Of a stretch of DNA of 64,000 nt, positions 1 through 64,000 are shown one piece after another. This DNA comes from an uncultured Rubripirellula sp. (GTDB taxonomy: Bacteria > Planctomycetota > Planctomycetia > Pirellulales > Pirellulaceae), in the NCBI GenBank assembly GCA_938045805.1, contig CALIBL010000035.1, forward strand, positions 186,001-250,000, written 5' to 3'. A program made the position numbers and the translations under genes. The notes beneath the pieces were generated by a model. That model saw only the letters and a list, made by a program, of their open reading frames with translations. It was not told where the DNA came from and did no database searches. Each line of letters opens with the position of its first letter. Position 1 is the first letter of the stretch.

Positions 1-660
1 TGGCCCTACTACTTCAAGGATGTGACGGTCGATGAAGCGAGAAAATGTAAGCAGGCCTATTACGCGACCATCTCGTTTGTAGATGCACAGGTTGGTCGAT
101 TGCTCGATGCGCTCAGTGAAAATGATTTACTGGAAAAGACCATCATTGTGTTCTGGTCGGATCACGGCTACTTCTTGGGGGAAAAAGGTCTGTGGTACAA
201 GCGAAAAGCGTTTGAGCGATCTGCGAGAATGCCTTTGATCATCGCAGCGCCAGGTTACGCCTCTGGGAAAGCTAGCCGTAAGCCGGTCGAACTTCTCGAC
301 CTCTACCCAACCCTTGCAGACCTGTGCAATTTGAAAGCCCCAGAAAATCTTGAAGGAAAGTCACTTCGTCAATTGCTGACCGAACCAAATCATTCCGGAT
401 GGAACAAACCCGCTGTGACTCAGATTTGGCACAGCAAAAAAGCGTGGGGATACTCCATCAGAACGGAGCGTTACCGCTACACGGAATGGCTTGAAGGCAG
501 GGCGGGCCGTGAGCTTTATGATCACCAAACCGATCCTGACGAAATCCATAATCTCGCCGACAGCGAGACACATCGGCAAGAAATCGCAAGGCTTGCAAAG
601 ATGCTCAGGCCTTATGTGCAGCTACCGGATGCGAAACGAGAATCGATCCCGTCTCGCTAG
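1..660 (+). CDS. Sulfatase, C-terminal part (5' end outside window)
   Basis: The reading frame is open from base 1 to a TAG at 658-660, so this is the 3' end of a longer gene. The protein reads as the C-terminal half of an arylsulfatase/iduronate-2-sulfatase-type enzyme. It has the typical block FWSDHGYFLGEKG (metal/substrate-side DHG), followed by RMPLIIAAPG and the LLDLYPTLADLC block, and ends with the ELYDHQTDPDEIHNLA segment seen near the end of many planctomycete sulfatases. The formylglycine motif (C/S-x-P-x-R) must lie upstream and cannot be seen. Such enzymes remove sulfate esters from algal polysaccharides, usually after export. A GTG at position 22 could be mistaken for a start, but homology continues to its left (WPYYFKD). 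The family is clear; the substrate is not. Confidence 0.9.
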   Translation, partial: WPYYFKDVTVDEARKCKQAYYATISFVDAQVGRLLDALSENDLLEKTIIVFWSDHGYFLGEKGLWYKRKAFERSARMPLIIAAPGYASGKASRKPVELLDLYPTLADLCNLKAPENLEGKSLRQLLTEPNHSGWNKPAVTQIWHSKKAWGYSIRTERYRYTEWLEGRAGRELYDHQTDPDEIHNLADSETHRQEIARLAKMLRPYVQLPDAKRESIPSR

Positions 661-1278
661 GTCCAAAGTGATTCACCCGCAAGCCTTTTGGTACAGTGCC
701 GTTGCTTCGTATTTGAACGAAATAGCCATCAGCAACACGACCTTAGAATAAAGCCTCAAGGCCGAACGAGACAAAATGTGTGGCTAAAGACTGTGTCACG
801 CTTGTGCCAAGAATGGGTCCATGTCGCCCTTGCCAAGGTCCCGTCCAATCATTGCTAAAGCCATGCGTGTAAGCCAATGCCATCGACCATCGAAGTCAAT
901 TGAAACACCAGTGCTCAAGTGATGCTTCACAATCGTGGGTGATACAGCATACTGCTCCATCCAAAACCGCGAACACCTCCGAATAAATCATAGCCGGAAA
1001 TCTCGAAACCATCTGTATTCACATAATCAATCATGCGAACGCCCCCCCTTTTGGAACAACAACTGAGGAAAAAAAACGAGATTACCTGCCCGTTAAATCG
1101 ATCCCTGTCGTTCGCAGCGATCTACAACGTGGATTTTCTGAAGTATCCGTCTCCAGTCGCTCACGCTCGACTTGTAGATCCATCTGCCACAGTTAAGACT
1201 GTAGAGAACTGAGCCACAGGGAAGACCTAATGGCATTTGGCTCAGTTTTTTTCTTACCTAAGTGGAGTCTTCGCCGCG
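661..1278. other. Intergenic region, no gene recognised
   Basis: About 600 bases between the sulfatase stop and the STAS gene. I see no convincing coding frame, RNA gene or clear hairpin with a T-run. Frames open here are short and lack family resemblance. Confidence 0.5.
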
Positions 1279-1617
1279 ATGGAATCGACTGACGAATCGA
1301 AGCCAAGCTATTTCGTGATTAAACTTCCCAAGGTGCTGGACAATGTCTCGGCCGAATCGATGCAGTCATCACTTGATGATATTTCACTGGCTGATGGAGA
1401 GTTCATGGTGCTCGACATGACGAGCACGGAATTCATCAGCAGTGCGGGGATTCGCTTTTTGATCGTTGTCACCGAGAAGTTCCGCAAGATTGGCGGGCAG
1501 GTGCTTCTTGCTGGGCTGTGCAAAAATGTCAAATACACGCTGAAGATCTGCGGACTGTCGAAACGGTTCTCGCTGCATGAATCGGTAGAGGCCGCCATTA
1601 CATCGCTGGGCGAATAA
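1279..1617 (+). CDS. STAS-domain protein (anti-sigma factor antagonist type)
   Basis: A protein of about 112 residues, essentially a single STAS domain. The central segment MVLDMTSTEFISSAGIRFL matches the hallmark of SpoIIAA/RsbV-like antagonists, in which the serine of the S-A-G turn is the phosphorylation site. It is followed by the typical GGQVLLAGLCKNV strand-loop and a C-terminal helix. Such proteins bind anti-sigma or switch kinases when unphosphorylated. I chose the ATG at 1279; an in-frame TTG at 1237 would add 14 hydrophobic residues that do not belong to the domain. No partner kinase or phosphatase is adjacent, so the pathway is unknown. It stands alone between a sulfatase and a bestrophin. 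Confidence 0.85.
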   Translation: MESTDESKPSYFVIKLPKVLDNVSAESMQSSLDDISLADGEFMVLDMTSTEFISSAGIRFLIVVTEKFRKIGGQVLLAGLCKNVKYTLKICGLSKRFSLHESVEAAITSLGE

Positions 1618-1758
1618 ATCTGATCCAAGAATCGACGTCCTAATCATCGACGGATTCAATTTGATAGCCACCTTCGCGAGTTCACACCCCTCTCGCCATA
1701 CAGCGTCTCTCCGATCCCCTTTCTGCAACCGAGCAACAGACACCTTGATAATGATCAC

Positions 1759-2697
1759 ATGAGCCATCCCTCCCACACACCAATCTATCGAATCCATAAA
1801 AGCTGGCTCCACTCCGTGTTGAAGTGGGGGGGAACGGCATTGCCACTGTGCTATTTCCGAATTCTGATCGCCACCAGTTACTGTGTGATGCTGCAACTGT
1901 GGAATCATCTAGAAGAGGGTGACTTTGTTGAAATCAATCCATTCGGACATTCCGTTCTGGGATCGTTGATTGGTTTTCTGTTGGTCATGCGGATGAACGC
2001 GTCAAATTCACGATTTTGGGAAGGTCGTTCACACTGGGGTGCGATTGTCAATGCAAGTCGAAACCTCGCCCGCGCGGCAGCTGCATACACCGATGAGGGA
2101 AAGTATTTTTCTGGCCTGGTAGCGGGATACGCTATCAGTTTAAAGCAGTCACTTCGAGATTCTCGAGATCTTTCCGAGGCAGAAGAGTTCTTACCTAAGC
2201 AATTGTACCGAGCCACAGAATTCTACGGCAATCAACCTACAGCAATTGCGGGTGCGATGACGCACTGGGTTTCTAAACAAGCCAAGCAAGGGAATCTATC
2301 GCAAGGTGAGGTATACTACTTTGAAAAGCTAATTGCCTCCTTGGTCAATGCACAGGGCGGTTGCGAAAAGATTCAAAAAACACCACTTCCATTCGCTTAC
2401 GTTTCGCTTATTAAACTTCTGATCCTTGTTTACCTCGCAACCCTTCCGATGGTGATCTGCAGCCTTTTGGGTTGGTGGTCACCCCTTCTGATGACCATTC
2501 TTGCTCTGGGCATGTTTGGGATGGAAGAAACAAGCGTTGAAATTGAAGACCCATTTGGTACTCAGCCAAACTGTTTGAAGCTTGAAGTTCTGACCATCAC
2601 GATCACGCGAGACTCAGCTCAACTCGCGGCCTATGACGAAATCATGGAACTGGCCTCAGAGGAAGACCAATCCGATGATTCAAGCAGTCACAGCTAA
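1759..2697 (+). CDS. Bestrophin-like (UPF0187/RFP-TM) anion channel
   Basis: A 312-residue membrane protein of the bacterial bestrophin family. Visible family features are the N-terminal hydrophobic segment after the WLHSVLKWGG region, the PFGHSVLGSLIGFLLVMRMN segment, and the invariant-like cluster N-x-S-N-x-R-F-W-E-G-R followed by HWG and N-A-S-R-N-L-A-R. Further hydrophobic helices lie around residues 215-255, and an ETSVEIEDPFG block near the C-terminus matches the family's conserved ED-P-FG motif. Prokaryotic bestrophins form pentameric ion channels in the inner membrane; ion selectivity cannot be read from sequence. No obvious operon partner. The ATG at 1759 starts directly before the conserved region. 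Confidence 0.88.
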   Translation: MSHPSHTPIYRIHKSWLHSVLKWGGTALPLCYFRILIATSYCVMLQLWNHLEEGDFVEINPFGHSVLGSLIGFLLVMRMNASNSRFWEGRSHWGAIVNASRNLARAAAAYTDEGKYFSGLVAGYAISLKQSLRDSRDLSEAEEFLPKQLYRATEFYGNQPTAIAGAMTHWVSKQAKQGNLSQGEVYYFEKLIASLVNAQGGCEKIQKTPLPFAYVSLIKLLILVYLATLPMVICSLLGWWSPLLMTILALGMFGMEETSVEIEDPFGTQPNCLKLEVLTITITRDSAQLAAYDEIMELASEEDQSDDSSSHS

Positions 2698-2914
2698 ACG
2701 CTCAATCTCCCATTAAATAACGTAGCGAATTCATCAACTGATCATCCAAAAAATTTCCCCCGCGGAACGCGAGAACTCACTATCGCACGTCCCAAGGAGG
2801 CACCGACGAAGTTCATCAAGCTAAACTTTCGTCGTGTGATTTTTTGCTTCTAGAAACAGCAACACTTACACTCAAGTGTTTCCGTTTCGATGAACCAGCA
2901 ACAACGGCTTCAAA

Positions 2915-5638
2915 ATGATGCTCGCTCGGACAGGTCACCTGCTGCAATACCTTCTTCACAGTACCCAACGGGTTTTCATTGAATATCTAGCCGTGGCTAG
3001 CTTGGCGTTCTCGGTTCTTGCTTCCGCCGCTGATCTTCCCTCTTCGAAGCAGGAACCTCCAAACATCATTTTCATACTTGCCGATGACTTGGGTTGGTCC
3101 GAACTGGGCTGTTACGGAAATCAATTCAACGAAACGCCCCACCTTGATCAGCTTGCAAGCAGTGGAATCCGATTCACTCAAGCCTATGCATCGGCACCCG
3201 TCTGCTCTCCGTATCGAGCTGCCTTGCTAACAGGGAAACACCCCACGCGTTTGGGGATAACGGATTACCTTCGACCAAATTCGGCAAATGCTTTAACGAC
3301 TGAAATCAGCACGTTACCCAAGTTATTGTCCGAGCACGGATACTTCACGGGAATGATTGGTAAGTGGCACCTTACCGGCTACCAATACCACGGGGCCGAG
3401 CATGAGATTCGCCCTGAGGATCACGGATTCGCTTGGACGTTTGGTACGGAAATCAAAGGTGTCGGGAACGGTGCAAACTTTTGGCCCTACCGATTTCGTC
3501 AACAACCCATCTCATGGATTGATATTGGAGAGAACCGCTTGGGTTCGGATGAATACCTGACTGATCGGCTAAACATCGAAGCGGTGGACTTTATCGATCG
3601 TCATCATGATCAACCGTTCTTTCTTTATCTCAGCCACTATGCCCCGCATTCAATTCTCAATGGCAAAAGTGATCTTGTCGAGAAATACCGACGTAAACAT
3701 CCGCCGGGTCCATCATCTCGCGATCGCTGCTACCTCTGCGAGGATAGCGGCTTGGGTGCTGGTGATCCAGAAAACCACTGGGCACAGCACCACAATCCTC
3801 ACCTTGCCGCCATGCTCGAGTCGATTGACGAGGGGGTTGGCATGATTGTTGATCGACTGAGATCACTAAAACTTCTAGACAACACCATCATCATTTTTTC
3901 GAGCGATAACGGAGGTGAAACGAACGTCACTTCGAATGTGCCGCTGCGTGGTGGAAAGAGCCAATTGTACGAAGGCGGCGTGAGAGTTCCTTTGATCATC
4001 CACTGGCCCCGAACGGTTATCAAACCATCAGTGTCAGATTTTGTCACGCAAAACATCGACTTCTATCCGACCCTACTCGAAGCGTCTCAAATTCAAGTTT
4101 CAGGACAACCAAGTGACGGCATCTCGATTCTCGAAAACCTGCGCGGTGCACAAAACAAAACCAATCGAGAATTCATCGCTTGGCACTACCCATTGGATCA
4201 GCCCCATTTTTTAGGCGGTAAGAGTTCAAGTGGCATCCGATCCGGTGATTGGAAACTGATCGAAGATTTACACCACAGCGACACCGAACTGTACAACCTT
4301 GCGAATGACTTAAGTGAAGAAAACAATCTTGCGGCGCAGCATCCAGACGTGGTGAAGAGACTCCGGCAACAACTGACCGATTGGAAATCAGACGTTTCCG
4401 CACGCACACCATCTCGGCCATTTCTCACGCGTGTGTCAAACCTATTATTTGCTGAACATTTTGACGCCAATCACCTGAGTGAAAGGATTTGGTACAACCC
4501 CAACTGGACCACTGAAAACGGGCATTTGAAACGGCGCACTCTTGAAGCGTCAAACACAAGGATCTTTGTAAAAGATGTCAATTTCCAAGATTCCATCATC
4601 CGTTTTGACGTGCGTTTTTGTGGCGCCGATGACATCCGCCTCATGACGGGAAGCAACGGGCATTACAACACCGTGCTTCACCTGAGGTCTGATCACTTTT
4701 TCCTGCAGACAGCAAAGGATCCCGTGAACGGTTACGAGTCTTACCGACACGGGGAATGTGAATTTGACTTTGCTTCAGGACAGTGGCAAAGCGTCACCAT
4801 TGAATTTTCGGGACAAGAATGCGTTGCGCATCTTAACAATCAACTTGTAGCTCGCGCAGAACATCCAATGATTGATCAAGCACGCGATTATTTGGCGATA
4901 CAGGTGGATGCTGGCGAAGCGGAAATTGATAACTTCCAATTGTTTTCTGCAAGAAGACTTCCCGCGGACGAAGCGAGACGATCAGAACTTGATCGTCAGA
5001 TTAATCAGCACCCTATCTCCAAGTCAGACCAAGAGACCCTCAAAATCCTCGAATCAAACCTGCACGCTTGGCACAAGATGCACGATCGGCAATACCAAGA
5101 ACTAATTGCGACCGTTCAATCTATTGACCAGCAGCGGAAAGAACGATTCCGTGAAGCATTCATCTCGCACAAAGAGCGACGGCAGGAACTCAATACTGAG
5201 CGTAAACGAAGAGAGCAGAACGACAGTACTTATCGAGAAATGCTGGGTCATCGAAATCGGGCCAAACAAGCGATTGATCGCTGGTTGAAAGACAATGATC
5301 CAGATTTCGAATCTATACCCAGTAACCAAAAAGAGCAAAAAAGACATCAACTGCTGAAGGCATTTTCGAGCAATGCGGAGCTTGTGCTTCTTCAGCAATC
5401 GCTCAAGGAGATGGAGAATCGACTAAGGAAAGAGTTTCCGCAGGACTATATGACGGATGAAGTGATCCAGCAAGAAAAGCGAGAAGCGTTGGCCCGAATG
5501 AAGGATCACCCCGATTTTATTGAGCTTAATCAGAAACGTGCGACCGCCTATCGCAATCAACAAAGGTACTTGCAGCACCAAAGTGAGACGTTGCGTGAGC
5601 TTTTGGAAAAAGTCGATGCTGCGCGTCTCATCCCTTAA
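2915..5638 (+). CDS. Secreted sulfatase with C-terminal beta-sandwich-like region and long coiled coil
   Basis: A 907-residue exported enzyme. An N-terminal hydrophobic signal ends near ASAAD (about residue 40). The sulfatase domain starts with NIIFILADDLGWSELGCYGN (metal aspartates D57/D58) and carries the formylglycine motif C97-S-P-Y-R101, the GMIGKWHL block, and FSSDNGGE. It ends around residue 505. Residues about 510-680 resemble a concanavalin-like domain of the type fused to planctomycete hydrolases. The last roughly 220 residues (690-907) are strongly charged, rich in E, R, K and Q, and read as a long helical coiled coil, which is unusual for sulfatases. A sulfatase-maturing enzyme would be needed to activate Cys97 and is not in the window. 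The substrate is unknown, probably a sulfated polysaccharide. Confidence 0.9.
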   Translation: MMLARTGHLLQYLLHSTQRVFIEYLAVASLAFSVLASAADLPSSKQEPPNIIFILADDLGWSELGCYGNQFNETPHLDQLASSGIRFTQAYASAPVCSPYRAALLTGKHPTRLGITDYLRPNSANALTTEISTLPKLLSEHGYFTGMIGKWHLTGYQYHGAEHEIRPEDHGFAWTFGTEIKGVGNGANFWPYRFRQQPISWIDIGENRLGSDEYLTDRLNIEAVDFIDRHHDQPFFLYLSHYAPHSILNGKSDLVEKYRRKHPPGPSSRDRCYLCEDSGLGAGDPENHWAQHHNPHLAAMLESIDEGVGMIVDRLRSLKLLDNTIIIFSSDNGGETNVTSNVPLRGGKSQLYEGGVRVPLIIHWPRTVIKPSVSDFVTQNIDFYPTLLEASQIQVSGQPSDGISILENLRGAQNKTNREFIAWHYPLDQPHFLGGKSSSGIRSGDWKLIEDLHHSDTELYNLANDLSEENNLAAQHPDVVKRLRQQLTDWKSDVSARTPSRPFLTRVSNLLFAEHFDANHLSERIWYNPNWTTENGHLKRRTLEASNTRIFVKDVNFQDSIIRFDVRFCGADDIRLMTGSNGHYNTVLHLRSDHFFLQTAKDPVNGYESYRHGECEFDFASGQWQSVTIEFSGQECVAHLNNQLVARAEHPMIDQARDYLAIQVDAGEAEIDNFQLFSARRLPADEARRSELDRQINQHPISKSDQETLKILESNLHAWHKMHDRQYQELIATVQSIDQQRKERFREAFISHKERRQELNTERKRREQNDSTYREMLGHRNRAKQAIDRWLKDNDPDFESIPSNQKEQKRHQLLKAFSSNAELVLLQQSLKEMENRLRKEFPQDYMTDEVIQQEKREALARMKDHPDFIELNQKRATAYRNQQRYLQHQSETLRELLEKVDAARLIP

Positions 5639-5739
5639 ACAGGTGATCACATAATCGAATTGACCGTTACATTCGTCTCAACTCGATTTTTAGTCCGACC
5701 CATCCGTAAAACGCGTGCTAGATTCCACCAAGGTGCGCG

Positions 5740-8025
5740 ATGACGTCCTTGGCGCTCCCATTCAATGATCACTGTTCTCAATACACAACCTTGGCGACGA
5801 ACCTTCTCCCCACGATGAACCTCCGGCAGATCGCTCTGCTGGTGCTCGCCACGACACTTTCGTTAGTGCCGGTGCTCAGTGCGTGGGATGACGGAGGGGG
5901 GCATCGTTGGACCCAGGCAAATGCCTGTAAAGGACTGCTGGCGTTAACGGTATTGGGACTGGCAGTTGCTTGGAAACAATCCACATTCCGCCCACCGCTC
6001 CTCACTCAGCTCGGCATGCTCGTTTGGTTTTTGGGAGGCCTACAATGTGTTCCCTTGCCGCCGGGAGTGATCGAAAAACTTTCTCCAGCTTCCTTTGAGG
6101 CTTACCGAGAATGGTTACCAGAAGAAATACGAGCCGAAGTGCAAGAATGGCCAAACGCTCCGGGCTACACCGAGGCAAGTCGAGCTTTTCCCGTGAGCAT
6201 TGCTCCGCACCTTACCCGTCAAGCGTTATCGCTTCCACTCATTTTTTCCATCGGATGCTGGCTGGCCTCGATCTGCTACGCCGATGCAAGAGCCGCTTGG
6301 ATTCTGCTGACCGTACCAGTGATTGCGGGAGCGATTTTTTGCTTCTTCGGTGCGGCTGACATGATTCGGCTAAATCGAGACTGGAACGTGGAATTGCGGC
6401 AGCGACTCCTGATTACGCCGGTCGGTGCGAACGGCCCGTTCGGCCCCTTCATCAATAACAATACCTGTATTGGGTATATCAATCTTTGTCTCGGATGTGT
6501 CTTGGGATTGATCTACGCTATTTGGATTCGCGCCAAAGCCAATCGTGCTGCTCAATCCACGCGTTTCTGGCTCTCAGGGCTCGCTCTTCTTTTCACCGCG
6601 GTGATGGTAATGGGGGTTCTGGCAAGTAGCTCGAGAGGCGGATTTCTGGGGATGATCTTCGCGACGATCGTGATCTCAGCTATCAGCCTCCGCCGTTTTA
6701 AAATCGGTTGGCTCCTTCTCTTTGTGGTGATTGGCTTTGGTTCCACGCAGATGCTCGATGGGTTGGGTATCCGACAGGAAATGGAAGACAGAATCAAAAC
6801 GCTTACTGATGGAACAGCATCCAACGATCCGAGGTTGCGCAAATGGGAAGATGGCCTAAAAGCGGCCTATGCTCACCTGCCCGTTGGATCAGGTTTAGGA
6901 ACCTATCGGTACGCTCAATTACCACATGGAACAAACGCAGTTGAGCGATGGGCGGTCAACGCCGACGGCATGCACGTTGAGTGGCTGCTCGAAGGTGGCG
7001 TTTGGTTACTTCCCCTTGTTTTCCTCGGCATGATTATTTTGATTCGTGAGACTCGACTCGTTTCTCGATCCCTACCTGACCTGACCGTCGGACAGGCAAG
7101 AATTGCCCGAGCCACGACGGTTGCAGCGATCTTTTCGCTAGCTTCGCTCGTCGTGACTCAATCCTTTGACTTTGGAATCACACATATTCCGCTAATCCTA
7201 ACGATCGCAATTCTATGCGGTGGTGTTTCTCACCTAGCACAAAACGCAAAACAACTTGCAATATCAAAGGCAAAAGACGACGGGGGTCTTCCTTCCGAGG
7301 AAACAATAAATCCGATCGCACCTGAGCAAGAATTCACGACGCTCGCCAATTGCTGCCTCGCTATCTTTCTGATTGCTGGTTTGGTATGTGCCACATCTGA
7401 TCTACGCGCTGGTGGAGTTTGGCAGAAGATCATGATCCGCCGGCATGCCGACCGTAACCTACCAATCCAGGAGCGCAGCATGGATCTTGACGCGGAGATT
7501 GAAACAGTCCGCAACATGCTGACGAGCAGCCCGATTGATGCCATGGGGCACCGAGTGATGGCAACCCTACTCCTTGATCGCCAACATCGCATAGGGAGCG
7601 AATCACTCGTCAAAAGTAAAGCTGCGGCTGAGAAGCAAGCGAGCGACTGGACCTTACCGATCAATGTTCGCCGAGCGGTGCACTTAAATCAGGTGTCCCC
7701 AGAAACCGTGATGTTAGAAAACCAGAATATCCAGCAATGGCGTTTAGCACGACAGCACGCTGCATCCGCACTGGCACTAAGTCCACTCGACGATGCGACC
7801 CGAGTCCTCCTAATCGAAACGGACTTCTTAGATGAGGGACGCTCCGATGTCTCCGAGGAACTTCTAATTCAAGCGACCAAGCTACGACCGCGAACCTCGC
7901 AAATCGTGAACCACTTGGCATTACTCGCAAAGAGCTTTCCTGGCGAGGAAACAGAAAAAGTGATCCGCGAGATCGAAGAGGAATATCGCAATGCGAACAT
8001 CAAACCCGTGATTGCGAATCAATAA
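5740..8025 (+). CDS. O-antigen ligase/polymerase-like membrane protein with C-terminal repeat region
   Basis: A 761-residue polytopic membrane protein. Roughly ten hydrophobic helices fill residues 30-520, with a large loop containing the Wzy_C/O-antigen-ligase hallmark: a GSGLGTYRYAQ segment and NADGMHVEWLLEGGVW, where the H and E of H-x-E-x-L-x-E-G are typical. From about residue 560 the chain becomes soluble and helical, resembling TPR-like repeats, as in many planctomycete and verrucomicrobial polymerases. It probably polymerises or ligates exopolysaccharide repeat units at the inner membrane. The ATG at 5740 has AAGGTG five bases upstream; an internal ATG at 5815 is possible. It is followed after 25 bases by a Wzz-like gene, suggesting an exopolysaccharide operon. 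Confidence 0.85.
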   Translation: MTSLALPFNDHCSQYTTLATNLLPTMNLRQIALLVLATTLSLVPVLSAWDDGGGHRWTQANACKGLLALTVLGLAVAWKQSTFRPPLLTQLGMLVWFLGGLQCVPLPPGVIEKLSPASFEAYREWLPEEIRAEVQEWPNAPGYTEASRAFPVSIAPHLTRQALSLPLIFSIGCWLASICYADARAAWILLTVPVIAGAIFCFFGAADMIRLNRDWNVELRQRLLITPVGANGPFGPFINNNTCIGYINLCLGCVLGLIYAIWIRAKANRAAQSTRFWLSGLALLFTAVMVMGVLASSSRGGFLGMIFATIVISAISLRRFKIGWLLLFVVIGFGSTQMLDGLGIRQEMEDRIKTLTDGTASNDPRLRKWEDGLKAAYAHLPVGSGLGTYRYAQLPHGTNAVERWAVNADGMHVEWLLEGGVWLLPLVFLGMIILIRETRLVSRSLPDLTVGQARIARATTVAAIFSLASLVVTQSFDFGITHIPLILTIAILCGGVSHLAQNAKQLAISKAKDDGGLPSEETINPIAPEQEFTTLANCCLAIFLIAGLVCATSDLRAGGVWQKIMIRRHADRNLPIQERSMDLDAEIETVRNMLTSSPIDAMGHRVMATLLLDRQHRIGSESLVKSKAAAEKQASDWTLPINVRRAVHLNQVSPETVMLENQNIQQWRLARQHAASALALSPLDDATRVLLIETDFLDEGRSDVSEELLIQATKLRPRTSQIVNHLALLAKSFPGEETEKVIREIEEEYRNANIKPVIANQ

Positions 8026-8050
8026 AGACAAATCGCGTTAAGACGAAGAC

Positions 8051-9616
8051 ATGAAAAAAAACAGCAACCTACTCGCTACCCTCATCGCACTCATCGCATG
8101 GACGACGATGGGTGGATTGATCGGCTTTGCTACCGGCTACATCGTTTACGTCAAGCAAACCGCGGTCTTTCAATCTACCGGCACCTTGAACGTCACGACG
8201 CTGAAAGAAAACTCATCGTCAGATAACACAGCTAATTCGAAGACGACGACTGACCTCTCTTCGATGATCGCGAGTCAGGAAGTACTTGCCAAGGCTGTTA
8301 GCGACGGCAAACTTGGCAGACTGTTCGGGATTAGCGGTAAGGATGCTCAGGAAATCGCGCAGAACATTCAAGTCAGCGGAAACCTGGATGTCGTCAGAGG
8401 CCCCACAAGTGATGTTGGAACTGCCTATGATCTTCAATTCCGAGGTTTGACCCCCAGTAGTGCCCAAGTCGCTCTGAACGCGATCTGTGAGGCCGCCGCG
8501 TCCATTTTGTCTGAAGGCGGTCACGCAGACCAATGGCAGCAGGCCGTTGAACTGCTAACGGAAGTCAGACTAGAAATCGAAGATCGCATTGAAAAACTTG
8601 AGCAGCAGCGCGCGTTGATCTCGCCCCAAGTGACCTCCGTCAAACTTGATGGCATGACCATATCCGGATTGACCGTCCAATTCACAAATCTACAGCAACA
8701 AGTCGCCGAACTTGAATCCTTGAGAACGGGTCTCGAAGAAAAGCTCAATCATGTCGAATCGCTTATCCAGGAGGGCGGATCGACCGAGGCCATCCTGGTG
8801 AGTTTAAATGTCCCGGTCACTCGCGCACCGGTTCAAATCAAACCGCCTGCGACTCCAACAAAGGACGCATCAAAAATTGAGGCGGAACGCCAAATTGCGT
8901 CTGCGAAGCGAATGCAAGCTGAGCGAGAGATCCGCATCAAAATGGAACCTCTTCTAGCTGAACTAGAAAACCTTCGCGAACGATACGGCGAAAAACACCC
9001 GAAGGTGGTGTTCAAAAAGTCGGAGATTGAAGTCTTTCAATTACAGATTGATGCACTAGGTCCTGCGATTACGGAAGAGCCTCGAAACCCCAGCGAAAAG
9101 AATAACAGCGGAACGAATAACTTGAATAGTGGTACCCTCAATCAAGAGAACTCCAACAATACGGAATCGGACAGAGGTACTAATGAATCCGACACCATAA
9201 CGGCATCCAAGCCTGATACGGATGGCGAAAAAGTCATCGCAGCGTTGAATGCGTTAAAGCGAGAAAAGCAGGAAGTGGGCACTCGTTACGAAGAGCAAAA
9301 CACGCTGCTCCAAGAGCTTGCAGAAAAGATCAGTCAGGAAGAGATGAAATCTCGCGAGTACCAACGTCTGACTGATGCTGTCGTCACGCAACATCAACTC
9401 CTACAGCAAACCGTTTCTCGGCTTTCTAAATTGCCGCAACACTCACCATTTTCAGGGCGTATTGTTTCGGTGATCAATCAACCAACTCCAGGGAAGCAGA
9501 TCAGTCCAGTTCTGCAACCCCTTTTGCAAACAAGTGTTGGAGCCGGCCTGCTTGCAGGACTCGGACTGTTCGTCCTTGTCTTTTTAGCATCCCTGATGAC
9601 ATCAGAAACCGAATGA
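8051..9616 (+). CDS. Wzz-like polysaccharide chain-length/co-polymerase protein
   Basis: A 521-residue protein with the classic co-polymerase layout: a membrane helix near the N-terminus (about residues 8-32), a long periplasmic region rich in predicted coiled coil (170-330 and 390-470), and a second membrane helix near the C-terminus (about 490-515) preceded by a proline-containing NQPTPGKQISP segment, as in Wzz/PCP proteins. An asparagine/serine-rich insert at about 350-385 is likely a flexible linker. It lacks the cytoplasmic tyrosine-kinase domain found in PCP-2a fusions. It starts 25 bases after the polymerase gene and probably sets polymer length or couples to export. Confidence 0.85.
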   Translation: MKKNSNLLATLIALIAWTTMGGLIGFATGYIVYVKQTAVFQSTGTLNVTTLKENSSSDNTANSKTTTDLSSMIASQEVLAKAVSDGKLGRLFGISGKDAQEIAQNIQVSGNLDVVRGPTSDVGTAYDLQFRGLTPSSAQVALNAICEAAASILSEGGHADQWQQAVELLTEVRLEIEDRIEKLEQQRALISPQVTSVKLDGMTISGLTVQFTNLQQQVAELESLRTGLEEKLNHVESLIQEGGSTEAILVSLNVPVTRAPVQIKPPATPTKDASKIEAERQIASAKRMQAEREIRIKMEPLLAELENLRERYGEKHPKVVFKKSEIEVFQLQIDALGPAITEEPRNPSEKNNSGTNNLNSGTLNQENSNNTESDRGTNESDTITASKPDTDGEKVIAALNALKREKQEVGTRYEEQNTLLQELAEKISQEEMKSREYQRLTDAVVTQHQLLQQTVSRLSKLPQHSPFSGRIVSVINQPTPGKQISPVLQPLLQTSVGAGLLAGLGLFVLVFLASLMTSETE

Positions 9617-9782
9617 GCCGAGCTGAATAATCGGCACAACTGGTTCTACGCGTCGATTCCCCCTTATCGGCTCACCCTCTGTATTTTGTGCTTCTGTTGG
9701 GCACAAAACGTTCGACGCCAGAAAATGTCATAAATAGCATCGAAAGGAAATCACCACTCCGCGATTTCCTATTGGAAGAACT

Positions 9783-10865
9783 ATGCGATCCGCCATCTCT
9801 GCCCTTAGCCTTCTAGCCATTGGGCTTTGCATCCTGCCATCTCAAGACGTTCTTGCTGTCGATGCCATTAAGCCAACAGTATCCCAGTGGGTACGGGCAG
9901 CTGAAACTGGCTTATTCGAATGTCAAGTTGTTGTTCCAACTGACAACGGTAAATCGGTCGCACTGGCTAACGCGAGAGTCGAAATCAAGGGAGCGAACAA
10001 ACGTAAGGCAGTCGCATTCACCGATGACCACGGCATTGCACGCCTACCTGGGATCTCACCAGGTGATTACACACTATCCGTTTGGTCTGAAAGTTATGTT
10101 GGATGGCAAGCCCTGCACTTCATTGCATCAGATGATGATCGCTTTGGCACGCTACCCAACCAAGCTTTGGTGACGCCCGCGAATATCTCCTCGGACCTCT
10201 TTTTCAAGATGGTATCTCCTTACGTTGCCGCAATCCCTGAGTTAACCAATCAAGCTGACCACACCGGTGAAACGGTTGAATCAGAAGACAATAAAACATT
10301 GCATACCGTGAAGGGAGTTCAAGTCCCTGAACTAATCCTGCGTGACGGATCGGTCGAAGGTCATCTTGTTGCAACATTAAAGACCGATGACATCAAACAA
10401 AAAGATTATTCGTTCGAACCCGTTGAAAACACCCTTGTCTTCATCGTCGACCGGCAGCTAAGAATTCATCAGACGGTCACGGATGAAGAGGGATACTTCT
10501 TTATTGAGAATGCGACATCCGGTCTCCAATCAATCATTGTTGTCGGCCGCAATGGGATTGCTGCCAGCTGTCTAATGATCGTTGACCCAACGCTTACCAC
10601 ACAGGTAACCACTACCGATGGAAAACAATTTGTGACCGACCTTGAACCAGATTCCACCTTCTCGCTGGAAATAGCAAAGGAATATGATGAGCGCGGTCTC
10701 AATTCCAACGAGGATGGGATGCTGATCCTGCCTGAGGGTACCTCCGGCGGCAACACGGGTAACCTGATTGGTGCATCTCTTCTTGGAACTGCCGCCGTCA
10801 TTGGCACCAGTTCGTACACGACCGCTACTGCGGACAGCGAGGGCACCGATCCAGGTGGAGCCTAA
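9783..10865 (+). CDS. Secreted protein with carboxypeptidase-regulatory-like domains
   Basis: A 360-residue exported protein whose signal peptide ends around VLAVDA (residue 27). Residues about 50-120 form a carboxypeptidase-regulatory-like/transthyretin-type beta sandwich (ARVEIKG, FTDDHGIARLPGISPGDYTL, SVWSESYVGWQ). A second, weaker copy lies at about 190-270 (VENTLVFIVD, TDEEGYFFIENATSG). Near the C-terminus a glycine-rich hydrophobic stretch (about 322-345) may be a membrane or anchor segment before a short acidic tail. Such proteins usually act as binding or structural modules. Its place directly after the polymerase and Wzz-like genes suggests a role in the exopolysaccharide layer, but that is inference. 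Confidence 0.7.
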   Translation: MRSAISALSLLAIGLCILPSQDVLAVDAIKPTVSQWVRAAETGLFECQVVVPTDNGKSVALANARVEIKGANKRKAVAFTDDHGIARLPGISPGDYTLSVWSESYVGWQALHFIASDDDRFGTLPNQALVTPANISSDLFFKMVSPYVAAIPELTNQADHTGETVESEDNKTLHTVKGVQVPELILRDGSVEGHLVATLKTDDIKQKDYSFEPVENTLVFIVDRQLRIHQTVTDEEGYFFIENATSGLQSIIVVGRNGIAASCLMIVDPTLTTQVTTTDGKQFVTDLEPDSTFSLEIAKEYDERGLNSNEDGMLILPEGTSGGNTGNLIGASLLGTAAVIGTSSYTTATADSEGTDPGGA

Positions 10866-10953
10866 TTCTATCCAGACGGCGAACGTTAAATCGTCCCGAA
10901 TGCGAAATGCATTCGAGTACAACCAAGCGGCATTACGGAACCAGACTGATTGA

Positions 10954-11667
10954 TCACTCAGCGGCGGAAGCTCGAGTAAAAATCTCCGCCGTAAAAAACG
11001 GATCTCGGTAACTCACTGACTGACCATGCAGACCCGCCAGTGAGATCAGTCTCTCTCTTTCAATTGGATCGAGTGGAAAATCATATTGCGTAATATGCTC
11101 ATCCACCTCCAATATCTGCTCTGGCGTAAGTGAAGTCCAACTCTCCGAGATCTCGAGAAGGAAACGTCGATTGAATTCTTCACGTGATTCATGGGATTGG
11201 CGTACCGGATCAATCCACACCAGTCGACTCTTTGCATCCATGTGCTTTACGATAAGCTCGAGCACCTTTTCGATCTCATCCATCGGGAAATGATGAAGCG
11301 AAAAACTCGCGAGAATGACAGAGGGACAGATGCTGACTGGCCGCTCTAAAAAGCTGACAATCTCGGACGACTCAGCGCAGAGCTCGCTGGCTGAGCTAGA
11401 AAGATTTGTGTTGATTCTGGCCAAGCCCGCCTGTGATACGTCAACACCGGTGTACTTGGGAACACTCCACCCACTCAGAATCTTCGCAGCCATGCTGCCA
11501 CAACCGCAACCAAGATCCCATACCTCAGCAATTTGACTCGGTGGGCTCAGATCTTGGCGAACGGCAGCCGAAATCTCAACATGCTTCATATAATTGCGTT
11601 CGATGATCTGATCATAAAGGGACCATTCGTCGAACACGGTAAATTCGTAATTGGTGATGTCTTCCAT
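10954..11667 (-). CDS. Class I SAM-dependent methyltransferase
   Basis: A 237-residue soluble protein with the Rossmann-fold methyltransferase motifs: motif I VWDLGCGCGSMAAKIL near residue 47, an acidic residue ending strand 2 (YTGVDVSQAGL), and the motif IV-like ILASFSLHHFP. The C-terminal half is helical, with a short beta end. It resembles UbiE/Methyltransf_25-type enzymes; the substrate cannot be deduced. It lies on the opposite strand to its neighbours, convergent with the secreted protein gene and divergent from the acetolactate decarboxylase gene, so it is probably transcribed alone. Confidence 0.85.
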   Translation of the reverse strand: MEDITNYEFTVFDEWSLYDQIIERNYMKHVEISAAVRQDLSPPSQIAEVWDLGCGCGSMAAKILSGWSVPKYTGVDVSQAGLARINTNLSSSASELCAESSEIVSFLERPVSICPSVILASFSLHHFPMDEIEKVLELIVKHMDAKSRLVWIDPVRQSHESREEFNRRFLLEISESWTSLTPEQILEVDEHITQYDFPLDPIERERLISLAGLHGQSVSYRDPFFTAEIFTRASAAE

Positions 11668-11862
11668 GGCTGACCAAGGGTTAAGTCAGATTGATTCTTT
11701 GAGTGCTTCGACAAAGAATCTACAACGCAATGCGAAAGTGGCATAGTACCGCGAAAGAATCGACGCCCACCTCCCTGCGCGGACGGGTCCCACTCTGCAC
11801 ACGCGTGCTATGATGCTGCCACAACATCGTACCGATGGATGAATAAAATCTGAGAAGATAAA

Positions 11863-12717
11863 ATGCCTGAATCTCGAAAGAATCTCCAGTGCACGATTTC
11901 TAGTTCTCTTTGGACGAGCATTTTGAAAGAAACCAAAAGGACGGGCGAATCCATTTCGCATCTCGTGGAGCGAGCACTCGCGAGTGAACTTGACATCGCA
12001 CACCACTCACTTTTTCAAGTATCAACAAGTCGAGCGTTAGTGGAGGGTGTCTTTGGGGGTTGCCTGACGGTCAAAGACCTGAAACAGCATGGGGACTTCG
12101 GGCTGGGAACCTACGAGCAACTAGACGGAGAGATGATCATGCTCGAAGGCAGATGTTTTCGGGTCATTCAGAATGGTCAAGCGATTGAAGTTCCAGACAC
12201 CGCAAGGGTGCCTTTCGCAACCATCACTCGCTTTACAGCAGACCTGCAAGCATCACTACAGTCTGTCGATTCTTTCCAACAACTGGAGCATGCTCTTAGT
12301 CAATTGAGACCCAGTGGAAACCTATTTGTCGGTTTCAAAATCAGGGGCCAGTTCAGTCAACTATCTCTGCGTGCGGCCTGCAAAGCTAAAGACGGGGAAA
12401 ATCTCGTCTCCGCTGTGGAACATCAAAGCGTCTTTGAAGGAAAAAACTGCACGGGAACCCTTGTTGGCTTCTGGTCACCTCCCTATTCCGCGGCCATCAG
12501 TGTTCCCGGTTATCACTTTCACTTCCTTGACGACAACCGAGAATTTGGTGGGCATGTCTTTGACCTCATCGCAACTAACCTCCGAGTTGAGCTGCATTTC
12601 GAAAGCGATATACACGTCGCGCTCCCTGAAACAGAAGAATTCCTTCGGGCCGATCTTGTGAACGACGGAAGCGAAAGCTTACGAACGGCAGAGACCGGTG
12701 AAACAAAACAGAGCTGA
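11863..12717 (+). CDS. Alpha-acetolactate decarboxylase with N-terminal ribbon-helix-helix-like domain
   Basis: A 284-residue protein. From about residue 50 it matches acetolactate decarboxylase (BudA/AlsD), which converts alpha-acetolactate to acetoin. The evidence is E61 in SRALVEGVFGG, the FGLGTYEQLDGEM strand pair, R161 in the FKIRGQFSQL segment, and the zinc triad H218/H220/H231 in GYHFHF and FGGHVFDL, with the same spacing (2 and 11 residues) as the characterised Bacillus enzyme as I recall it. The first 45 residues (strand LQCTISSSLW, then two helices ending SHLVERALASEL) look like a CopG/Arc ribbon-helix-helix unit, which is absent from the classical enzyme. No acetolactate synthase gene is adjacent. 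The ATG at 11863 gives exactly this fusion. Confidence 0.88.
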   Translation: MPESRKNLQCTISSSLWTSILKETKRTGESISHLVERALASELDIAHHSLFQVSTSRALVEGVFGGCLTVKDLKQHGDFGLGTYEQLDGEMIMLEGRCFRVIQNGQAIEVPDTARVPFATITRFTADLQASLQSVDSFQQLEHALSQLRPSGNLFVGFKIRGQFSQLSLRAACKAKDGENLVSAVEHQSVFEGKNCTGTLVGFWSPPYSAAISVPGYHFHFLDDNREFGGHVFDLIATNLRVELHFESDIHVALPETEEFLRADLVNDGSESLRTAETGETKQS

Positions 12718-12792
12718 TTACCTCCGATCATTACAACCATTACCAGTCTTTTCCTTCTTCACGAAGGTTTTCCACCTAACCCGAGTAGTCAT

Positions 12793-13503
12793 TTGCAAAA
12801 ACCCGCCGCCAAAAGGATGACCGTTTTTTGCATTCTTATCCTCATTTGTTTCTCTTGGTTCTATTTCCGCTCTAATCTGCAGATCACCGAGTTTGTTGAA
12901 CGGGAGAGTGAGCTTCGAGGCTACCTCGAACATTCACCCTACCTGACGCACGTGATCGTCTTTTTAATTTACGTCATTGCCACGGGACTATCTCTACCAG
13001 GCGCCGCAGTACTCAGCCTCTTCATTGGATGGTACCTAGGTTTTAGTCGTGGACTGATCCTCGTCAGCTTCGCGTCAACATCGGGCGCAACTCTCGCATT
13101 CTTATCGAGTCGCTACCTATTGAGACAGAAAATCCTTGATCAATATGGTGATAAGATCTCTAAAATCAACCAGCACCTCGACCGAGATGGAGCCTTCTAT
13201 CTCTTCAGCCTTCGACTGATTCCAGCCATTCCGTTCTTTCTAATCAATCTATTAATGGGACTGACTCCAATCTCAGTACGCACCTACTGGTGGGTTAGCC
13301 AGATCGGAATGCTGCCCGGCACAGCCGCCTACATCTACGCAGGATCAAATCTGCCGGATCTGAGCAGCATCACTAACTCCCATGCATCAGCAATACTTAC
13401 ACCACAATTAATTGCCGCCTTCATTTTCCTTGGTGCCTTTCCATGGATGGCCAAGTTAGCGATGAAGTTTTTCCGCCGTACAAATGATTCTGACGCCATT
13501 TGA
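12793..13503 (+). CDS. TVP38/TMEM64 (VTT/DedA-like) membrane protein
   Basis: A protein of about 236 residues with five to six hydrophobic segments. The family signature is visible in SLPGAAVLSLFIGWYLG, then GATLAFLSSRYLLRQ, then the amphipathic re-entrant part FSLRLIPAIPFFLINLLMGLTPISVRTYWWVSQIGMLPGTAAYIYAG. VTT proteins are thought to move lipids or ions across the inner membrane. The frame opens with a TTG at 12793; the first ATG is at 12817 but has its purine-rich stretch immediately adjacent, so the start is uncertain. The next gene is a flavin disulfide reductase on the same strand, a pairing seen repeatedly in bacteria, where VTT proteins and MerA-like reductases co-occur or are fused. 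Confidence 0.85.
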   Translation: MQKPAAKRMTVFCILILICFSWFYFRSNLQITEFVERESELRGYLEHSPYLTHVIVFLIYVIATGLSLPGAAVLSLFIGWYLGFSRGLILVSFASTSGATLAFLSSRYLLRQKILDQYGDKISKINQHLDRDGAFYLFSLRLIPAIPFFLINLLMGLTPISVRTYWWVSQIGMLPGTAAYIYAGSNLPDLSSITNSHASAILTPQLIAAFIFLGAFPWMAKLAMKFFRRTNDSDAI

Positions 13504-13628
13504 CACGTCGTTTCAATCACCCACACATCCTCTCGCTGCGCGTTTGAATCTCATTAAAATGATATCTGCCCGTAGTCTCCATTGATCAAGAATGCTTCCC
13601 CTGTTCAGGCCATCCTCACGGTGATTTC

Positions 13629-15122
13629 ATGAACGATGATTCAGCAGATGCAATCTGGCTACGAAATGTCAAACCCTCCAACCGCAAATCCCCAACGCCT
13701 AAAAAGAGATATCACCTAGTCGTCATTGGTGCCGGACCCGCCGGTTTGGTTGCCGCGGCTGGAGCAGCTGGTCTGGGTGCAAAAGTTGCCCTCATTGAAG
13801 CAAACAAGATGGGTGGAGATTGCCTTAACCACGGATGCGTGCCATCAAAATCACTTCTCCACGCCGCCAAAAACACGAATGCTTTCCGAAAATTCGCCGG
13901 AGATTCAAATCACTCACCAACGGGCTCCGAGTTTTCTAAGGCGATACGCCGTCTGAAGGAAATACGAGCGACACTCAGCGATCATGATTCAGTCGAACGC
14001 TTCCAAGATTTGGGGGTTGATATCTTCTTGGGACACGGAAGATTTGCCAGCCCGAGCACCATCCGCGTCAATGAGGAAACACTTAACTTCAAGCGAGCGT
14101 TGATCGCCACCGGCGCCAAAGCCGCGCAACTATCCGTTCCCGGCAGCGAAGCGGTTCCGATACACACCAATGAAACGATTTTTGATCTTTCACAGCGCCC
14201 CGATCGATTGGTCATCATCGGCGGTGGAGCAATCGGCTGCGAGATGGCGCAAGCCTTCACTAGACTTGGTACGAACGTGACACAGATTGAAAGATCCTCC
14301 CAGTTACTCGGGCGGGAAGATCCTGAGGCTTCAGAGATACTTGTAAAACAACTCCGATCTGAAGGCACAAAGGTTCTGCTTAACACAGACGTAAAGTCCC
14401 TGCACCTCACTGAGGGTCAAAAATTTGTCACGGTATCTGATGGTCACCAAGAAACGATCATTGCCACCGATGAAGTCCTTGTCTGCGTGGGCAGGACAGC
14501 CAACGTGAACCAGCTTGATTTAGGAAACGCAAACATACAATGCGATACAAGTGGCGGGATCGCTGTCAATGATTTCCTACAAACGACCAACCGCAATGTC
14601 TATGCGGCGGGAGATGTTACCAACCTCGAACGATTCACCCATGCCGCAGACTTCATGGCGAGAATTGTGATTCAGAATGCTCTATTCTTGGGACGCCGTC
14701 GTTACAGTTCGCTGACCATTCCGCGTTGCACCTACACAACACCCGAGATTGCGCATGTTGGCGTGAGCGCAGCCGAGGCTGCGAGCAACCCTGATCGATA
14801 CTCAACGCTCACAGTTCCCTTCAGTGATGTGGACCGAGCATTGATCGAAAACGACCAAGACGGCTTTGTACGAATTCACCTAAAGCGAGGAACAGATCAA
14901 ATTCTTGGTGCAACAGTCGTCCATCCGCAAGCAGGAGAAATGATCAGCACGATTTGCTTGGCGATGACTCAGAAACTAGGCCTGAAGAAAATCGCCGGAA
15001 CAATTTTTCCCTATCCCACTCAATCCGACGCGCTAAGGAAAATTGGCGACCAATACAATCGAACCCGATTAACCCCACTGGTTCAGTCGATTTTTAAAAA
15101 GTGGCTCCAATTGAACCCTTGA
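13629..15122 (+). CDS. MerA/Lpd-like FAD-dependent disulfide oxidoreductase
   Basis: A 497-residue flavoprotein of the pyridine-nucleotide disulfide oxidoreductase class I. It shows the FAD-binding VVIGAGPAGLVAA (about 31-43), the redox-active pair C65-x4-C70 in GGDCLNHGCVPSKS, the NAD(P)H-binding VIIGGGAIGCEMAQAF, the second FAD contact VYAAGDV, and a C-terminal dimerisation domain with HPQAGEM, which supplies the catalytic His/Glu. It lacks the extra C-terminal Cys-Cys pair and N-terminal HMA domain of true mercuric reductase and has no lipoyl-complex genes nearby, so it is best called MerA-like of unknown substrate. The neighbouring VTT membrane protein suggests a joint role. Confidence 0.88.
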   Translation: MNDDSADAIWLRNVKPSNRKSPTPKKRYHLVVIGAGPAGLVAAAGAAGLGAKVALIEANKMGGDCLNHGCVPSKSLLHAAKNTNAFRKFAGDSNHSPTGSEFSKAIRRLKEIRATLSDHDSVERFQDLGVDIFLGHGRFASPSTIRVNEETLNFKRALIATGAKAAQLSVPGSEAVPIHTNETIFDLSQRPDRLVIIGGGAIGCEMAQAFTRLGTNVTQIERSSQLLGREDPEASEILVKQLRSEGTKVLLNTDVKSLHLTEGQKFVTVSDGHQETIIATDEVLVCVGRTANVNQLDLGNANIQCDTSGGIAVNDFLQTTNRNVYAAGDVTNLERFTHAADFMARIVIQNALFLGRRRYSSLTIPRCTYTTPEIAHVGVSAAEAASNPDRYSTLTVPFSDVDRALIENDQDGFVRIHLKRGTDQILGATVVHPQAGEMISTICLAMTQKLGLKKIAGTIFPYPTQSDALRKIGDQYNRTRLTPLVQSIFKKWLQLNP

Positions 15123-15157
15123 GCTCATTGTCGCGAAAACTGAATCTCCAAGTAGCT

Positions 15158-15568
15158 CTAATCGCCGCCTTGATCTGCTAGAAAACAATCATCAACCGGC
15201 ACCTGCATCGCATTGGCCAACGCATTGGTCTGACTCGCCATCGCGATCACCTCAATCAGCTCTTTATACATTTCAGGTGTCATGCCACGCTGTTTCGCGG
15301 ACGCAGTGTGACTGTGGACACAGTACTCACAGTTATTGGCAGCTGAAACTGCCACATAGATCAACTCTTTAGTTAGTGGATCGAGAGCACCGGGAGCCAT
15401 AACCGTCTGCAATTGATCCCAAATCAAGCGTGCCTGAGCCGGATGATTCGCAATGACACGCCAGAAATGATTCACATAATCGGTGTTACGAACTGCCCGA
15501 ATCTCGTTCAACAATTGAGCAGCCTCAGAACTGAGTTCATGATCCTGCAAGATTGGTAATGTCGCCAT
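15158..15568 (-). CDS. AhpD-like / carboxymuconolactone decarboxylase family protein
   Basis: A 136-residue helical protein with the alkylhydroperoxidase D core. The motif C80-E-Y-C83-x3-H87 (CEYCVHSH) with preceding ELIYVAVSAAN and following RGMTPEMYKEL is diagnostic. In AhpD these cysteines and the histidine relay catalyse peroxide reduction; many homologues of this length have unknown substrates. It is convergent with the disulfide reductase gene, with a gap of about 35 bases, and both are thiol-redox proteins, which may be meaningful or coincidental. Confidence 0.85.
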   Translation of the reverse strand: MATLPILQDHELSSEAAQLLNEIRAVRNTDYVNHFWRVIANHPAQARLIWDQLQTVMAPGALDPLTKELIYVAVSAANNCEYCVHSHTASAKQRGMTPEMYKELIEVIAMASQTNALANAMQVPVDDCFLADQGGD

Positions 15569-15638
15569 CTTGAATTACTTATGCGTGAGAAAGGAGATAC
15601 AAATATGCTCGACTCTGAATACTCTTAGGCGCATCTAT

Positions 15639-17558
15639 CTACTGATTTGTCGCGGAAGACTCATGGCTTTCTATTTGTTTTCTTGCTGACTGCAATCGCC
15701 GCGATCGATCTTGCTCGCGCAGGGCCTGAATGACCTTTGATCGATCACCGCGTGATATCGGCAACTCAACGGTTTCCCCCAAGACGCCTAGCGGAACTTC
15801 TTCCATCACCCAGTCATCACTACGCTGTGTCGCGAAGGGTAGGTCCTTGTTACCTGTCGCCTGAAGATTTGCTAACGGATTACGCCCCCAAGCGTAACGA
15901 TAGTGAATCGGATTCCGCACCATGGAACTGCTAAGAATTAAACGTTTTCGGTCGTATTGTATCTGTCCGCGATCATTCTTACCTCGCTCTGCATACTGGG
16001 CGTCCGCTGGATGAAATTGTCGCGTTTCGCCGGCAATGGCAAACCCTCGAATTTCACCGTCCATTGGATCTGCCACTTCACGGTCAAAGGTTAATTCGAT
16101 GACGCCATCCAATGGCTTCATCTCAACGAGCATCGGCGGTTTCCATTCCACCTGCCCCTCAAATCCGTACTCCGTTGCCAGAGCCCACCTCGCAATTCGC
16201 TCCCCCGCTGGCAGTTTCAATTGCGGATGATACCAACGTCGCCGAAAGTCGAACGTGCTTGCGAAACCAATCTTCTCGTCACCCGATTGCAAAAGATCTA
16301 GAAAGGTCTGGTACTGTGCCTCCCGAATCTCGATTCCAGTGTTGAACATTTTTTCACTGTAATCTTCGAGGGTCTGCGGGTATCCATCGGTGCAAAGAGA
16401 AAGGATACCGAAGGGCATCTCAGGATCACCAAACGCGAGACGCCACGATCGAATCATCCCGGGAAACACCTCACGATACATCCTGACACCAAGCGTCCCG
16501 TCAAATGCGTTGTTGTAACCTTGATGAAAGATTGCGCCCTTGACGGATAGGCCTTCAAGCGGAGCAATCATTCCGGCATAGCAATGCCCTGGATAATTGT
16601 GATTGCCGATTGGCCCAGGCCTAAGATCTGAGGGTGGTTGCTTATCCGCCTCGCTTACCTCCTTTCCCTCTTGGAGCAAACGTTCTAATCGACTTGCATG
16701 CTGCTTGACCCGAGCAGCAAGATCCGCCTCTGCGTCCCATTCGGCAGCGGCCTGCTCAAATTCCATTATTTTCTGTTTGGTGGCCTCACCGTCGATACGT
16801 TGCAGAAGATCTAGGGGAGTCCACGTTTCGACCGTTGTCCCGCCTCGCGACGCGTCAATCACGCCAATTGGAACTTGAGATGCTTGGTGAATGCGTCTAG
16901 CGAACACAAATCCGATCGCGGAAAACTCCTTCGCAATCTCTGGCGTGCAAGCATTCCAGTCACCCTTGCGGAAGTGACGACGGGACCAATCACTCCATTG
17001 ATGCAGACGGGGAAAACTCAGTTGTTTTTCTGGCCCCTGAGCGTACGGGATCGTCAAAACCCTGATCAATGGATAATTGGCAGAAATGATCTCGAGAGAA
17101 CCGTTTTCGACTTTGGCAAGTTCAAACTCCATGTTGCTTTGACCACCAAGAACCCAAACGTCCCCGACCAATACATCATTCAAAACAAGTTGCTCGCCCG
17201 CCGACAAAATCTTCAAACTCCGGCCTTCGCGACTCAATGGCATTGCGGGCAACTCAACACGCCAAGCCCCATCTCCATTGACCACGGTTGATCCGGTTAC
17301 ATCACCGAATTCCGCCTGCACCTTTTGTCCAGGTGACCCCCATCCCCATAAACGAACCGGCTTATCTCGCTGCAGAACCATGCCCGACTGAAATACATTG
17401 CTAACGCAGAAACCATCCGAGATCGCCGGCACCTCAATCACATCCTCGCGAGGTAGGCTTTGAGCGATGGCGATAGACGGATGAAACCATACGAAGGTGA
17501 ACGTCCAGTGCACGATTATGTTCAACAGAAAAGGCATCGGCGGAAAAGCACGCATCAA
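15639..17558 (-). CDS. Secreted sialate O-acetylesterase-type SGNH hydrolase
   Basis: A 639-residue exported protein; the hydrophobic N-terminus ends near SIAIAQS (about residue 34). It belongs to the sialate O-acetylesterase family (SASA-like). An N-terminal beta domain (VFQSGMVLQRDKPVRLWGWGSPG) is followed by the SGNH block I VWVLGGQSNMEFEL, block II IGVIDASRGGTTVETW, and FHQGYNNAF. The C-terminal region contains the RRWYHPQLKLPAGERIARWAL segment supplying the late catalytic residues. It removes acetyl groups from sugars, probably algal or host glycans taken apart together with the sulfatases of this region. A second in-frame ATG lies one codon later. Divergent from the GDPD gene. Confidence 0.9.
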   Translation of the reverse strand: MMRAFPPMPFLLNIIVHWTFTFVWFHPSIAIAQSLPREDVIEVPAISDGFCVSNVFQSGMVLQRDKPVRLWGWGSPGQKVQAEFGDVTGSTVVNGDGAWRVELPAMPLSREGRSLKILSAGEQLVLNDVLVGDVWVLGGQSNMEFELAKVENGSLEIISANYPLIRVLTIPYAQGPEKQLSFPRLHQWSDWSRRHFRKGDWNACTPEIAKEFSAIGFVFARRIHQASQVPIGVIDASRGGTTVETWTPLDLLQRIDGEATKQKIMEFEQAAAEWDAEADLAARVKQHASRLERLLQEGKEVSEADKQPPSDLRPGPIGNHNYPGHCYAGMIAPLEGLSVKGAIFHQGYNNAFDGTLGVRMYREVFPGMIRSWRLAFGDPEMPFGILSLCTDGYPQTLEDYSEKMFNTGIEIREAQYQTFLDLLQSGDEKIGFASTFDFRRRWYHPQLKLPAGERIARWALATEYGFEGQVEWKPPMLVEMKPLDGVIELTFDREVADPMDGEIRGFAIAGETRQFHPADAQYAERGKNDRGQIQYDRKRLILSSSMVRNPIHYRYAWGRNPLANLQATGNKDLPFATQRSDDWVMEEVPLGVLGETVELPISRGDRSKVIQALREQDRSRRLQSARKQIESHESSATNQ

Positions 17559-17695
17559 TTCACTCTGAATAAAGGACTCAAGTGGCAGGTAATCTTATGT
17601 GCTAAGATCATAACAGGTTCGTGTTTGTCGAGATCGTCTTGAGCAGAACGAGATTGGATTCGACTACCTCATCAAACCGAAATAAGAGACAACTA

Positions 17696-18565
17696 ATGCC
17701 TCACAGATTTGCACGTCGCTATCACCATCTCTTGGCGTTCGCAACCCTCGCCATCGCAACCTTTGGACCGTCTTCGATAACGAGATCCGAAGAATCACAG
17801 CAGGCCAAAATCAAAATGCCGACGCGAGGAATCTGTGCTCACCGAGGCGCAAGTCAAACCCACCCGGAAAACACGCTTCCCTGCCTTCGTGAGGCGATCC
17901 GTCTGGGTTCGCAAATGATTGAGTTTGACGTCGCACTCACTCGTGATAATCAAGTGATTCTAATGCATGACAAGACCGTTGATCGCACAACCAACGGCAG
18001 CGGCCCGGTCAACGGATACACGCTTGCAATGATTCAAGAACTTGATGCGGGTGAATTCAAAGCGCCAGAATTCCAAGGGACACGGATCCCAACACTCGAC
18101 GAAGCCCTAGAGATCATGCCGGAGAACATCTGGCTGAATGTTCACCTCAAAGGATCTGAGCAGCTTGCCATTGAAACAGCCAAAATTATTCAGGCAGCCC
18201 AGCGAACCCATCAGTGTTTTCTAGCTTGCGGAAAGCAGGAAATTGAAGCAGCAAGAACGGTTGTCCCCGTCATTAAACACTGCAATATGGATCGCCAAGC
18301 AAATCACCTTCAGTATGTCGAAGAGACCGTGAGCATGAGAGCTGATTTCATTCAATTACTTGGTGGCAATACGGCAGACCCCAAACATATTGAGTTGGCA
18401 CGAAAGAACCAAGTCAACGTTAACTATTGCTGCACCAACTCGGCGGAGGTCATCAGTGGTCTCTTCAAATCCGGCGTTCAGTTCCCTCTCGTTGACGACG
18501 TTGCAGGAATGATTGAAGTGGCTGCGGAACACGGGATTGCAAGACTCGAACCTAGGTTCAGATGA
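17696..18565 (+). CDS. Secreted glycerophosphodiester phosphodiesterase
   Basis: About 289 residues from the ATG at 17696; the frame is open back to a GTG at 17621, but the chosen start begins a clear signal peptide (basic PHRFARRYHH, then a hydrophobic stretch). The GDPD signature is complete: GICAHRGASQTHPENT (HRG..., PENT), then MIEFDVALTRDNQVILMHD, providing the E-x-D metal ligands and catalytic histidine, and VDRTTNGSG. The enzyme hydrolyses glycerophosphodiesters to glycerol-3-phosphate and an alcohol, useful for phosphate scavenging in the periplasm. It stands between two divergent or convergent secreted hydrolases. Confidence 0.88.
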   Translation: MPHRFARRYHHLLAFATLAIATFGPSSITRSEESQQAKIKMPTRGICAHRGASQTHPENTLPCLREAIRLGSQMIEFDVALTRDNQVILMHDKTVDRTTNGSGPVNGYTLAMIQELDAGEFKAPEFQGTRIPTLDEALEIMPENIWLNVHLKGSEQLAIETAKIIQAAQRTHQCFLACGKQEIEAARTVVPVIKHCNMDRQANHLQYVEETVSMRADFIQLLGGNTADPKHIELARKNQVNVNYCCTNSAEVISGLFKSGVQFPLVDDVAGMIEVAAEHGIARLEPRFR

Positions 18566-18620
18566 AAACTACATTCGCTGATATGCAACCCGTTGACGAA
18601 AACAACGATTAGGTGACCGT

Positions 18621-19934
18621 TTAGCGGTACGGTTCAAGAAGTGACCGAGCCATCTGCGTGTTGCCCTTGAGGATAAAATCGACCGAACTCCGCAGCACAT
18701 CAATCGGAACCGACCGCTGCGATCGCTTCAACATCAAAATCTCGTTGGGCAACCGTAGATCATTCGTCGTAAATGTCGTACCTCGGCTCAACTCATCGCG
18801 AACAAATGCCTGAATGAGTTCGAGATCCCGAAACCCATGCTCCAAACTGGGTTCAATCTGGGTACCCTCACCCCAATCATTCCACGTTGCTATCTGAACA
18901 ATGGGTGCCTTTGTATTCATACATAGCTTGAGGGTCCGCTTGAGGACTTGCCCGGCCTGATCATGAATCCTCGGGAAGCTATCACCGACACCTGCGCGCT
19001 GATAGACGTCATCAAATCGCGGAAATGCGACAGGGATGAGACTTGGCCATTTCTTTGCCATTTCCAAAAAACGGTTGTACTGATCGAGGCCTTGATGCGG
19101 GGAGGGCCAATTGAAACCACCGGCAGCACCGGGACGCATTGTGTCCTGACTGTAGTAAGCAATCGGCTTGTCAAGAAGTTTCACACAACGCGACCACTGC
19201 TGAGGTGTTAATCCATCATGACCAAAAGATAAAAGAACGGGACGATCTCGTAGACGAACGTAGCTACTTGACTTAAACCAATAGCGGCTTAACCAATTGA
19301 TCTCTTCAACCGCGTGAGTAACCATCGAACTTTCCGTCAGACGGCTCGCTTTAACCAGAGCAGGAAGGGTTTGATCTTCGTAGCAAATAACGAAACTCAT
19401 CTGTAACTTTTCGCACTGCTGAAGTAATCGAGTCGTATTGCGATGGAGAAGAGCATAGTCTCGGTAATCGGTAAGCCCGTACCAATCCACAATCACTCCA
19501 TCGATCCCAGCGATCTTCATCATTAACAAATGACACTCGAGTACATCTGGGTCACCGGAGTCGTACGGCCCGATGAGCGGATAATAATTGGAAGCAACCA
19601 ATCTTCTTCCTTCCTTCCGCTGCTCGGGATCAAAGTGGTTCATCGTCCAGTGCCAGCCCCACTTTTGACTGAATGGCTTTGCCTCATACCAAGGCATGTA
19701 ATGTGCTAGGATGAGTGGACGAGCATTACCGCCAGCGTCTCCCTGATGATCTGGATGCACGGGACTGATCAGGCCTGACTGATCAACACCGCCTTGCGCG
19801 AAGACGCGATGTCCACCCTGAAGTAAACCCAGCAGAGCGATTAGCGTCAGCTTCCATCTCCAGCTTCGCCCACCGCAATCCGTTTCAGTGCTCCGATGCC
19901 TTGTCTGTTCCCGCATTCCAAAATGACCCTTCAT
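18621..19934 (-). CDS. GH99/GH71-like secreted glycoside-hydrolase domain protein
   Basis: The domain from about residue 50 reads [61 protein letters not shown], and later [17 protein letters not shown]. This layout is typical of the GH71/GH99-like TIM-barrel proteins annotated in planctomycetes (endo-alpha-mannosidase relatives). The final [13 protein letters not shown] block is especially conserved in this group. The frame is open to 20060, but upstream ATGs lack a signal sequence; the ATGs at 19934 (GGAG 12 bases upstream) and 19916 (AAGGG 9 bases upstream) precede a basic then hydrophobic export signal ([21 protein letters not shown]). The start is uncertain. Substrate unknown. Confidence 0.8.
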
Positions 19935-20096
19935 TCTTGGTTTACACTCCATGAAGCAATGGCTTAGCAGGGGATCACCACGCGACTTCGCAATCTTCAA
20001 ATGAGGCATGCTGCCAGCTGCATCTGGGGAAAAACTAACGCGATTCCACTCAGAATCCAAGGCAGGCGGACGCGAATTACGGGATAATTGAGCATC

Positions 20097-20642
20097 ATGT
20101 CAAAGACTGAACAGATATTCCAATTAAACGAAACCAGCTTCTTGAGACTCTTTGTGAGGCACGAGCCCTCACTAAGAGCCTACGCCAGAAGCATCTTGCC
20201 CGACTGGCATCTCGTTGACGAAGCGATGCAAGAATCAAGCGTTGTGATGTGGCAGAAACGTGATCAACTGCAGGACGAATCAGGATTTGCCCCATGGGCG
20301 AAGGTCATCCTCAGATTCAAATGCTTGAAGCAAATCGAGAAACTTCGATTGGAGCGACCGTTATTAAGCGAAGCAATGATTGCGACGCTTAGCTCTCGCA
20401 ATGAAGACAAAGGAGCAACACGAGAGGCGGAGAGATCCAACGCTTTTCAAGAATGCTTTGCCGAACTTTCATCCGATCATCAAAAACTTCTCCTAGCACC
20501 ACACACCCAGCATCTATCAGTCAAAAAAATTGCTGAACAAAAAAATAGGACCGTAAACTCGCTTTATAAAGCCATGGGACGCATCCGCCAGAAACTAACG
20601 AACTGCATTCGCCAGCGTTTAATCGCGGGAGGTGCATCATGA
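20097..20642 (+). CDS. ECF-type RNA polymerase sigma factor (Rhodopirellula/Verrucomicrobium family)
   Basis: A 181-residue sigma factor with region 2 ([34 protein letters not shown]) and region 4 ([38 protein letters not shown]), matching the short ECF factors abundant in planctomycetes. The ATG at 20097 is preferred over an upstream TTG at 20088. Its stop overlaps the start of the next gene (ATGA at 20639-20642), so the two are translationally coupled, as expected for a sigma/anti-sigma pair. It probably responds to a signal sensed by the ankyrin-bearing partner. Confidence 0.9.
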
Positions 20643-22132
20643 ACGACCTCCATCAATTAATCATCAGATACTTGACCGGTGTCGCCACCGAAGGCGAAGT
20701 GCAGCGGCTCGAAACACACCTCAAATCAAGTACTGATGCTCAAGATACCTATCTTGAAGAAGTTGCTTTGGACTGTCTGCTGAAGCAACAAACGCTAGAA
20801 CATGAAGCCGATTCACCTAGGTCGCAACCGCTCAAGCACCTGCAAAAAACCAACCCATCCCAAGCTCGTTCTATCTCCTCCTGGCAAATTGCGATCGCAA
20901 TCTGCGTGCTCGCCATCTTTTCATTGAGCACCCGGTTCTGGCCGGATTCCGAGAAAACAGTTTCCGCAACTCCGTCATTGGGGCAAGTCACTTTTCGCGA
21001 TCCATCTGCAAACGCATTGCTATTCAAAGCGTGCGTCACGGGGGATTTGAAATCTGTTCAGAGAGAAATTAACGCGGGTGCAGACCCCAATTCCAAAAAC
21101 GAAGATGGCCTCACCCCGCTGCATCTCGCAGTCCTCTATGGTCATCACAAAATTGCGTCCGAATTACTCGAAAACCGAGCGTCACCAAAAATCGCTGATC
21201 GCGCAGGCAATACGGCGTTACACATGGCCTCGTTCCTCGGACGGTGGGTCCTCGTTGAAGAGCTAATCGAGGCGGGATGTAATCCGCTGGTTCGTAATCA
21301 GGATGGCTTCAACTCTGACGATCTTGTGGCATTGAACTGGAACCCAAACCTTGAGCGTTACTACAAGCATTTGGAAAATGTGTTTGGATTTCAGCTAAAT
21401 TACGAGGAGATTAAAGAAAATCGACCTCGCATCCGCGCTACGATCAGTCGACAGATTACCAAAAAACAATCGGCTGAAGAGTCAATTGATTCTTCCGCCA
21501 TGGTCTCGTTAACGGCGAGGATTTTAGGGGAACAATTGGCACGAGTTGCACCTCAAAATACTACCGCTAGCCTTTCGCGATCAGGCATGGCAACTGCGGC
21601 GGTAACGGGAAATCTGGTCGGTGCAACGATTGGAAGAGTGTTGCCACTGGAGCAATCCGCAGCACCTCCAACGGTCACCCTCATTCAGGCAGCGCAGACC
21701 GGCAATATCGCTGCTGTCTCTCAGCACATTCAAGCCGGTAGCAACCTCAATACGCGAAGTGATTTTGATGGCTGCACTCCAATTATCCTTGCAGCTGCAT
21801 TTGGTCGAACCGATGTCGTAAAAAAATTGATCACGGCTGGTGCCGACCTAACCGCTACCAACAATCAGAAACATACTGCACTCCATGCGGCTGCATTTTT
21901 TTGTCGACCAGATATCGTCGAGATCCTCGTTGACGCAGGCATCGACGCAGACGCACTGAACCACAATCAAGAGAAAGCAATCGACATGGTTCGCACGCCT
22001 TTAAGTAAGGAGGTTCGCTACATTTATCGATACATCTATGGAATGCTGCAGCTACCACTGGACATGGAAGTGATCGCCCGTGAGCGAATCCAAATCACTG
22101 AGCAACTCGCAAGAGTCAGCCAAGGCGATTGA
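20639..22132 (+). CDS. Putative anti-sigma factor with membrane helix and ankyrin repeats
   Basis: A 497-residue protein coupled to the upstream ECF sigma factor by an ATGA overlap. The N-terminal 60 residues (LIIRYLTGVATEGEVQRLETHL, YLEEVALDCLL) resemble the cytoplasmic region of FecR-like planctomycete anti-sigma factors. A single membrane helix follows at about 80-98 (WQIAIAICVLAIFSLSTRFW). The exported part carries two ankyrin-repeat blocks: about 125-235 (GADPNSKNEDGLTPLHLAVLYGHHKIASELL and following) and about 345-460 (GSNLNTRSDFDGCTPIILAAAFGRTDVVKKLI and following), separated by a linker. Ankyrin repeats on the outer side replace the usual FecR domain and may bind a partner protein that controls sigma release. 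Function is inferred from context. Confidence 0.8.
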   Translation: MNDLHQLIIRYLTGVATEGEVQRLETHLKSSTDAQDTYLEEVALDCLLKQQTLEHEADSPRSQPLKHLQKTNPSQARSISSWQIAIAICVLAIFSLSTRFWPDSEKTVSATPSLGQVTFRDPSANALLFKACVTGDLKSVQREINAGADPNSKNEDGLTPLHLAVLYGHHKIASELLENRASPKIADRAGNTALHMASFLGRWVLVEELIEAGCNPLVRNQDGFNSDDLVALNWNPNLERYYKHLENVFGFQLNYEEIKENRPRIRATISRQITKKQSAEESIDSSAMVSLTARILGEQLARVAPQNTTASLSRSGMATAAVTGNLVGATIGRVLPLEQSAAPPTVTLIQAAQTGNIAAVSQHIQAGSNLNTRSDFDGCTPIILAAAFGRTDVVKKLITAGADLTATNNQKHTALHAAAFFCRPDIVEILVDAGIDADALNHNQEKAIDMVRTPLSKEVRYIYRYIYGMLQLPLDMEVIARERIQITEQLARVSQGD

Positions 22133-22169
22133 GAAATCAAGTGAGCGTGCAAACGCCGACTACCCGACT

Positions 22170-23738
22170 CTAATGAACTCGACGCACTAAGTCCGAGAGT
22201 TTCTTTCTAAAAGTATCGAGGACAGAAGCGTGGTCAATCACGGACACTAAGTTATCCCACTCAGCTGGATCCTGAATCATATCATAAAGCTCTTCGGTTC
22301 CATCTTTGTATCGGATGTATCTGAACCGCTTCCCTCTGAGACTATAGTTACCCCGATCAAAGACGGATAACGAGTAGGAATCTGTTCGATCAATAGCAAT
22401 ATTTTTCATGTATGGACGCAGTGACTGACCGTCCAATTTCAGATCATGACTCACTTCACATAGGTCAGCAATCGTTGGATAAAGGTCGATTAGATTAACG
22501 GGGGCACTGCACACCGCCCCACGTTTGTAATCTTCCGAACCTTCTGACAAAGGAGGAATGATGATCAAGGGTACACGAGTCGCTCGCTCCCAACCGGTCC
22601 ATTTACCCCAATGCTGCTTCTCCCCGAGGTGCCACCCATGGTCGGAAAACAAAACAACCAGTGTATTTGAAGCCGAATCACTTTTGGATAACGAATCCAT
22701 CAGCCTACCAATTTGACGATCAACAAACGTTGTACATGCCAAATAGGCTTTCACTGCAGCGGACCACTGATCGTATTCCAAGACGGTCGAATGCAAACCA
22801 GCAGTATCTGCCTCTAAAGCCCAACGCCTTCCCACTTCGCTCAAATCAATCAAGTCATCGGCCTTGATACTCGGAAGGAGCACTTCTTCTCCTTGAAACC
22901 GCTCGAAGTATTCTTGTGGCGCAAAGAGCGGTATATGGGGCCGGTAGTAGCCAACACCCAAAAAGAAGGGTGCCGACTGGTCCATCTCTTTAATTTTCTC
23001 TATTGCCCAATCAGTGATCAGCGTGTCCCCCATCGACTCGTCCGAGACGGGCATTCCTCCCCAATCAAACGATTCTCCATCACGTTTCATCGGATTACGA
23101 TCCGATGGCATTCCGTTGACCGGCAACTGAATAACGGCGCCGGAAAAAAGAGTCGCAAGATGCTTTGGATGACGGGAGCCCTTGGAATCTTGCTCACTGT
23201 CCAAGTACCGCACCGCCTCTCGACTAAATGGACTCCAACGTTGCTCTGGATTGTAGGACTCTTCCAACATCTGGCGATTGGCTGTTGCGGAGGAATGCAT
23301 CAGCTTCCCACACCCAAATGTCTGATAACCGTTTTCTCTCAGCAAACGAGGCAGCACTTTGATATCAGGATTCTGGGTGAACAACCGTTCGCTTTTGTTA
23401 TTCCAAACGCCGGTACGCCAAGGCCACTGCCCCGAGAAGATCGCCGCTCTCGACGGATTGCAAGCAGTTGACGGGCAATGCGCATTGGAAAACAGTACAC
23501 CTTGCCGAGCGAGTCGATCGAGGTTTGGCGTGTGCGCCTGCGGATGGCCGTTAAGACACCCGATCCAGTCATTGAGATCGTCAACGGCGATCAGCAAAAC
23601 GTTTGTCTTGCTATTAACTTTCTTAAAAAGAACGTTTCGTTGATCAACCCCCACAGAATCCACATCTGCGGCCTGCAATACTCCCCACTGCAGAGAAAGC
23701 AGTATCGGGACACCCCACATCACCTTGCGATGAAACAT
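22170..23738 (-). CDS. Secreted sulfatase (iduronate-2-sulfatase type)
   Basis: A protein of about 522 residues with an N-terminal export signal (hydrophobic stretch ending near VLQAAD). The sulfatase core begins NVLLIAVDDLNDWIGCLNG (metal Asp-Asp) and contains the formylglycine motif C-N-P-S-R (Cys at about residue 93) within the STACNPSRAAIFSGQ block. LFSDHGWHLGEKQHWGKWTGWERATRVPLIII is the iduronate-sulfatase-like second metal site region, and LIDLYPTIADLC with ELYDMIQDPAEWDNL close the domain. The ATG at 23738 is preceded by a GTG codon one position earlier. It likely desulfates a uronic-acid-containing polysaccharide. Lies just upstream of the giant haem protein's 3' end, so tandem with it on the minus strand. 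Confidence 0.92.
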   Translation of the reverse strand: MFHRKVMWGVPILLSLQWGVLQAADVDSVGVDQRNVLFKKVNSKTNVLLIAVDDLNDWIGCLNGHPQAHTPNLDRLARQGVLFSNAHCPSTACNPSRAAIFSGQWPWRTGVWNNKSERLFTQNPDIKVLPRLLRENGYQTFGCGKLMHSSATANRQMLEESYNPEQRWSPFSREAVRYLDSEQDSKGSRHPKHLATLFSGAVIQLPVNGMPSDRNPMKRDGESFDWGGMPVSDESMGDTLITDWAIEKIKEMDQSAPFFLGVGYYRPHIPLFAPQEYFERFQGEEVLLPSIKADDLIDLSEVGRRWALEADTAGLHSTVLEYDQWSAAVKAYLACTTFVDRQIGRLMDSLSKSDSASNTLVVLFSDHGWHLGEKQHWGKWTGWERATRVPLIIIPPLSEGSEDYKRGAVCSAPVNLIDLYPTIADLCEVSHDLKLDGQSLRPYMKNIAIDRTDSYSLSVFDRGNYSLRGKRFRYIRYKDGTEELYDMIQDPAEWDNLVSVIDHASVLDTFRKKLSDLVRRVH

Positions 23739-23845
23739 CACATTAGCTCTCCATCAAACGACACAAGCAACTCAAAAAAAATACAGCTGAAAACGACGAG
23801 CGTCTCCAGCTGCATTTCATGTTTCCGACAACCGTTGCTTAACGA

Positions 23846-26800
23846 TTAACGCTTACGGACTTCGATCACATACTTCATCAGATCGTCAAATTGTTGGCGA
23901 GTCTTCAACTGCTTGGTAAGTCCGGCGGGCATGATTGAAGTTCTCGACTGAAGTACCTCTTCAATGTCGTCCGCAGGAATCTTCATCGGTTCAGTCTGTG
24001 CAAGATTTCTTAACACAAGCTCCTGATCATTCTCAGACACTCGAATCCCGGTCAGGATTTTACCATCAACGGTAACAACAGAAACCTGTGCAAAATCCTT
24101 ATCAATGCGTTTCGACGGACGCAGCACCGAATCTACCAACTCTTCAGGTGTAAGAACCGTTTTGAGGTCGGCTAAGTTTGGCCCCAAGGCAGCGGCAGCT
24201 CCCGCTGGAGGATTGTGACAAGCAAAGCAGGCGGCAGCCGATTCATAGAAAACCTTCTTGCCACGCTCGAAGTCACCTCGCTGCATTGCGATCTTTGCCA
24301 AATCGGCGGAGTTCGCTGCGAGCAACTCGTTTTCAAGTGCTTCATTCGAGAAACCCTCTGGGTCGATCCCGATATCCTTCAACATCAACTCGGCTTCGAG
24401 CGGATGCTCTGCAAGAAGCTCGTCTGGTGTCCAGAAGGTTGTCCGCTCAGACGTCTTCGCACGTACCAGCTTTACAGTCTCAGGAGAAATCACCGAAGCG
24501 CTATTGCCCCAGGTATTACGGACAAACGTCAAGACCGCAGCTACTTCTTCGTCATTCAATAGGTTCTTGAATGCGGTCATTGGTGGTACGCCGCGGGCAG
24601 GATCGTAGGTTTTGCCATTAACCTGGAGCTTACCCCACAGACCGTGAAGCGCCATTTTCACTAGGCGTTCTTCGCTACCATTTACCCATGCACTACCAAC
24701 CAGAGACGGATAGACAAGACCATTCCCTTTCCCGTTAGAAAGGTGACAGGTCGCGCAATGCGATTCACGTTGGTAGATCGTCGAGCCAAGCTCGTAGACT
24801 TTCTGATCCGCGGGACTCAGCCGCTTTGGAGCGTCATACTTGACAAGCTCTATTTCAGCAGGTGCAGCAAAACCACTTGCGCCGGTAGCATCAACGTTGA
24901 ACCAAAAGTGCTTCACGGTGCTAGCGGCCATCGCAGCATGCTTTACGGTGGAGTTCAGAAGTTTATTCAGCAACTCTTCGTCTTTAACGTTGTGCTGCTG
25001 ATGCATCCATAAAGCCTCCAGAAGATGATGCGACTCAAGTTCATCATTGGGGTCAAAAGCTGCCGCCCATTTCTTGGTGGCCGCGATAACCTCAGCCGAA
25101 TCACGTCCACTCAATTCAACACGGGTTCGGTGGCGAATACCGTTAACTGGGTGCTTGAGGTTATCAAGGAGTGCTTCAATTGGCTGGCCGTCAATCGCTA
25201 CAGGTTTTTGAAGTGGGCGATCCTTGACGGTGACACGAACAATGCGTCCGTGCTTGTGGTCACGATTGGGGTCACGAATGTTGTGCTGCATGTGTCCGAT
25301 GATCACGTTTTGCCAATCCGACACATAGAGCGCTCCATCTTCACCGATCACCGCATCGGTGGGGCGGAAGTTTCTATCGCGGCTGTTGATCAATTCAATG
25401 CCCGGAGTTCCCCAGACTTCGCCGAAGCGACGCTTTCGATCGGCTCCGCTACCACCTCCGGCAATCTGAATGTCCACCGAAGCAACTAACTTCTCCCCGT
25501 TAAAGAACTCAATCTTCCCGTTATTGAACCGATTCTCAAATCCACGACGATTCCAAACACGGAACTGGGACACTTTTACGGGGCTATCGAAATCCCCTCG
25601 CATCCAAGGGTTGGCCTGAGTGCTGGTATGAGCAAAGTTATCTTTGTTCCCATCAACGAGAAGCTGCACGGGGAATTGGCCGTTGTTGTATTCGCTTGAC
25701 TGCTTCAGTGAAGCCGTCTTGGCGATGTTCTTTCCACCACTAACTACCTCAACCTCGGAGATATTCATCTGCTGACTGCCTTTGACACTCAGCTTAAAAC
25801 CTGTGATTTCATTGCTCTGCAATGCGGGATGATTGACCGTAATCAGACCGCCATTCTGGGTGATCGCAACATTAGTTGCTTGCTCTTGATCCGCAGCAGC
25901 TTCTTCTTCCTCATCGCCCTCACGATCTAGACTGTACTGCTTGACCCCGAGGAATCCGATCGTATTGCAGATCAAGAAATCCTGCTGCAGTTCATCGGGG
26001 AAATGCTCTGACGAAAGAATTTCATTGGCTGCAACGGGTCGGAATTCCTTTGTAAGTAACTCATGCATCTTGAAACCGTTCCCTTCAGGACGAACCTGAT
26101 ACGAACGCCCGCCGGTTCCATCATTGGCATAACAGTAACCCCAGTAATCAAAACTGGTCCCATGGGGGTTAGGTGAGTTACCGGCGTGTGGGGTGATCAC
26201 AAAAGTCCTGGGATCAAATCGGTACATCCCCGATGCACCAATATTGAGGTTCGGCTTCCAAGGTGTTTCGTGGTTATGAACCAAGAAGATACCGCTTTGC
26301 CAATAGATTCCGCCGTCAGGACCATAGACAAGATTATTCGCTGCATGATGCGTGTCGGAGGTTCCAAGACCTTGCAGCATCACGATTCGCTCGTCGGCGA
26401 CATCATCGCCGTCAGTATCACGCAAAAACAGCAGATCAGGTCCGGAGGTCACCAAGACGCCGCCACCCCAGAACTCGAAACCAAGTGGGTTATGGACATG
26501 AGCAAAGATCTTGCGTTGGTCCGCCACCCCATCACGATCCGTATCCTCAAGAATCATGAGCGAATCATTCATCTCCTTGAGTGGCTCCCACTTGGGATAC
26601 GTGTTCCAACAAGCCGCCCAAAGCCGCCCTTTGCTGTCGACTTGCATCTGCACTGGGTTCGCAAGGTCCGGGAACATCTCCTCAGATGCAAAAACATTGA
26701 TCTGATAGCCATCTGGAACCGTGATCTGCTTGACGCTTTCCTCTGGGCTGAGGTACTGGACGCTTCCTTCCTTGTCTTTACTGGAACTCTTACTTCCACC

Positions 26801-27814
26801 GCCAACGTTCGAGATCACTTCGATCGGTGGAGGAACATTTGAGTCAGTTGGTTCAATCGTCTTACCCGCGGCCGCCGCCCAAATGACGGGGTCACGATTG
26901 GCGGTCATCACATCGAGCATGGTTAACTCGTGCTTAAGAACCTCCGCGTTACTCTGGCCATCGACAAAGGTCAAAGTGGATCGTCCACCCCAAATGTCAT
27001 TCCCATCGGTTGCGCGATAGCGGTTATGCCAGTGCCAGTTTTTGTCCTTCACCGCTTCGTAGAGCGAGGTGACACTGGTGCTGGCAGGAGCATCTTGCCC
27101 TAGAAGAGAACGACTGATCATACCGGCCAATTCACGATAACCCTCCGCCGAAAGATGGATCCCGTTAAGGGTGTACTGCTGACGGCTGCTCGCAAAGAGC
27201 TGAAAGGTGGGCGAGTAAAGATCAACAAAAGTTGAATTGGTTTTAGCGGCTGCACTTCGAGTCGCCTGAGTGTAGGCCGCAAGGTTGGCATTGAGCCCAG
27301 TTCCTTCAGGAAGGTTAGGACTACCAGTACTTTCGTATGCGATAGGACTGAACAAGACGAATCGAGCTTGCACGCCTTTAGACGCCCTTAACTCGCGGTA
27401 TCGCTCGACCATTTTGACCAATTCGGCCTCGTAAGCCACTGCCCCTTCACTACCACCAAATGACTCGTTGTAGCCGTACATGATAAAGATCACATCGGGG
27501 GCCACATGCTGAAGGTACTCTTCGTCATTCGTGAAGCCTTGGTTGCGAGGTCGCTTATTGACCATATCACCCGCAAAACTCATGTTGCGGAACCGTACAT
27601 TCATCCCCTTGAGGTTCGCCTGCAATACCGTCTCGACCCATGGGTCATGCTGCATACGATCCGCCAAACCGTTCCCGAAAATTGCGACAACATCGTCCTT
27701 TTGGAATTCAAAGGTTTCAGCGACCACGCGGTTGCTTTGAATGGACGCCAGAAGAAGTACCGGAATGAAAACCGCGTTCCGTATCGCAGAACTCTTAAAT
27801 CGACTCAAAAACAT
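23846..27814 (-). CDS. Giant PVC-type secreted protein: SGNH-like domain, beta-propeller, two cytochrome c domains
   Basis: A 1322-residue exported protein. After a signal peptide (to about residue 32) comes an SGNH/GDSL-like domain ([33 protein letters not shown]) to about residue 245; the usual GDS is replaced by GNG. Next is a PVC membrane-bound-dehydrogenase-type propeller ([25 protein letters not shown], then Ca-binding-like DTDRDGVAD and DTDGDDVAD). Within it lies an inserted discoidin-like segment ([16 protein letters not shown], about residues 680-790). HEAT-like helices follow, then a first c-type haem site CATCH, and a second CFACH in the last 150 residues. Such proteins are typical of planctomycetes and verrucomicrobia and are thought to be periplasmic redox enzymes on sugars; the substrate is unknown. 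Confidence 0.9.
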
Positions 27815-27999
27815 TTTATTACCGAATAATGACTACTTATTTGGCCACCAACCGTGGGTGGCTCTTCATTCTTTCACGCCACATAGTTGAACATCGAATT
27901 TCGAGGGTTTCAACAGTTGAAAGCTGCGGATCCCCCGCATCAGACGGAAAACGCATGCTTAAATTCTTACAGCCCGTCTGATTACACCCAGCATTGGCC

Positions 28000-28737
28000 T
28001 CAGATGCCAACCACCTGACGCCAAGTTTTAGCCATGAGCTGATGACCGGCAGCTGAGGGGTGCACGCCATCACCCGCTAGAGCATTGGGTTCTGTACCAC
28101 TCGCAACGGCTTCGTCGAACATCGTTTGAAAAGGAACCCATACCGCACCCGCTTCATCCGCAACCTGCTTAGCAAACTTGCGACGTTGGTCAAAATCAGG
28201 GAACCATTTTGATTCATTCTCTTTCACGGTTCCGCTCATTAAGACGAAAGGTTCACAGACGACAATCAGTGTCTCGGGAAGGGCCTCTTTGGTTCGCTTA
28301 AGAAGCGAAGTGAAGCCATCACGATAGGTCTCCGCGGTACCATCGTAACGGCCGTTTAAAGCATGCCAGATATCATTAACACCAATCAATATACTCAGCA
28401 CCCGAGGCTTGATATCGATGCAGTCTGCCTGCCAGCGGCGATCTAGATCCGGAACCTTATTCCCCGAAATACCGCGATTGTGGATTTGTAAATCAAGATC
28501 CGAATAGTCCTCGAGCAGCGATTTTGCAATCACGTTCGGATAGCCGCGTCCAAGCCCATCATTCGCAATCGGATCTTTCTTTTGACGACCAGCGTCTGTA
28601 ATCGAGTCACCCTGAAACAGAATGACGTCGCCCTGTTTCAATTTCAGTTTTTTTTCATCGGCCAACAGCGAACTCACTGGGAATCCGGCAAGAAGACCTG
28701 ACGCACCCACACCCATCATGAACGACCGTCTCTTCAT
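28000..28737 (-). CDS. SGNH/GDSL hydrolase, probably exported by Tat
   Basis: About 245 residues from the ATG at 28737; the frame extends seven codons upstream. The N-terminus MKRRSFMMGVGASGLLAG looks like a twin-arginine signal. SGNH blocks are present: block I ILFQGDSITDAGRQ, the Asn of block III ILIGVNDIWHAL, and block V GDGVHPSAAGHQLMA with catalytic Asp and His. It probably removes acetyl or other ester groups from carbohydrate. It lies upstream of the giant haem protein on the same strand, with a gap of about 185 bases; the two may be co-transcribed since both contain SGNH-type domains. Confidence 0.87.
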   Translation of the reverse strand: MKRRSFMMGVGASGLLAGFPVSSLLADEKKLKLKQGDVILFQGDSITDAGRQKKDPIANDGLGRGYPNVIAKSLLEDYSDLDLQIHNRGISGNKVPDLDRRWQADCIDIKPRVLSILIGVNDIWHALNGRYDGTAETYRDGFTSLLKRTKEALPETLIVVCEPFVLMSGTVKENESKWFPDFDQRRKFAKQVADEAGAVWVPFQTMFDEAVASGTEPNALAGDGVHPSAAGHQLMAKTWRQVVGI

Positions 28738-29082
28738 CGATTTCTCCGTTGCTACCAAATAATTGCTAAAATTTCAGACTGCTCGCGGTTTCGTTGGCTG
28801 GCTTACACAGGTAGAAAACAGCCAACGTCTCATCAGAATCTGTAGTTTATCAAAGCGTACCAATTCATCGCTTTCATCGCTTCAACCAAAACTCGCGGGC
28901 TCGTTTTAAACCTCACCAGTAACTGAAGCAAGCGAATTCTGTCACCGGAGCAGATGATGCGTTACGATGATTCCCCAGTACTCTGCTCAATGAGTCACCT
29001 CAACAAGGTAAGCCTTTCGCAATTCCACTTGAAAAATGACGCAGTGGCCGCGATCGCTTCCGGAAAACAATAAAAAAATCAC
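28738..29082. other. Divergent intergenic region, no gene recognised
   Basis: About 345 bases between the minus-strand SGNH hydrolase and the plus-strand metallopeptidase. It must hold both promoters, but I cannot point to a convincing -35/-10 pair. No RNA gene or repeat seen. Confidence 0.45.
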
Positions 29083-30069
29083 ATGAACACACCACAGCCG
29101 ATCGCACACTCACATCGCTGGTCTCCTCTCCGCATCCTCACCGTCCTCCTAATCGTTCTCCTGTGCCTGCCCCGCAACGCAACGAAAGCGGAGGAGTTTT
29201 CGAGTAAAGAGCCCGGAGCATCAAACCAAAAGTATTCAGTTGACACCCCACCCGAGGCTCTCAGCAGTAACGGATTCTACAAAAAATACGTGAGCGCGAA
29301 CGGCTATCCCGTGATCAGCTCAAATCGAGTCAATGATTATGCACTCAAGGAAGTCGCCTACCTGATTGACCTGATGCTCGCGAAACGCCCCGATGTACGC
29401 GAAGCGATGATTAAAAGCGGGTCACGTATGATCGTCATGGCACACGACGAATACACCACGGACATCCCAGAACACAAACACCTAACTCCAAAAGAATTCT
29501 GGGATGCACGTGCGAGGGGCTTAGGTGGCTCACGTCATGACCCAGTTTGCTCGTGCGCCGAGGAGAATGTGCTTGGTTACAAAGGAGACCCTTACTCCAC
29601 GGAATCGATTGTGATTCATGAATTCGCACACAACATTCACTATCGCGGCATGGTAGAAATCGATCCAACCTTTGACGACCGACTAAAAGAGACCTATCGG
29701 CTCGCGATGGAAAAAAAACTGTGGGAAGGTAAATACGCCTCCACCAACCATGCTGAATACTTTGCAGAAGGTGTTCAGTCGTGGTTCGATAATAATCGCC
29801 CCCCTGATCATGATCACAATCACGTTGACACCAGAGCCGAATTAAAAGAGTACGATCCCGGTCTTGCTCGAATTTGCGAAGAGGTCTTTGGTGATACGGA
29901 ACTCATCTATACCAAGCCGACAACTCGCCTCCGTGATCACCTCGCTGGGTATCAGCCTGACGAGGCTCCGGTCTTTGTTTGGCCCAAACATCTTGCAGAA
30001 CAGAAACGTAAAATCATCGAAGATGTTCGCAAGCAAGGTAACAATCGCAGCAACACCTACAAGAATTAA
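29083..30069 (+). CDS. Exported zinc metallopeptidase-like protein (HEFAH motif)
   Basis: A 328-residue protein with a clear signal peptide (hydrophobic ILTVLLIVLLCLP, cleavage near TKAEE). The zincin motif H179-E-F-A-H183 lies in IVIHEFAHNIHYRGM, and a glutamate-rich helix TNHAEYFAEGVQSWF about 45 residues later can provide the third ligand, so it fits a gluzincin with a NHAEYFAE segment. The region before it (ANGYPVISSNRVNDYALKEVAYLIDLML) is typical of secreted proteins of this kind in planctomycetes. I cannot assign a named peptidase family. Only 10 bases separate its stop from the next gene, a PQQ-like propeller, suggesting an operon. Confidence 0.78.
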   Translation: MNTPQPIAHSHRWSPLRILTVLLIVLLCLPRNATKAEEFSSKEPGASNQKYSVDTPPEALSSNGFYKKYVSANGYPVISSNRVNDYALKEVAYLIDLMLAKRPDVREAMIKSGSRMIVMAHDEYTTDIPEHKHLTPKEFWDARARGLGGSRHDPVCSCAEENVLGYKGDPYSTESIVIHEFAHNIHYRGMVEIDPTFDDRLKETYRLAMEKKLWEGKYASTNHAEYFAEGVQSWFDNNRPPDHDHNHVDTRAELKEYDPGLARICEEVFGDTELIYTKPTTRLRDHLAGYQPDEAPVFVWPKHLAEQKRKIIEDVRKQGNNRSNTYKN

Positions 30070-30079
30070 AGCGATAAGA

Positions 30080-31378
30080 ATGAGAAGATCTAACAGGATT
30101 CACTGGCCACTTGTGGTGCAACGACGTTTGGTTTGGACTCTGGTATGCATCACGTTATCCATCTCGACAGCGACCGCCGATTGGCCCAACTGGCGAGGCA
30201 CTGATGGGAGCGGTTCGGTCAGTACGGGATCTTTCCCCAAGGTTCTAAACGAGAGCACACTCAGTTGGGCATTCCCTCTTCCTGGCAAAGGATGCTCGAC
30301 CCCTGTCATCTTCCGCGACCAGATCTACATCACAGCGCCGGAAAACGGACTTGATGGTTTAACCGCCATTTCAAAAGACGGTACTAAAAAGTGGTCCGTG
30401 ACATTTGGCCAAGAAAATCCCGGCAAGCATCGAAATGGGTCAGGCAGCAATCCTTCGGCGTCGGTGGATTCATCCGGTATCTACGTCTACTACAAGAGCG
30501 GAACCCTAGCCGCGGTTAACTTTGACGGGTCCGTCCGTTGGCAGACCAATCTCGTTGAACGCTACGGAAGTGATACGCTTTTTTGGGATCACGGTACCTC
30601 GCCGGTTGTTACCCAAGCAAACGTGATCATGACACGCATGCACCAGGGCGAATCATGGATTGCTGCTTTTAACAAAAAAGATGGAGCACTCGCCTGGAAA
30701 ACTGCGAGGAATTACGACACGCCAACCGAGTGTGATCACGGCTACACAACACCTCTGGTCATCGATTTCAACTCCAAAGAATCGATCCTAACGTGGGGTG
30801 GCGAACACCTAACCATCCATGACGCAACCGAAGGTACCCTCGTTTGGAGTTGTGGAGGCTTTAACCCTGCCAAGAACAAATTATGGCCGGCGATTGCGAC
30901 GCCCGTCATTGTTGATAACACGGCAATCATCTGTTTCGGACGCAATGATCGAGGCATCCCAAAAATGTTTGGTGTGTCACTCAGCGGATCAGGAGATGTA
31001 CCGGTAAGCAATCATCAATGGACCCGCGACGATGTAAGTTCGTTCGTACCAAGTCCGATCAGCTACGAAGGGCAAATCTATTTAGTGAGAGATCGTGGAG
31101 AGGTGGAGTGCTTGACTCCAGCAGATGGCCAAACACGCTGGAATGCTGCCCTACCAAAATCAAGGAGTAATTTTTATGCGACACCACTTATCGCAAATGG
31201 AGTTCTCTACGCCGCGCGCGAGGACGGAATGGTGTTTGTCTCAACCCTCAACAAGGACGGGATGACACTTGAGTCTGAAAACAACATGGAGCAGTCGGTA
31301 ATTGGATCTCCAGTGCCGATGGACGAAAAAATCCTTATCCGCGGAGAACGAGAACTACGTTGCTATAGCAAGCCATAG
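30080..31378 (+). CDS. PQQ-like beta-propeller repeat protein, secreted
   Basis: About 432 residues from the ATG at 30080. The frame is open much further upstream, but that part is the shadow of the metallopeptidase gene. The signal peptide ends around STATAD, followed by the very common planctomycete opening WPNWRGTDGSGSV. Repeated blade motifs of the type GLDGLTAISKDGTKKWSV, GTLAAVNFDGSVRWQTNL, KDGALAWKT, TEGTLVWSC and ADGQTRWNA show a pyrrolo-quinoline-quinone-like propeller. Whether it binds a cofactor is unclear; most of these are non-enzymatic or unassigned. In operon with the metallopeptidase. Confidence 0.88.
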   Translation: MRRSNRIHWPLVVQRRLVWTLVCITLSISTATADWPNWRGTDGSGSVSTGSFPKVLNESTLSWAFPLPGKGCSTPVIFRDQIYITAPENGLDGLTAISKDGTKKWSVTFGQENPGKHRNGSGSNPSASVDSSGIYVYYKSGTLAAVNFDGSVRWQTNLVERYGSDTLFWDHGTSPVVTQANVIMTRMHQGESWIAAFNKKDGALAWKTARNYDTPTECDHGYTTPLVIDFNSKESILTWGGEHLTIHDATEGTLVWSCGGFNPAKNKLWPAIATPVIVDNTAIICFGRNDRGIPKMFGVSLSGSGDVPVSNHQWTRDDVSSFVPSPISYEGQIYLVRDRGEVECLTPADGQTRWNAALPKSRSNFYATPLIANGVLYAAREDGMVFVSTLNKDGMTLESENNMEQSVIGSPVPMDEKILIRGERELRCYSKP

Positions 31379-31409
31379 TGACTCATTTCCAGTCAGCTCC
31401 GCTCTATGT

Positions 31410-33248
31410 CTAGTAATTGATTCCCACCAGAAGCGTGAAGCCAAACATATTTAGGTCGCGCCCTGAGTTCTCGGCGAGAGCGGATGCGGCTGCACCGAAA
31501 TTGATGGAATCGGTTAGATAGGCATACGAATTTGCCATGGAGTAATCATCTGACTGCTCAAAGTACTGGTACTCGAATGCAACTCTCGAAACCAACCGAG
31601 AACGACATCCGACCGCTCTCCAGCATTCCACGCCCAACTGCAGTCCTGCATGCATACGAAGCTCGGGATCGTCGCTTATGGTGTAAGCATGATCCAAAGA
31701 TCTAGAAACGGTCGGGTTGTCGTATGTCGTGCTCACCGCTGAGGCTTCAGTAATGGCACTCGAGGATGAATCGGACCACAGCCACGAAAGACGTGTGTCC
31801 CAGAAGAATCCAGTGCCGTAAATGCCTTGATCACAAAATCGGGAAATTGACTTCCGCCCTCGAATAGCAAAGGTTGGCCCGATACCCTCGAGACGATTTT
31901 TAGCGAGAGCGCTCGAAGAAACCTCAACCTGCTGGTCGTGGTAGGTCGCGAGGCTAAAAGCAGACGAGTGACCCACGTAATCCATCTTTCGGAGTCCAAT
32001 CGCTGTCCCCCAGTCCACCCCAGCAATGCAGAATTTTTGAGTGATCTCGAGATCTAACGTACTCAAGTCCACCGATTGACCTCGAGTGTACTGCTCAAAG
32101 ATGTACGGTGGTTTCCATGAACCACTTTCATATCCACGGCTGCCGTAGTCCCAGTAGATCGCTTCAAACCCGAATACCTCGCCTTGGAGTCCGATAACCG
32201 AACGTTGTCCGTAACCGAAAGCGCCGGCGGATTCAGCGGAATGTTCAGCATCACTGAGCAAATCTGCAACATCCACCTGAGACTTGGCAACCTGACTAGA
32301 TGAGAGAAAGGTGAACTCGGTTGCCAGATACAACCCATGATCGAACAAATTCATGGGACGCACGGGTTCTAAGCGTTTAGCGAACCGCTCTAACCGACCT
32401 CGCCGGACGGGCTTTTTGCTTGCTTCATTATCGACCGACTCGACCCACACCGAAGAATCTTCTGTTGTTGAATCATCGGAAGGCAGAATAAATGTCTGCT
32501 CTTCACTTTCTGATCCGACGCCATTGGGAACGATTTCATAAACTTCACTTCCTTTGGCAGGAGGCGGCAATCGCTCCAGTAGCACCGGTGGTGGTAATGC
32601 TCCGCCACGAGAAACGCTCGGAGTTGCCAGCCCAGATCCCAGTGGCTCATCGATTAATGGCGCTTGCGACACTAAAGTCACATCCGATCGACTGATCAAT
32701 CTTTCGACCGATCTATTACTCTCCTGAGGCACGGTATCCTTGATTTGGGGTACAGGAGAATCACTCGTAAGCGACCGCTTTTCCTCGCTTATTGGCACCC
32801 GATGCACATCGGGGTCATTAGGCTCCTGCATCGGCGGATCAAAATTCAACGTCGCAGAACTTTTGACCCGAACCGTGTCACTCTCCTCTTGAGGTGACTC
32901 TAAGATCTCCGCAATGGACCCCCGATCGGTACGCATCGCGATTCCGTCGTTCGACAAAATACCGGACGGCCGCACTGCGAATGCAGCGGCCTCATCAACA
33001 TATACCGCCGAGGTTCCAAAATCTGACTGCGAGGCACTCTCAATCAGCCCATCAACAAGCCGCAATGGCCCGTCAAGATCAATCAGCTCTCCTGATCGCT
33101 CGGACACTTCAATAAGCGATCCGTCACTCCCATCGCTATTAATCATTTGCGAGTAGCTGGTAACCACTGGGTAGATCATCGCACAAGCGGTCACAATCGA
33201 AATCATAAACCGTTTGGCAGCACTCTGACGCGACTGGCCATCGTTCAT
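31410..33248 (-). CDS. Large outer-membrane beta-barrel protein (paralogue A, Lpg1974/Legionella-OMP-like)
   Basis: About 612 residues from the ATG at 33248, chosen because GGAGG lies seven bases upstream; the frame is open to 33371 but that extension has no export signal. A signal helix (FMISIVTACAMIYPVVTSYSQ) is followed by roughly 250 residues of acidic, Ser/Pro-rich, probably disordered sequence. A barrel of about 330 residues follows, starting LYLATEFTFLSSS and ending FGFTLLVGINY, with alternating strands and a terminal aromatic residue as used by the BAM machinery. It is paralogous to the barrel at 38566-40932 (same start and end signatures, and YW and GPTxxxxGRKxxxR blocks). It is adjacent to the C39 peptidase and likely belongs to the same surface system; its pore or anchor role is inferred. 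Confidence 0.75.
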   Translation of the reverse strand: MNDGQSRQSAAKRFMISIVTACAMIYPVVTSYSQMINSDGSDGSLIEVSERSGELIDLDGPLRLVDGLIESASQSDFGTSAVYVDEAAAFAVRPSGILSNDGIAMRTDRGSIAEILESPQEESDTVRVKSSATLNFDPPMQEPNDPDVHRVPISEEKRSLTSDSPVPQIKDTVPQESNRSVERLISRSDVTLVSQAPLIDEPLGSGLATPSVSRGGALPPPVLLERLPPPAKGSEVYEIVPNGVGSESEEQTFILPSDDSTTEDSSVWVESVDNEASKKPVRRGRLERFAKRLEPVRPMNLFDHGLYLATEFTFLSSSQVAKSQVDVADLLSDAEHSAESAGAFGYGQRSVIGLQGEVFGFEAIYWDYGSRGYESGSWKPPYIFEQYTRGQSVDLSTLDLEITQKFCIAGVDWGTAIGLRKMDYVGHSSAFSLATYHDQQVEVSSSALAKNRLEGIGPTFAIRGRKSISRFCDQGIYGTGFFWDTRLSWLWSDSSSSAITEASAVSTTYDNPTVSRSLDHAYTISDDPELRMHAGLQLGVECWRAVGCRSRLVSRVAFEYQYFEQSDDYSMANSYAYLTDSINFGAAASALAENSGRDLNMFGFTLLVGINY

Positions 33249-33372
33249 TTGCATGCCTCCCCAACAGGACGCACGCTTCCAATACGTTGAAATCACCGAG
33301 AAGCGCATCCTCAGCCTGGTCCGCGATGGGATGTGTCTCTCAATATCCGTTCCGTCGAAACGATGATTCATA

Positions 33373-34116
33373 TCAAGGGTTCACTCTACCGGTTAGTTGG
33401 AACTGTATGAATTGCTTACTTTGCAGGTATGTTTCGGTTTCAATCTTCTTTAAGGACAGTGGTGTATCAATTCGTGGCGGTGCTCCGGGTTTGATGACCG
33501 CGAGAATAGCATTCTGTTGCCACTGCTCCTCAAAGGTTTCGATAACAACCTTTTTCTTCCCGTAAATTGGATCTGCTAGATAAACGTATTCATCGTCCAT
33601 TCCGCGGAAGACCACAAAGTGGTCATAATCGTTGACCGTAATAGCAACAACCAAAGGCAGTTTACTTTCGGCTAATTTCTCGGTGGACAGCTTCCCCAAG
33701 ACCGCGGTGTAGCCGCCAACCTGAGCAACATTCTTGAGATCCGTTAGGGTAAGCCCGTTAAGCACTCGATCTTCAAGTTGCTCACGAGTGAGGATCTTCG
33801 CAATGATCAATAGTAAAGCCGTCTCCGAAACATTTTCATCCCAGTAGTAATTGAGAACGGTAGCAAGCGCGGCTGCACCACAGGAGAAATCGCGTTGCTG
33901 CATGACGACATTTTCATTGCGAAGTTGCCTCGCGTTCTTCACGAATGCCTGCGACTTCACCAGCTCATCCCGATACGGAGCACGGGTACCAAATCGGAGT
34001 TCATTGAATTGAGCAGCGGTGAGTCGCTGCGCATCAGCTCTCTTGATGTCCAAGACAGAGATGGCGAGTAATCCCACCAAGACAAAAGAAGCGATCCTGA
34101 ACATCGGCATACCCAT
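33373..34116 (-). CDS. Stand-alone exported C39-family (double-glycine type) cysteine peptidase, FapD-like
   Basis: A 247-residue protein: an N-terminal membrane/signal segment (about residues 5-22), then a complete C39 peptidase domain. Oxyanion Gln73 and nucleophile Cys79 sit in QQRDFSCGAAALATVLNYYW, His166 in DHFVVF, and Asp182 in ADPIYG. C39 domains usually cleave bacteriocin leaders after a double glycine and are fused to ABC transporters; here there is no ATPase domain. FapD of the Pseudomonas amyloid system is a periplasmic C39 protein of this solitary kind. The ATG at 34116 overlaps the stop of the upstream beta-barrel gene (TAATG), so the two are translationally coupled. It is the only candidate processing enzyme seen here for the nine RGxG-leader proteins encoded between 41 and 63.4 kb (inference). 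Confidence 0.85.
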   Translation of the reverse strand: MGMPMFRIASFVLVGLLAISVLDIKRADAQRLTAAQFNELRFGTRAPYRDELVKSQAFVKNARQLRNENVVMQQRDFSCGAAALATVLNYYWDENVSETALLLIIAKILTREQLEDRVLNGLTLTDLKNVAQVGGYTAVLGKLSTEKLAESKLPLVVAITVNDYDHFVVFRGMDDEYVYLADPIYGKKKVVIETFEEQWQQNAILAVIKPGAPPRIDTPLSLKKIETETYLQSKQFIQFQLTGRVNP

Positions 34117-35735
34117 TAATAAGTCCACCGAATACCGAATTCGACATCGTTTGCCAGACTGGTCAGCCCAAAGCGGAGGAATGGCTCATAGTTTGTTTTG
34201 AGTTTTGAGGTTTCACCGTCGTTTGGCTTATTCACTGACGCGGAAAGTCTTAATGAGAAAGGCTCAGATCGGGCTCCCACCGATAGATTCTCATCAACTT
34301 GTATACGCCCAGATGAAGCCCCTGAAAAAGAACCACTCAATGTCACGTATGAATTGATGCTGTAACCGACACCGACCTGATAAAAAATCGTGTTCCCGAC
34401 ATCAACGTAATTCCCTGATTGAATTCTGGTACTAAAGGTGTGTGTGTATCCGACACTACCGAATAGCACCAATGGGTCAATGGATTCCGTGACATTTCCA
34501 CCGGCTGTTAACGTCCAATAGCCCGCTCCAAGTGAAGCGTCTCGATCCTGTTGGGATAACGATATCTCACCGTCACCGATCGGCGCACTTGCCTGAATGA
34601 ACCCGAGGATTCTGGTCTTGGCCTTTTCCGGCGCCCACAAAACACGAGTGACACCAAAACCAAGATCACCAAGACCAAAGATGTCAGATGCCTGTTGTGA
34701 ACTTCCAGCCGTGAGCGACTGTGCTGACCAACCTAATGGCAACGTTGCAAATCCCTGCAGGTTCTCCATCAGCCCAATTCGCAACTCAAGAGGTGTTGAA
34801 AGCAGCTGACGCTTTTGATTCGCATTAACCAACTGAACCTGATTGGTCCCCTCCTGCAGTAACCCCGTAAGAGCGTACGAACTGTTATCAACCGAGTACC
34901 TCAGACCGTACTCAAATTGATACTGACCGGGTTCAAGCAAGATCGATCGTTTCTTAAGAAAAGCGGGCGTCTCTTTTGGTGGTGGTACACCAAGTTGCTG
35001 TGCTTCTCCTTCCTCCTCAGTAGTTGCTGCGGAAGGAGCAGGCTGCTGATTTTGAACTTGCTGAATCACACTTCCCGGTGACGACGTTGGACGATCGACT
35101 AAGGACGCTCGGCTAACCCTATCACTGGTAGCCGAAAAAGCCGTTGAACGAGGTGCATTGGCGACCGCAAGAAACGATTCATCAGGAGCATTTGTCTCCT
35201 GCTCTGCGAGTTTGGCTGAGGCCAATGAAAAGTTTGCTTGGTCAAAGGTTGGGGGTGATACAACATCCAAAAAAGAATCATTCGGGTCATCAGGGAGCGT
35301 CTGCTCTAGATCTCGTAACGTGGAAAATGTCGGGACATCAATCTCGTTGAAGTGTGTCCATCCGTCTCTAACCGTTTCTCCCCCGCCATGCGGCATGCTT
35401 TCCCAAACGCTGGGTCGATCGTCCGCACTCAGGCCTAAACTCTTCGCTGCACCCTCTGATACAACGCCTGAGAACTCATCGCCTTGAACAAGATCCATGC
35501 GTCTTGGGTGACTTCCAGCAATCTTGCTTTCCGTGTGGTCCGGATTTGAAAGCAGACTGCCTGACCCCATACGAGAAGCAGCATCACTCGAACCAGTCGG
35601 GTAGGAAGCACTTAATTCAGCAGAAAACTGAGTCGACGCGTCTTCATTGATTACTGAAACATCGGCAATCAAAAGTAACGCAACGGATGCGATTGCAAAC
35701 ATGCAGACGATGTAGATTAGCGATCGATTCTGCAT
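34116..35735 (-). CDS. Outer-membrane beta-barrel protein coupled to the C39 peptidase (possible FapF-like exporter)
   Basis: About 539 residues from the ATG at 35735 (a TTG four codons earlier is less likely). A hydrophobic export signal (SLIYIVCMFAIASVALLLIADV) is followed by about 240 residues of acidic, Ser/Asp-rich linker. A barrel domain of about 270 residues follows (YQFEYGLRYSVDNSSYALTG onward), with many alternating strands such as ENLQGFATLPLGWSAQ, FGLGDLGFGVTRVLW, and SIDPLVLFGSVGYTHTF, ending NDVEFGIRWTY with a terminal aromatic. The fold looks like the phenol-degradation MetA/transporter type barrel. An exported N-terminal domain plus a 12-strand-sized barrel beside a C39 peptidase recalls FapF, which exports amyloid subunits. 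Sequence-level homology to FapF is not established. Confidence 0.7.
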   Translation of the reverse strand: MQNRSLIYIVCMFAIASVALLLIADVSVINEDASTQFSAELSASYPTGSSDAASRMGSGSLLSNPDHTESKIAGSHPRRMDLVQGDEFSGVVSEGAAKSLGLSADDRPSVWESMPHGGGETVRDGWTHFNEIDVPTFSTLRDLEQTLPDDPNDSFLDVVSPPTFDQANFSLASAKLAEQETNAPDESFLAVANAPRSTAFSATSDRVSRASLVDRPTSSPGSVIQQVQNQQPAPSAATTEEEGEAQQLGVPPPKETPAFLKKRSILLEPGQYQFEYGLRYSVDNSSYALTGLLQEGTNQVQLVNANQKRQLLSTPLELRIGLMENLQGFATLPLGWSAQSLTAGSSQQASDIFGLGDLGFGVTRVLWAPEKAKTRILGFIQASAPIGDGEISLSQQDRDASLGAGYWTLTAGGNVTESIDPLVLFGSVGYTHTFSTRIQSGNYVDVGNTIFYQVGVGYSINSYVTLSGSFSGASSGRIQVDENLSVGARSEPFSLRLSASVNKPNDGETSKLKTNYEPFLRFGLTSLANDVEFGIRWTY

Positions 35736-35862
35736 GGTACTGAACAATCAAAGATATGACTTTCCGCTTTAAATCAGAGACAGTGTCACTGCGAAAATTT
35801 AAAAACTAAATCGAACTACGTCCTGGAACCATTCCTCACTCATTGCCACCACTGAGTCATCT

Positions 35863-37170
35863 CTATGAAGCCAAGGATTTAATTTGCACTGTACTTGCGA
35901 CAATTGCGTCAAACAGACCCACGTCACTGATCTTCTTATGTGCATCATCCAACGCCAACTCACTTTGCAATTCAACGCTTTCTAAATCGCTACCATCATC
36001 GGTGGCATCGGAGCCCTGAATTTCAGCGTTATGCTCCTGATCTGATTGTGATTTTGTGCTGCAATCGGTGGAAGCGAGATGGAGGCCTGCGTCCGTCTCA
36101 CCTACGTCTTCGCCATAGGTTTCAACAGGCAAGTTCGCAAGATCCTCTGCTATCGGATCAACGATGTGATCATCAGTAAGCTGACCTGTTGGCTGAAGAG
36201 GATCGATCGGTTTAGCGTTACCCTCGGGAATTTCGTCTGGGTTTGTCGAGATCGACACTTGCGACGAATTCAAGGTTGCAGATCCCTGTTCATTTACATT
36301 GGAGTCTTCATCGGACCAAGCACCCTTCTGGATGTGCCGCATCACCATTTCTTCCACGCTGAAAACATCTGCTTCCTGCTCTACCGAATTGGTTGCGACG
36401 ACCTCATGATTGGTTTCATCAACCTGGCAGCTTTCCTCAGTCATCGGCTGTGGGCTCTGATGCTGGGGCGTCTGCATCTCAGACTGCTGCATTACACTCC
36501 ATTGAGTTGCACCTTGCTGCGGATGGGCAATCGACGCGGGGCTAATAGGCATCGCAGGAATGTAGGTGACGGGCCAGTACGCTGCGGGTTGCACGAACTG
36601 AACAGGCTGCTGCCTCTGAAAATCTGGCTCAGGACCACGCCCTTGGCGTTCAAAATGACCCTGCGCACCAGTGTTCACTTCTCCACTGGCATGGGAAACA
36701 TTTTTCTCTAACGGAACATTCCCACCGAATGGCCCCCAGTGATGCGAGCTCATCGGGTAGGACCCCAATGAATCGCGATGAGGAGCCTGTGATGTATCGT
36801 CGGAAGCGGATAATCTCAACATGCTTCCCAACAACACGACAATCAATGCGACACACCCGCCGGTCACGAAAAACTTGAGGGATTGGTACTGCCTAGAGGA
36901 CAGTTGGAATTGGATGGGCTCGCTTTCCGAAAACTGATCCCGCGGTGGTGATTGAAAGCGGCGGTTAGATTCCAAATCAACTGCTCTCCCGCGTGATTGG
37001 TAATCATAACCCGCTAATTCAGATCGCTCGGGAGTGGAAGAGTTCGCGGGCATTTCAAACTGCGCCGCAGCAAAATCACCATAAGACAGAACGATACATC
37101 CAAGCAAAATCAGCCGAACCAAGAGGTTCGTTACTTGTGTTTTCGGCTGACCTTTGTGGATTTGAATCAT
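35863..37170 (-). CDS. Exported single-pass membrane protein of unknown function
   Basis: A 435-residue protein that I do not recognise. It has an N-terminal signal-like helix (LLVRLILLGCIVLSYGDFAAAQ), a region with YQSRGRAVDLESNRRFQSPP, and a second hydrophobic helix at about residues 92-112 (FFVTGGCVALIVVLLGSMLRL). A long low-complexity tail follows, rich in Gln, Pro, Ser, Glu and Asp. No catalytic motif is visible. It lies between the barrel/C39 pair and the MamK-like actin, all on the minus strand with short gaps, so it may tether the actin filament to the envelope or belong to the export apparatus; both are guesses from position alone. Confidence 0.6.
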   Translation of the reverse strand: MIQIHKGQPKTQVTNLLVRLILLGCIVLSYGDFAAAQFEMPANSSTPERSELAGYDYQSRGRAVDLESNRRFQSPPRDQFSESEPIQFQLSSRQYQSLKFFVTGGCVALIVVLLGSMLRLSASDDTSQAPHRDSLGSYPMSSHHWGPFGGNVPLEKNVSHASGEVNTGAQGHFERQGRGPEPDFQRQQPVQFVQPAAYWPVTYIPAMPISPASIAHPQQGATQWSVMQQSEMQTPQHQSPQPMTEESCQVDETNHEVVATNSVEQEADVFSVEEMVMRHIQKGAWSDEDSNVNEQGSATLNSSQVSISTNPDEIPEGNAKPIDPLQPTGQLTDDHIVDPIAEDLANLPVETYGEDVGETDAGLHLASTDCSTKSQSDQEHNAEIQGSDATDDGSDLESVELQSELALDDAHKKISDVGLFDAIVASTVQIKSLAS

Positions 37171-37274
37171 TGCAACTAGCTTTGCGAATTACCCCGCAAC
37201 ATCTGTCTTGCCACTGAATCAATTTGCCACGCTTGATCCCATTGCAAAGTGATTCGGAAAGACGACAGGGCTCT

Positions 37275-38357
37275 TTATGCGGCCCGCTGATCAATCTGTG
37301 GCCTGAATTGGCTGAGGAAATCCCAACCGTCATCAGGTAGCTTCCTAGCAAGCTCAAGGGCCCCCATGGCACCGGCATACTTGCAGTCGTGGATACGAAT
37401 AACATCACAACGATCACCGATACTCAAAGCACCTCCGATGTACTCGTCTAGCCCATGCAACTGGCTACCGCCACCAGCAAGTAGAATTTTTGCACCATCG
37501 ATGAAGAAGTCATCGTTGTCGATCGATGAGATATGCTTGGCCAATCCGTTGGTGATCTTATTAGCGAAGCTTGTGCATGCGTCTCGCAGTACATCGGTGA
37601 TGTCGAATTTATTTGATCGACCATCGCGAGTTGGTAGCTCGACCACAGCTTGCTTCACATGATCTCCCACGGAACCATATCGCTCCTTAATGCGCCGAGC
37701 GGCGGCTTCGGAAACCTTTGCGTCGGGAAACGCCTCGAGAATCCCCCGACGAAGTTCGTGATCGACATGATCTCCGCCGTATCCTAGGGTTGCTTGATCT
37801 TGCTCGGATGGGAATGCTCCATAGTAATAACAGTAGTCAACTGTCCCCGCTCCAATATCGATAATGATCGAATTGTTCGCTTCGCTACCGACCCCAAAGC
37901 CGACCGCAAAGGGTTCAGAGACGACAGCAACATAGGGCGTCACCGCCTCCACCAAGTCCAAAACTAATCTCTGGCTGTAAACCGAAGCTCCCGCAGGAAT
38001 GCCAACGACACATCTTTGTTCTACGCCGCTGGCGATACTTAGGTTGTCAATCGTGTAACTGACTAGCTCAGCTGCGGCGCTCAAGGACTCATGAGTTTCC
38101 TCGGTGGAGATCGATCTGAACTGATCTTCCGTGATTGCCAGCTTGAGAGAATTTCGCTCGAAAGGCCGAACGATCTTCAATGCCTGACGATGCTGAGTTA
38201 CCAAGTCACCGAGAACAACGCTGCTACCTATCAGATGTTTGGCAACCGCATCACGCGCGAAACCTACTTCGCTGCGAATACAACTTCTGCCGCCGTTGGA
38301 AGCCGCAGCAGTGGTGAACATTGTTCCAAGATCGATTCCAATGCAGCAAACGTCCAT
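37275..38357 (-). CDS. MamK-like bacterial actin (filament-forming ATPase family)
   Basis: A 360-residue actin-fold ATPase. The ATG at 38357 has AGGGG nine bases upstream and gives MDVCCIGIDLGT; the frame is open 24 codons further but without family resemblance. Motifs: phosphate-1 GIDLGTMFTTA (Asp9), VSEPF with Glu148, phosphate-2 IIDIGAGTVDYC (Asp167), and adenosine LLAGGGSQLHGLDEYI near residue 295. Lines such as CVVGIPAGASV, VVSEPFAVGFG, the EDQxTLxxxGxxVD-like EQDQATLGYGGDHVD and the ending GALELARKLPDDGW agree, from memory, with magnetosome MamK better than with MreB or PilM. No magnetosome gene is nearby. It may position or scaffold the secretion apparatus encoded around it. Confidence 0.82.
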   Translation of the reverse strand: MDVCCIGIDLGTMFTTAAASNGGRSCIRSEVGFARDAVAKHLIGSSVVLGDLVTQHRQALKIVRPFERNSLKLAITEDQFRSISTEETHESLSAAAELVSYTIDNLSIASGVEQRCVVGIPAGASVYSQRLVLDLVEAVTPYVAVVSEPFAVGFGVGSEANNSIIIDIGAGTVDYCYYYGAFPSEQDQATLGYGGDHVDHELRRGILEAFPDAKVSEAAARRIKERYGSVGDHVKQAVVELPTRDGRSNKFDITDVLRDACTSFANKITNGLAKHISSIDNDDFFIDGAKILLAGGGSQLHGLDEYIGGALSIGDRCDVIRIHDCKYAGAMGALELARKLPDDGWDFLSQFRPQIDQRAA

Positions 38358-38565
38358 GCTACATGACCCCTGTAAAAATGGCTGTGAATACTCTCGCTCA
38401 TTTCTTGATTCGGTAATCGGGGTCGCCAAGGTTAGGCGAATTTTTCCGCCGTGTAGGATTATGCGGAATAAGATGGTTCACCGCGAGCAGATCCACTGGC
38501 GTGAATCTCGAAGAAACAGGCCGACGCTATCATTGGATTCGCGATAACAAAGTCTCGATGAAGAC

Positions 38566-40932
38566 CTAGTAGTTAAGCCCCACCAGAAGGGTGAACCCGG
38601 ACAACTCTAGGTAATTCCGATCAGATTTAGCCAGAGCATCAACTCGACCACCAAAGTTGGTGTTATCCGAAAGAAACGCGAACGATTGCGACTCAGCGAT
38701 GTTTTTACCTAGATCCCAATGCTGGTACTCGAAACCAACTCTTGCCATTAGTTGTGATCTCGAAAAGACAGGTCGGATGTATTCGATTCCAATTTGAAAT
38801 CCGAGGGTGAAGATCGAAGAATCCCGGTCGTCGAAGATGAGTGCTTTATCACGTGATCTTGCGGTCGTTGCACCTCCGTCACCACCATCGTAATTGACGG
38901 TCGCCTCGGTCACGGTCCCGCTACTTTCTTCGGCCCAGAGCCAGGCAATTCGTCCATTCCAATAAAGGCTCCATGGAAAAGATGGGTGAGCACATCTCCA
39001 TGAATCACAAGATCCAACACAGGTCTCTAAACCACAATCATCACATTCCATGTGCGGCAGTAGATCGCTGGCGTTTTCCCCAAAACTTAACCTCAGGTTC
39101 TTGCGGCCAGATAAACCCAGAGTGGGTCCCGCGCCGCGAAGATATCGCGTTGCTCGTGCGAGACCAGTCAGTTCCAGACTATCATGCAATTGATCGACCA
39201 GAGCTGCCGATTCTTGACCATCATATTCCGCATATCGCCCGCCGAAACTACTCTCTAGCTGACATCCGAACAAAGCATGCCTTTGGGTGATTTCTAGATC
39301 AACCGTCTCAAGTGCTGCGGAACTTGAAGTGATGAAGCGGGGAATCGGTTGATAATCGTGCCATGATTCGCTCGTGACTTGATCTGAAGCAAACGTCCAG
39401 TACTGACACTGAAGCCCCGCATTGCGACCACGCACGCCCATCGTCAAACGGTTGCCGAATCCCATACCAGCATCCGTATCCTGCGAAACCGTGGTTTCCT
39501 CCAACATATCCGTAACGCCGACTTTCACATTCCCAACGGTCTTCGGCGTCAGGAAAGTGAATTCATTAGCAACGTAAAAACCGCTGTCAAATACGCTACC
39601 GAAGAATCCATAACCACTTCCCACTAACTCACTGATCATGCGCTTATTAGAATCTCCCTCCACTGCCTCTGGCGGTGATTCTTCTTCGGGACTTTCTTCT
39701 TCAGTTGATTCGGCCTCCTCCTCAGAAGAACTCTCTGTTGGTGACTGAGAATTGGGTTGCTGAGAAGGGGTGGAAGTGGTCGGTGAAGCTGCCTCAGAGG
39801 AATTTGATTCGGTGCTGGATGCCGCCGGAGGATCGGTCGTATTCCCCTGATTGGGCGCAGCCGGAAAATTCACCGTTGGTCCGGCGCCGGGACCGACTTG
39901 TAACGTTGGAGCCAAGGGACCTGTCGTTCCCGGAATGGGTGACTGGAGTTGCGTCATTGCAATCAGCGACGAAGGACGGCGAGCACCAGACCCAATTTCG
40001 TTATCCGATAAGCTAATTGCTGTCTGAACGATTGGCTCAAATTCATCAAAACCCGAACCGTATAAATCCGATGGAATGTCTTCGTTTACCGAAACATCTT
40101 CAACTCGATCCCGCTGAGTCTCCAACGAGAAGTGACCGGTTTCACTCGCCCCCTCCTGATCGATTGCGGACGTGACGCGAACAAGGCCAAGAGAGTTTAC
40201 TGTCTCCTCAAGATTTGCCTCCACCTCCAAATCAGCCAACAAGAAGGAGGGTGTTCTCAGGAGATCAACGAGTGCTGGTTCGACATCGGTCTGCGCGAGT
40301 CCAGCATCGATAGGATCGCTCTCTTCACCAAAATCATTATCGAGGTCCTCCATCCCTTGACCTCGCATTAACGCTCCCAATTTGGAAGTTGGCAGAAGTT
40401 CACGAGCAATCCTTTGAGCGACCGTTCGTCCCCAGTATTTGGTTAAGTCATCGTCGCGACAAATTAGAAGATGATCATCAATCCTCTGAACCGCGAGTGT
40501 TTCAATGGACTGAATCAATTCAGCTCCAGCATCACCAATTTGATCATCATCCGTTACGCCATCCTGTTTGGACGGCAGGCCGGTCGGATGGGTGCTAGAT
40601 TGTCCACTGGATACCAACTGATCTGCTTTCGCAAACTCGCCGCTCGCTTGCTGGCGGCTCGATTTCGCTTCTAAATTCGCTTGCTGATCTGACGAGTTAA
40701 AGCGTGCCTTTGAGAACTCACCACCGGACACGGGCAAAGGATCCGCTTTGCCTTCAAGAGAGGAAGACTGAGTTCCTGAGCCAGCATCCGAACTCGAATC
40801 AACGTTCGATGAGGTGCCACCCGAGAATGATAGCAACAACAACAGCAGCACGAGCGACAGAAGCAGGAGTCCCTGCATCTGCAAGCGAAGCATCGTGCGA
40901 CGCCTCGTTCGTGTTTGAGATTCGTGGCTCAT
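38566..40932 (-). CDS. Large outer-membrane beta-barrel protein (paralogue B)
   Basis: About 788 residues from the ATG at 40932. A strong hydrophobic export signal (GLLLLSLVLLLLLLSFSGG) is followed by about 380 residues of acidic, low-complexity sequence containing an embedded helical piece (LTKYWGRTVAQRIARELLP). A Glu/Ser/Pro-rich linker follows, then a barrel of about 330 residues that starts GFYVANEFTFLTPK and ends LSGFTLLVGLNY. The barrel shares its opening, GLQCQYWTF, the GAGPTLGLSGRKNLRLSF segment, and the final strand with the protein at 31410-33248. One loop carries four cysteines (CDDCGLETCVGSC), not seen in paralogue A, which may bind metal or form disulfides at the surface. The exact role is unknown. 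Confidence 0.75.
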   Translation of the reverse strand: MSHESQTRTRRRTMLRLQMQGLLLLSLVLLLLLLSFSGGTSSNVDSSSDAGSGTQSSSLEGKADPLPVSGGEFSKARFNSSDQQANLEAKSSRQQASGEFAKADQLVSSGQSSTHPTGLPSKQDGVTDDDQIGDAGAELIQSIETLAVQRIDDHLLICRDDDLTKYWGRTVAQRIARELLPTSKLGALMRGQGMEDLDNDFGEESDPIDAGLAQTDVEPALVDLLRTPSFLLADLEVEANLEETVNSLGLVRVTSAIDQEGASETGHFSLETQRDRVEDVSVNEDIPSDLYGSGFDEFEPIVQTAISLSDNEIGSGARRPSSLIAMTQLQSPIPGTTGPLAPTLQVGPGAGPTVNFPAAPNQGNTTDPPAASSTESNSSEAASPTTSTPSQQPNSQSPTESSSEEEAESTEEESPEEESPPEAVEGDSNKRMISELVGSGYGFFGSVFDSGFYVANEFTFLTPKTVGNVKVGVTDMLEETTVSQDTDAGMGFGNRLTMGVRGRNAGLQCQYWTFASDQVTSESWHDYQPIPRFITSSSAALETVDLEITQRHALFGCQLESSFGGRYAEYDGQESAALVDQLHDSLELTGLARATRYLRGAGPTLGLSGRKNLRLSFGENASDLLPHMECDDCGLETCVGSCDSWRCAHPSFPWSLYWNGRIAWLWAEESSGTVTEATVNYDGGDGGATTARSRDKALIFDDRDSSIFTLGFQIGIEYIRPVFSRSQLMARVGFEYQHWDLGKNIAESQSFAFLSDNTNFGGRVDALAKSDRNYLELSGFTLLVGLNY

Positions 40933-41283
40933 TCTGTCCCTGCTGGTAGCAATCAACCAAGCGCAATCGGAGCCCGGTCTATCGTTTCATCGACGCTACC
41001 GATAATCTTCATGAAGTAGAATTTACCGATTAGTCCGATTCTGCCGCGATTGCATGAGCTCTGTGAAACACTGTCTTCTGCTCTGCGAATGTTTCACGCA
41101 CCAGACGGTGACCGTGTTATCTGGAACATTCCACACATACCAACTACCCAACGAATTTTCACCGGCTTGCGTCGAGACATTTTCTTCCGGAAATAGAAAT
41201 CGCAACTAGCGTGTGGGTCGTTAAGAGAACACCTGTAAAAAGAACACCTGTACCCAACCCATAAAAAATATGGACTTAACGAG
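40933..41283. other. Divergent intergenic region ahead of leader protein C1
   Basis: About 350 bases between the minus-strand outer-membrane barrel gene and the plus-strand leader-protein gene. It should contain promoters for both. The only distinctive element is the 12-base direct repeat at 41226-41252, listed separately. No gene recognised. Confidence 0.45.
41226..41252. repeat. Direct repeat AGAACACCTGTA x2, 15-base period
   Basis: Two exact copies of AGAACACCTGTA lie at 41226-41237 and 41241-41252, a period of 15 bases, ending 31 bases before the start of leader protein C1. The position suits an activator site, but a period of 15 rather than 10 or 20 bases makes this uncertain. No further copy was noticed ahead of the other leader genes. 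Confidence 0.4.
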
Positions 41284-41721
41284 ATGAAGTGTCTTTGCAT
41301 CGCCCTACTCGGGATATTGGTCGCCCCATCCATTTCGCAAGCAGATGAACTGAAGAAGTTTGGCCTTGATGGCCTCGAATCCATTTCTGAGGCATCCGCT
41401 AATCAGGTTCGTGGAGCCGGTCGTGTGACATCACGAACCACTGGCTCGGCTGGATTAACTGCAACTGTACTAGATCCCGACAGCGGGTCGATCTGGAATT
41501 TCAATGTCACGCAGTTCAATCAAACTACGGATGACAAAAACAGCGTTTATGGCAACCAGTATCGATCAGCTCTAAGCTCCACCTTCTCCGACATGGTGAT
41601 AGGCATTGGGGATGTGGGTATCACTCTCGGTGAGTTCCAATTCCAGATGACGGGATCGGCTGCCCGCGCTGCGGCGAGAACCAGCGCCGGAGCACTAGCC
41701 CAGCAGATCTTCCAAAATTGA
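41284..41721 (+). CDS. Leader-motif exported protein, subfamily C (C1)
   Basis: A 145-residue protein of a family I do not recognise. A signal peptide (KCLCIALLGILVAPSISQA) is directly followed by the shared block: FGL at its start, LES in the middle, ending VRGAG (about residues 26-46). The body carries the second shared block LDPDSGSIWNF and the third VGITLGEFQFQMTG, and ends in an Ala-rich helix (AARAAARTSAGALAQQI). It is a lone plus-strand gene between outer-membrane barrel B and the minus-strand leader genes. By position and design it should be exported and possibly cleaved after the RG or RGxG site. It groups with the proteins at 41939 and 62968 by its solitary gene position and its DP-containing second block. 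Confidence 0.75.
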   Translation: MKCLCIALLGILVAPSISQADELKKFGLDGLESISEASANQVRGAGRVTSRTTGSAGLTATVLDPDSGSIWNFNVTQFNQTTDDKNSVYGNQYRSALSSTFSDMVIGIGDVGITLGEFQFQMTGSAARAAARTSAGALAQQIFQN

Positions 41722-41938
41722 ATGTCGCACAGATAACGGGTTCGCTTGAAAAGGGAGACAACTGACTCCGAACCTTCAAATGATTTGGCGTGGAGAAAAG
41801 CTGCGATCCAACTGAGGTAAAGGTTCTCTACCGAGATAGCGGAGCGGGTAAAAACAACGCGAAGTTAAAGACAGGCGAGGTTCGTCTAGCACGCTCTAGG
41901 TCTGTGAGTCACGGTCAGGGTAACTGACTTGAAACCGT

Positions 41939-42394
41939 TTAATAATTAGAGAGTGCAAAACCGGTGGCTTGAACCACTCCTCGCATTGCAGATTCTAAGT
42001 CGACGATCTGCGTTGACACCTGCAATGTCGCCTCGCGATCCCAGTTGACATTACTCCGAGCAAAAGGGCTGATCAGCTGACTATCGGAAACGTAGTCCGC
42101 CGCTTCGGTCAGTTGAATCGAGTGCCCCTTGATAAAACTCGCGGTGTCAGGGTCAAAAAGCATCCCCGAAATGAAACTAATTCCATAATGACGAGTTTCC
42201 AAGTAGGTGCCTCGCACCTGATTAGCTTGTGACTTCGGGAGCACCTCCAGAGACGACAGTCCAAATGCGGCGAGTTCATCGGAATCTCGTTCTTCCGCAA
42301 ACAAATCACCTGCACCAAGGCCAAGGGTCAGCGCCATCGCGAAGAGAATTACTTGACGAAATTTCAACAGCAGGGAGTCGCTAGATTCTGACAT
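41939..42394 (-). CDS. Leader-motif exported protein, subfamily C, divergent (C2)
   Basis: About 151 residues from the ATG at 42394 (12 codons inside the open frame). A signal-like hydrophobic segment (VILFAMALTLGLGAGDLFA) precedes the leader block with FGLSSLEVL and VRGTY; this is the only member in which the final glycine is replaced (Tyr). The body begins HYGISFISGMLFDPDTASF, close to the SGFSFVSGILVDPNTTS of the protein at 62968, so these two form a pair within subfamily C. The third beta block is not evident. The altered end of the leader may mean it is processed differently or not at all. Confidence 0.7.
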   Translation of the reverse strand: MSESSDSLLLKFRQVILFAMALTLGLGAGDLFAEERDSDELAAFGLSSLEVLPKSQANQVRGTYLETRHYGISFISGMLFDPDTASFIKGHSIQLTEAADYVSDSQLISPFARSNVNWDREATLQVSTQIVDLESAMRGVVQATGFALSNY

Positions 42395-42688
42395 AGAAGT
42401 GGCACGGGGAAGGAAGTGCGCGAAATCCAAATACCGCCATAAATCAGCGGGACGATGTCAAGATTTAGATCACTCAGATCGTGAGACTGTTTGATTTCTT
42501 CGATATCCTCGCGTTACACCCCGTCTCTGTTCGCTTTGTTCGGGTTAGACCGATTATTAAGACAACCAGACCCATCGACCGACTTTTAGCCAAGGTTCGT
42601 GCCAAACCAGGTCAATTCAATCAATTGACTGAATCTTTGAGAGCGGAACTGAGACCAGACGGGATCTTCTAACTCGATCGGTATAGGC

Positions 42689-42719
42689 AAAAAAAAACGA
42701 GCGGCCTACAAGGCCGCTC
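42689..42719 (-). terminator. Rho-independent terminator after the B1 leader gene
   Basis: Read on the minus strand: GAGCGGCCT, a three-base loop, AGGCCGCTC, then a run of nine T. The nine-base stem is perfect (42699-42707 with 42711-42719). It lies about 70 bases downstream of the stop of the gene at 42789 and ends the A1-B1 cassette. Confidence 0.9.
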
Positions 42720-42788
42720 GCGAACACTTTATGCTGAATGCCGTGGAGGAATCCAGCACTCAGTGATCCAACTCGAGAGAGAGATGGA

Positions 42789-43265
42789 TTAAACTTCGGG
42801 TACTTCTGCTGCGGGTACTTCCACTTCAGGAGCTTCAACTTCGGCTTCATGTCCTCCAACTTCGCTGAAGAAGTTGCCAAGACCGCCACCGATGGCTCCG
42901 ATTTCGAAACCGGTAGTCATGACGGTGAAGTCATCGATCATGATCCCTGCTGGACCAATTCCGGTGAACGAGTCGGTGAGTGACTCAAATCCGAAAGTTT
43001 CCATGGTGGCAAGACCACTCGTAGCATCTGAAACGTTAATGCTCGCACCCTGGAGATTGATGCTCGAGCCCGAAAGGTAGTCAAAAGCGAAGATCTGGAA
43101 AGAAGCCATTCCGGTGGAAAGAGCACCTTGACCACGGATTTCAGCACCAGCAGCGTCGCTAACAGTTTCGACGTTGCCAAGACCGAAAGCACTCAGGTCT
43201 TCAGCTTTGGTTGGAGCAACTGATGCCACAACCAGCAAAGCGGCAAGTAAAGCTTTGATTTTCAT
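42789..43265 (-). CDS. Leader-motif exported protein, subfamily B (B1)
   Basis: A 158-residue protein: signal peptide (MKIKALLAALLVVASVAPTK, cut near AED), leader block with FGLGNVETVS and IRGQG, then the subfamily B body FQIFAFDYLSGSSINLQ and third block GIMIDDFTVMTTGFEIG. A C-terminal tail repeats acidic E-V-x-x-P units (EVEAPEVEVPAAEVPEV), unique to this member. AAGGA lies eight bases before the ATG. It is the second gene of a cassette: the subfamily A gene at 43318-43794 ends 52 bases upstream, and a strong terminator follows. Its closest relatives here are the proteins at 60691 and 61240. Function unknown; a secreted structural or surface subunit is plausible. Confidence 0.78.
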   Translation of the reverse strand: MKIKALLAALLVVASVAPTKAEDLSAFGLGNVETVSDAAGAEIRGQGALSTGMASFQIFAFDYLSGSSINLQGASINVSDATSGLATMETFGFESLTDSFTGIGPAGIMIDDFTVMTTGFEIGAIGGGLGNFFSEVGGHEAEVEAPEVEVPAAEVPEV

Positions 43266-43317
43266 TGTTAATGTCCTTGTCTTTTAAATGATTTGTCTAG
43301 TTGATGAGAACGGATGC

Positions 43318-43794
43318 TTACTCTGCAGTAACAACAGGAAGCAATGATTGGAAGTCAAGTTCAAACGATGCACCACCAATTTGGCTGGTTTGACCAACGG
43401 ACGAGAATCCGTCCATCGTGAAGCCAAAGGTGTCGCCGAGCGAGAATTCAGCGGATCCGAACTGGACACCACCAACTTGATTCAAGCCCAAGGCTTGTAG
43501 ACCGCCATCGATAGCCAGTCCATCATCGATGGTGCTGAACATGGAATCCACGCCAGTCGTTTGTGAAGTCGCGTTCAGGTTGAAAATCGACCCACTGGTG
43601 CTGTCAACGATGGTGAAAGCAAGCGAGTTGGTAGCAATCGCATTCAAACTGGAATCTAAACCACGACCACGAACGTCCATTGCTTGGGCGTCAGAAACGT
43701 TCTCAAGTCCAGACAAACCGAATCCGGACAAGTCTTCACCACGACAAGTGGTGGCTGCGAGTAGCATCAAGGCTACGGCACAAATCTTTTTCAT
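43318..43794 (-). CDS. Leader-motif exported protein, subfamily A (A1)
   Basis: A 158-residue protein from the ATG at 43794 (another ATG is adjacent), with GAGGAG upstream at good spacing; the frame is open to 43959 but the extension is not needed. Signal peptide (KKICAVALMLLAATTCRG), leader block FGLSGLENVS...VRGRG, then the subfamily A body SLAFTIVDSTSGSIFNLNA, followed by GGVQFG, FGFTMDGFSSV, and the ending FDFQSLLP-like LDFQSLLP. The latter parts are near-identical in design to the proteins at 60188 and 61751. First gene of a two-gene A-B cassette with the gene at 42789. Confidence 0.78.
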   Translation of the reverse strand: MKKICAVALMLLAATTCRGEDLSGFGLSGLENVSDAQAMDVRGRGLDSSLNAIATNSLAFTIVDSTSGSIFNLNATSQTTGVDSMFSTIDDGLAIDGGLQALGLNQVGGVQFGSAEFSLGDTFGFTMDGFSSVGQTSQIGGASFELDFQSLLPVVTAE

Positions 43795-44088
43795 CATTCT
43801 CTCCTCGAGATGTTGCATAGTCGACAATGGTGCCGCACTCGACACAACCGTCATATCTGTAATGAACACTGCTGAGGTAAGCGTGATTAGGAAGATCATT
43901 TTCCACAAAAACTGCTCATTGGACAAAAAAGATACAGACCGACTAATTGTCACAACCATTCCCAGCTGATTGACCCGAGCAAGAATCGCACCCGTTACAA
44001 CCCGTGATCAACCTGAAACCGGGTAGAGCGGATAAATGGCTATCTAGAAGAGCTGAGGTTGGTGCCCTCAAGAATCCAGACGTACCGT

Positions 44089-44132
44089 GATTTGCAAGAC
44101 ACGGAGCACAGATTTGCAAGACACGGAGCACA
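44089..44132. repeat. Perfect 22-base tandem duplication
   Basis: Two exact adjacent copies of a 22-base unit (44089-44110 and 44111-44132), beginning GATTTGCAAG and ending GGAGCACA. It lies in the 400-base gap between the last secretion gene (44201) and the A1 leader gene (start 43794), upstream of the latter on the minus strand. It may be a duplicated binding site or a recent slippage event. Confidence 0.85.
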
Positions 44133-44200
44133 GGGCAAAAACATCGAACGATTGATACCGTTCGGCTGAACGTACAAAAGAATTGCAGAGCATAAAATGC

Positions 44201-45202
44201 TTACGTCGAGGAACGTTTTTTTCGTGGAATGATTTCACGATCCTTCAGGCTAGCCGCCATCATCCAGCGATAACGCTCGCCTTCGACCTGAATAACCACG
44301 TAGCGAGCATTAACCGTTTGAACGCGGCCACGAGTTCCGTAAAAATCAAAATCGCCCCCCTCCCGCAACACGACCTGCTCGTTCGTTCGGCGATCCATCA
44401 CCCACACCTCTCGTGTCGCTGAATTGAGGACCGTTCCCACCTGCACAATCTGATCTGAGTAATCCGGTTTCGGCGGAGGAGCCACGACGATGGGCTTCAC
44501 CGGGTCCTTCGTCACCATCACCGTTGGCTCTCGCTTGATCGGTTCGGCTTTAGGGATCTCCTTCACAATTAAAAATGGTGAAACCTGTTCCGCCACGGCA
44601 TCCCGATGCCGTGTATTGACCAACTGACCCAACTCCTCGCGAACCGACTCAGGTAACAATTCAGATCGATCCTCGGCACCATCAACAATCATACAATCCA
44701 GCTGAATCTGCACATCTAAGCGGTCTTCATACTCCGTGTCGGCCAAACGAACTGACACTTCGGAAACCTGATGCATCAAGGGAGTTTCATCGATTGACAT
44801 GAGAAAATACTGCAAGCCAGAATAATCAGTGACCCCGGAGACATTAAACGACAACGTCTTCATTCCGAGAGCCAAATCTTCGACAGATGATGGCGTCACC
44901 TGAACGTCGGCGAACGACGAATCCGAACATGCATCAATCAGCCAGTTTTGATAGAGGGTTGCTGCCTCAGATGGTCGAGCAGGCAATGTTTTCATCAACC
45001 AATCTTGATAAGCGGCCTCGGCTTGCTCAATCCTCACTGCAAGCCTCTTCTGCGCCAACAATTCCGTCTCCAACTCATCGACTTGCATCTGCCGATCAGC
45101 AAGCGGTTTTAGCAGCAAGTTCTCGGCCATATCGTAGACGCGCACGCCGAGCACGGAGATAGCCAAAACAAGTAATAATAATTTTGAACGTTGTTGAAAC
45201 AT
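44201..45202 (-). CDS. PilO/GspM-like protein with C-terminal PilP/GspC-like region
   Basis: A 333-residue bitopic protein: an N-terminal membrane helix (LLLLVLAISVLGVRVYDMA), a coiled coil (about 35-65), then an alpha/beta domain (TLSFNVSGVTDYSGLQYFLMSIDETPLMHQVSEVSVRL) that matches the PilO/GspM ferredoxin-like domain. After a Pro/Lys linker (about 220-250), a small beta domain (VGTVLNSATREVWVMDRRTNEQVVLREGGDFDF) resembles the pilotin/HR-type modules of PilP or GspC. So it may link the inner-membrane platform to the secretin. It is the last gene of the secretion operon, 56 bases after the PilM/PilN-like gene. Confidence 0.72.
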   Translation of the reverse strand: MFQQRSKLLLLVLAISVLGVRVYDMAENLLLKPLADRQMQVDELETELLAQKRLAVRIEQAEAAYQDWLMKTLPARPSEAATLYQNWLIDACSDSSFADVQVTPSSVEDLALGMKTLSFNVSGVTDYSGLQYFLMSIDETPLMHQVSEVSVRLADTEYEDRLDVQIQLDCMIVDGAEDRSELLPESVREELGQLVNTRHRDAVAEQVSPFLIVKEIPKAEPIKREPTVMVTKDPVKPIVVAPPPKPDYSDQIVQVGTVLNSATREVWVMDRRTNEQVVLREGGDFDFYGTRGRVQTVNARYVVIQVEGERYRWMMAASLKDREIIPRKKRSST

Positions 45203-45258
45203 CTTTTCGTTCAGCTAGGTGGACAGAAGCACTTGTGGACAAAAATACTCTTGATCGA

Positions 45259-46800
45259 TCAAATCTCAGACTCGGAAGCCGAGTTTGTTGAAGGCAAAAT
45301 TGGAGAGTTCTCAAGCGGTGAAGTCTCTTCTTGATTGGAGGAATCACCCTGGGCTGGGGCCGCCACCTTCAAATCGAGTTCGAACTGATGGATAAAGGGT
45401 TCAGCTCCTTCATTTTGAAAAAACGGTCGCGGATCCATCTCGTACGGACTCGACGCGGAGGAAAGCCGCTTGTTCATTTCCATGATGTCTGACTGGTCTT
45501 TCGCAAATCCCACAGCACTGGCAGCGGGCAATTCACCATCCTGTGAGCTTTGAAAGACCAACTGACGTAGATAAGCCTCATTTTTTTCTGGAAGGTTTTG
45601 CTTCAGTGCAGATAACTCTGAAAGCCAATCCACCCTGGCCTCTTCCCAATCACCAACCACGGCTGCCACGCGGAGCAAACGCTCACTCTTCTGATTAAGT
45701 GTCGTCAGCTGATCAACTTCGGAATGCAGTTCCGCCCAGCGCCCCTCCACCTCCAGCTTCCGCTGCTCCAACTGGCGATACCCTGTCAAACACAACCAAC
45801 CAATCAGAGATGCCGCGGTCGCCGCGTAGAGGGACTTCAAAACCCACCGGCTCTTCGGTCGCTTTGGAGACAATAAATCGATCGTCTCATTGCGATGCCG
45901 TTGTTGCGAGATTAGAGCACCGGCGAGCAATAGCGATTCTGCACACAACTGCTCAGATCGTTTACCGGGCGCCGATCGGGAATCAATTTGAAACAACATC
46001 CGGTAATCAAAAATCTGGCTGTTGGTGTCATGCTCATCCTCGAGCCGGTCGCTAACCTTTGCACCCCATACCGGATCATCGCACATCAACAACGCGTCCT
46101 TAGGTTCGAATCCCTCATGCTTTCTTTGCACTGCTTTGAGAAATCGGGAAACGACCGGATAGATCAAATCAGACGTGGGGGATTGAGTCTCGAAAATCGA
46201 CTCAGTGTGAGACGCGATCAGCTTTCCGTCTCGAACTGCCATCAGATCGATCCGCCTATCGGACGAAAGAACGAATAAATTGAACTTCTCGTTCCCTGGA
46301 ATTCGTTTAGTCGCTGTCAACATCGAATGGGCTGCTGAGGTAACCGATTGAACGCGGAAACCAGATTGCCCAAACTCTGCAACGATCCGGTTCACGGTTG
46401 CTTCCGAGGTGATGGCAACACCCAACTCCATGCTCCCCTTATCGGATCGATGTATCGAAAAGTCACAAAGAGTATCCTGCAACTTCAGCATCGGCATCGC
46501 CTCAACTTGCAACTGAACGACACTAGGAAGTGATGCAAGACGAGTGGGGGGTAGCGACAGGGAACGATCGATCAATGATGGAGAAGAGAGGATCACCGCA
46601 GCTGTTGATGGTTTCCAGCCCAATCTCCCGAGCTCATCTCGAAGCATCACGCTGAAGCCTTCTGAGCCGGGACGTTCTGGGTCGCCAAACTTCCCTTTGG
46701 GTAAGCGTATAAAAGCTTTGACATCGATGCGTCCTCGACGCACCACCCCTTCCACAAAGCTGATGCAATGCTGATCAATAAGTATTGCTTGGCGGATCAT
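45259..46800 (-). CDS. GspL-like protein: PilM-type cytoplasmic domain fused to PilN-type region
   Basis: A 513-residue protein. The first roughly 320 residues read as a PilM/GspL-type actin-fold domain (ILIDQHCISFVEGVV, LSSPSLIDRSLSLPP, VQLQVEAMPMLKLQDTLCDF, and FVLSSDRRIDLMAVRDGKLIASH). A membrane helix follows at about 333-352 (ATAASLIGWLCLTGY), then a coiled coil with a PilN-like periplasmic part (VDQLTTLNQKSERLLRVAAVVGDWEEARVDWLSELSAL). A Ser/Pro/Glu-rich tail ends the protein. This fused arrangement is the GspL layout of type II secretion, in which the cytoplasmic domain docks GspE. It starts four bases after the gspJ-like gene. Confidence 0.78.
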   Translation of the reverse strand: MIRQAILIDQHCISFVEGVVRRGRIDVKAFIRLPKGKFGDPERPGSEGFSVMLRDELGRLGWKPSTAAVILSSPSLIDRSLSLPPTRLASLPSVVQLQVEAMPMLKLQDTLCDFSIHRSDKGSMELGVAITSEATVNRIVAEFGQSGFRVQSVTSAAHSMLTATKRIPGNEKFNLFVLSSDRRIDLMAVRDGKLIASHTESIFETQSPTSDLIYPVVSRFLKAVQRKHEGFEPKDALLMCDDPVWGAKVSDRLEDEHDTNSQIFDYRMLFQIDSRSAPGKRSEQLCAESLLLAGALISQQRHRNETIDLLSPKRPKSRWVLKSLYAATAASLIGWLCLTGYRQLEQRKLEVEGRWAELHSEVDQLTTLNQKSERLLRVAAVVGDWEEARVDWLSELSALKQNLPEKNEAYLRQLVFQSSQDGELPAASAVGFAKDQSDIMEMNKRLSSASSPYEMDPRPFFQNEGAEPFIHQFELDLKVAAPAQGDSSNQEETSPLENSPILPSTNSASESEI

Positions 46801-46804
46801 TAAA

Positions 46805-47689
46805 TTACCTCTGAACCCTCGCGGAATCCTGTACTCGATTGGAGTGGTGAACCATTGTCACCAACGAATAGCCGCCCCGCGTTGATTGATTGCTCCTCTG
46901 CGATCCAAACTTTCCCGAAGGTATCGAACCGGTTTCCTTTTCCAGTTGAATGCTTGACTCGATTGCAATCGGATCATCCAAGTTCGATGCATCGGGAACC
47001 AACCAATTCGAGCCATCAAAAACACGAAAGGTGACTGACTCTAGTTCAGGCCGCTCAAACATTGGATCGACGCCGATCAGACGCAACGCCCTCTCACTGC
47101 CATCTCGAATCAGCAAGCAGCGATGAAATCCAGGTTGTGGCGGAACATCCATCTCGGGAGCTTGAAGTGACAAACCCAGCCTGCGCAGGTGATCTCCTAA
47201 TTCGTTCTCAAAGCCCTCGGCAGAGACGAAATAGGCAACATATTTCGCTCCCCATGATGCATCCTTCAGGTCAGCCTGATGGGGTAACGCCGGCGGGGCA
47301 GACCAAATCGACTGCAGCAATAGAAACTCACTGCTCACTCTAATCTCCGATCCAGCGGGTCCCCCTTGGACCAGAAACTGTCGAAACCGATCTGAGGCAA
47401 AGGAATCGTTTGCGGTCAGCGAAAGATACTGTTCCGAACCCTCCGACATCGTCTTCAAATCATCATGAATTCGAAACAACACCGTCCTCGCAACGGAATC
47501 GTTGAGCGTGGACTGCGTTCCCGCATGAGACAATCTCGCCGCCACATCAACTGAGGAGTAGACCAACATCAGCACCACCGAACTGAGCACTGTCGAGATC
47601 ATGACCTCGAGCAAAGTAAACCCAAGCTGGGCTTTAGTCACTGGACGCCGGATCGCACTGACCGATTTCATCACATTGAATCGTTGCAT
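46805..47689 (-). CDS. gspJ: GspJ-like minor pseudopilin
   Basis: About 294 residues from the ATG at 47689 (AGGAG 11 bases upstream); another ATG lies at 47671. The class III-type prepilin signal QLGFTLLEVMISTVLSSVVLML has Gly at -1, Phe at +1 and Glu at +5, followed by the hydrophobic helix. The body has the size and beta-rich pattern of GspJ (FLVQGGPAGSEIRVSSEFLLLQSIWS, FRVFDGSNWLVP). It begins four bases after the gspI-like stop, in the order G-H-I-J typical of type II secretion. Minor pseudopilins cap the pseudopilus tip together with I and K. Confidence 0.8.
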   Translation of the reverse strand: MQRFNVMKSVSAIRRPVTKAQLGFTLLEVMISTVLSSVVLMLVYSSVDVAARLSHAGTQSTLNDSVARTVLFRIHDDLKTMSEGSEQYLSLTANDSFASDRFRQFLVQGGPAGSEIRVSSEFLLLQSIWSAPPALPHQADLKDASWGAKYVAYFVSAEGFENELGDHLRRLGLSLQAPEMDVPPQPGFHRCLLIRDGSERALRLIGVDPMFERPELESVTFRVFDGSNWLVPDASNLDDPIAIESSIQLEKETGSIPSGKFGSQRSNQSTRGGYSLVTMVHHSNRVQDSARVQR

Positions 47690-47693
47690 TTCC

Positions 47694-48134
47694 CTAACGT
47701 CTCCTTTTACCGGCGGTTGTCGCAAGAGACTTGACTTGCTCAACACTTACCCACTGGGACCAATGGACCGAAACACGCGATGGTCTCCCGCCATCGATTC
47801 GTTTCACCGTTACGGAGACGCAAACTAAATCAGCATCACCTACCGGATTGCTCTCCCAGCGGAACGTCCAATCCTGATACGGATGCGAACATCGATAATC
47901 GCGACCCTGCTGAAATCCGTGCTTTGAATTAGCGAGAAGGGTTTCCAATGATGTCTGAGCAACGCAAAGTGCTAGCGTCCGATCACTACGATCCACCGAA
48001 CTTCTTAGACCATTGGTGATCAAAAGATTCACGCCAGTCAGCGCAACAGTCATCAGCGAGATCGAAAGTAAAACCTCAACCAGCGTAAACCCACCTAAAG
48101 CAGAACGACTAGACCGTAATCCTCGCTGCCTCAC
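47694..48134 (-). CDS. gspI: GspI-like minor pseudopilin
   Basis: A 146-residue protein with the prepilin signal LGGFTLVEVLLSISLMTVALTGV (Gly at -1, Phe +1, Glu +5). Its GTG start overlaps the stop of the preceding gspH-like gene as GTGA, so the pair is translationally coupled. The body (CVAQTSLETLLANS..., DWTFRWESNP, VCVSVTVKRIDGG) fits GspI in length and position: the segment after the helix resembles the A-x-x-x-L-E-x-L pattern of GspI proteins. Confidence 0.8.
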   Translation of the reverse strand: MRQRGLRSSRSALGGFTLVEVLLSISLMTVALTGVNLLITNGLRSSVDRSDRTLALCVAQTSLETLLANSKHGFQQGRDYRCSHPYQDWTFRWESNPVGDADLVCVSVTVKRIDGGRPSRVSVHWSQWVSVEQVKSLATTAGKRRR

Positions 48135-48742
48135 CGTTTGGCTCCTTGGCTTGAGGAGTTCTTCAATCGTGAAAGTTGACCGGTGATCGCATCAACTCCA
48201 ATCCAGTGTCGCCTTCCGGATCGATCCATGATTCCAAACGACTGAGAACTCGCAGATCCATCCGGTAGCCAATAGACACCAATTGAATCCTGCGCGCCGC
48301 GAATCAGCGGATGACTCGAAACAAAACGGAAATCACTCGATAACTCACCCTGCATTACCGAACGCAAGATAAGTTCCGATTGGCCCATTGATCCCTTGTT
48401 ACTGGATGGAGAACCTGACCGTTCAACTTCTAAAACTTCGAAAGTTGACTCACCGGGGTAACAGCGAAAGAGATAAACATTCGCATTATCAATCGCCATG
48501 GTTCGCGTTTGGCCGAGAATTGCACCGACATCACTCACGGCGCGATTCACGGCATCAGCCTCATAGAGCCGCATCAAGTTCGGGATCACAGTGCTCATGG
48601 AAATCAAAATCAATGCAAGACAAATCAACACTTCCATCAATGTCATGGCAGATCTAGCAACGAATCTTTGCACCGGTTGACCCTCGATGACCGAAAATCG
48701 GCTAGGAGTCGGTCCAAGTAGCATTGAATTCATCTTCCACAT
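48131..48742 (-). CDS. gspH: GspH-like minor pseudopilin with Ala at the cleavage site
   Basis: A 203-residue protein with a prepilin signal VARSAMTLMEVLICLALILISMSTV: Glu at +5 and Met at +1 are present, but the -1 residue is Ala rather than Gly. The preceding leader is long (about 35 residues). The body AVNRAVSDVGAILGQTRTMAIDNANVYLFRCYPGESTFEV matches the GspH layout. It lies 107 bases after the gspG-like gene and overlaps gspI. The Ala at -1 is shared with the gspG-like protein encoded next door. Confidence 0.78.
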   Translation of the reverse strand: MWKMNSMLLGPTPSRFSVIEGQPVQRFVARSAMTLMEVLICLALILISMSTVIPNLMRLYEADAVNRAVSDVGAILGQTRTMAIDNANVYLFRCYPGESTFEVLEVERSGSPSSNKGSMGQSELILRSVMQGELSSDFRFVSSHPLIRGAQDSIGVYWLPDGSASSQSFGIMDRSGRRHWIGVDAITGQLSRLKNSSSQGAKR

Positions 48743-48849
48743 GACGACAACTTATCCCCGCTTCACACCAACCAACGATGACTGGTGACTTTGTGTTCGT
48801 TCCCCCAAATCACCCCCCGAACTCCATCCCCGCAGTGCAATCCCACAGG

Positions 48850-49311
48850 CTAAGCCTCATTTGAATCCCAGTTCACGATATCATCCTCGTTACCATGAAC
48901 TCCGTCCGGTCCACCGGATGAAAGGTCGAACGGCTTGGTAGACTTCGACGCGGGATAGACGTAGCGGAAATCGCGTCGCCACGCATCTTTAGGAAGGTCT
49001 TCCAGATAAGGACCCTGCCAAAGGTCTGCCTCGGAAGCATCTGGGCAACTAATTAACGCATCGATTCCCTGACCCGCTGATGGGTAGCGTCCATCGTGGT
49101 CGATCGCATAAAGCTTCAAAGCCTGTTCAAGACCTTTCAAACTAATTTTTGTTGTGTCCGCATTTGCTTTTTCTTGGCGGTTCACAAGACGCGGTACGAC
49201 CGCACTTGCGATCACCAATAAGATGGTGACGACGAGCAACACTTCGATCAGAGTCATCGCTGATCGATAGCCAATTTTTAATGAGTGATGTGATAAATTC
49301 ATCGCTTTCAT
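48850..49311 (-). CDS. gspG: GspG-like major pseudopilin with Ala at the cleavage site
   Basis: A 153-residue protein: a prepilin signal YRSAMTLIEVLLVVTILLVIA (Ala at -1, Met at +1, Glu at +5), then RLVNRQEKANADTTKISLKGLEQALKLYAIDHDGRYPSAGQGIDAL and WQGPYLEDLPKDAWRRDFRYVYP. The latter two blocks are strongly diagnostic of GspG (T2SS major pseudopilin), as is the C-terminal DLSSGGPDGVHGNEDDIVNWD, a calcium-site loop. Ala in place of the usual Gly before the cleavage point is unusual. It begins five bases after the gspF-like stop. Confidence 0.9.
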   Translation of the reverse strand: MKAMNLSHHSLKIGYRSAMTLIEVLLVVTILLVIASAVVPRLVNRQEKANADTTKISLKGLEQALKLYAIDHDGRYPSAGQGIDALISCPDASEADLWQGPYLEDLPKDAWRRDFRYVYPASKSTKPFDLSSGGPDGVHGNEDDIVNWDSNEA

Positions 49312-49316
49312 ACCAA

Positions 49317-50510
49317 TCAGGTGAGACTTTCCGCCGACTGCAGAATCGGCAGTAATAACGCAAGTAAAAGAAAAAGGATTGCCACCGCCATAACGAGCAG
49401 AAGCAATGGTTCAAGCATGCGGATGTAAAGATCGAGCGTTCGGTTAGCCTGTCGCTCAAGCGTATCCGCGGTGTTTTGTAAAATTTTGTCTAGGCGGTTT
49501 GTGCTTTCGCCCACGCGAATCAGCTCGACAAGCTCATCCGAAAACTGACCACTACGTTGCAATGGGGCCGCTAGCGACTGCCCAGAAGCAATACTGTCAG
49601 AGGCAGATCGAATCGCCTGACTCATGGTCTGACTGCCGGTCACATGACGAGACACTTCGAGTGATGCAAGAATTGGAACGCCGTTTTGCAGCATCGTGCC
49701 GAGCACACGGCAGAATCTTGAGGTTGCGTACTGGCGGACAATCGGACCAACACCCCACAGGTTCAACTGCACGCGATCTCTGAGTGACTGGCCAGCCTCC
49801 GTTTTCAACCAGGTCCACATCGAAATCACAACCATTCCAGTTACCAAGGCAACCATCATGGCATGTTCTTGAATCAGCTCACTTCCGCCGAGAAGGATCA
49901 CCGTTGGCAATGGTAACTCACCGCGTTTCTCGAGCCGCTCGAAGATCACCTCGAATCGCGGCACAAAGAAAACAAGCATCGCAACCAGCTGTAAGGTTCC
50001 CATACCAACCAAAAACGCCGGATAGGCAATCGCCCCAACGATACGACTCCTCAGGTCTTCACTTCGTTCAGTGAAACGAGAAAGACTTCGTAGCGACTCC
50101 TCAAGAAATCCACCCTCTTCGCCAGCGCGAAGAATATTGACGGCAAAACCGCTGAAGACCTTCCTGTGATGTGAGAAAGCCTTCGAAATACTTTCCCCGT
50201 TTGCAACTCGGATCTTCACATCACGAAGAACGGGTGAAAGACCCGATTGCTGACCACGTTCTGCGAGTAACTCAAGGGACCGAACCAACGGAACACCCGC
50301 CTCGAGTAAATCAGCCAGATTTGTGTAGCAATTGGATAAATCCCTTGATTTGATCTTCGTCTTACCAACCACCACAGGCACATCGTGAACCTTGGTCGGA
50401 ACGAGTGCTTTCTGCACCAGAGCACGCAGTGCCTCCGCTCGTGAGTCTGCACCAATCTCACCTCGCACCACCTTGCCAGCAGCATTCCGTGCAACGTATT
50501 GAAATTGCAT
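49317..50510 (-). CDS. gspF: GspF inner-membrane platform protein
   Basis: About 397 residues from the ATG at 50510, four bases after the gspE-like stop. It starts MQFQYVARNAAGKVVRGEI, the standard GspF opening, and carries two T2SF domains (LADLLEAGVPLVRSLELLAERG and LGTMLQNGVPILASLEVSRHVTGS) with three membrane helices (about 165-190, 215-237 and 370-393). RVGESTNRLDKILQNTADTLERQANRTLDLYIRMLEPLLLLVMAV completes the family signature. GspF links the ATPase GspE to the pseudopilus base. Confidence 0.92.
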   Translation of the reverse strand: MQFQYVARNAAGKVVRGEIGADSRAEALRALVQKALVPTKVHDVPVVVGKTKIKSRDLSNCYTNLADLLEAGVPLVRSLELLAERGQQSGLSPVLRDVKIRVANGESISKAFSHHRKVFSGFAVNILRAGEEGGFLEESLRSLSRFTERSEDLRSRIVGAIAYPAFLVGMGTLQLVAMLVFFVPRFEVIFERLEKRGELPLPTVILLGGSELIQEHAMMVALVTGMVVISMWTWLKTEAGQSLRDRVQLNLWGVGPIVRQYATSRFCRVLGTMLQNGVPILASLEVSRHVTGSQTMSQAIRSASDSIASGQSLAAPLQRSGQFSDELVELIRVGESTNRLDKILQNTADTLERQANRTLDLYIRMLEPLLLLVMAVAILFLLLALLLPILQSAESLT

Positions 50511-50514
50511 TGCT

Positions 50515-52059
50515 TCAGCCCTCCGAACCATCAGAGGTCAAACCGGTAAGACGTAAGATCTCATCGACCGTGGTTTTACCCTGCATCACCGCCTGCCAAC
50601 CACAATCGCGGAGTGATTTCATTCCTTGTGAAGTTGCTTTTTGACGCAAACTCGATGAATCAACACCGCGAGCAGCCATTTGACGAATCGACTCATCGCA
50701 GCTGAGCAACTCAAAGATCGGTAACCGTCCGTGGTAACCTAATTGATGGCATTGTCGACACCCGCTAGCGATCCAAACCTTACCATCGGGATCAGGATAG
50801 TCGTCCGGCAGCACCAATGATTTGGCGTCGACTTCCTGCTTACAGCTCTCGCAGAGCCGTCGAACAAGTCTCTGCGCCATCACTCCCCTCAAGGTGCTTG
50901 CCACCAAGAAAGGTTCGACCCCCATGTCCACAAGACGCGAGACGGCACCACAGGCATCATTGGTGTGAAGGGTACTGAGAACGAGATGTCCGGTGAGTGA
51001 AGCTTGCACCGCGCTTTGCGCCGTTTCGCGGTCTCGGATCTCACCGACCAGGACGACATCTGGATCGTGTCGAAGAATGCTGCGTAAGCCCGTTGCAAAG
51101 GTCCGACCGATCTTCTCGTGCACCTGAATCTGGTGGATTCCCGGTAAGCTATATTCAACCGGATCTTCAATGGTCACAATCTTGATGGTTTGATCGCGGA
51201 TCGCATTTAGGGCGCTGTAAAGGGTGGTGGTTTTCCCGCTGCCGGTCGGGCCGGTAATCAAAATCATCCCGTTGGGACGCTTGATCATGTCGAGAAACTG
51301 CTGCTCTTGCGGCTGAGGGATCTCCAGATCACCAATAGATAAAACCTCGCGTCCGCGATCGAGCAGACGCAATACGATGTTTTCACCGTGTAACATCGGA
51401 ATGACCGAAACACGAATGTCAGTCTCCCGGTTCAACAAGTTGGTCTTAAAACGACCATCCTGCGGCAACCTGCGTTCAGCGATGTTCAGCTTCGCAAGAA
51501 TCTTGATGCGACTAACAATTGCGGATCGAAACTTCGACATTTTCGGGGAAAAATGCACGGAACGAAGCAAGCCGTCGACTCGGTACCGAACCTGAAAATG
51601 CCCTTCTTCGTTCTCTAGATGAACGTCACTCGCCCCCTGCTGAAGCGCATCCTCGAGCAATTCGCTCACCAATTTGGATACGGTACGCTGCTCACCCAAA
51701 TCATCAATGTCAGAACTCTCGCTGTACTCCTCGAATCCCATTACCCCATCAGAATCTTCATCTTCCAACGCTGACGATCCGACACCAAATCGATGTTTGA
51801 GCGCTTTGGAAATTTCTTGAGGGTCCGCAAGAACGGGCCGAATGTGGCGCCCCGTAGCAAGCGAAAGTTCGGTCGCTAAATCGAGATCAAGAGGATCACC
51901 AATAGCAACCAAGATGGAGTTGCCAGAGGTTGCATAGGGAACCGCACCACGTTCACTAAGATCTTGCGCGGAAAAGATTCCGAACAAGCTTTCATCGATC
52001 TGTGCCTCATGCAAATCGACAAATGGCATGCCGAAATGTGACGCCTGATCTTGGTTCAT
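50515..52059 (-). CDS. gspE: GspE secretion ATPase
   Basis: About 514 residues from the ATG at 52059; the frame is open 21 codons further. An N-terminal T2SSE_N region (residues 1-100) precedes the ATPase domain: VHLENEEGHFQVRYRVDG, Walker A LITGPTGSGKTTTLYSALN, the Asp box VTIEDPVEYSLPGIHQIQV, Walker B DPDVVLVGEIRDRETAQ, and the His box LTGHLVLSTLHTND. A zinc-binding tetracysteine is present (CESC ... CRQC). All active residues appear intact, so it should be a working hexameric motor. It is the first gene of the operon E-F-G-H-I-J-L-M on the minus strand. Confidence 0.93.
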   Translation of the reverse strand: MNQDQASHFGMPFVDLHEAQIDESLFGIFSAQDLSERGAVPYATSGNSILVAIGDPLDLDLATELSLATGRHIRPVLADPQEISKALKHRFGVGSSALEDEDSDGVMGFEEYSESSDIDDLGEQRTVSKLVSELLEDALQQGASDVHLENEEGHFQVRYRVDGLLRSVHFSPKMSKFRSAIVSRIKILAKLNIAERRLPQDGRFKTNLLNRETDIRVSVIPMLHGENIVLRLLDRGREVLSIGDLEIPQPQEQQFLDMIKRPNGMILITGPTGSGKTTTLYSALNAIRDQTIKIVTIEDPVEYSLPGIHQIQVHEKIGRTFATGLRSILRHDPDVVLVGEIRDRETAQSAVQASLTGHLVLSTLHTNDACGAVSRLVDMGVEPFLVASTLRGVMAQRLVRRLCESCKQEVDAKSLVLPDDYPDPDGKVWIASGCRQCHQLGYHGRLPIFELLSCDESIRQMAARGVDSSSLRQKATSQGMKSLRDCGWQAVMQGKTTVDEILRLTGLTSDGSEG

Positions 52060-52459
52060 AGCTCTGAATCTACCGTGAGGTTCGCATGGACTTTCATGAA
52101 CCTGGCATGAACTTTCAAGCACCGAGAAGTAACGCCGCAGCGTGATTCATGATGCAACCACAACAGGTTTTACCGATGAGATTCCCCCAAAACTCATAAG
52201 CCACACTATCTACGGAACCGCGTGTGTCAAAGCAAACCATACGATTCCTAGCACTTGTTTTCACCATTGAAGGGGTCGTGCCGGTTGTGACGGTTATGCG
52301 GTTTGTGAGCCCTCACGCCGTCGAAAGAAAACCTGCAGCAAGAATGAAGCGTCGCGAGGGAGAAACGTTGTGTGGTGCACGACTGAACCACGTTGTGAAC
52401 CTCACAGTGCGAAGCTTTTATTACGGTGATGAAGCAAGGAAGAGAGAAGAAATCTATCC

Positions 52460-52506
52460 AATAATAAAGAAAGCACGGTCGCCGAGAAAATCTCGACGAC
52501 CGTGCC
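52460..52506 (-). terminator. Probable Rho-independent terminator after the dihaem protein gene
   Basis: Read on the minus strand, GCACGGTCG, one unpaired base, a five-base arm, a three-base loop and the matching arms form a long stem at 52473-52505 with one internal mismatch. The stretch that follows on the minus strand is T-rich (TTTCTTTATTATT). It lies about 100 bases downstream of the gene ending at 52603 and separates it from the gspE operon. Confidence 0.8.
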
Positions 52507-52602
52507 GGTGTGTCCCGTTTATGGTAGCGACACGAGAGAGGCTGTTCCGCACGCCACCAGTCCACGGGGCGATGTACCTCCACAAGCAAGTGCCTGTGCC
52601 GA

Positions 52603-54747
52603 CTACTCCACGCCAGTGCGGTTTTCAGTGGTCAAACCACCCTCAGCGAGGATCTCGTCGAACTCTCGAAGAGTTCGGCCGCCACTGAAACCGTTACGAC
52701 CGGTTGCTTCCAGCACACATGGGATATCGTTTCCAGCTTCATCACATCCGTTGGCGATGACCAAACTCGGATGATCGAACGGAGCCGCGTTTCGCTCGGC
52801 GTCTTCATCGGTCAGCGTTCTAAGGAACGCGACGAGTGAGTCAACCTTGGTTGGGTCTTCACGCAGAAGCTTGATACCGTCAACATCTGGTGCTCGGTCA
52901 GTTTCGTTAGCGTGGTTACCACCGCGAGCATAGAACTCGACAACTTCTCGAAGGCTCTTCATGCTACCGTTGTGCATGTAAGGTCCGGTGTACTCGATGT
53001 TGCGAAGAGTATTCGTCTTGAACGCTCCGTTGACCGCTGCGAGTTCGGGTGAGATACCCGACCGAAGCGTTTCGGAAAGAGGCTTTCCACCGAATCCGAC
53101 ACCGCCAATACCAAGGTCTTCGATCGTTGGAGTCACGCCGATGTTGTAAAAACCACTGTCGTAGTTCTTAACGATGTTGCCAAATTGCATCTGCATGGCT
53201 TCAACTGCTTCCTCGTGCCCGGTAACACTCGCGAAAAATGGTCCGCTGTGACAGCTGGCGCACTTGCCCTCATTGAGGAAGATGCTCAAACCTTCTTTCT
53301 CCTGCTCGGTGAATCCACGACGGAAGCCTGATCGAGCGAACTGATCGTAACGGCTGTTATCAGGAATCAAGGTTCTCTCGTACATCATGATACTGAGACC
53401 CCAGAAGAGCGAGAAGTTCGCTTCCATCTGAGTATGGTTCCCATCTCCGACAGACTCAGCCGCATACCATTCAGGTTTGAAGGCAGCACGAATCAGATCC
53501 GAGTAGGTTTTGCCATTCAGATATCCACGGCCAAGAACACTATCCTGAATGTGGACTTCTTGGAGTGCTAGCGGATTCATTCCGAGCATCTTTCTACCAA
53601 CATCAGCAAAGGTTCTTCCAATGAAGGAGGTCTCGATGGTATCGAGAGGAGGACCCACGGCCTGCGAAGCCAAAGCAGCGTTCTTAATAGAAATCTGCAC
53701 CTGCAAAGGCGATGAACCATCTGCATTCGCTCTCCAGACACGTGCGGTCGGATCGGTGTCTCCATCTCCGTTCACACCGTTGAACTCATTTTCACCACGA
53801 CCATCCCAGAACAGACGAGTGTGAAAAGCGGCACCGTAAGTCGATGGTGCATTACGACCGGTTGAGGCACGATGAACCAAGCCATTCTTGGTGAACAGCT
53901 TCGTTTCTTCTGAAGCGGTGGCTTCCGGTTCATTGATACCGAATTCCTCAGGTAAGACCTTGCCGAACACCTCAATCAAAGATCGGAAGTCTTTTCGAGA
54001 AATCCCTGCTGACCCGACCACGTCATCGTTATTGCTAAGGATGTTGTCTTCGTGGTCGTTGGGGTCGACATTCTCACCTGGCAGATTTTCGCCATTAGGG
54101 AAGTCGATCGTTTTCTTCAGTGGATCCACTTTCTTGTGGAAAGGGAACATACTCGAAGCAAGCGATTCATTCGGACCATAAAAACTGTCATCGGTGAAGT
54201 CCGGTGACTGAGCCGAAGCGAAACCACCTGGAGCAACGGTATTCTTGGTACGGATGTCGACCCCGAAATGGTAGTGACAACTCGCACAGGCGACGAAACC
54301 ATCGCTGGCCATCTGCTGATCCCAGAATAAAGCCTTACCAAGTGCAACTGCTGCACTCTCGTCGACGATGTAATCGCTAACGTCCAAAGCTGGCAAGTCT
54401 AATGTTTCCAAAGCCAGCGGAGCTGCCTTAAATTCCGGCGGTGCAATCACGCGGTCTGCACCGCGGACCCGACCGGCTGTTACAACCGACTCCTCTGGCT
54501 GCCGGGCAAACAAACCGCCCGTGAATGGATCCGTCGCAAATGGGTCACCTGTAATGACCGTCGGAGCCTCTGCTGGCTCTTCAACCGCAGGAACAGCGGG
54601 TGCCGCTGGCTCAGCTGGTTGTCGCACCACGGTGCGACCTGAACGCGCAGTACGACTGCGTCTTTGAGCTTCAACGGATGACTGCAGCCCAACCGCTGCA
54701 ATGGCTGCCAGTGCAAGTGACAGATGTCTGAATTTGTAAATACGCAT
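52603..54747 (-). CDS. Secreted dihaem cytochrome c peroxidase/MauG-like protein
   Basis: A 714-residue exported protein. The ATG at 54747 has AGGAG five bases upstream and starts a signal peptide ending near SVEAQ; the upstream-open frame is not needed. A Pro/Ala/Glu-rich linker (about 35-100) is followed by the dihaem peroxidase domain: the first haem site C154-A-S-C157-H in FVACASCHYHFG, later NAPSTYGAAFHTRLFWDGRGEN, and a second CASCHSGPFF. A C-terminal NGAFKTNTLRNIEYTGPYMHNGSMKSLREVVEFY, typical of the family, completes it. It is longer than classical CcpA. Such proteins reduce peroxide or oxidise protein side chains. It sits between gspE and the sigma/kinase pair and has its own terminator. 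Confidence 0.9.
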   Translation of the reverse strand: MRIYKFRHLSLALAAIAAVGLQSSVEAQRRSRTARSGRTVVRQPAEPAAPAVPAVEEPAEAPTVITGDPFATDPFTGGLFARQPEESVVTAGRVRGADRVIAPPEFKAAPLALETLDLPALDVSDYIVDESAAVALGKALFWDQQMASDGFVACASCHYHFGVDIRTKNTVAPGGFASAQSPDFTDDSFYGPNESLASSMFPFHKKVDPLKKTIDFPNGENLPGENVDPNDHEDNILSNNDDVVGSAGISRKDFRSLIEVFGKVLPEEFGINEPEATASEETKLFTKNGLVHRASTGRNAPSTYGAAFHTRLFWDGRGENEFNGVNGDGDTDPTARVWRANADGSSPLQVQISIKNAALASQAVGPPLDTIETSFIGRTFADVGRKMLGMNPLALQEVHIQDSVLGRGYLNGKTYSDLIRAAFKPEWYAAESVGDGNHTQMEANFSLFWGLSIMMYERTLIPDNSRYDQFARSGFRRGFTEQEKEGLSIFLNEGKCASCHSGPFFASVTGHEEAVEAMQMQFGNIVKNYDSGFYNIGVTPTIEDLGIGGVGFGGKPLSETLRSGISPELAAVNGAFKTNTLRNIEYTGPYMHNGSMKSLREVVEFYARGGNHANETDRAPDVDGIKLLREDPTKVDSLVAFLRTLTDEDAERNAAPFDHPSLVIANGCDEAGNDIPCVLEATGRNGFSGGRTLREFDEILAEGGLTTENRTGVE

Positions 54748-55153
54748 AGCCTCTCCTCTCAACTCCACATAGGAATGACAGTTAAATGGAAAATAAGGGT
54801 CGTCATGCCTGTAACGATTGTGCGGCATGTAACGCCTGTAGGAGTTAAGCGAGGTGTAGCGATTGATTTTCCAATTTTCTTGGAAGGCAACGGTGATTTC
54901 CTAGAACGTTTAACATTGCAAACCTGAGAAAACGTGGGAATTGTTGCAAAAAAACAACAACCTGAAATAGTCCGCACAAAATGCATCTTTAGTTGATTTT
55001 TTTGAACAAAAACCAATTGCATTCCTCCGTGACGCAACGAAAGTGCATCAAACAGACGGGGGTTTGTCAGTAACCGAAAGGTTGTGTTTAGCAGTGAGTC
55101 TGGGGGCTGAGAGATTCACTGGTTCAATCAACAAGTACCCCTTGATTCAGATC

Positions 55154-55867
55154 ATGGAATCACTCTCAAGTATTTCGAATCAGCTTTTTGGATCGTTCCC
55201 CGTTCCGATACCCAATGTCCCACGACACGGTGCGAATACCGGTGAGATCAACACTCCTATCGCACGCGATACAAGCAATGCGGGACTAACTCCTTCCGTC
55301 GGATCTGGCGACCTGAAGGAACAGGAACAAGAACTTGATCAACTAAAGAACTCTTTCGACGATGCCTACGACGATTTGCAGAATCTGGCAAATTGGCTTC
55401 TTCGATCCGAGCGTAGCGCGCTGACATTACAATCGGATGACCTGGTGCATGAGGCCTATCTGCGGCTCACGCGATCCACAGCGACGATCACTTGGGAGAA
55501 TCGTCGACAGTTGATTAACTTGATCGTTGAAACCATGCGTCGAATCCTCATCGACCATGCGCGACGAAAATCCTCACTGCGCGGCGGTGGTGCTCATTCA
55601 CAAGTTCCCTGGGAGGATGTCATTTCGGAACATGCTTCAGAAGATTCAACTTCGTCAGCGCACCTATTTGATCTGAATACGGCAATTACGAAGTTAGCCG
55701 GGATCCACAAGTCAGCCGCTGAAGTCGTCAACCTGCGATTCTTCGCTGGATTGACCTTTGATGAAATCAGTAGCGTTTTAGAAAAACCGAGAAGCACAAT
55801 TTACCGTGAATGGCTAGCCGCGAGAGCGTGGTTAAAGACGGAATTAACTCGTTCGAGTGATTCTTGA
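55154..55867 (+). CDS. ECF-type sigma factor (planctomycete Sig-70-like group)
   Basis: A sigma factor of about 237 residues from the ATG at 55154; the open frame begins at a GTG at 55043 and the true start is uncertain. The sigma part begins about 65 residues in: ALTLQSDDLVHEAYLRLTRS (region 2), NRRQLINLIVETMRRILIDHARRKSSLRGGG, and region 4 EVVNLRFFAGLTFDEISSVLEKPRSTIYREWLAARAWLK. This pattern is the large planctomycete ECF group typically linked with Ser/Thr kinases. The next gene, 42 bases downstream, encodes a kinase-like protein. It may control the secretion or peroxidase genes on either side, but no promoter motif was identified. Confidence 0.85.
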   Translation: MESLSSISNQLFGSFPVPIPNVPRHGANTGEINTPIARDTSNAGLTPSVGSGDLKEQEQELDQLKNSFDDAYDDLQNLANWLLRSERSALTLQSDDLVHEAYLRLTRSTATITWENRRQLINLIVETMRRILIDHARRKSSLRGGGAHSQVPWEDVISEHASEDSTSSAHLFDLNTAITKLAGIHKSAAEVVNLRFFAGLTFDEISSVLEKPRSTIYREWLAARAWLKTELTRSSDS

Positions 55868-55909
55868 ACCATCTACCCGCACGCATCTGAGACCCAAAGC
55901 GAGAAACTT

Positions 55910-56956
55910 GTGACCGGCAACACCCCTTCTTTCCAGTTGATGCTCCACTGCCTTGAGCATCTTGAACCCAACGACTGGTCCGAATACGTCCGAACCCATG
56001 CAACAGACGCCCAAGTTCGCGATAAGGCCTTGGAACTAATCGCATCACATCATCAAGATGATGATTGGCTACCTATCGAGGACGATCAGTCCCGCTTGAA
56101 TATCAAATCCGATCTGACAGGGACAACGATCACGGCAGCAGCCCAGCCGGGAGATCAATATCCTCAACAAGACATTGAACTTTTAGAGATCATCGGTCGT
56201 GGCACGGCAAACCTCGTTTTTGAGGCACGCCAAATTCGTGTGCCGAGCAACTGCTTTATTATCAAAACACCGAGCAACTGCAAAAACCCAGAAAAAGAGT
56301 TTGAAAAGTATGCGGCTGAATTCGCCGCTCACCGCAGGGCACTGCATCCCAACGTTGCTAAGATCTTCTCTTACGGCAGCCTCACAGAAGACAAACCGTT
56401 TCTCGCGATGGAACGGCTTCAAGGTCAGAAACTTGGGCAATATTTGCTCAAAGTGGATGAACCGCTTGAGAACATCATCACCTCTCTTGCGAGCATCTTT
56501 CTCACCGTAGCCGATCTTCACGATCGTGGAATTGCTCATGGTGACCTGAATCCGGATAACATCATGATGGTTAATCATGGTGACCAGATAAGGCCTATAA
56601 TCTTCGACTTTGGAAAAGCCGCTCTTTCGCCCAGTAACATGACTCTATCAAGCGAGCACCCGGCTTTGGCAGGACATGTGACTGGTACCGAGTTGAGTGA
56701 TTCTACCTTCCAAACGGTACAGCGTCGTGACATACGAGCGATGTCTTACATGATCTACTCATGCCTTCGCATCCATCGAAACTACGACCGACTCGCAGAT
56801 GAATTTGGTCAAGAGGTTCGCACAGCGTTTGGCAAACTTATCGACAGCATCCAATGGAACGGCTCACCAGAAGAGCGGACCCCTGCTCGCAAGATTGCTG
56901 AGGACCTGGAAACACTTCATCAAATGATGATTGAGCGTGGGAATCTTAACCGCTAG
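55910..56956 (+). CDS. Serine/threonine protein kinase-like protein with HGD catalytic loop
   Basis: A 348-residue protein from a GTG at 55910. The first 90 residues are unassigned. The kinase domain shows a glycine loop IGRGTANLVFEA (about 95-106), Lys119 in FIIKTP, an E-rich helix, HPNVAKIFSYG, hinge-like FLAMERLQGQKLGQYL, the catalytic loop H210-G-D212-L-N-P-D-N217 and D233-F-G. The usual HRD arginine is replaced by Gly (HGD), although Asp212, Asn217 and the DFG are intact, so activity is plausible but the enzyme would not rely on the RD-type activation loop. Pairing with the upstream ECF sigma factor is common in planctomycetes and suggests that phosphorylation controls that sigma factor. 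Confidence 0.82.
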   Translation: MTGNTPSFQLMLHCLEHLEPNDWSEYVRTHATDAQVRDKALELIASHHQDDDWLPIEDDQSRLNIKSDLTGTTITAAAQPGDQYPQQDIELLEIIGRGTANLVFEARQIRVPSNCFIIKTPSNCKNPEKEFEKYAAEFAAHRRALHPNVAKIFSYGSLTEDKPFLAMERLQGQKLGQYLLKVDEPLENIITSLASIFLTVADLHDRGIAHGDLNPDNIMMVNHGDQIRPIIFDFGKAALSPSNMTLSSEHPALAGHVTGTELSDSTFQTVQRRDIRAMSYMIYSCLRIHRNYDRLADEFGQEVRTAFGKLIDSIQWNGSPEERTPARKIAEDLETLHQMMIERGNLNR

Positions 56957-57099
56957 ATGAATTGTTTCGGGATCCGAGTGAAACAAGCACTTTTCAACCT
57001 GAATCTAAAGGTAAGGGCCAAACTGCCCCTGCTGGCATGAACCGTGCACGGGTGTAGTAGATCGCTGCACAGCATGGTTGTCAGAAAGACGCTTGAAAC

Positions 57100-59529
57100 T
57101 CACTGACCTGATGCAACACCAATCTGTGCCCGCTCCAGTTCATCTTGTTCAATCAAACCCGCTCCCGTATCACCGCCAGCATTGTGATCATAAAACGAGT
57201 TGAGCCGACGCATTTCGGAGCGTGTACGATTCGGAAGTTCGACGAGCCCCAATTCGTGGGCATCATGAACTTCGGCGTCTTCATCTGACTCAAGAACCGT
57301 TGGGGTCAAAAAGATCAATAACTCTTTGCGGCTGACCGTCTCAACATCATGTCGGAAGAGTCGCCCCACCCACGGTAGATCACCGAGCCATGGGACTTTG
57401 GATTCGGAGGTAACCGTTTGATTTCCGATCATCCCCCCAAGCACGATGGTCTGACCATCTTTGACAGCCACGGTCCCGTCAGCTTTGGTCAGATCCTTGA
57501 TGGGAGCCTCAATGACGTTTCCACTTGTTGCGTCAGTAAAAATAGGAACTCCTGAACCCCGTCCGGTTCGATACGCACTCTTCTCAGCCTTCACATCCAC
57601 CACCACGGTGCCGTCGGGACTGATTCGTGGCGTGACCTCAAGAATGATTCCAGCGTCGGATTGCCGGATCACTGGATTCGCACTCCCCACTGCGGTGATG
57701 TTCACGCCATCCACCACGGGAACTTCCTGCCCGATCTGAATCTTACCCATCACATTGTGAACCGTGCGTATCTGTGGCCGACTCAGAATGGAGACGTCCC
57801 GTTTCGCCGCTAGCGCTCTGAGTAGAAAGCTGACTGACTCAGATCCGCCGGACAGGACCAAACCACCAAAACCTGTTTCATTATTGATTCGCCCCACCGA
57901 AAAATTGGATAGCCCCTGAGAACCTACCCTCGAAGGGTTCACTGCAATATTGTTACCCAACGGTTGATTATTGAACGCAAACCCGGGTGAACCCTGCTGG
58001 GAAATGATGACCTGATCGGTTGTCTGAATATTTCCATTGGTGACCGTTTCGGTGATGGTCATGATGTCATCAATCACGCTACGATCAAACAGGATTGAAT
58101 CCTGTAATCCAATTTCAACGCCGAACTCGTCTGTCGTCCCCAGGTCGACTTCCACCAACATCGCTTTGATCACCACTTGATGGGGTGGTGCATCCAATTT
58201 GGCGATCAAATCCTTAACAACTTCAAAGTAACGTGGCTGTGCGTTGATCAACAAACTGTTTGTGTTCATCTCTGCAACACATATCACTTTGTACCCATCG
58301 ATGGGTTCACCTGTACCGACCACTCGGGGACCAGCTGCAGGACGCCCCGCACCGCCTGCCACACCGCCACCTTCACCGAAGAACTCATTCACGGCACTGC
58401 TCACCACGTCAGCGGGAACGTGATTGAGCTTAATAACCGTCATCGGACGCATTGCTACATCGCGTTCCGACAGCAGCAGAAGATCATCCAACTTGCGCAG
58501 GTTCGAAGCGAGGTCAGTGATGATTAGTGTATTCGATTCCGACAGAACATCCGTGCCACCAAATGTGCTGATTAGCAACTCAATTTCCTTCGCTAGTATC
58601 GACGCATCGCCATTCTCTATGGGAATTCGGAGCGAGGCGAGACTGTTCGAAGGGTATGTGTCCAAATCTTTGGTCTCGATCACAGGGATCAGGTTGGGAG
58701 GAATCTCTTCTGAAAGTGAATGCACTGTCAGGAATCCATCCCGTTGCATCAAGATGTAGCCTGCCTCAATCAACTGACCATTGAGAACATTCAGAGCCTC
58801 TTCGGGCGAGAACAACTTGGTGCTGACGAAATGAAAAGTACCACTTGGAACGGTACCCATCTGCAAAGAAAGTCCCGTCTCTTCGGCGAATCGATTCAAG
58901 ACGTCTCCCCATGGAGCGCCTTGAAAATTAAACGTGAAACCGGTCACTTGACCTGCGGGAACTTCTTCAACTTGGCGACCTGCTCGCTTCCGCTTTCTGG
59001 CTTCATTCTCTGCAATCAATTTGAGACCGTCGCCGACCAAATTAGCGTTCTCAATTCCTGAAGGTTTGATAATTAGATCACTTGGCGAACTTTGGCCCGA
59101 TTGAATCTGCTGCTCAGCAGAACCCACCCCCGAAGTAGCATCAACTTGGGGAGAATCAGCTGTAACAACGCTCTTCGTATTCCGAGTATCTGTCTCACCC
59201 GCAGGCTTCCTTTTAGGAAGCTGACTCGGAGCAACTGCTGACGCGGTAGTTTTTTGTGCAATTCGAGTTGGTACTAAGCGTCCGGGAGCAACGCCTACAT
59301 TCACCTGACTAAAACGATCACTTGAATTGGCCGGTAGATCTCGAGCAGGAACATCAGAGGGATTATCCCTACTCAGCTGCGTGCTTGGATAGCCATCAAA
59401 ATTAGTGGACTGCGCCAGAACCGTGCTCAATGTGCATGAACCGTAGCCAAAGACAGCAAGCAGACACATCAATGTGGACCCTAAACCGAATGGCAGGGTC
59501 TTCTTCAAAAAGGATGTGATCATTTGCAC
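57100..59529 (-). CDS. gspD: GspD-type secretin
   Basis: An 809-residue protein with a GTG start that has GGAG six bases upstream; an ATG lies two codons later. An export signal (FGLGSTLMCLLAVFGYG) is followed by a low-complexity region. An N0-like domain comes next (VTGFTFNFQGAPWGDVLNRFAEETGLSLQ), then N1-N3 repeats (LRIPIENGDASILAKEIELLISTFGG, TVIKLNHVPADVVSSAVNEFFGEGG, KVICVAEMNTNSLLINAQPRYFEVVKDLIAKLD). The secretin barrel shows QVVIKAMLVEVDLGTTDEFGVE, RPQIRTVHNVMGKIQIGQEVPVVDGV, and the terminal signature VPWLGDLPWVGRLFR. It forms the outer-membrane gate of the secretion system. It is separated from the gspE operon by the dihaem protein and sigma/kinase genes. Confidence 0.92.
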   Translation of the reverse strand: MQMITSFLKKTLPFGLGSTLMCLLAVFGYGSCTLSTVLAQSTNFDGYPSTQLSRDNPSDVPARDLPANSSDRFSQVNVGVAPGRLVPTRIAQKTTASAVAPSQLPKRKPAGETDTRNTKSVVTADSPQVDATSGVGSAEQQIQSGQSSPSDLIIKPSGIENANLVGDGLKLIAENEARKRKRAGRQVEEVPAGQVTGFTFNFQGAPWGDVLNRFAEETGLSLQMGTVPSGTFHFVSTKLFSPEEALNVLNGQLIEAGYILMQRDGFLTVHSLSEEIPPNLIPVIETKDLDTYPSNSLASLRIPIENGDASILAKEIELLISTFGGTDVLSESNTLIITDLASNLRKLDDLLLLSERDVAMRPMTVIKLNHVPADVVSSAVNEFFGEGGGVAGGAGRPAAGPRVVGTGEPIDGYKVICVAEMNTNSLLINAQPRYFEVVKDLIAKLDAPPHQVVIKAMLVEVDLGTTDEFGVEIGLQDSILFDRSVIDDIMTITETVTNGNIQTTDQVIISQQGSPGFAFNNQPLGNNIAVNPSRVGSQGLSNFSVGRINNETGFGGLVLSGGSESVSFLLRALAAKRDVSILSRPQIRTVHNVMGKIQIGQEVPVVDGVNITAVGSANPVIRQSDAGIILEVTPRISPDGTVVVDVKAEKSAYRTGRGSGVPIFTDATSGNVIEAPIKDLTKADGTVAVKDGQTIVLGGMIGNQTVTSESKVPWLGDLPWVGRLFRHDVETVSRKELLIFLTPTVLESDEDAEVHDAHELGLVELPNRTRSEMRRLNSFYDHNAGGDTGAGLIEQDELERAQIGVASGQ

Positions 59530-60187
59530 GTAAAGCTCCGTGGATTTGTCGCCAAAGTCCCTTGATTCAATGAGTTGAATTCAATTGGCTCGGGACCGCC
59601 TTGCACCAATACTTAGATCTGACCACTATGCTCGGCAGGAAGTGGACAGGTCGAAATGACGCACGCGTATCGGAGTAATCGGAAACTCGCACACAACTGA
59701 TGCAATAATTCCATGCGTTTTTACGAGGACAAGCAATACAATCGTCACAACATGATGAGAGACGATGCACTAAGCACGGATATCACTCCAGTGGGCAGCG
59801 AAAGATCTCACCGGAAATATCGCTACAACTAGTACAGGATGAATACGTGAAACTGTCGTGAAACGGAAAGCAATTCACGTGATCGCTAAAGTCGAACGAC
59901 CAAATAAAACATACAAAAAACATAACTGCTTTTATCGTTACAAGCGGCCCTCGCGTCGTGCCAAAAAAACCTAAAGTTTTCACTGTGCAGGAAGCACGTT
60001 ATTTACGGGAGAAAACAACAACAACCGCTTGAACGATTATGCAAATTGAACATCTCTGCGGACAATGCTGGAAAAAATGAATGCGCATTTCGCATCAGTC
60101 ATTGCACCCAGCAAGTGCGTATGAGGGAAGCCGGATGTAATGGCAAGCCCTCGCTATCAGTCCCCCTCAAACAAAGAGTTTTTTCTG
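59530..60187. other. Divergent AT-rich region between gspD and the A2 leader gene
   Basis: About 660 bases with no convincing gene; only short shadow-like frames. It must hold the promoter of gspD (minus strand) and of the A2-B2 cassette (plus strand). The shared region would allow joint control of secretin and leader proteins. No operator repeat was noticed. Confidence 0.45.
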
Positions 60188-60637
60188 ATGAAAAAAATCA
60201 TCTTCGCAGGTCTCGCTGCCCTTAGCAGCACATTCTGCAATGCCGCTGATCTTTCCCTTTATGGGCTTTCCAGCCTCACCGAAATTGCTGACGACTCGGC
60301 ACACTCCATCCGTGGTCAAGGCGGACTCTCAGTGGTCCGTTCGGTTGGAACCAGTTCGATGGCCTTCAGTATTGCAGACACGAAAACAGGTTCGCTCTTC
60401 AACCTGAACGCGACATCACAACTTACCGGACAGGACGGTGTCGAATTTTCCAGTGCAGACGGTGGTACACAAGCCGTCGGTAATACTGCGGTCGGGGGTA
60501 TTCAGTTCGGAACGGGAACGTTCGTGATGGACGACTTCACCTTCACTTTGGATGGCTTCTCTGTAGTCACCCAGGCACAACAAGTTGGCGGTCCAGGCAA
60601 AAGCCTCGACTTCAGCAGCTTGTTACCTCAGAACTAG
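60188..60637 (+). CDS. Leader-motif exported protein, subfamily A (A2)
   Basis: A 149-residue protein from the ATG at 60188 (17th codon of the open frame), beginning with the basic MKKIIFAGLAALSSTFCNA signal peptide. The leader block follows at once: YGLSSLTEI ... IRGQG. The subfamily A body is then complete: SSMAFSIADTKTGSLFNLNATSQ, AVGGIQFGTGTF, FTFTLDGFSVV, and LDFSSLLP at the end. The same four pieces occur in A1 (43318-43794) and A3 (61751-62197). It is the first gene of a two-gene cassette; the B2 gene starts 53 bases after its stop. Alternating strand pattern suggests a beta-rich extracellular subunit. Confidence 0.78.
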   Translation: MKKIIFAGLAALSSTFCNAADLSLYGLSSLTEIADDSAHSIRGQGGLSVVRSVGTSSMAFSIADTKTGSLFNLNATSQLTGQDGVEFSSADGGTQAVGNTAVGGIQFGTGTFVMDDFTFTLDGFSVVTQAQQVGGPGKSLDFSSLLPQN

Positions 60638-60690
60638 CCTGAATGACTGCGTCCGAAAAATTAAAACATCTAAATCGAAGAGAAATCAAA

Positions 60691-61113
60691 ATGAAGAACA
60701 TTGCAATCTTATCCGTGCTAGCGACCCTGTTGTCCGTTTCGTCTACCTGTGCTAACGACCTAGATGCATTCGGTCTTGGGCAGATTGAACCGCTTACTGA
60801 GGAACAGTCCAATCAAGTTCGAGGACAAGGGCTCGATTCCGTGAGCATGTCCACTTTCCAAATCTTTGCATTTGATCCCGCATCTGGTTCATCGATTAAC
60901 CTGCAGTCCGCATCTCTCAACTCGACGCTCGGACTACAAATCTCGGGGTTTGAAGTCGAACCATTAGTAACCAGTAGTTCGTACGCAAGCATGTCTGCTA
61001 CTGGTGTATCCATCAACGACTTCGTGCTTCAAACCTTGGATCTTGATATCGGTGCCACCGGAGCCGCGTATTATCTCGGCACCGATCTGTTTGAACCGCA
61101 CTTCGACGAATGA
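60691..61113 (+). CDS. Leader-motif exported protein, subfamily B (B2)
   Basis: A 140-residue protein from the ATG at 60691 (signal peptide MKNIAILSVLATLLSVSSTC). Leader block FGLGQIEPLT ... VRGQG, then the subfamily B body MSTFQIFAFDPASGSSINLQSASL and the third block GVSINDFVLQTLDLDIG. Its closest relative is B1 (42789-43265), which shares SxFQIFAFDxxSGSSINLQ almost unchanged. Second gene of the A2-B2 cassette and followed by a strong bidirectional terminator shared with the convergent A3-B3 cassette. Confidence 0.78.
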   Translation: MKNIAILSVLATLLSVSSTCANDLDAFGLGQIEPLTEEQSNQVRGQGLDSVSMSTFQIFAFDPASGSSINLQSASLNSTLGLQISGFEVEPLVTSSSYASMSATGVSINDFVLQTLDLDIGATGAAYYLGTDLFEPHFDE

Positions 61114-61144
61114 TAGCGAGGCGATGGGGTTGCTCCCCATCACA

Positions 61145-61183
61145 ACAAAAAGGGGAGAAGTGGTAACACTTCTCCCCTTTTTT
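61145..61183. terminator. Bidirectional Rho-independent terminator between convergent leader cassettes
   Basis: A perfect 12-base stem, AGGGGAGAAGTG (61151-61162) and CACTTCTCCCCT (61167-61178), with a GTAA tetraloop. Six T follow on the plus strand, and an A-run before the stem supplies T's for the minus strand. It sits between the stops of B2 (61113) and B3 (61240) and can end both transcripts. A second smaller hairpin (GATGGGG/CCCCATC) lies just upstream at about 61122-61141. Confidence 0.92.
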
Positions 61184-61239
61184 CCTCATTCGATCGCGTC
61201 CGTGCGACTAAATGAGCAACACCTGTCTTGCTAGAAACA

Positions 61240-61704
61240 TTATTCGGCAGATGGTGTAGAGAATGAATCAAACAGGATTGAAGAACCTGAAGCAGCACCG
61301 TCGCCCCACGCTCCCAAAGCAAATTCACTCGTGGAGAGGGTGAAGTCACCGAACGCCAGGTCAAGAGAACTGATGGTTGAAACCGATTGAGTTGCACTCG
61401 CGACGAAAGATGTGTCCGCGTCTGTTTCAGAAGAAACATCGCCATACTCTGACGAAGTGTTAATTGCACTTGAAGACAAGTTCACACTCGATCCCCCAGC
61501 ACTATCAAAAATAAAGACTTGCATCGCCGTCATTGCAGTGGATTCAGACGATGCGTAACCCGCTCCTCGTACAAGCCCAGCTTGATCGTCGGAGATTGGC
61601 TGAAGCGATTGAATTCCAAACGAACTCAGATCAGCTGCATTTGCTCCCTGTTGGCATAAAACAACAAGACAGGCAACAGCGAATTTCGCGATAGTAGATT
61701 TCAT
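61240..61704 (-). CDS. Leader-motif exported protein, subfamily B, divergent (B3)
   Basis: About 154 residues from the ATG at 61704 (another ATG three codons earlier). Signal peptide (KFAVACLVVLCQQGANA), leader block FGIQSLQPIS ... VRGAG, then the B-type body MTAMQVFIFDSAGGSSVNLSSSAI, with a Ser/Thr/Ala-rich insert, and the third block LAFGDFTLSTSEFALG. It starts 46 bases after the stop of the A3 gene on the same strand, so it is the second gene of the A3-B3 cassette. It is less similar to B1 and B2 than those are to each other. Confidence 0.76.
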   Translation of the reverse strand: MKSTIAKFAVACLVVLCQQGANAADLSSFGIQSLQPISDDQAGLVRGAGYASSESTAMTAMQVFIFDSAGGSSVNLSSSAINTSSEYGDVSSETDADTSFVASATQSVSTISSLDLAFGDFTLSTSEFALGAWGDGAASGSSILFDSFSTPSAE

Positions 61705-61750
61705 GATTAACATCCAAATGTTGTAGGTGTTGTTGATACGCAGCGAGAAA

Positions 61751-62197
61751 TTAGTTGCCGCCTAGGGATGAGAAGTCGAAGACACCCGCTGGACCAGCAG
61801 CTAGGCTCGATTGAGACACCGCAGTGAAGCCAGTCAAGGTAAAGCTAAATTCATCCAATTCAAAAGTTGCATCGCCGAACTGGATTCCGGCTTGAGCAAT
61901 CGCTCCCACGGCCTGACTTGAACCCGAGGCATTCTCGGAAATGTCAGCTGCATCATGTGAAAGGATCTGCGAGTTCGAATTCATGTTGATGACCGAGCCA
62001 GAAGCTTGATCCGCAATCGACAGTGCGAATGACTGTGTTGCTAAAGACTTGACCTGCGCGGCCAAGCCGAGCCCGCGGACATGAGTTCCGTCTACGTCGC
62101 TGACGGGTTCAAGGCTGGCAAGCCCAAATGCTCTCAGCTCTTCCGCTGAGGCTTGTGTTCCAAGTGCGAGTGCTAACAGTAAGCAGAATAATCGCAT
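61751..62197 (-). CDS. Leader-motif exported protein, subfamily A (A3)
   Basis: About 148 residues from the ATG at 62197, with GGAGA at good spacing upstream. Signal peptide (MRLFCLLLALALGTQASA), leader block FGLASLEPVS ... VRGLG, then SFALSIADQASGSVINMNSNSQ, AGIQFGDATFELDEFSFTLTGFTAV, and the ending FDFSSLGG. Relative to A1 and A2 the glycine/serine pattern and the FTFTxDGF-like strand are kept. First gene of the A3-B3 cassette, convergent with A2-B2. Confidence 0.77.
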   Translation of the reverse strand: MRLFCLLLALALGTQASAEELRAFGLASLEPVSDVDGTHVRGLGLAAQVKSLATQSFALSIADQASGSVINMNSNSQILSHDAADISENASGSSQAVGAIAQAGIQFGDATFELDEFSFTLTGFTAVSQSSLAAGPAGVFDFSSLGGN

Positions 62198-62967
62198 CAA
62201 ACTCTCCAATATGAAAAACAGGTGTGAATGATCGCTGCTCGTTCGAACCTTAGGAGCAAACAGCTGAATTAGTTACATGCCGAGTCCGTTCACGTGAGCT
62301 AGCGTTTTGCTAGTTCATTTTTTTATGTTTCTTCCACCCAAATTGGAATTAATCCAGCTTTTCTCGCCCGCTAAAACCTTCCAAATCGCTCCTAGCGGCG
62401 CAAGCCGACGTCTTGAGTTCGGATCGTGTTGGATACAACCTTTTTCATGTATTTGAAGCTGATTCGTCTTGTACTCTCTCTTCTAAATTTAGTGAAACGA
62501 CTTTGCGGACATCGCCAAATGCGCTTGTTAGGCGACCAATCACGACTTCACCGACTTTGATGTCTGATGAAGGACTGGTGCGTGCTTTAACGCAAACTTA
62601 GAAGGATCGGACCTGCACGACGTCAAACCAAACGCAGCAACCAAGCCAAAGCGATCCGCAACATTAGGCTGCGGATCTCACGCACACCCGCGATTGTCGT
62701 CAGCCTCCCTCATTGCGTGGCCGATTCTCTTTGCCTGACCGGCACAATCGATAAAACTCGATAGGCATGTCGATACGGCTGCTCGTTCCCTAGCAAAGGG
62801 TTCACCATTGATTACCGAGAAATCGATACACACAGATACACCGGAAGATGTGTGTGCCAATCCTCTATATCGCCGTACAGAATCGTCGCACAGAGTTGAT
62901 CAAGTTCGCCATCTTGATACACGATTAAGTTTCTCCACCTATCAAAAGCTTCACAGCGAGAAAGAAA
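62198..62967. other. Intergenic region, no gene recognised
   Basis: About 770 bases between the divergent A3 and C3 leader genes. Short open frames are present (for example one at 62413-62601) but have neither a signal peptide, a leader block nor other support. No RNA gene recognised. Confidence 0.45.
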
Positions 62968-63390
62968 ATGCGTCATCAAACCGTTTTGATTGTGGCACTC
63001 ATTTCTATCTTTGCCGTATCTCAATCCTTTGCGGACCAACCGCATCAGGTCGGTGCCGACACAGTTAACCTCTTAGAGATGTATGGACTAGAAGCTGTTC
63101 AGCCGATCAAAACTTCAACCGCATCGTCGGTTCGGGGTGAAGGTGGTGTCGCACAAACAAGCGGCTTCAGTTTTGTCAGCGGGATTCTGGTTGACCCCAA
63201 CACGACCAGTAATATTTTCGGACTCGATGCCAACTCGGCTTTTTCTCTACTCACGCTCGATGATCCAATTCGCCCTGCTGATCCCATCCACCAGCATCAG
63301 TCCCAACTGGAGCTTGAGTTGATCGTGGACAGCTATTTTTCCAACATTTTGGGCGGAGCCGGCGGAGCTGCTGCTGCCTATTTCAGGTAA
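62968..63390 (+). CDS. Leader-motif exported protein, subfamily C (C3)
   Basis: A 140-residue protein with a signal peptide (VLIVALISIFAVSQSFA), a short spacer (DQPHQVGADTVNLLEM), then the leader block YGLEAVQPI ... VRGEG. The body begins SGFSFVSGILVDPNTTSNIF, close to C2, and ends in a glycine/alanine-rich ILGGAGGAAAAYF stretch. The third beta block seen in subfamilies A and B is not obvious. It is a single plus-strand gene, convergent with the GspK-like gene, so it again borders the secretion genes. Confidence 0.72.
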   Translation: MRHQTVLIVALISIFAVSQSFADQPHQVGADTVNLLEMYGLEAVQPIKTSTASSVRGEGGVAQTSGFSFVSGILVDPNTTSNIFGLDANSAFSLLTLDDPIRPADPIHQHQSQLELELIVDSYFSNILGGAGGAAAAYFR

Positions 63391-63462
63391 TGCGATTGTG
63401 ATTCTTGACGGGTCATCGAGAGAATTCTCGTCGCCATGGAAGAAGCTAGAACAAGATGACCA

Positions 63463-64000
63463 TCAGCGAGCAGCTACTTCTGAGGTGAGAAGCGACCGAG
63501 AATCGACGGCTCGTGCGAAGACGACGCGACTTGGCTTGTAGCGAAAATCAAGAATGATTTCTCGGTGTGCATGATGCTTATTGGGGTGGCTGATCCCTGT
63601 GGACATAAAGTGGAAGGCGTTACCCACGTTTGTGAAGTAAGGGGCAAACAGCCTCATCTCTTTCAAATCCAGCGTTCCACTTCGTCGAAGCCAATCGATC
63701 GCCATGTACTGCTTCCCCGAAATCCGAGCTTCGCTAGAGTATCTATAGATCCCGAGTTGATCACGACTTGTCACGATCCGATTCACCACGTCAGGTAACA
63801 TGCCTGGGACGGCGAAAAGAACCTGCTCGGGTGATTGATTGACATTCACCTGAGCAAGAACTGGCGTGCCCAGAACAAAAGACAGCTGCTCGTTGATCTT
63901 CGGAAGTAGCTGATCGAAGGTATAGTCATTTTCAGGCCAAGGACTTTCGAGCAAAAGGGAGCCGTCCTCAGACTGATACTCGACCGAGACACCCACCAAG
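63463..64000 (-). CDS. gspK: GspK-like minor pseudopilin, C-terminal part (continues beyond window)
   Basis: The frame stays open through the right edge, so only the C-terminal roughly 179 residues are seen. They include LAQVNVNQSPEQVLFAVPGMLPDVVNRIVTSRDQ, which matches the GspK block I-N-x-N-x-A-P-x-x-V-L-x-A-L-P-G followed by a helix. Next come SARISGKQYMAIDWLRRSGTLDL-type sequences, and a C-terminal beta part ending in a basic tail. GspK is the minor pseudopilin that caps the tip of type II pseudopili. Its presence here, apart from the gspE-J operon, completes most of the system. The start, prepilin motif and any neighbouring genes lie outside the window. Confidence 0.78.
   Translation of the reverse strand, partial: LVGVSVEYQSEDGSLLLESPWPENDYTFDQLLPKINEQLSFVLGTPVLAQVNVNQSPEQVLFAVPGMLPDVVNRIVTSRDQLGIYRYSSEARISGKQYMAIDWLRRSGTLDLKEMRLFAPYFTNVGNAFHFMSTGISHPNKHHAHREIILDFRYKPSRVVFARAVDSRSLLTSEVAAR

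Follow-up and report, generated by a model that had tools for sequence, protein, structure and literature searches.

The nine small exported proteins encoded in the window examined here, a 64,000-nucleotide stretch of DNA from an uncultured Rubripirellula sp., share a gapless 21-residue block that is very probably the substrate tag of a Sec-exported, periplasmic C39 endopeptidase, with the matured proteins leaving the cell through a FapF-like channel. The block is linked to the genes for a C39 peptidase and such a channel, has a counterpart in the same register on FapE, and occurs in a gene arrangement shared with one sister genome; cleavage and export route are predictions from this pattern. 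The nine genes are as follows.

41284..41721, plus strand: exported protein 1, with the block at 41359-41421 (FGLDGLESISEASANQVRGAG)
41939..42430, minus strand: exported protein 2, with the block at 42203-42265, ending VRGTY; start uncertain (either TTG or, farther in, an ATG near 42394)
42789..43265, minus strand: exported protein 3, with the block at 43125-43187
43318..43794, minus strand: exported protein 4, with the block at 43660-43722; its ATG lies within a longer open frame reaching 43959
60188..60637, plus strand: exported protein 5, with the block at 60260-60322
60691..61113, plus strand: exported protein 6, with the block at 60769-60831
61240..61713, minus strand: exported protein 7, with the block at 61558-61620
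61751..62209, minus strand: exported protein 8, with the block at 62066-62128; start uncertain (TTG, or ATG near 62197)
62968..63390, plus strand: exported protein 9, with the block at 63082-63144

The first-pass annotation had described nine genes sharing this block, and translation confirmed all nine open reading frames, with their coordinates and strands. In every protein, the block opens with [FY]-G-[LI], is hydrophobic at positions 6 and 9, has Ala, Gly, or Ser at position 14, and carries [VI]-R-G at positions 17-19; Gly21 is present in eight (the 41939 gene has Tyr), Glu or Gln occupies position 7 in eight, and Ser, Thr, or Ala occupies position 10 in seven. It sits directly behind the signal peptide, which was called by eye from a basic n-region, a hydrophobic stretch, and small residues at -3/-1. 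A pattern derived from the block matched only the nine family sites across the six frames of the window and nothing in 40 third-order Markov simulations, and a profile of the nine proteins run against the genome assembly (E up to 1) returned nine sites, all inside the window. Because the alignment continues past the block, with an Asp and a Ser invariant in the mature part, the nine proteins form one paralogous family. Ser, Ala, Gly, and Thr are abundant in their mature parts, and the AlphaFold model of one of these cargo proteins (P0005) was poor (pLDDT 62.6, pTM 0.30) and only hints at strands there. One of the nine has a sub-threshold match to DUF6160 (14.3 bits against a cut-off of 27); the matches to SpoVAE (22.5 bits), flagellin (15.9 bits), and Oest_recep in Pfam and NCBIfam were weak, looked unrelated, and were set aside.

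The remaining features of the window that bear on the function of the block are listed below.

31410..33371, minus strand: large protein with a barrel-like C-terminus (judged by eye), conserved neighbour
33373..34128, minus strand: secreted FapD/FilB-like cysteine peptidase (C39, stand-alone), putative leader-processing enzyme
34116..35747, minus strand: FapF/FilC-like outer-membrane channel adjoining the C39 gene, proposed exit for the matured proteins
38566..40956, minus strand: second large protein of the 31410-33371 kind, conserved neighbour
44201..52122, minus strand: type II secretion genes, assigned from NCBIfam and position
57100..59529, minus strand: GspD-like secretin, Pfam Secretin above cut-off
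63463..64000, minus strand: GspK-like gene continuing past the window end, Pfam T2SSK_1st above cut-off

The C39 protein clearly belongs to its Pfam family (PF03412; 74.3 bits against a gathering score of 22) and is nearest to FapD and FilB in NCBIfam (98 bits with a cut-off of 330 and 72.5 bits with a cut-off of 475, respectively), and its predicted fold matches PCAT1, ComA, and 6mpz, the last of which is a C39 protease with a leader peptide. The channel scores 41 bits for FilC (cut-off 630) and 35 bits for FapF (cut-off 700), and aligns with the FapF chains 5o65, 5o67, and 5o68 at E of about 1e-6. A Pfam scan of the 31410-33371 protein found no credible family, and the label BBP7 is without Pfam support. 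Within the type II cluster, gspG is above its NCBIfam cut-off, the best matches for gspE and gspF are below theirs, and the H, I, J, L, and M-like genes were assigned from weaker matches or position.

It had been proposed from the sequence of the window that the block is a cleavable leader, and that a profile of it should be sought near C39 genes in planctomycete genomes. Such a search bore the proposal out, as the nine-protein profile matches 17 of the 146 genomes of the order, the same 17 encode a stand-alone FapD-like C39 protein (best E 8e-21 or lower in each), and none of the remaining 129 has a stand-alone FapD-like C39 of comparable strength. The chance of this coincidence is about 1.5e-22 if the genomes are assumed independent, a figure that overstates their independence because they are related. 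In three genera (g1, g2, and g3), block and C39 split together, the listed species having both or neither, and a leader match lies within 5 kb of the C39 match in all 16 others of the 17 genomes. A leader match was absent in one of ten C39-bearing genomes searched whole (G534), and, judging by eye from signal-peptide-like N-termini, no such block was seen within 5 kb of the weaker C39 matches of other planctomycetes in any of 13 stretches examined (a set of 14 less G508). Several of the C39 frames in those 13 stretches look membrane-anchored. Outside the planctomycetes, a strict pattern found no leader at 28 of 46 C39 loci, and none was visible at 4 of 10 plasmid-record loci; the pattern behind the first of these counts was written after examples had been seen, so that its contrast between 21 of 301 proteins and a shuffle mean of 0.075 is no independent test.

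A relative of the 31410-33371 protein is found near C39 in 16 of 18 C39-bearing stretches, and a relative of the channel adjoins C39 in all 18, so linkage cannot tell the enzyme from the channel as the partner of the block. It is conceivable, if unlikely, that the block is an uncut tag for targeting or docking, read either by the FapF-like channel or by the C39 protein acting as a chaperone; non-proteolytic C39-like domains are known in type 1 secretion. Passages of the 2017 study of Pseudomonas Fap (PMC5557850) lean in the same direction, suggesting that the missing N-terminus of FapE may be a targeting sequence for secretion by FapF, that FapF is possibly processed too, and that FapD might cut FapF. 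Those passages also state, however, that FapC secretion requires the active-site Cys of FapD, and residues C77, H164, and D180, the catalytic role of which was taken over from the C39 family, are invariant in an alignment of 17 planctomycete C39 proteins. The motif register, being that of cleaved double-glycine leaders, likewise argues for a peptidase substrate.

A second reading would see the nine as tip proteins or cargo of the adjacent type II machine, with the block as its secretion signal. The nine genes flank the gsp genes, the gsp cluster is retained with its gene order in the sister genome (G526), and gspD is retained beside leader genes in two other genomes (G529 and G530). However, no homologue of the gsp genes of the window was found in 20 stretches of 5.9 to 20 kb that surround leader or C39 genes in more distantly related genomes, the channel lies beside C39 in the 18 of them that hold one, and block and C39 co-occur genome by genome. 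We consider this reading quite unlikely; the link of leader genes to type II secretion is clade-specific and local to Rubripirellula/Rhodopirellula relatives, and the proximity to gspE expected in the first-pass annotation thus extends to this clade and no further among these stretches. Export of the matured proteins by the type II machine within the clade is possible.

Alternatively, the block might be no more than a conserved segment of the fold of the mature proteins, passed down within a domain family, its closeness to C39 being the trace of an old operon. The homology of the nine proteins past the block and the small number of fixed residues within it fit such an origin, but across genomes the profile match spans mainly the signal peptide and block while the mature parts look unrelated, and a profile comparison with FapE aligns the signal peptide and leader only and leaves the mature parts unaligned, making this account highly improbable. 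Between the orthologues of the window and the sister genome, mature identity exceeds block identity in six of nine pairs, with the reverse in three.

The composition of the block is best considered with G19 at position -2. In double-glycine leaders, positions -4, -12, and -15 relative to the cleavage site are hydrophobic, -7 is Leu or Met, and -8 is Glu. A set of 33 planctomycete leaders (A2) was compiled after the removal of two false seeds (the C39 N-terminus in L069 and a spurious frame in L081), the near-identical leaders of L075 and L078, and the divergent leader of L062. All 33 have Gly at -2 and, counting Ala, a hydrophobic residue at -4, -12, and -15, with the [VI]RG and hydrophobic counts arising partly by construction, as the pattern used to cut the rows required these classes; [VI]RG was nonetheless kept in 30 of 30 further planctomycete leaders collected by profile without the pattern. 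Ser at -11 (29/33) and Asp at -10 (27/33) are frequent, and Glu at -8 is present in 14. The resemblance to double-glycine leaders claimed in the first-pass annotation holds for -4, -12, -15, and Gly at -2, and fails at -7, which is Gly, Ala, or Ser in all 33 instead of Leu or Met, and at -1, which is mostly Lys, Thr, Met, or Gln (also Arg, Ala, and others) and departs from the Gly-Gly/Gly-Ala form at -2/-1 in not being Gly. Similarly, the RG part of the proposed RGxG core stood, whereas Gly21 is found in 26 of 33 and 19 of 30 planctomycete leaders and in none of 11 FapE-type leaders, leaving RG-x as the core; one relative (L137) has VRAK. Two more matches to the A2 profile in the phylum (G350 and G362, ~22 bits) were without a strong C39 and are probably due to chance.

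The signal is not private to this family: a related leader, [LIV]SDxELxxLRGR, is present on FapE, the gene for which adjoins that for FapD in true fap operons. A signal peptide followed by an LSDxELxxLRGR-type leader was found on FapE beside FapD at eight Pseudomonas/Halopseudomonas loci, plus a ninth, and FapB, C, D, E, and F are all above cut-offs at one locus (L222). Comparison of the block-only profile with the FapE leader scored 19.0, whereas the best of 200 column shuffles reached 14.3, and gave a gap-free alignment in register. Among 26 FapE relatives from a mature-part search, 10 of which had built the search model, Gly at -2 and Lys or Arg at -1 are universal, with 17 having RG[RK] and 9 having TG[KR] (Thr at -3). 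The 11 FapE-type leaders have Leu or Met at -7 and Glu at -8, both of which the selection pattern required, and are without a hydrophobic residue at -15 and mostly also at -18. Planctomycete and FapE leaders thus agree only in part, given these missing hydrophobic positions and the 9 of 26 FapE relatives without Arg at -3. A survey of peptidase charge against leader position -3 found one column that is acidic in 26 of the 33 enzymes whose leaders carry Arg (an assumption for all 17 planctomycete rows) and basic in 4 of 4 with Glu leaders, a covariation that carries little weight because the column was chosen post hoc, the sequences are related, and the window enzyme has Thr there.

The substrate of FapD is described as unclear in passages of the 2017 paper (PMC5557850) and as yet to be determined in those of a 2018 review (PMC6173800), while an excerpt of a 2025 review has FapE and FapF thought to be processed by FapD (PMC12822426). 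N-terminal processing of FapE was seen in the 2017 work, and the stretch of FapE without peptides runs to about residue 70 (PMC5557850, in part), whereas the proposed leader ends near residue 40. The 2018 review had already drawn attention to pairs of FapD and FapF in five additional phyla (PMC6173800, in part).

For the planctomycete proteins, we envisage that Sec exports each of the nine and that signal peptidase would remove the signal peptide, placing a leader of ~25 residues at the new N-terminus. The C39 protein would then bind this leader via the hydrophobic residues at -18, -15, -12, and -4 and Arg-Gly at -3/-2, and would cut either directly after RG or one residue later, with the register favouring RG-x. 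Matured proteins would cross the outer membrane, most likely via the channel encoded next to the peptidase, and might serve on the cell surface as subunits of fibres, of a matrix, or of adhesins, the most tentative of these steps. On balance, we favour the broader view that RG-x leaders (TG-K in some FapE relatives) behind a Sec signal peptide are the recognition signal of a periplasmic C39 class ranging from planctomycetes to Pseudomonas, that FapD cuts FapE after LRG or LRGR, and that Sec export, periplasmic leader cleavage, and passage through a FapF-type channel make up a general two-step export route, by which Rubripirellula/Rhodopirellula-like planctomycetes would export surface-protein families of about nine to twelve members. 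The matches listed, all from open-licence PMC papers, described neither the leader nor planctomycete clients. The leader offers a precise prediction of where cleavage would occur and a rule by which substrates of FapD-like peptidases could be recognised in genomes, it bears on the substrate of FapD, an enzyme needed for amyloid secretion in Pseudomonas, and it points to a Fap/Fil-like export route in planctomycetes that serves many client proteins.

Several known systems provide points of comparison. The C39 protein of the window has the same predicted peptidase fold as the C39 domains of the ABC exporters PCAT1 and ComA, and the double-glycine leaders of such exporters share with the block its hydrophobic spacing, Gly at -2, and the position of a short leader directly before the mature part; unlike them, the planctomycete leader has constant Arg at -3, follows a Sec signal peptide, and is presumably recognised by an enzyme that stands alone and acts in the periplasm. 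As in Pseudomonas Fap, a secreted C39 peptidase is encoded beside a putative FapF-type barrel, and FapE combines a signal peptide with a same-register leader ending RG-[RK]. The window differs from Fap in FapD and FapF matches far below cut-offs and in having nine leader-bearing paralogues rather than one FapE, and none of the nine matched FapB, FapC, or FapE in NCBIfam (E up to 10). The FilB/FilC system, a 'putative pilus' system by its NCBIfam names, originates from Acinetobacter; its peptidase and channel are related to those of the window, which do not reach the curated FilB and FilC cut-offs. Leader-like ELSxQEMKDTQGA proteins are encoded near C39 on two Acinetobacter plasmids, the leader there ending in QGA rather than RG-x. 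Finally, the Neisseria nap island, as presented in passages of PMC11798529, comprises the C39 peptidase NapP, the FapF-like NapF, and small leader-bearing GG peptides, and so shares with the window a C39 peptidase, a FapF-like channel, and leader-bearing small products, which in Neisseria are class II microcin-like GG peptides and in the window are larger RG-x proteins.

Our translations and alignment bear out the first-pass description of nine exported proteins in the window, including their strands and the gap-free 21-residue block with [VI]RG at positions 17-19 that follows each signal peptide. A six-frame search of the window with a pattern derived from the block gives exactly nine occurrences, against none in 40 simulated sequences, and profile searches of the genome assembly, using either the full family or the leader alone, returned the same nine places. 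Homology among the nine proteins extends past the block, and their mature parts are rich in serine (14.7 percent), as well as alanine, glycine, and threonine. Most probably, the block is a leader that a periplasmic C39 peptidase recognises and cleaves. The window contains one such peptidase gene, outside the interval covered by the first-pass annotation, and it overlaps the end of a channel-like gene:

33373-34128, secreted stand-alone C39 peptidase (best NCBIfam matches FapD, 98 bits, and FilB, 72.5 bits, under the curated cut-offs)
34116-35747, FapF/FilC-like gene (FilC 41 bits, FapF 35 bits, under the curated cut-offs)

The FapD profile finds no other FapD-like C39 protein in this genome. 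Residues C77, H164, and D180 are kept across 17 aligned planctomycete C39 proteins, the window's included, and the AlphaFold model (pLDDT 81) most resembles PCAT1, ComA, and 6mpz, the last being a C39 protease structure with a leader peptide. The 34116-35747 product matches FapF crystal sequences at an E value of about 1e-6, and the matured proteins may exit via this FapF-like channel and could serve a surface or matrix role.

Leader and peptidase are distributed together. In a sample of 146 genomes of the order, the nine-protein profile matches 17 and the FapD profile 21; in 17 of the latter the matching frame stands alone, at 241 to 401 residues (best E at or below 8e-21), in three it has 768 to 1084 residues and, judged by length, probably encodes an ABC exporter, and in one the match is weak (254 residues, 29 bits). 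The 17 leader genomes and the 17 stand-alone C39 genomes are identical, and in three genera both are present in some listed species and both absent in others. The two matches lie 7.2 kb apart in the window and at most 5 kb apart in all 16 of the other genomes. Among 392 genomes of the phylum, there were seven leader matches and five strong C39 matches (over 230 bits), with weak cases possibly missed, as scoring was limited to 16 and 6 first-look candidates per genome, respectively; the five strong C39 genomes are the five strong leader genomes, and the one new to the set, G508, has the two matches about 2.3 kb apart. Near its C39 gene, G508 also encodes a leader with VRAK in place of VRG-x (L137:5942-6454), which suggests that alanine is tolerated at -2 (the residue after RG being -1).

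Each of the 18 stretches fetched with a C39 gene, from 16 genomes, has a FapF/FilC-like gene next to C39, and 16 of the 18 encode nearby a protein related to the window's large barrel-like pair (31410..33371 and 38566..40956). A scan of genome contigs with the C39 alignment gave, as its best 80 loci, 34 of planctomycete type (two recorded only as 'bacterium', and eight on contigs already among the 17 genomes, so that the sets overlap) and 46 others. A leader lies within the fetched stretch in 23 of the 34, and whole-genome searches for 10 of the other 11 matched the leader in nine (E up to 0.01). Leader matches number 9 to 12 in each of five Rubripirellula/Rhodopirellula genomes, some of them being short or at the end of a contig. 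The sister genome G526 keeps the window's order of barrel, C39, channel, actin-like gene, barrel, and four leader genes, followed by gspM to gspE, sigma factor, kinase, gspD, and five leader genes. A search of 20 fetched stretches (5.9 to 20 kb) for homologues of the window's gsp genes found none, and the proximity of these type II secretion genes to the leader genes is clade-specific.

Several other features accompany these loci. The MamK/BeeR-type actin-like gene (37275-38429) is also present in a second sister genome, G530. An ECF sigma factor and Ser/Thr kinase-like pair (55043-56956), kept in G526 between the halves of the secretion cluster, is a possible regulator of the locus, and a MauG/MbnH-like di-heme protein (52603-54828) within the cluster has only a short matching frame there in G526. 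The second C39 island of genome G119 encodes a protein (L062:12226-12675) whose divergent leader ends VRGTGG, with the island's own C39 and channel adjoining. Leader genes at L080:8986-9666 and L081:9873-10436 have no C39 match in the fetched 20 kb; their genomes carry a C39 island elsewhere, and they are possibly clients in trans.

In distant genomes, matches span mainly the signal peptide and block, with no evident relationship between the mature parts. Between window and G526 orthologues, 7 to 18 of the 21 block residues are identical (mean 11), compared with 46 to 96 percent of the mature part; mature identity exceeds block identity in six pairs, with the reverse in three. None of the nine pairs has lost [VI]RG. 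This is consistent, though not uniformly, with a propeptide having a few fixed recognition residues. With the residue after RG as -1, an alignment of 33 planctomycete leaders has hydrophobic residues at -18, -15, -12, and -4, Arg-Gly at -3/-2, and in most Ser-Asp at -11/-10, a register that is partly by construction, as its rows were cut by a pattern requiring [VI]RG and the hydrophobic classes. Thirty further leaders taken by profile without the pattern all have [VI]RG, and 19 have glycine at position 21. The peptidase would cleave the leader at a putative site just behind RG or one residue further on.

Beyond planctomycetes, an exported protein matches the strict leader pattern in 18 of the 46 other C39 loci among the best 80 (shuffles, mean 0.075 loci) and none does in the remaining 28. 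Ten plasmid loci were fetched from 106 matching records; by eye, six encode leader-like exported proteins, ending LRGG (Photobacterium), LRGR (Aeromonas), MRGG (Polymorphobacter), VRGG (Cupriavidus), and QGA (two Acinetobacter), and none was seen in four. On one Acinetobacter plasmid (L083:4381-7628), three leader-bearing paralogues (ELSRQEMKDTQGA) lie upstream of the C39 gene. Deinococcus plasmids L090 and L091 carry a short C39 peptidase gene, followed in L091 by a gene annotated as an outer membrane beta-barrel protein, with no leader among the C39-neighbour genes examined.

Among the matches listed from the open-licence PMC literature, we saw none that describes an RG-x leader. For the Pseudomonas Fap amyloid system, excerpts of one study describe FapD as periplasmic, with its active-site cysteine required for FapC secretion, call its target unclear and canonical C39 sites absent from Fap proteins, and report complete N-terminal processing for FapE only, whose first 70 or so residues lacked peptides, and possible processing of the FapF linker (PMC5557850). 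Passages elsewhere describe the FapD substrate as yet to be determined and place fapD-fapF pairs in five further phyla (PMC6173800), suggest that FapE and FapF are processed by FapD (PMC12822426), and describe NapP/NapF in Neisseria (PMC11798529). In eight Pseudomonas/Halopseudomonas loci, the gene after FapD encodes a signal peptide followed by [LIV]-[SD]-D-x-E-L-x-x-L-R-G-R. Locus L222 is a true fap operon (FapB, FapC, FapD, FapE, and FapF each over cut-off). Compared as block-only profiles, the planctomycete block and 11 FapE-type leaders align gap-free in the same register, scoring 19.0 (200 column shuffles reach no more than 14.3); at -15, the FapE-type leaders carry Pro, Ala, or Ser, with mixed residues at -18, and the window family and FapE profiles do not align past signal peptide and leader. 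A FapE mature-part profile found 26 relatives among the best 80 C39 loci, including the 10 from which it was made. In this register, each of the 26 has Gly at -2 followed by Lys or Arg at -1, and -3 is Arg in 17 (one, L200, read by eye) and Thr in nine (L209, L211, L220, L221, L223, L224, L226, L227, and L230); thus, the two leader groups share Gly at -2, but Arg at -3 only in part. The nine are from Burkholderia/Paraburkholderia, with FapD-like C39 genes adjoining, and their TG[KR], as opposed to the RGR of Pseudomonas, offers a natural contrast on what the enzyme reads at -3.
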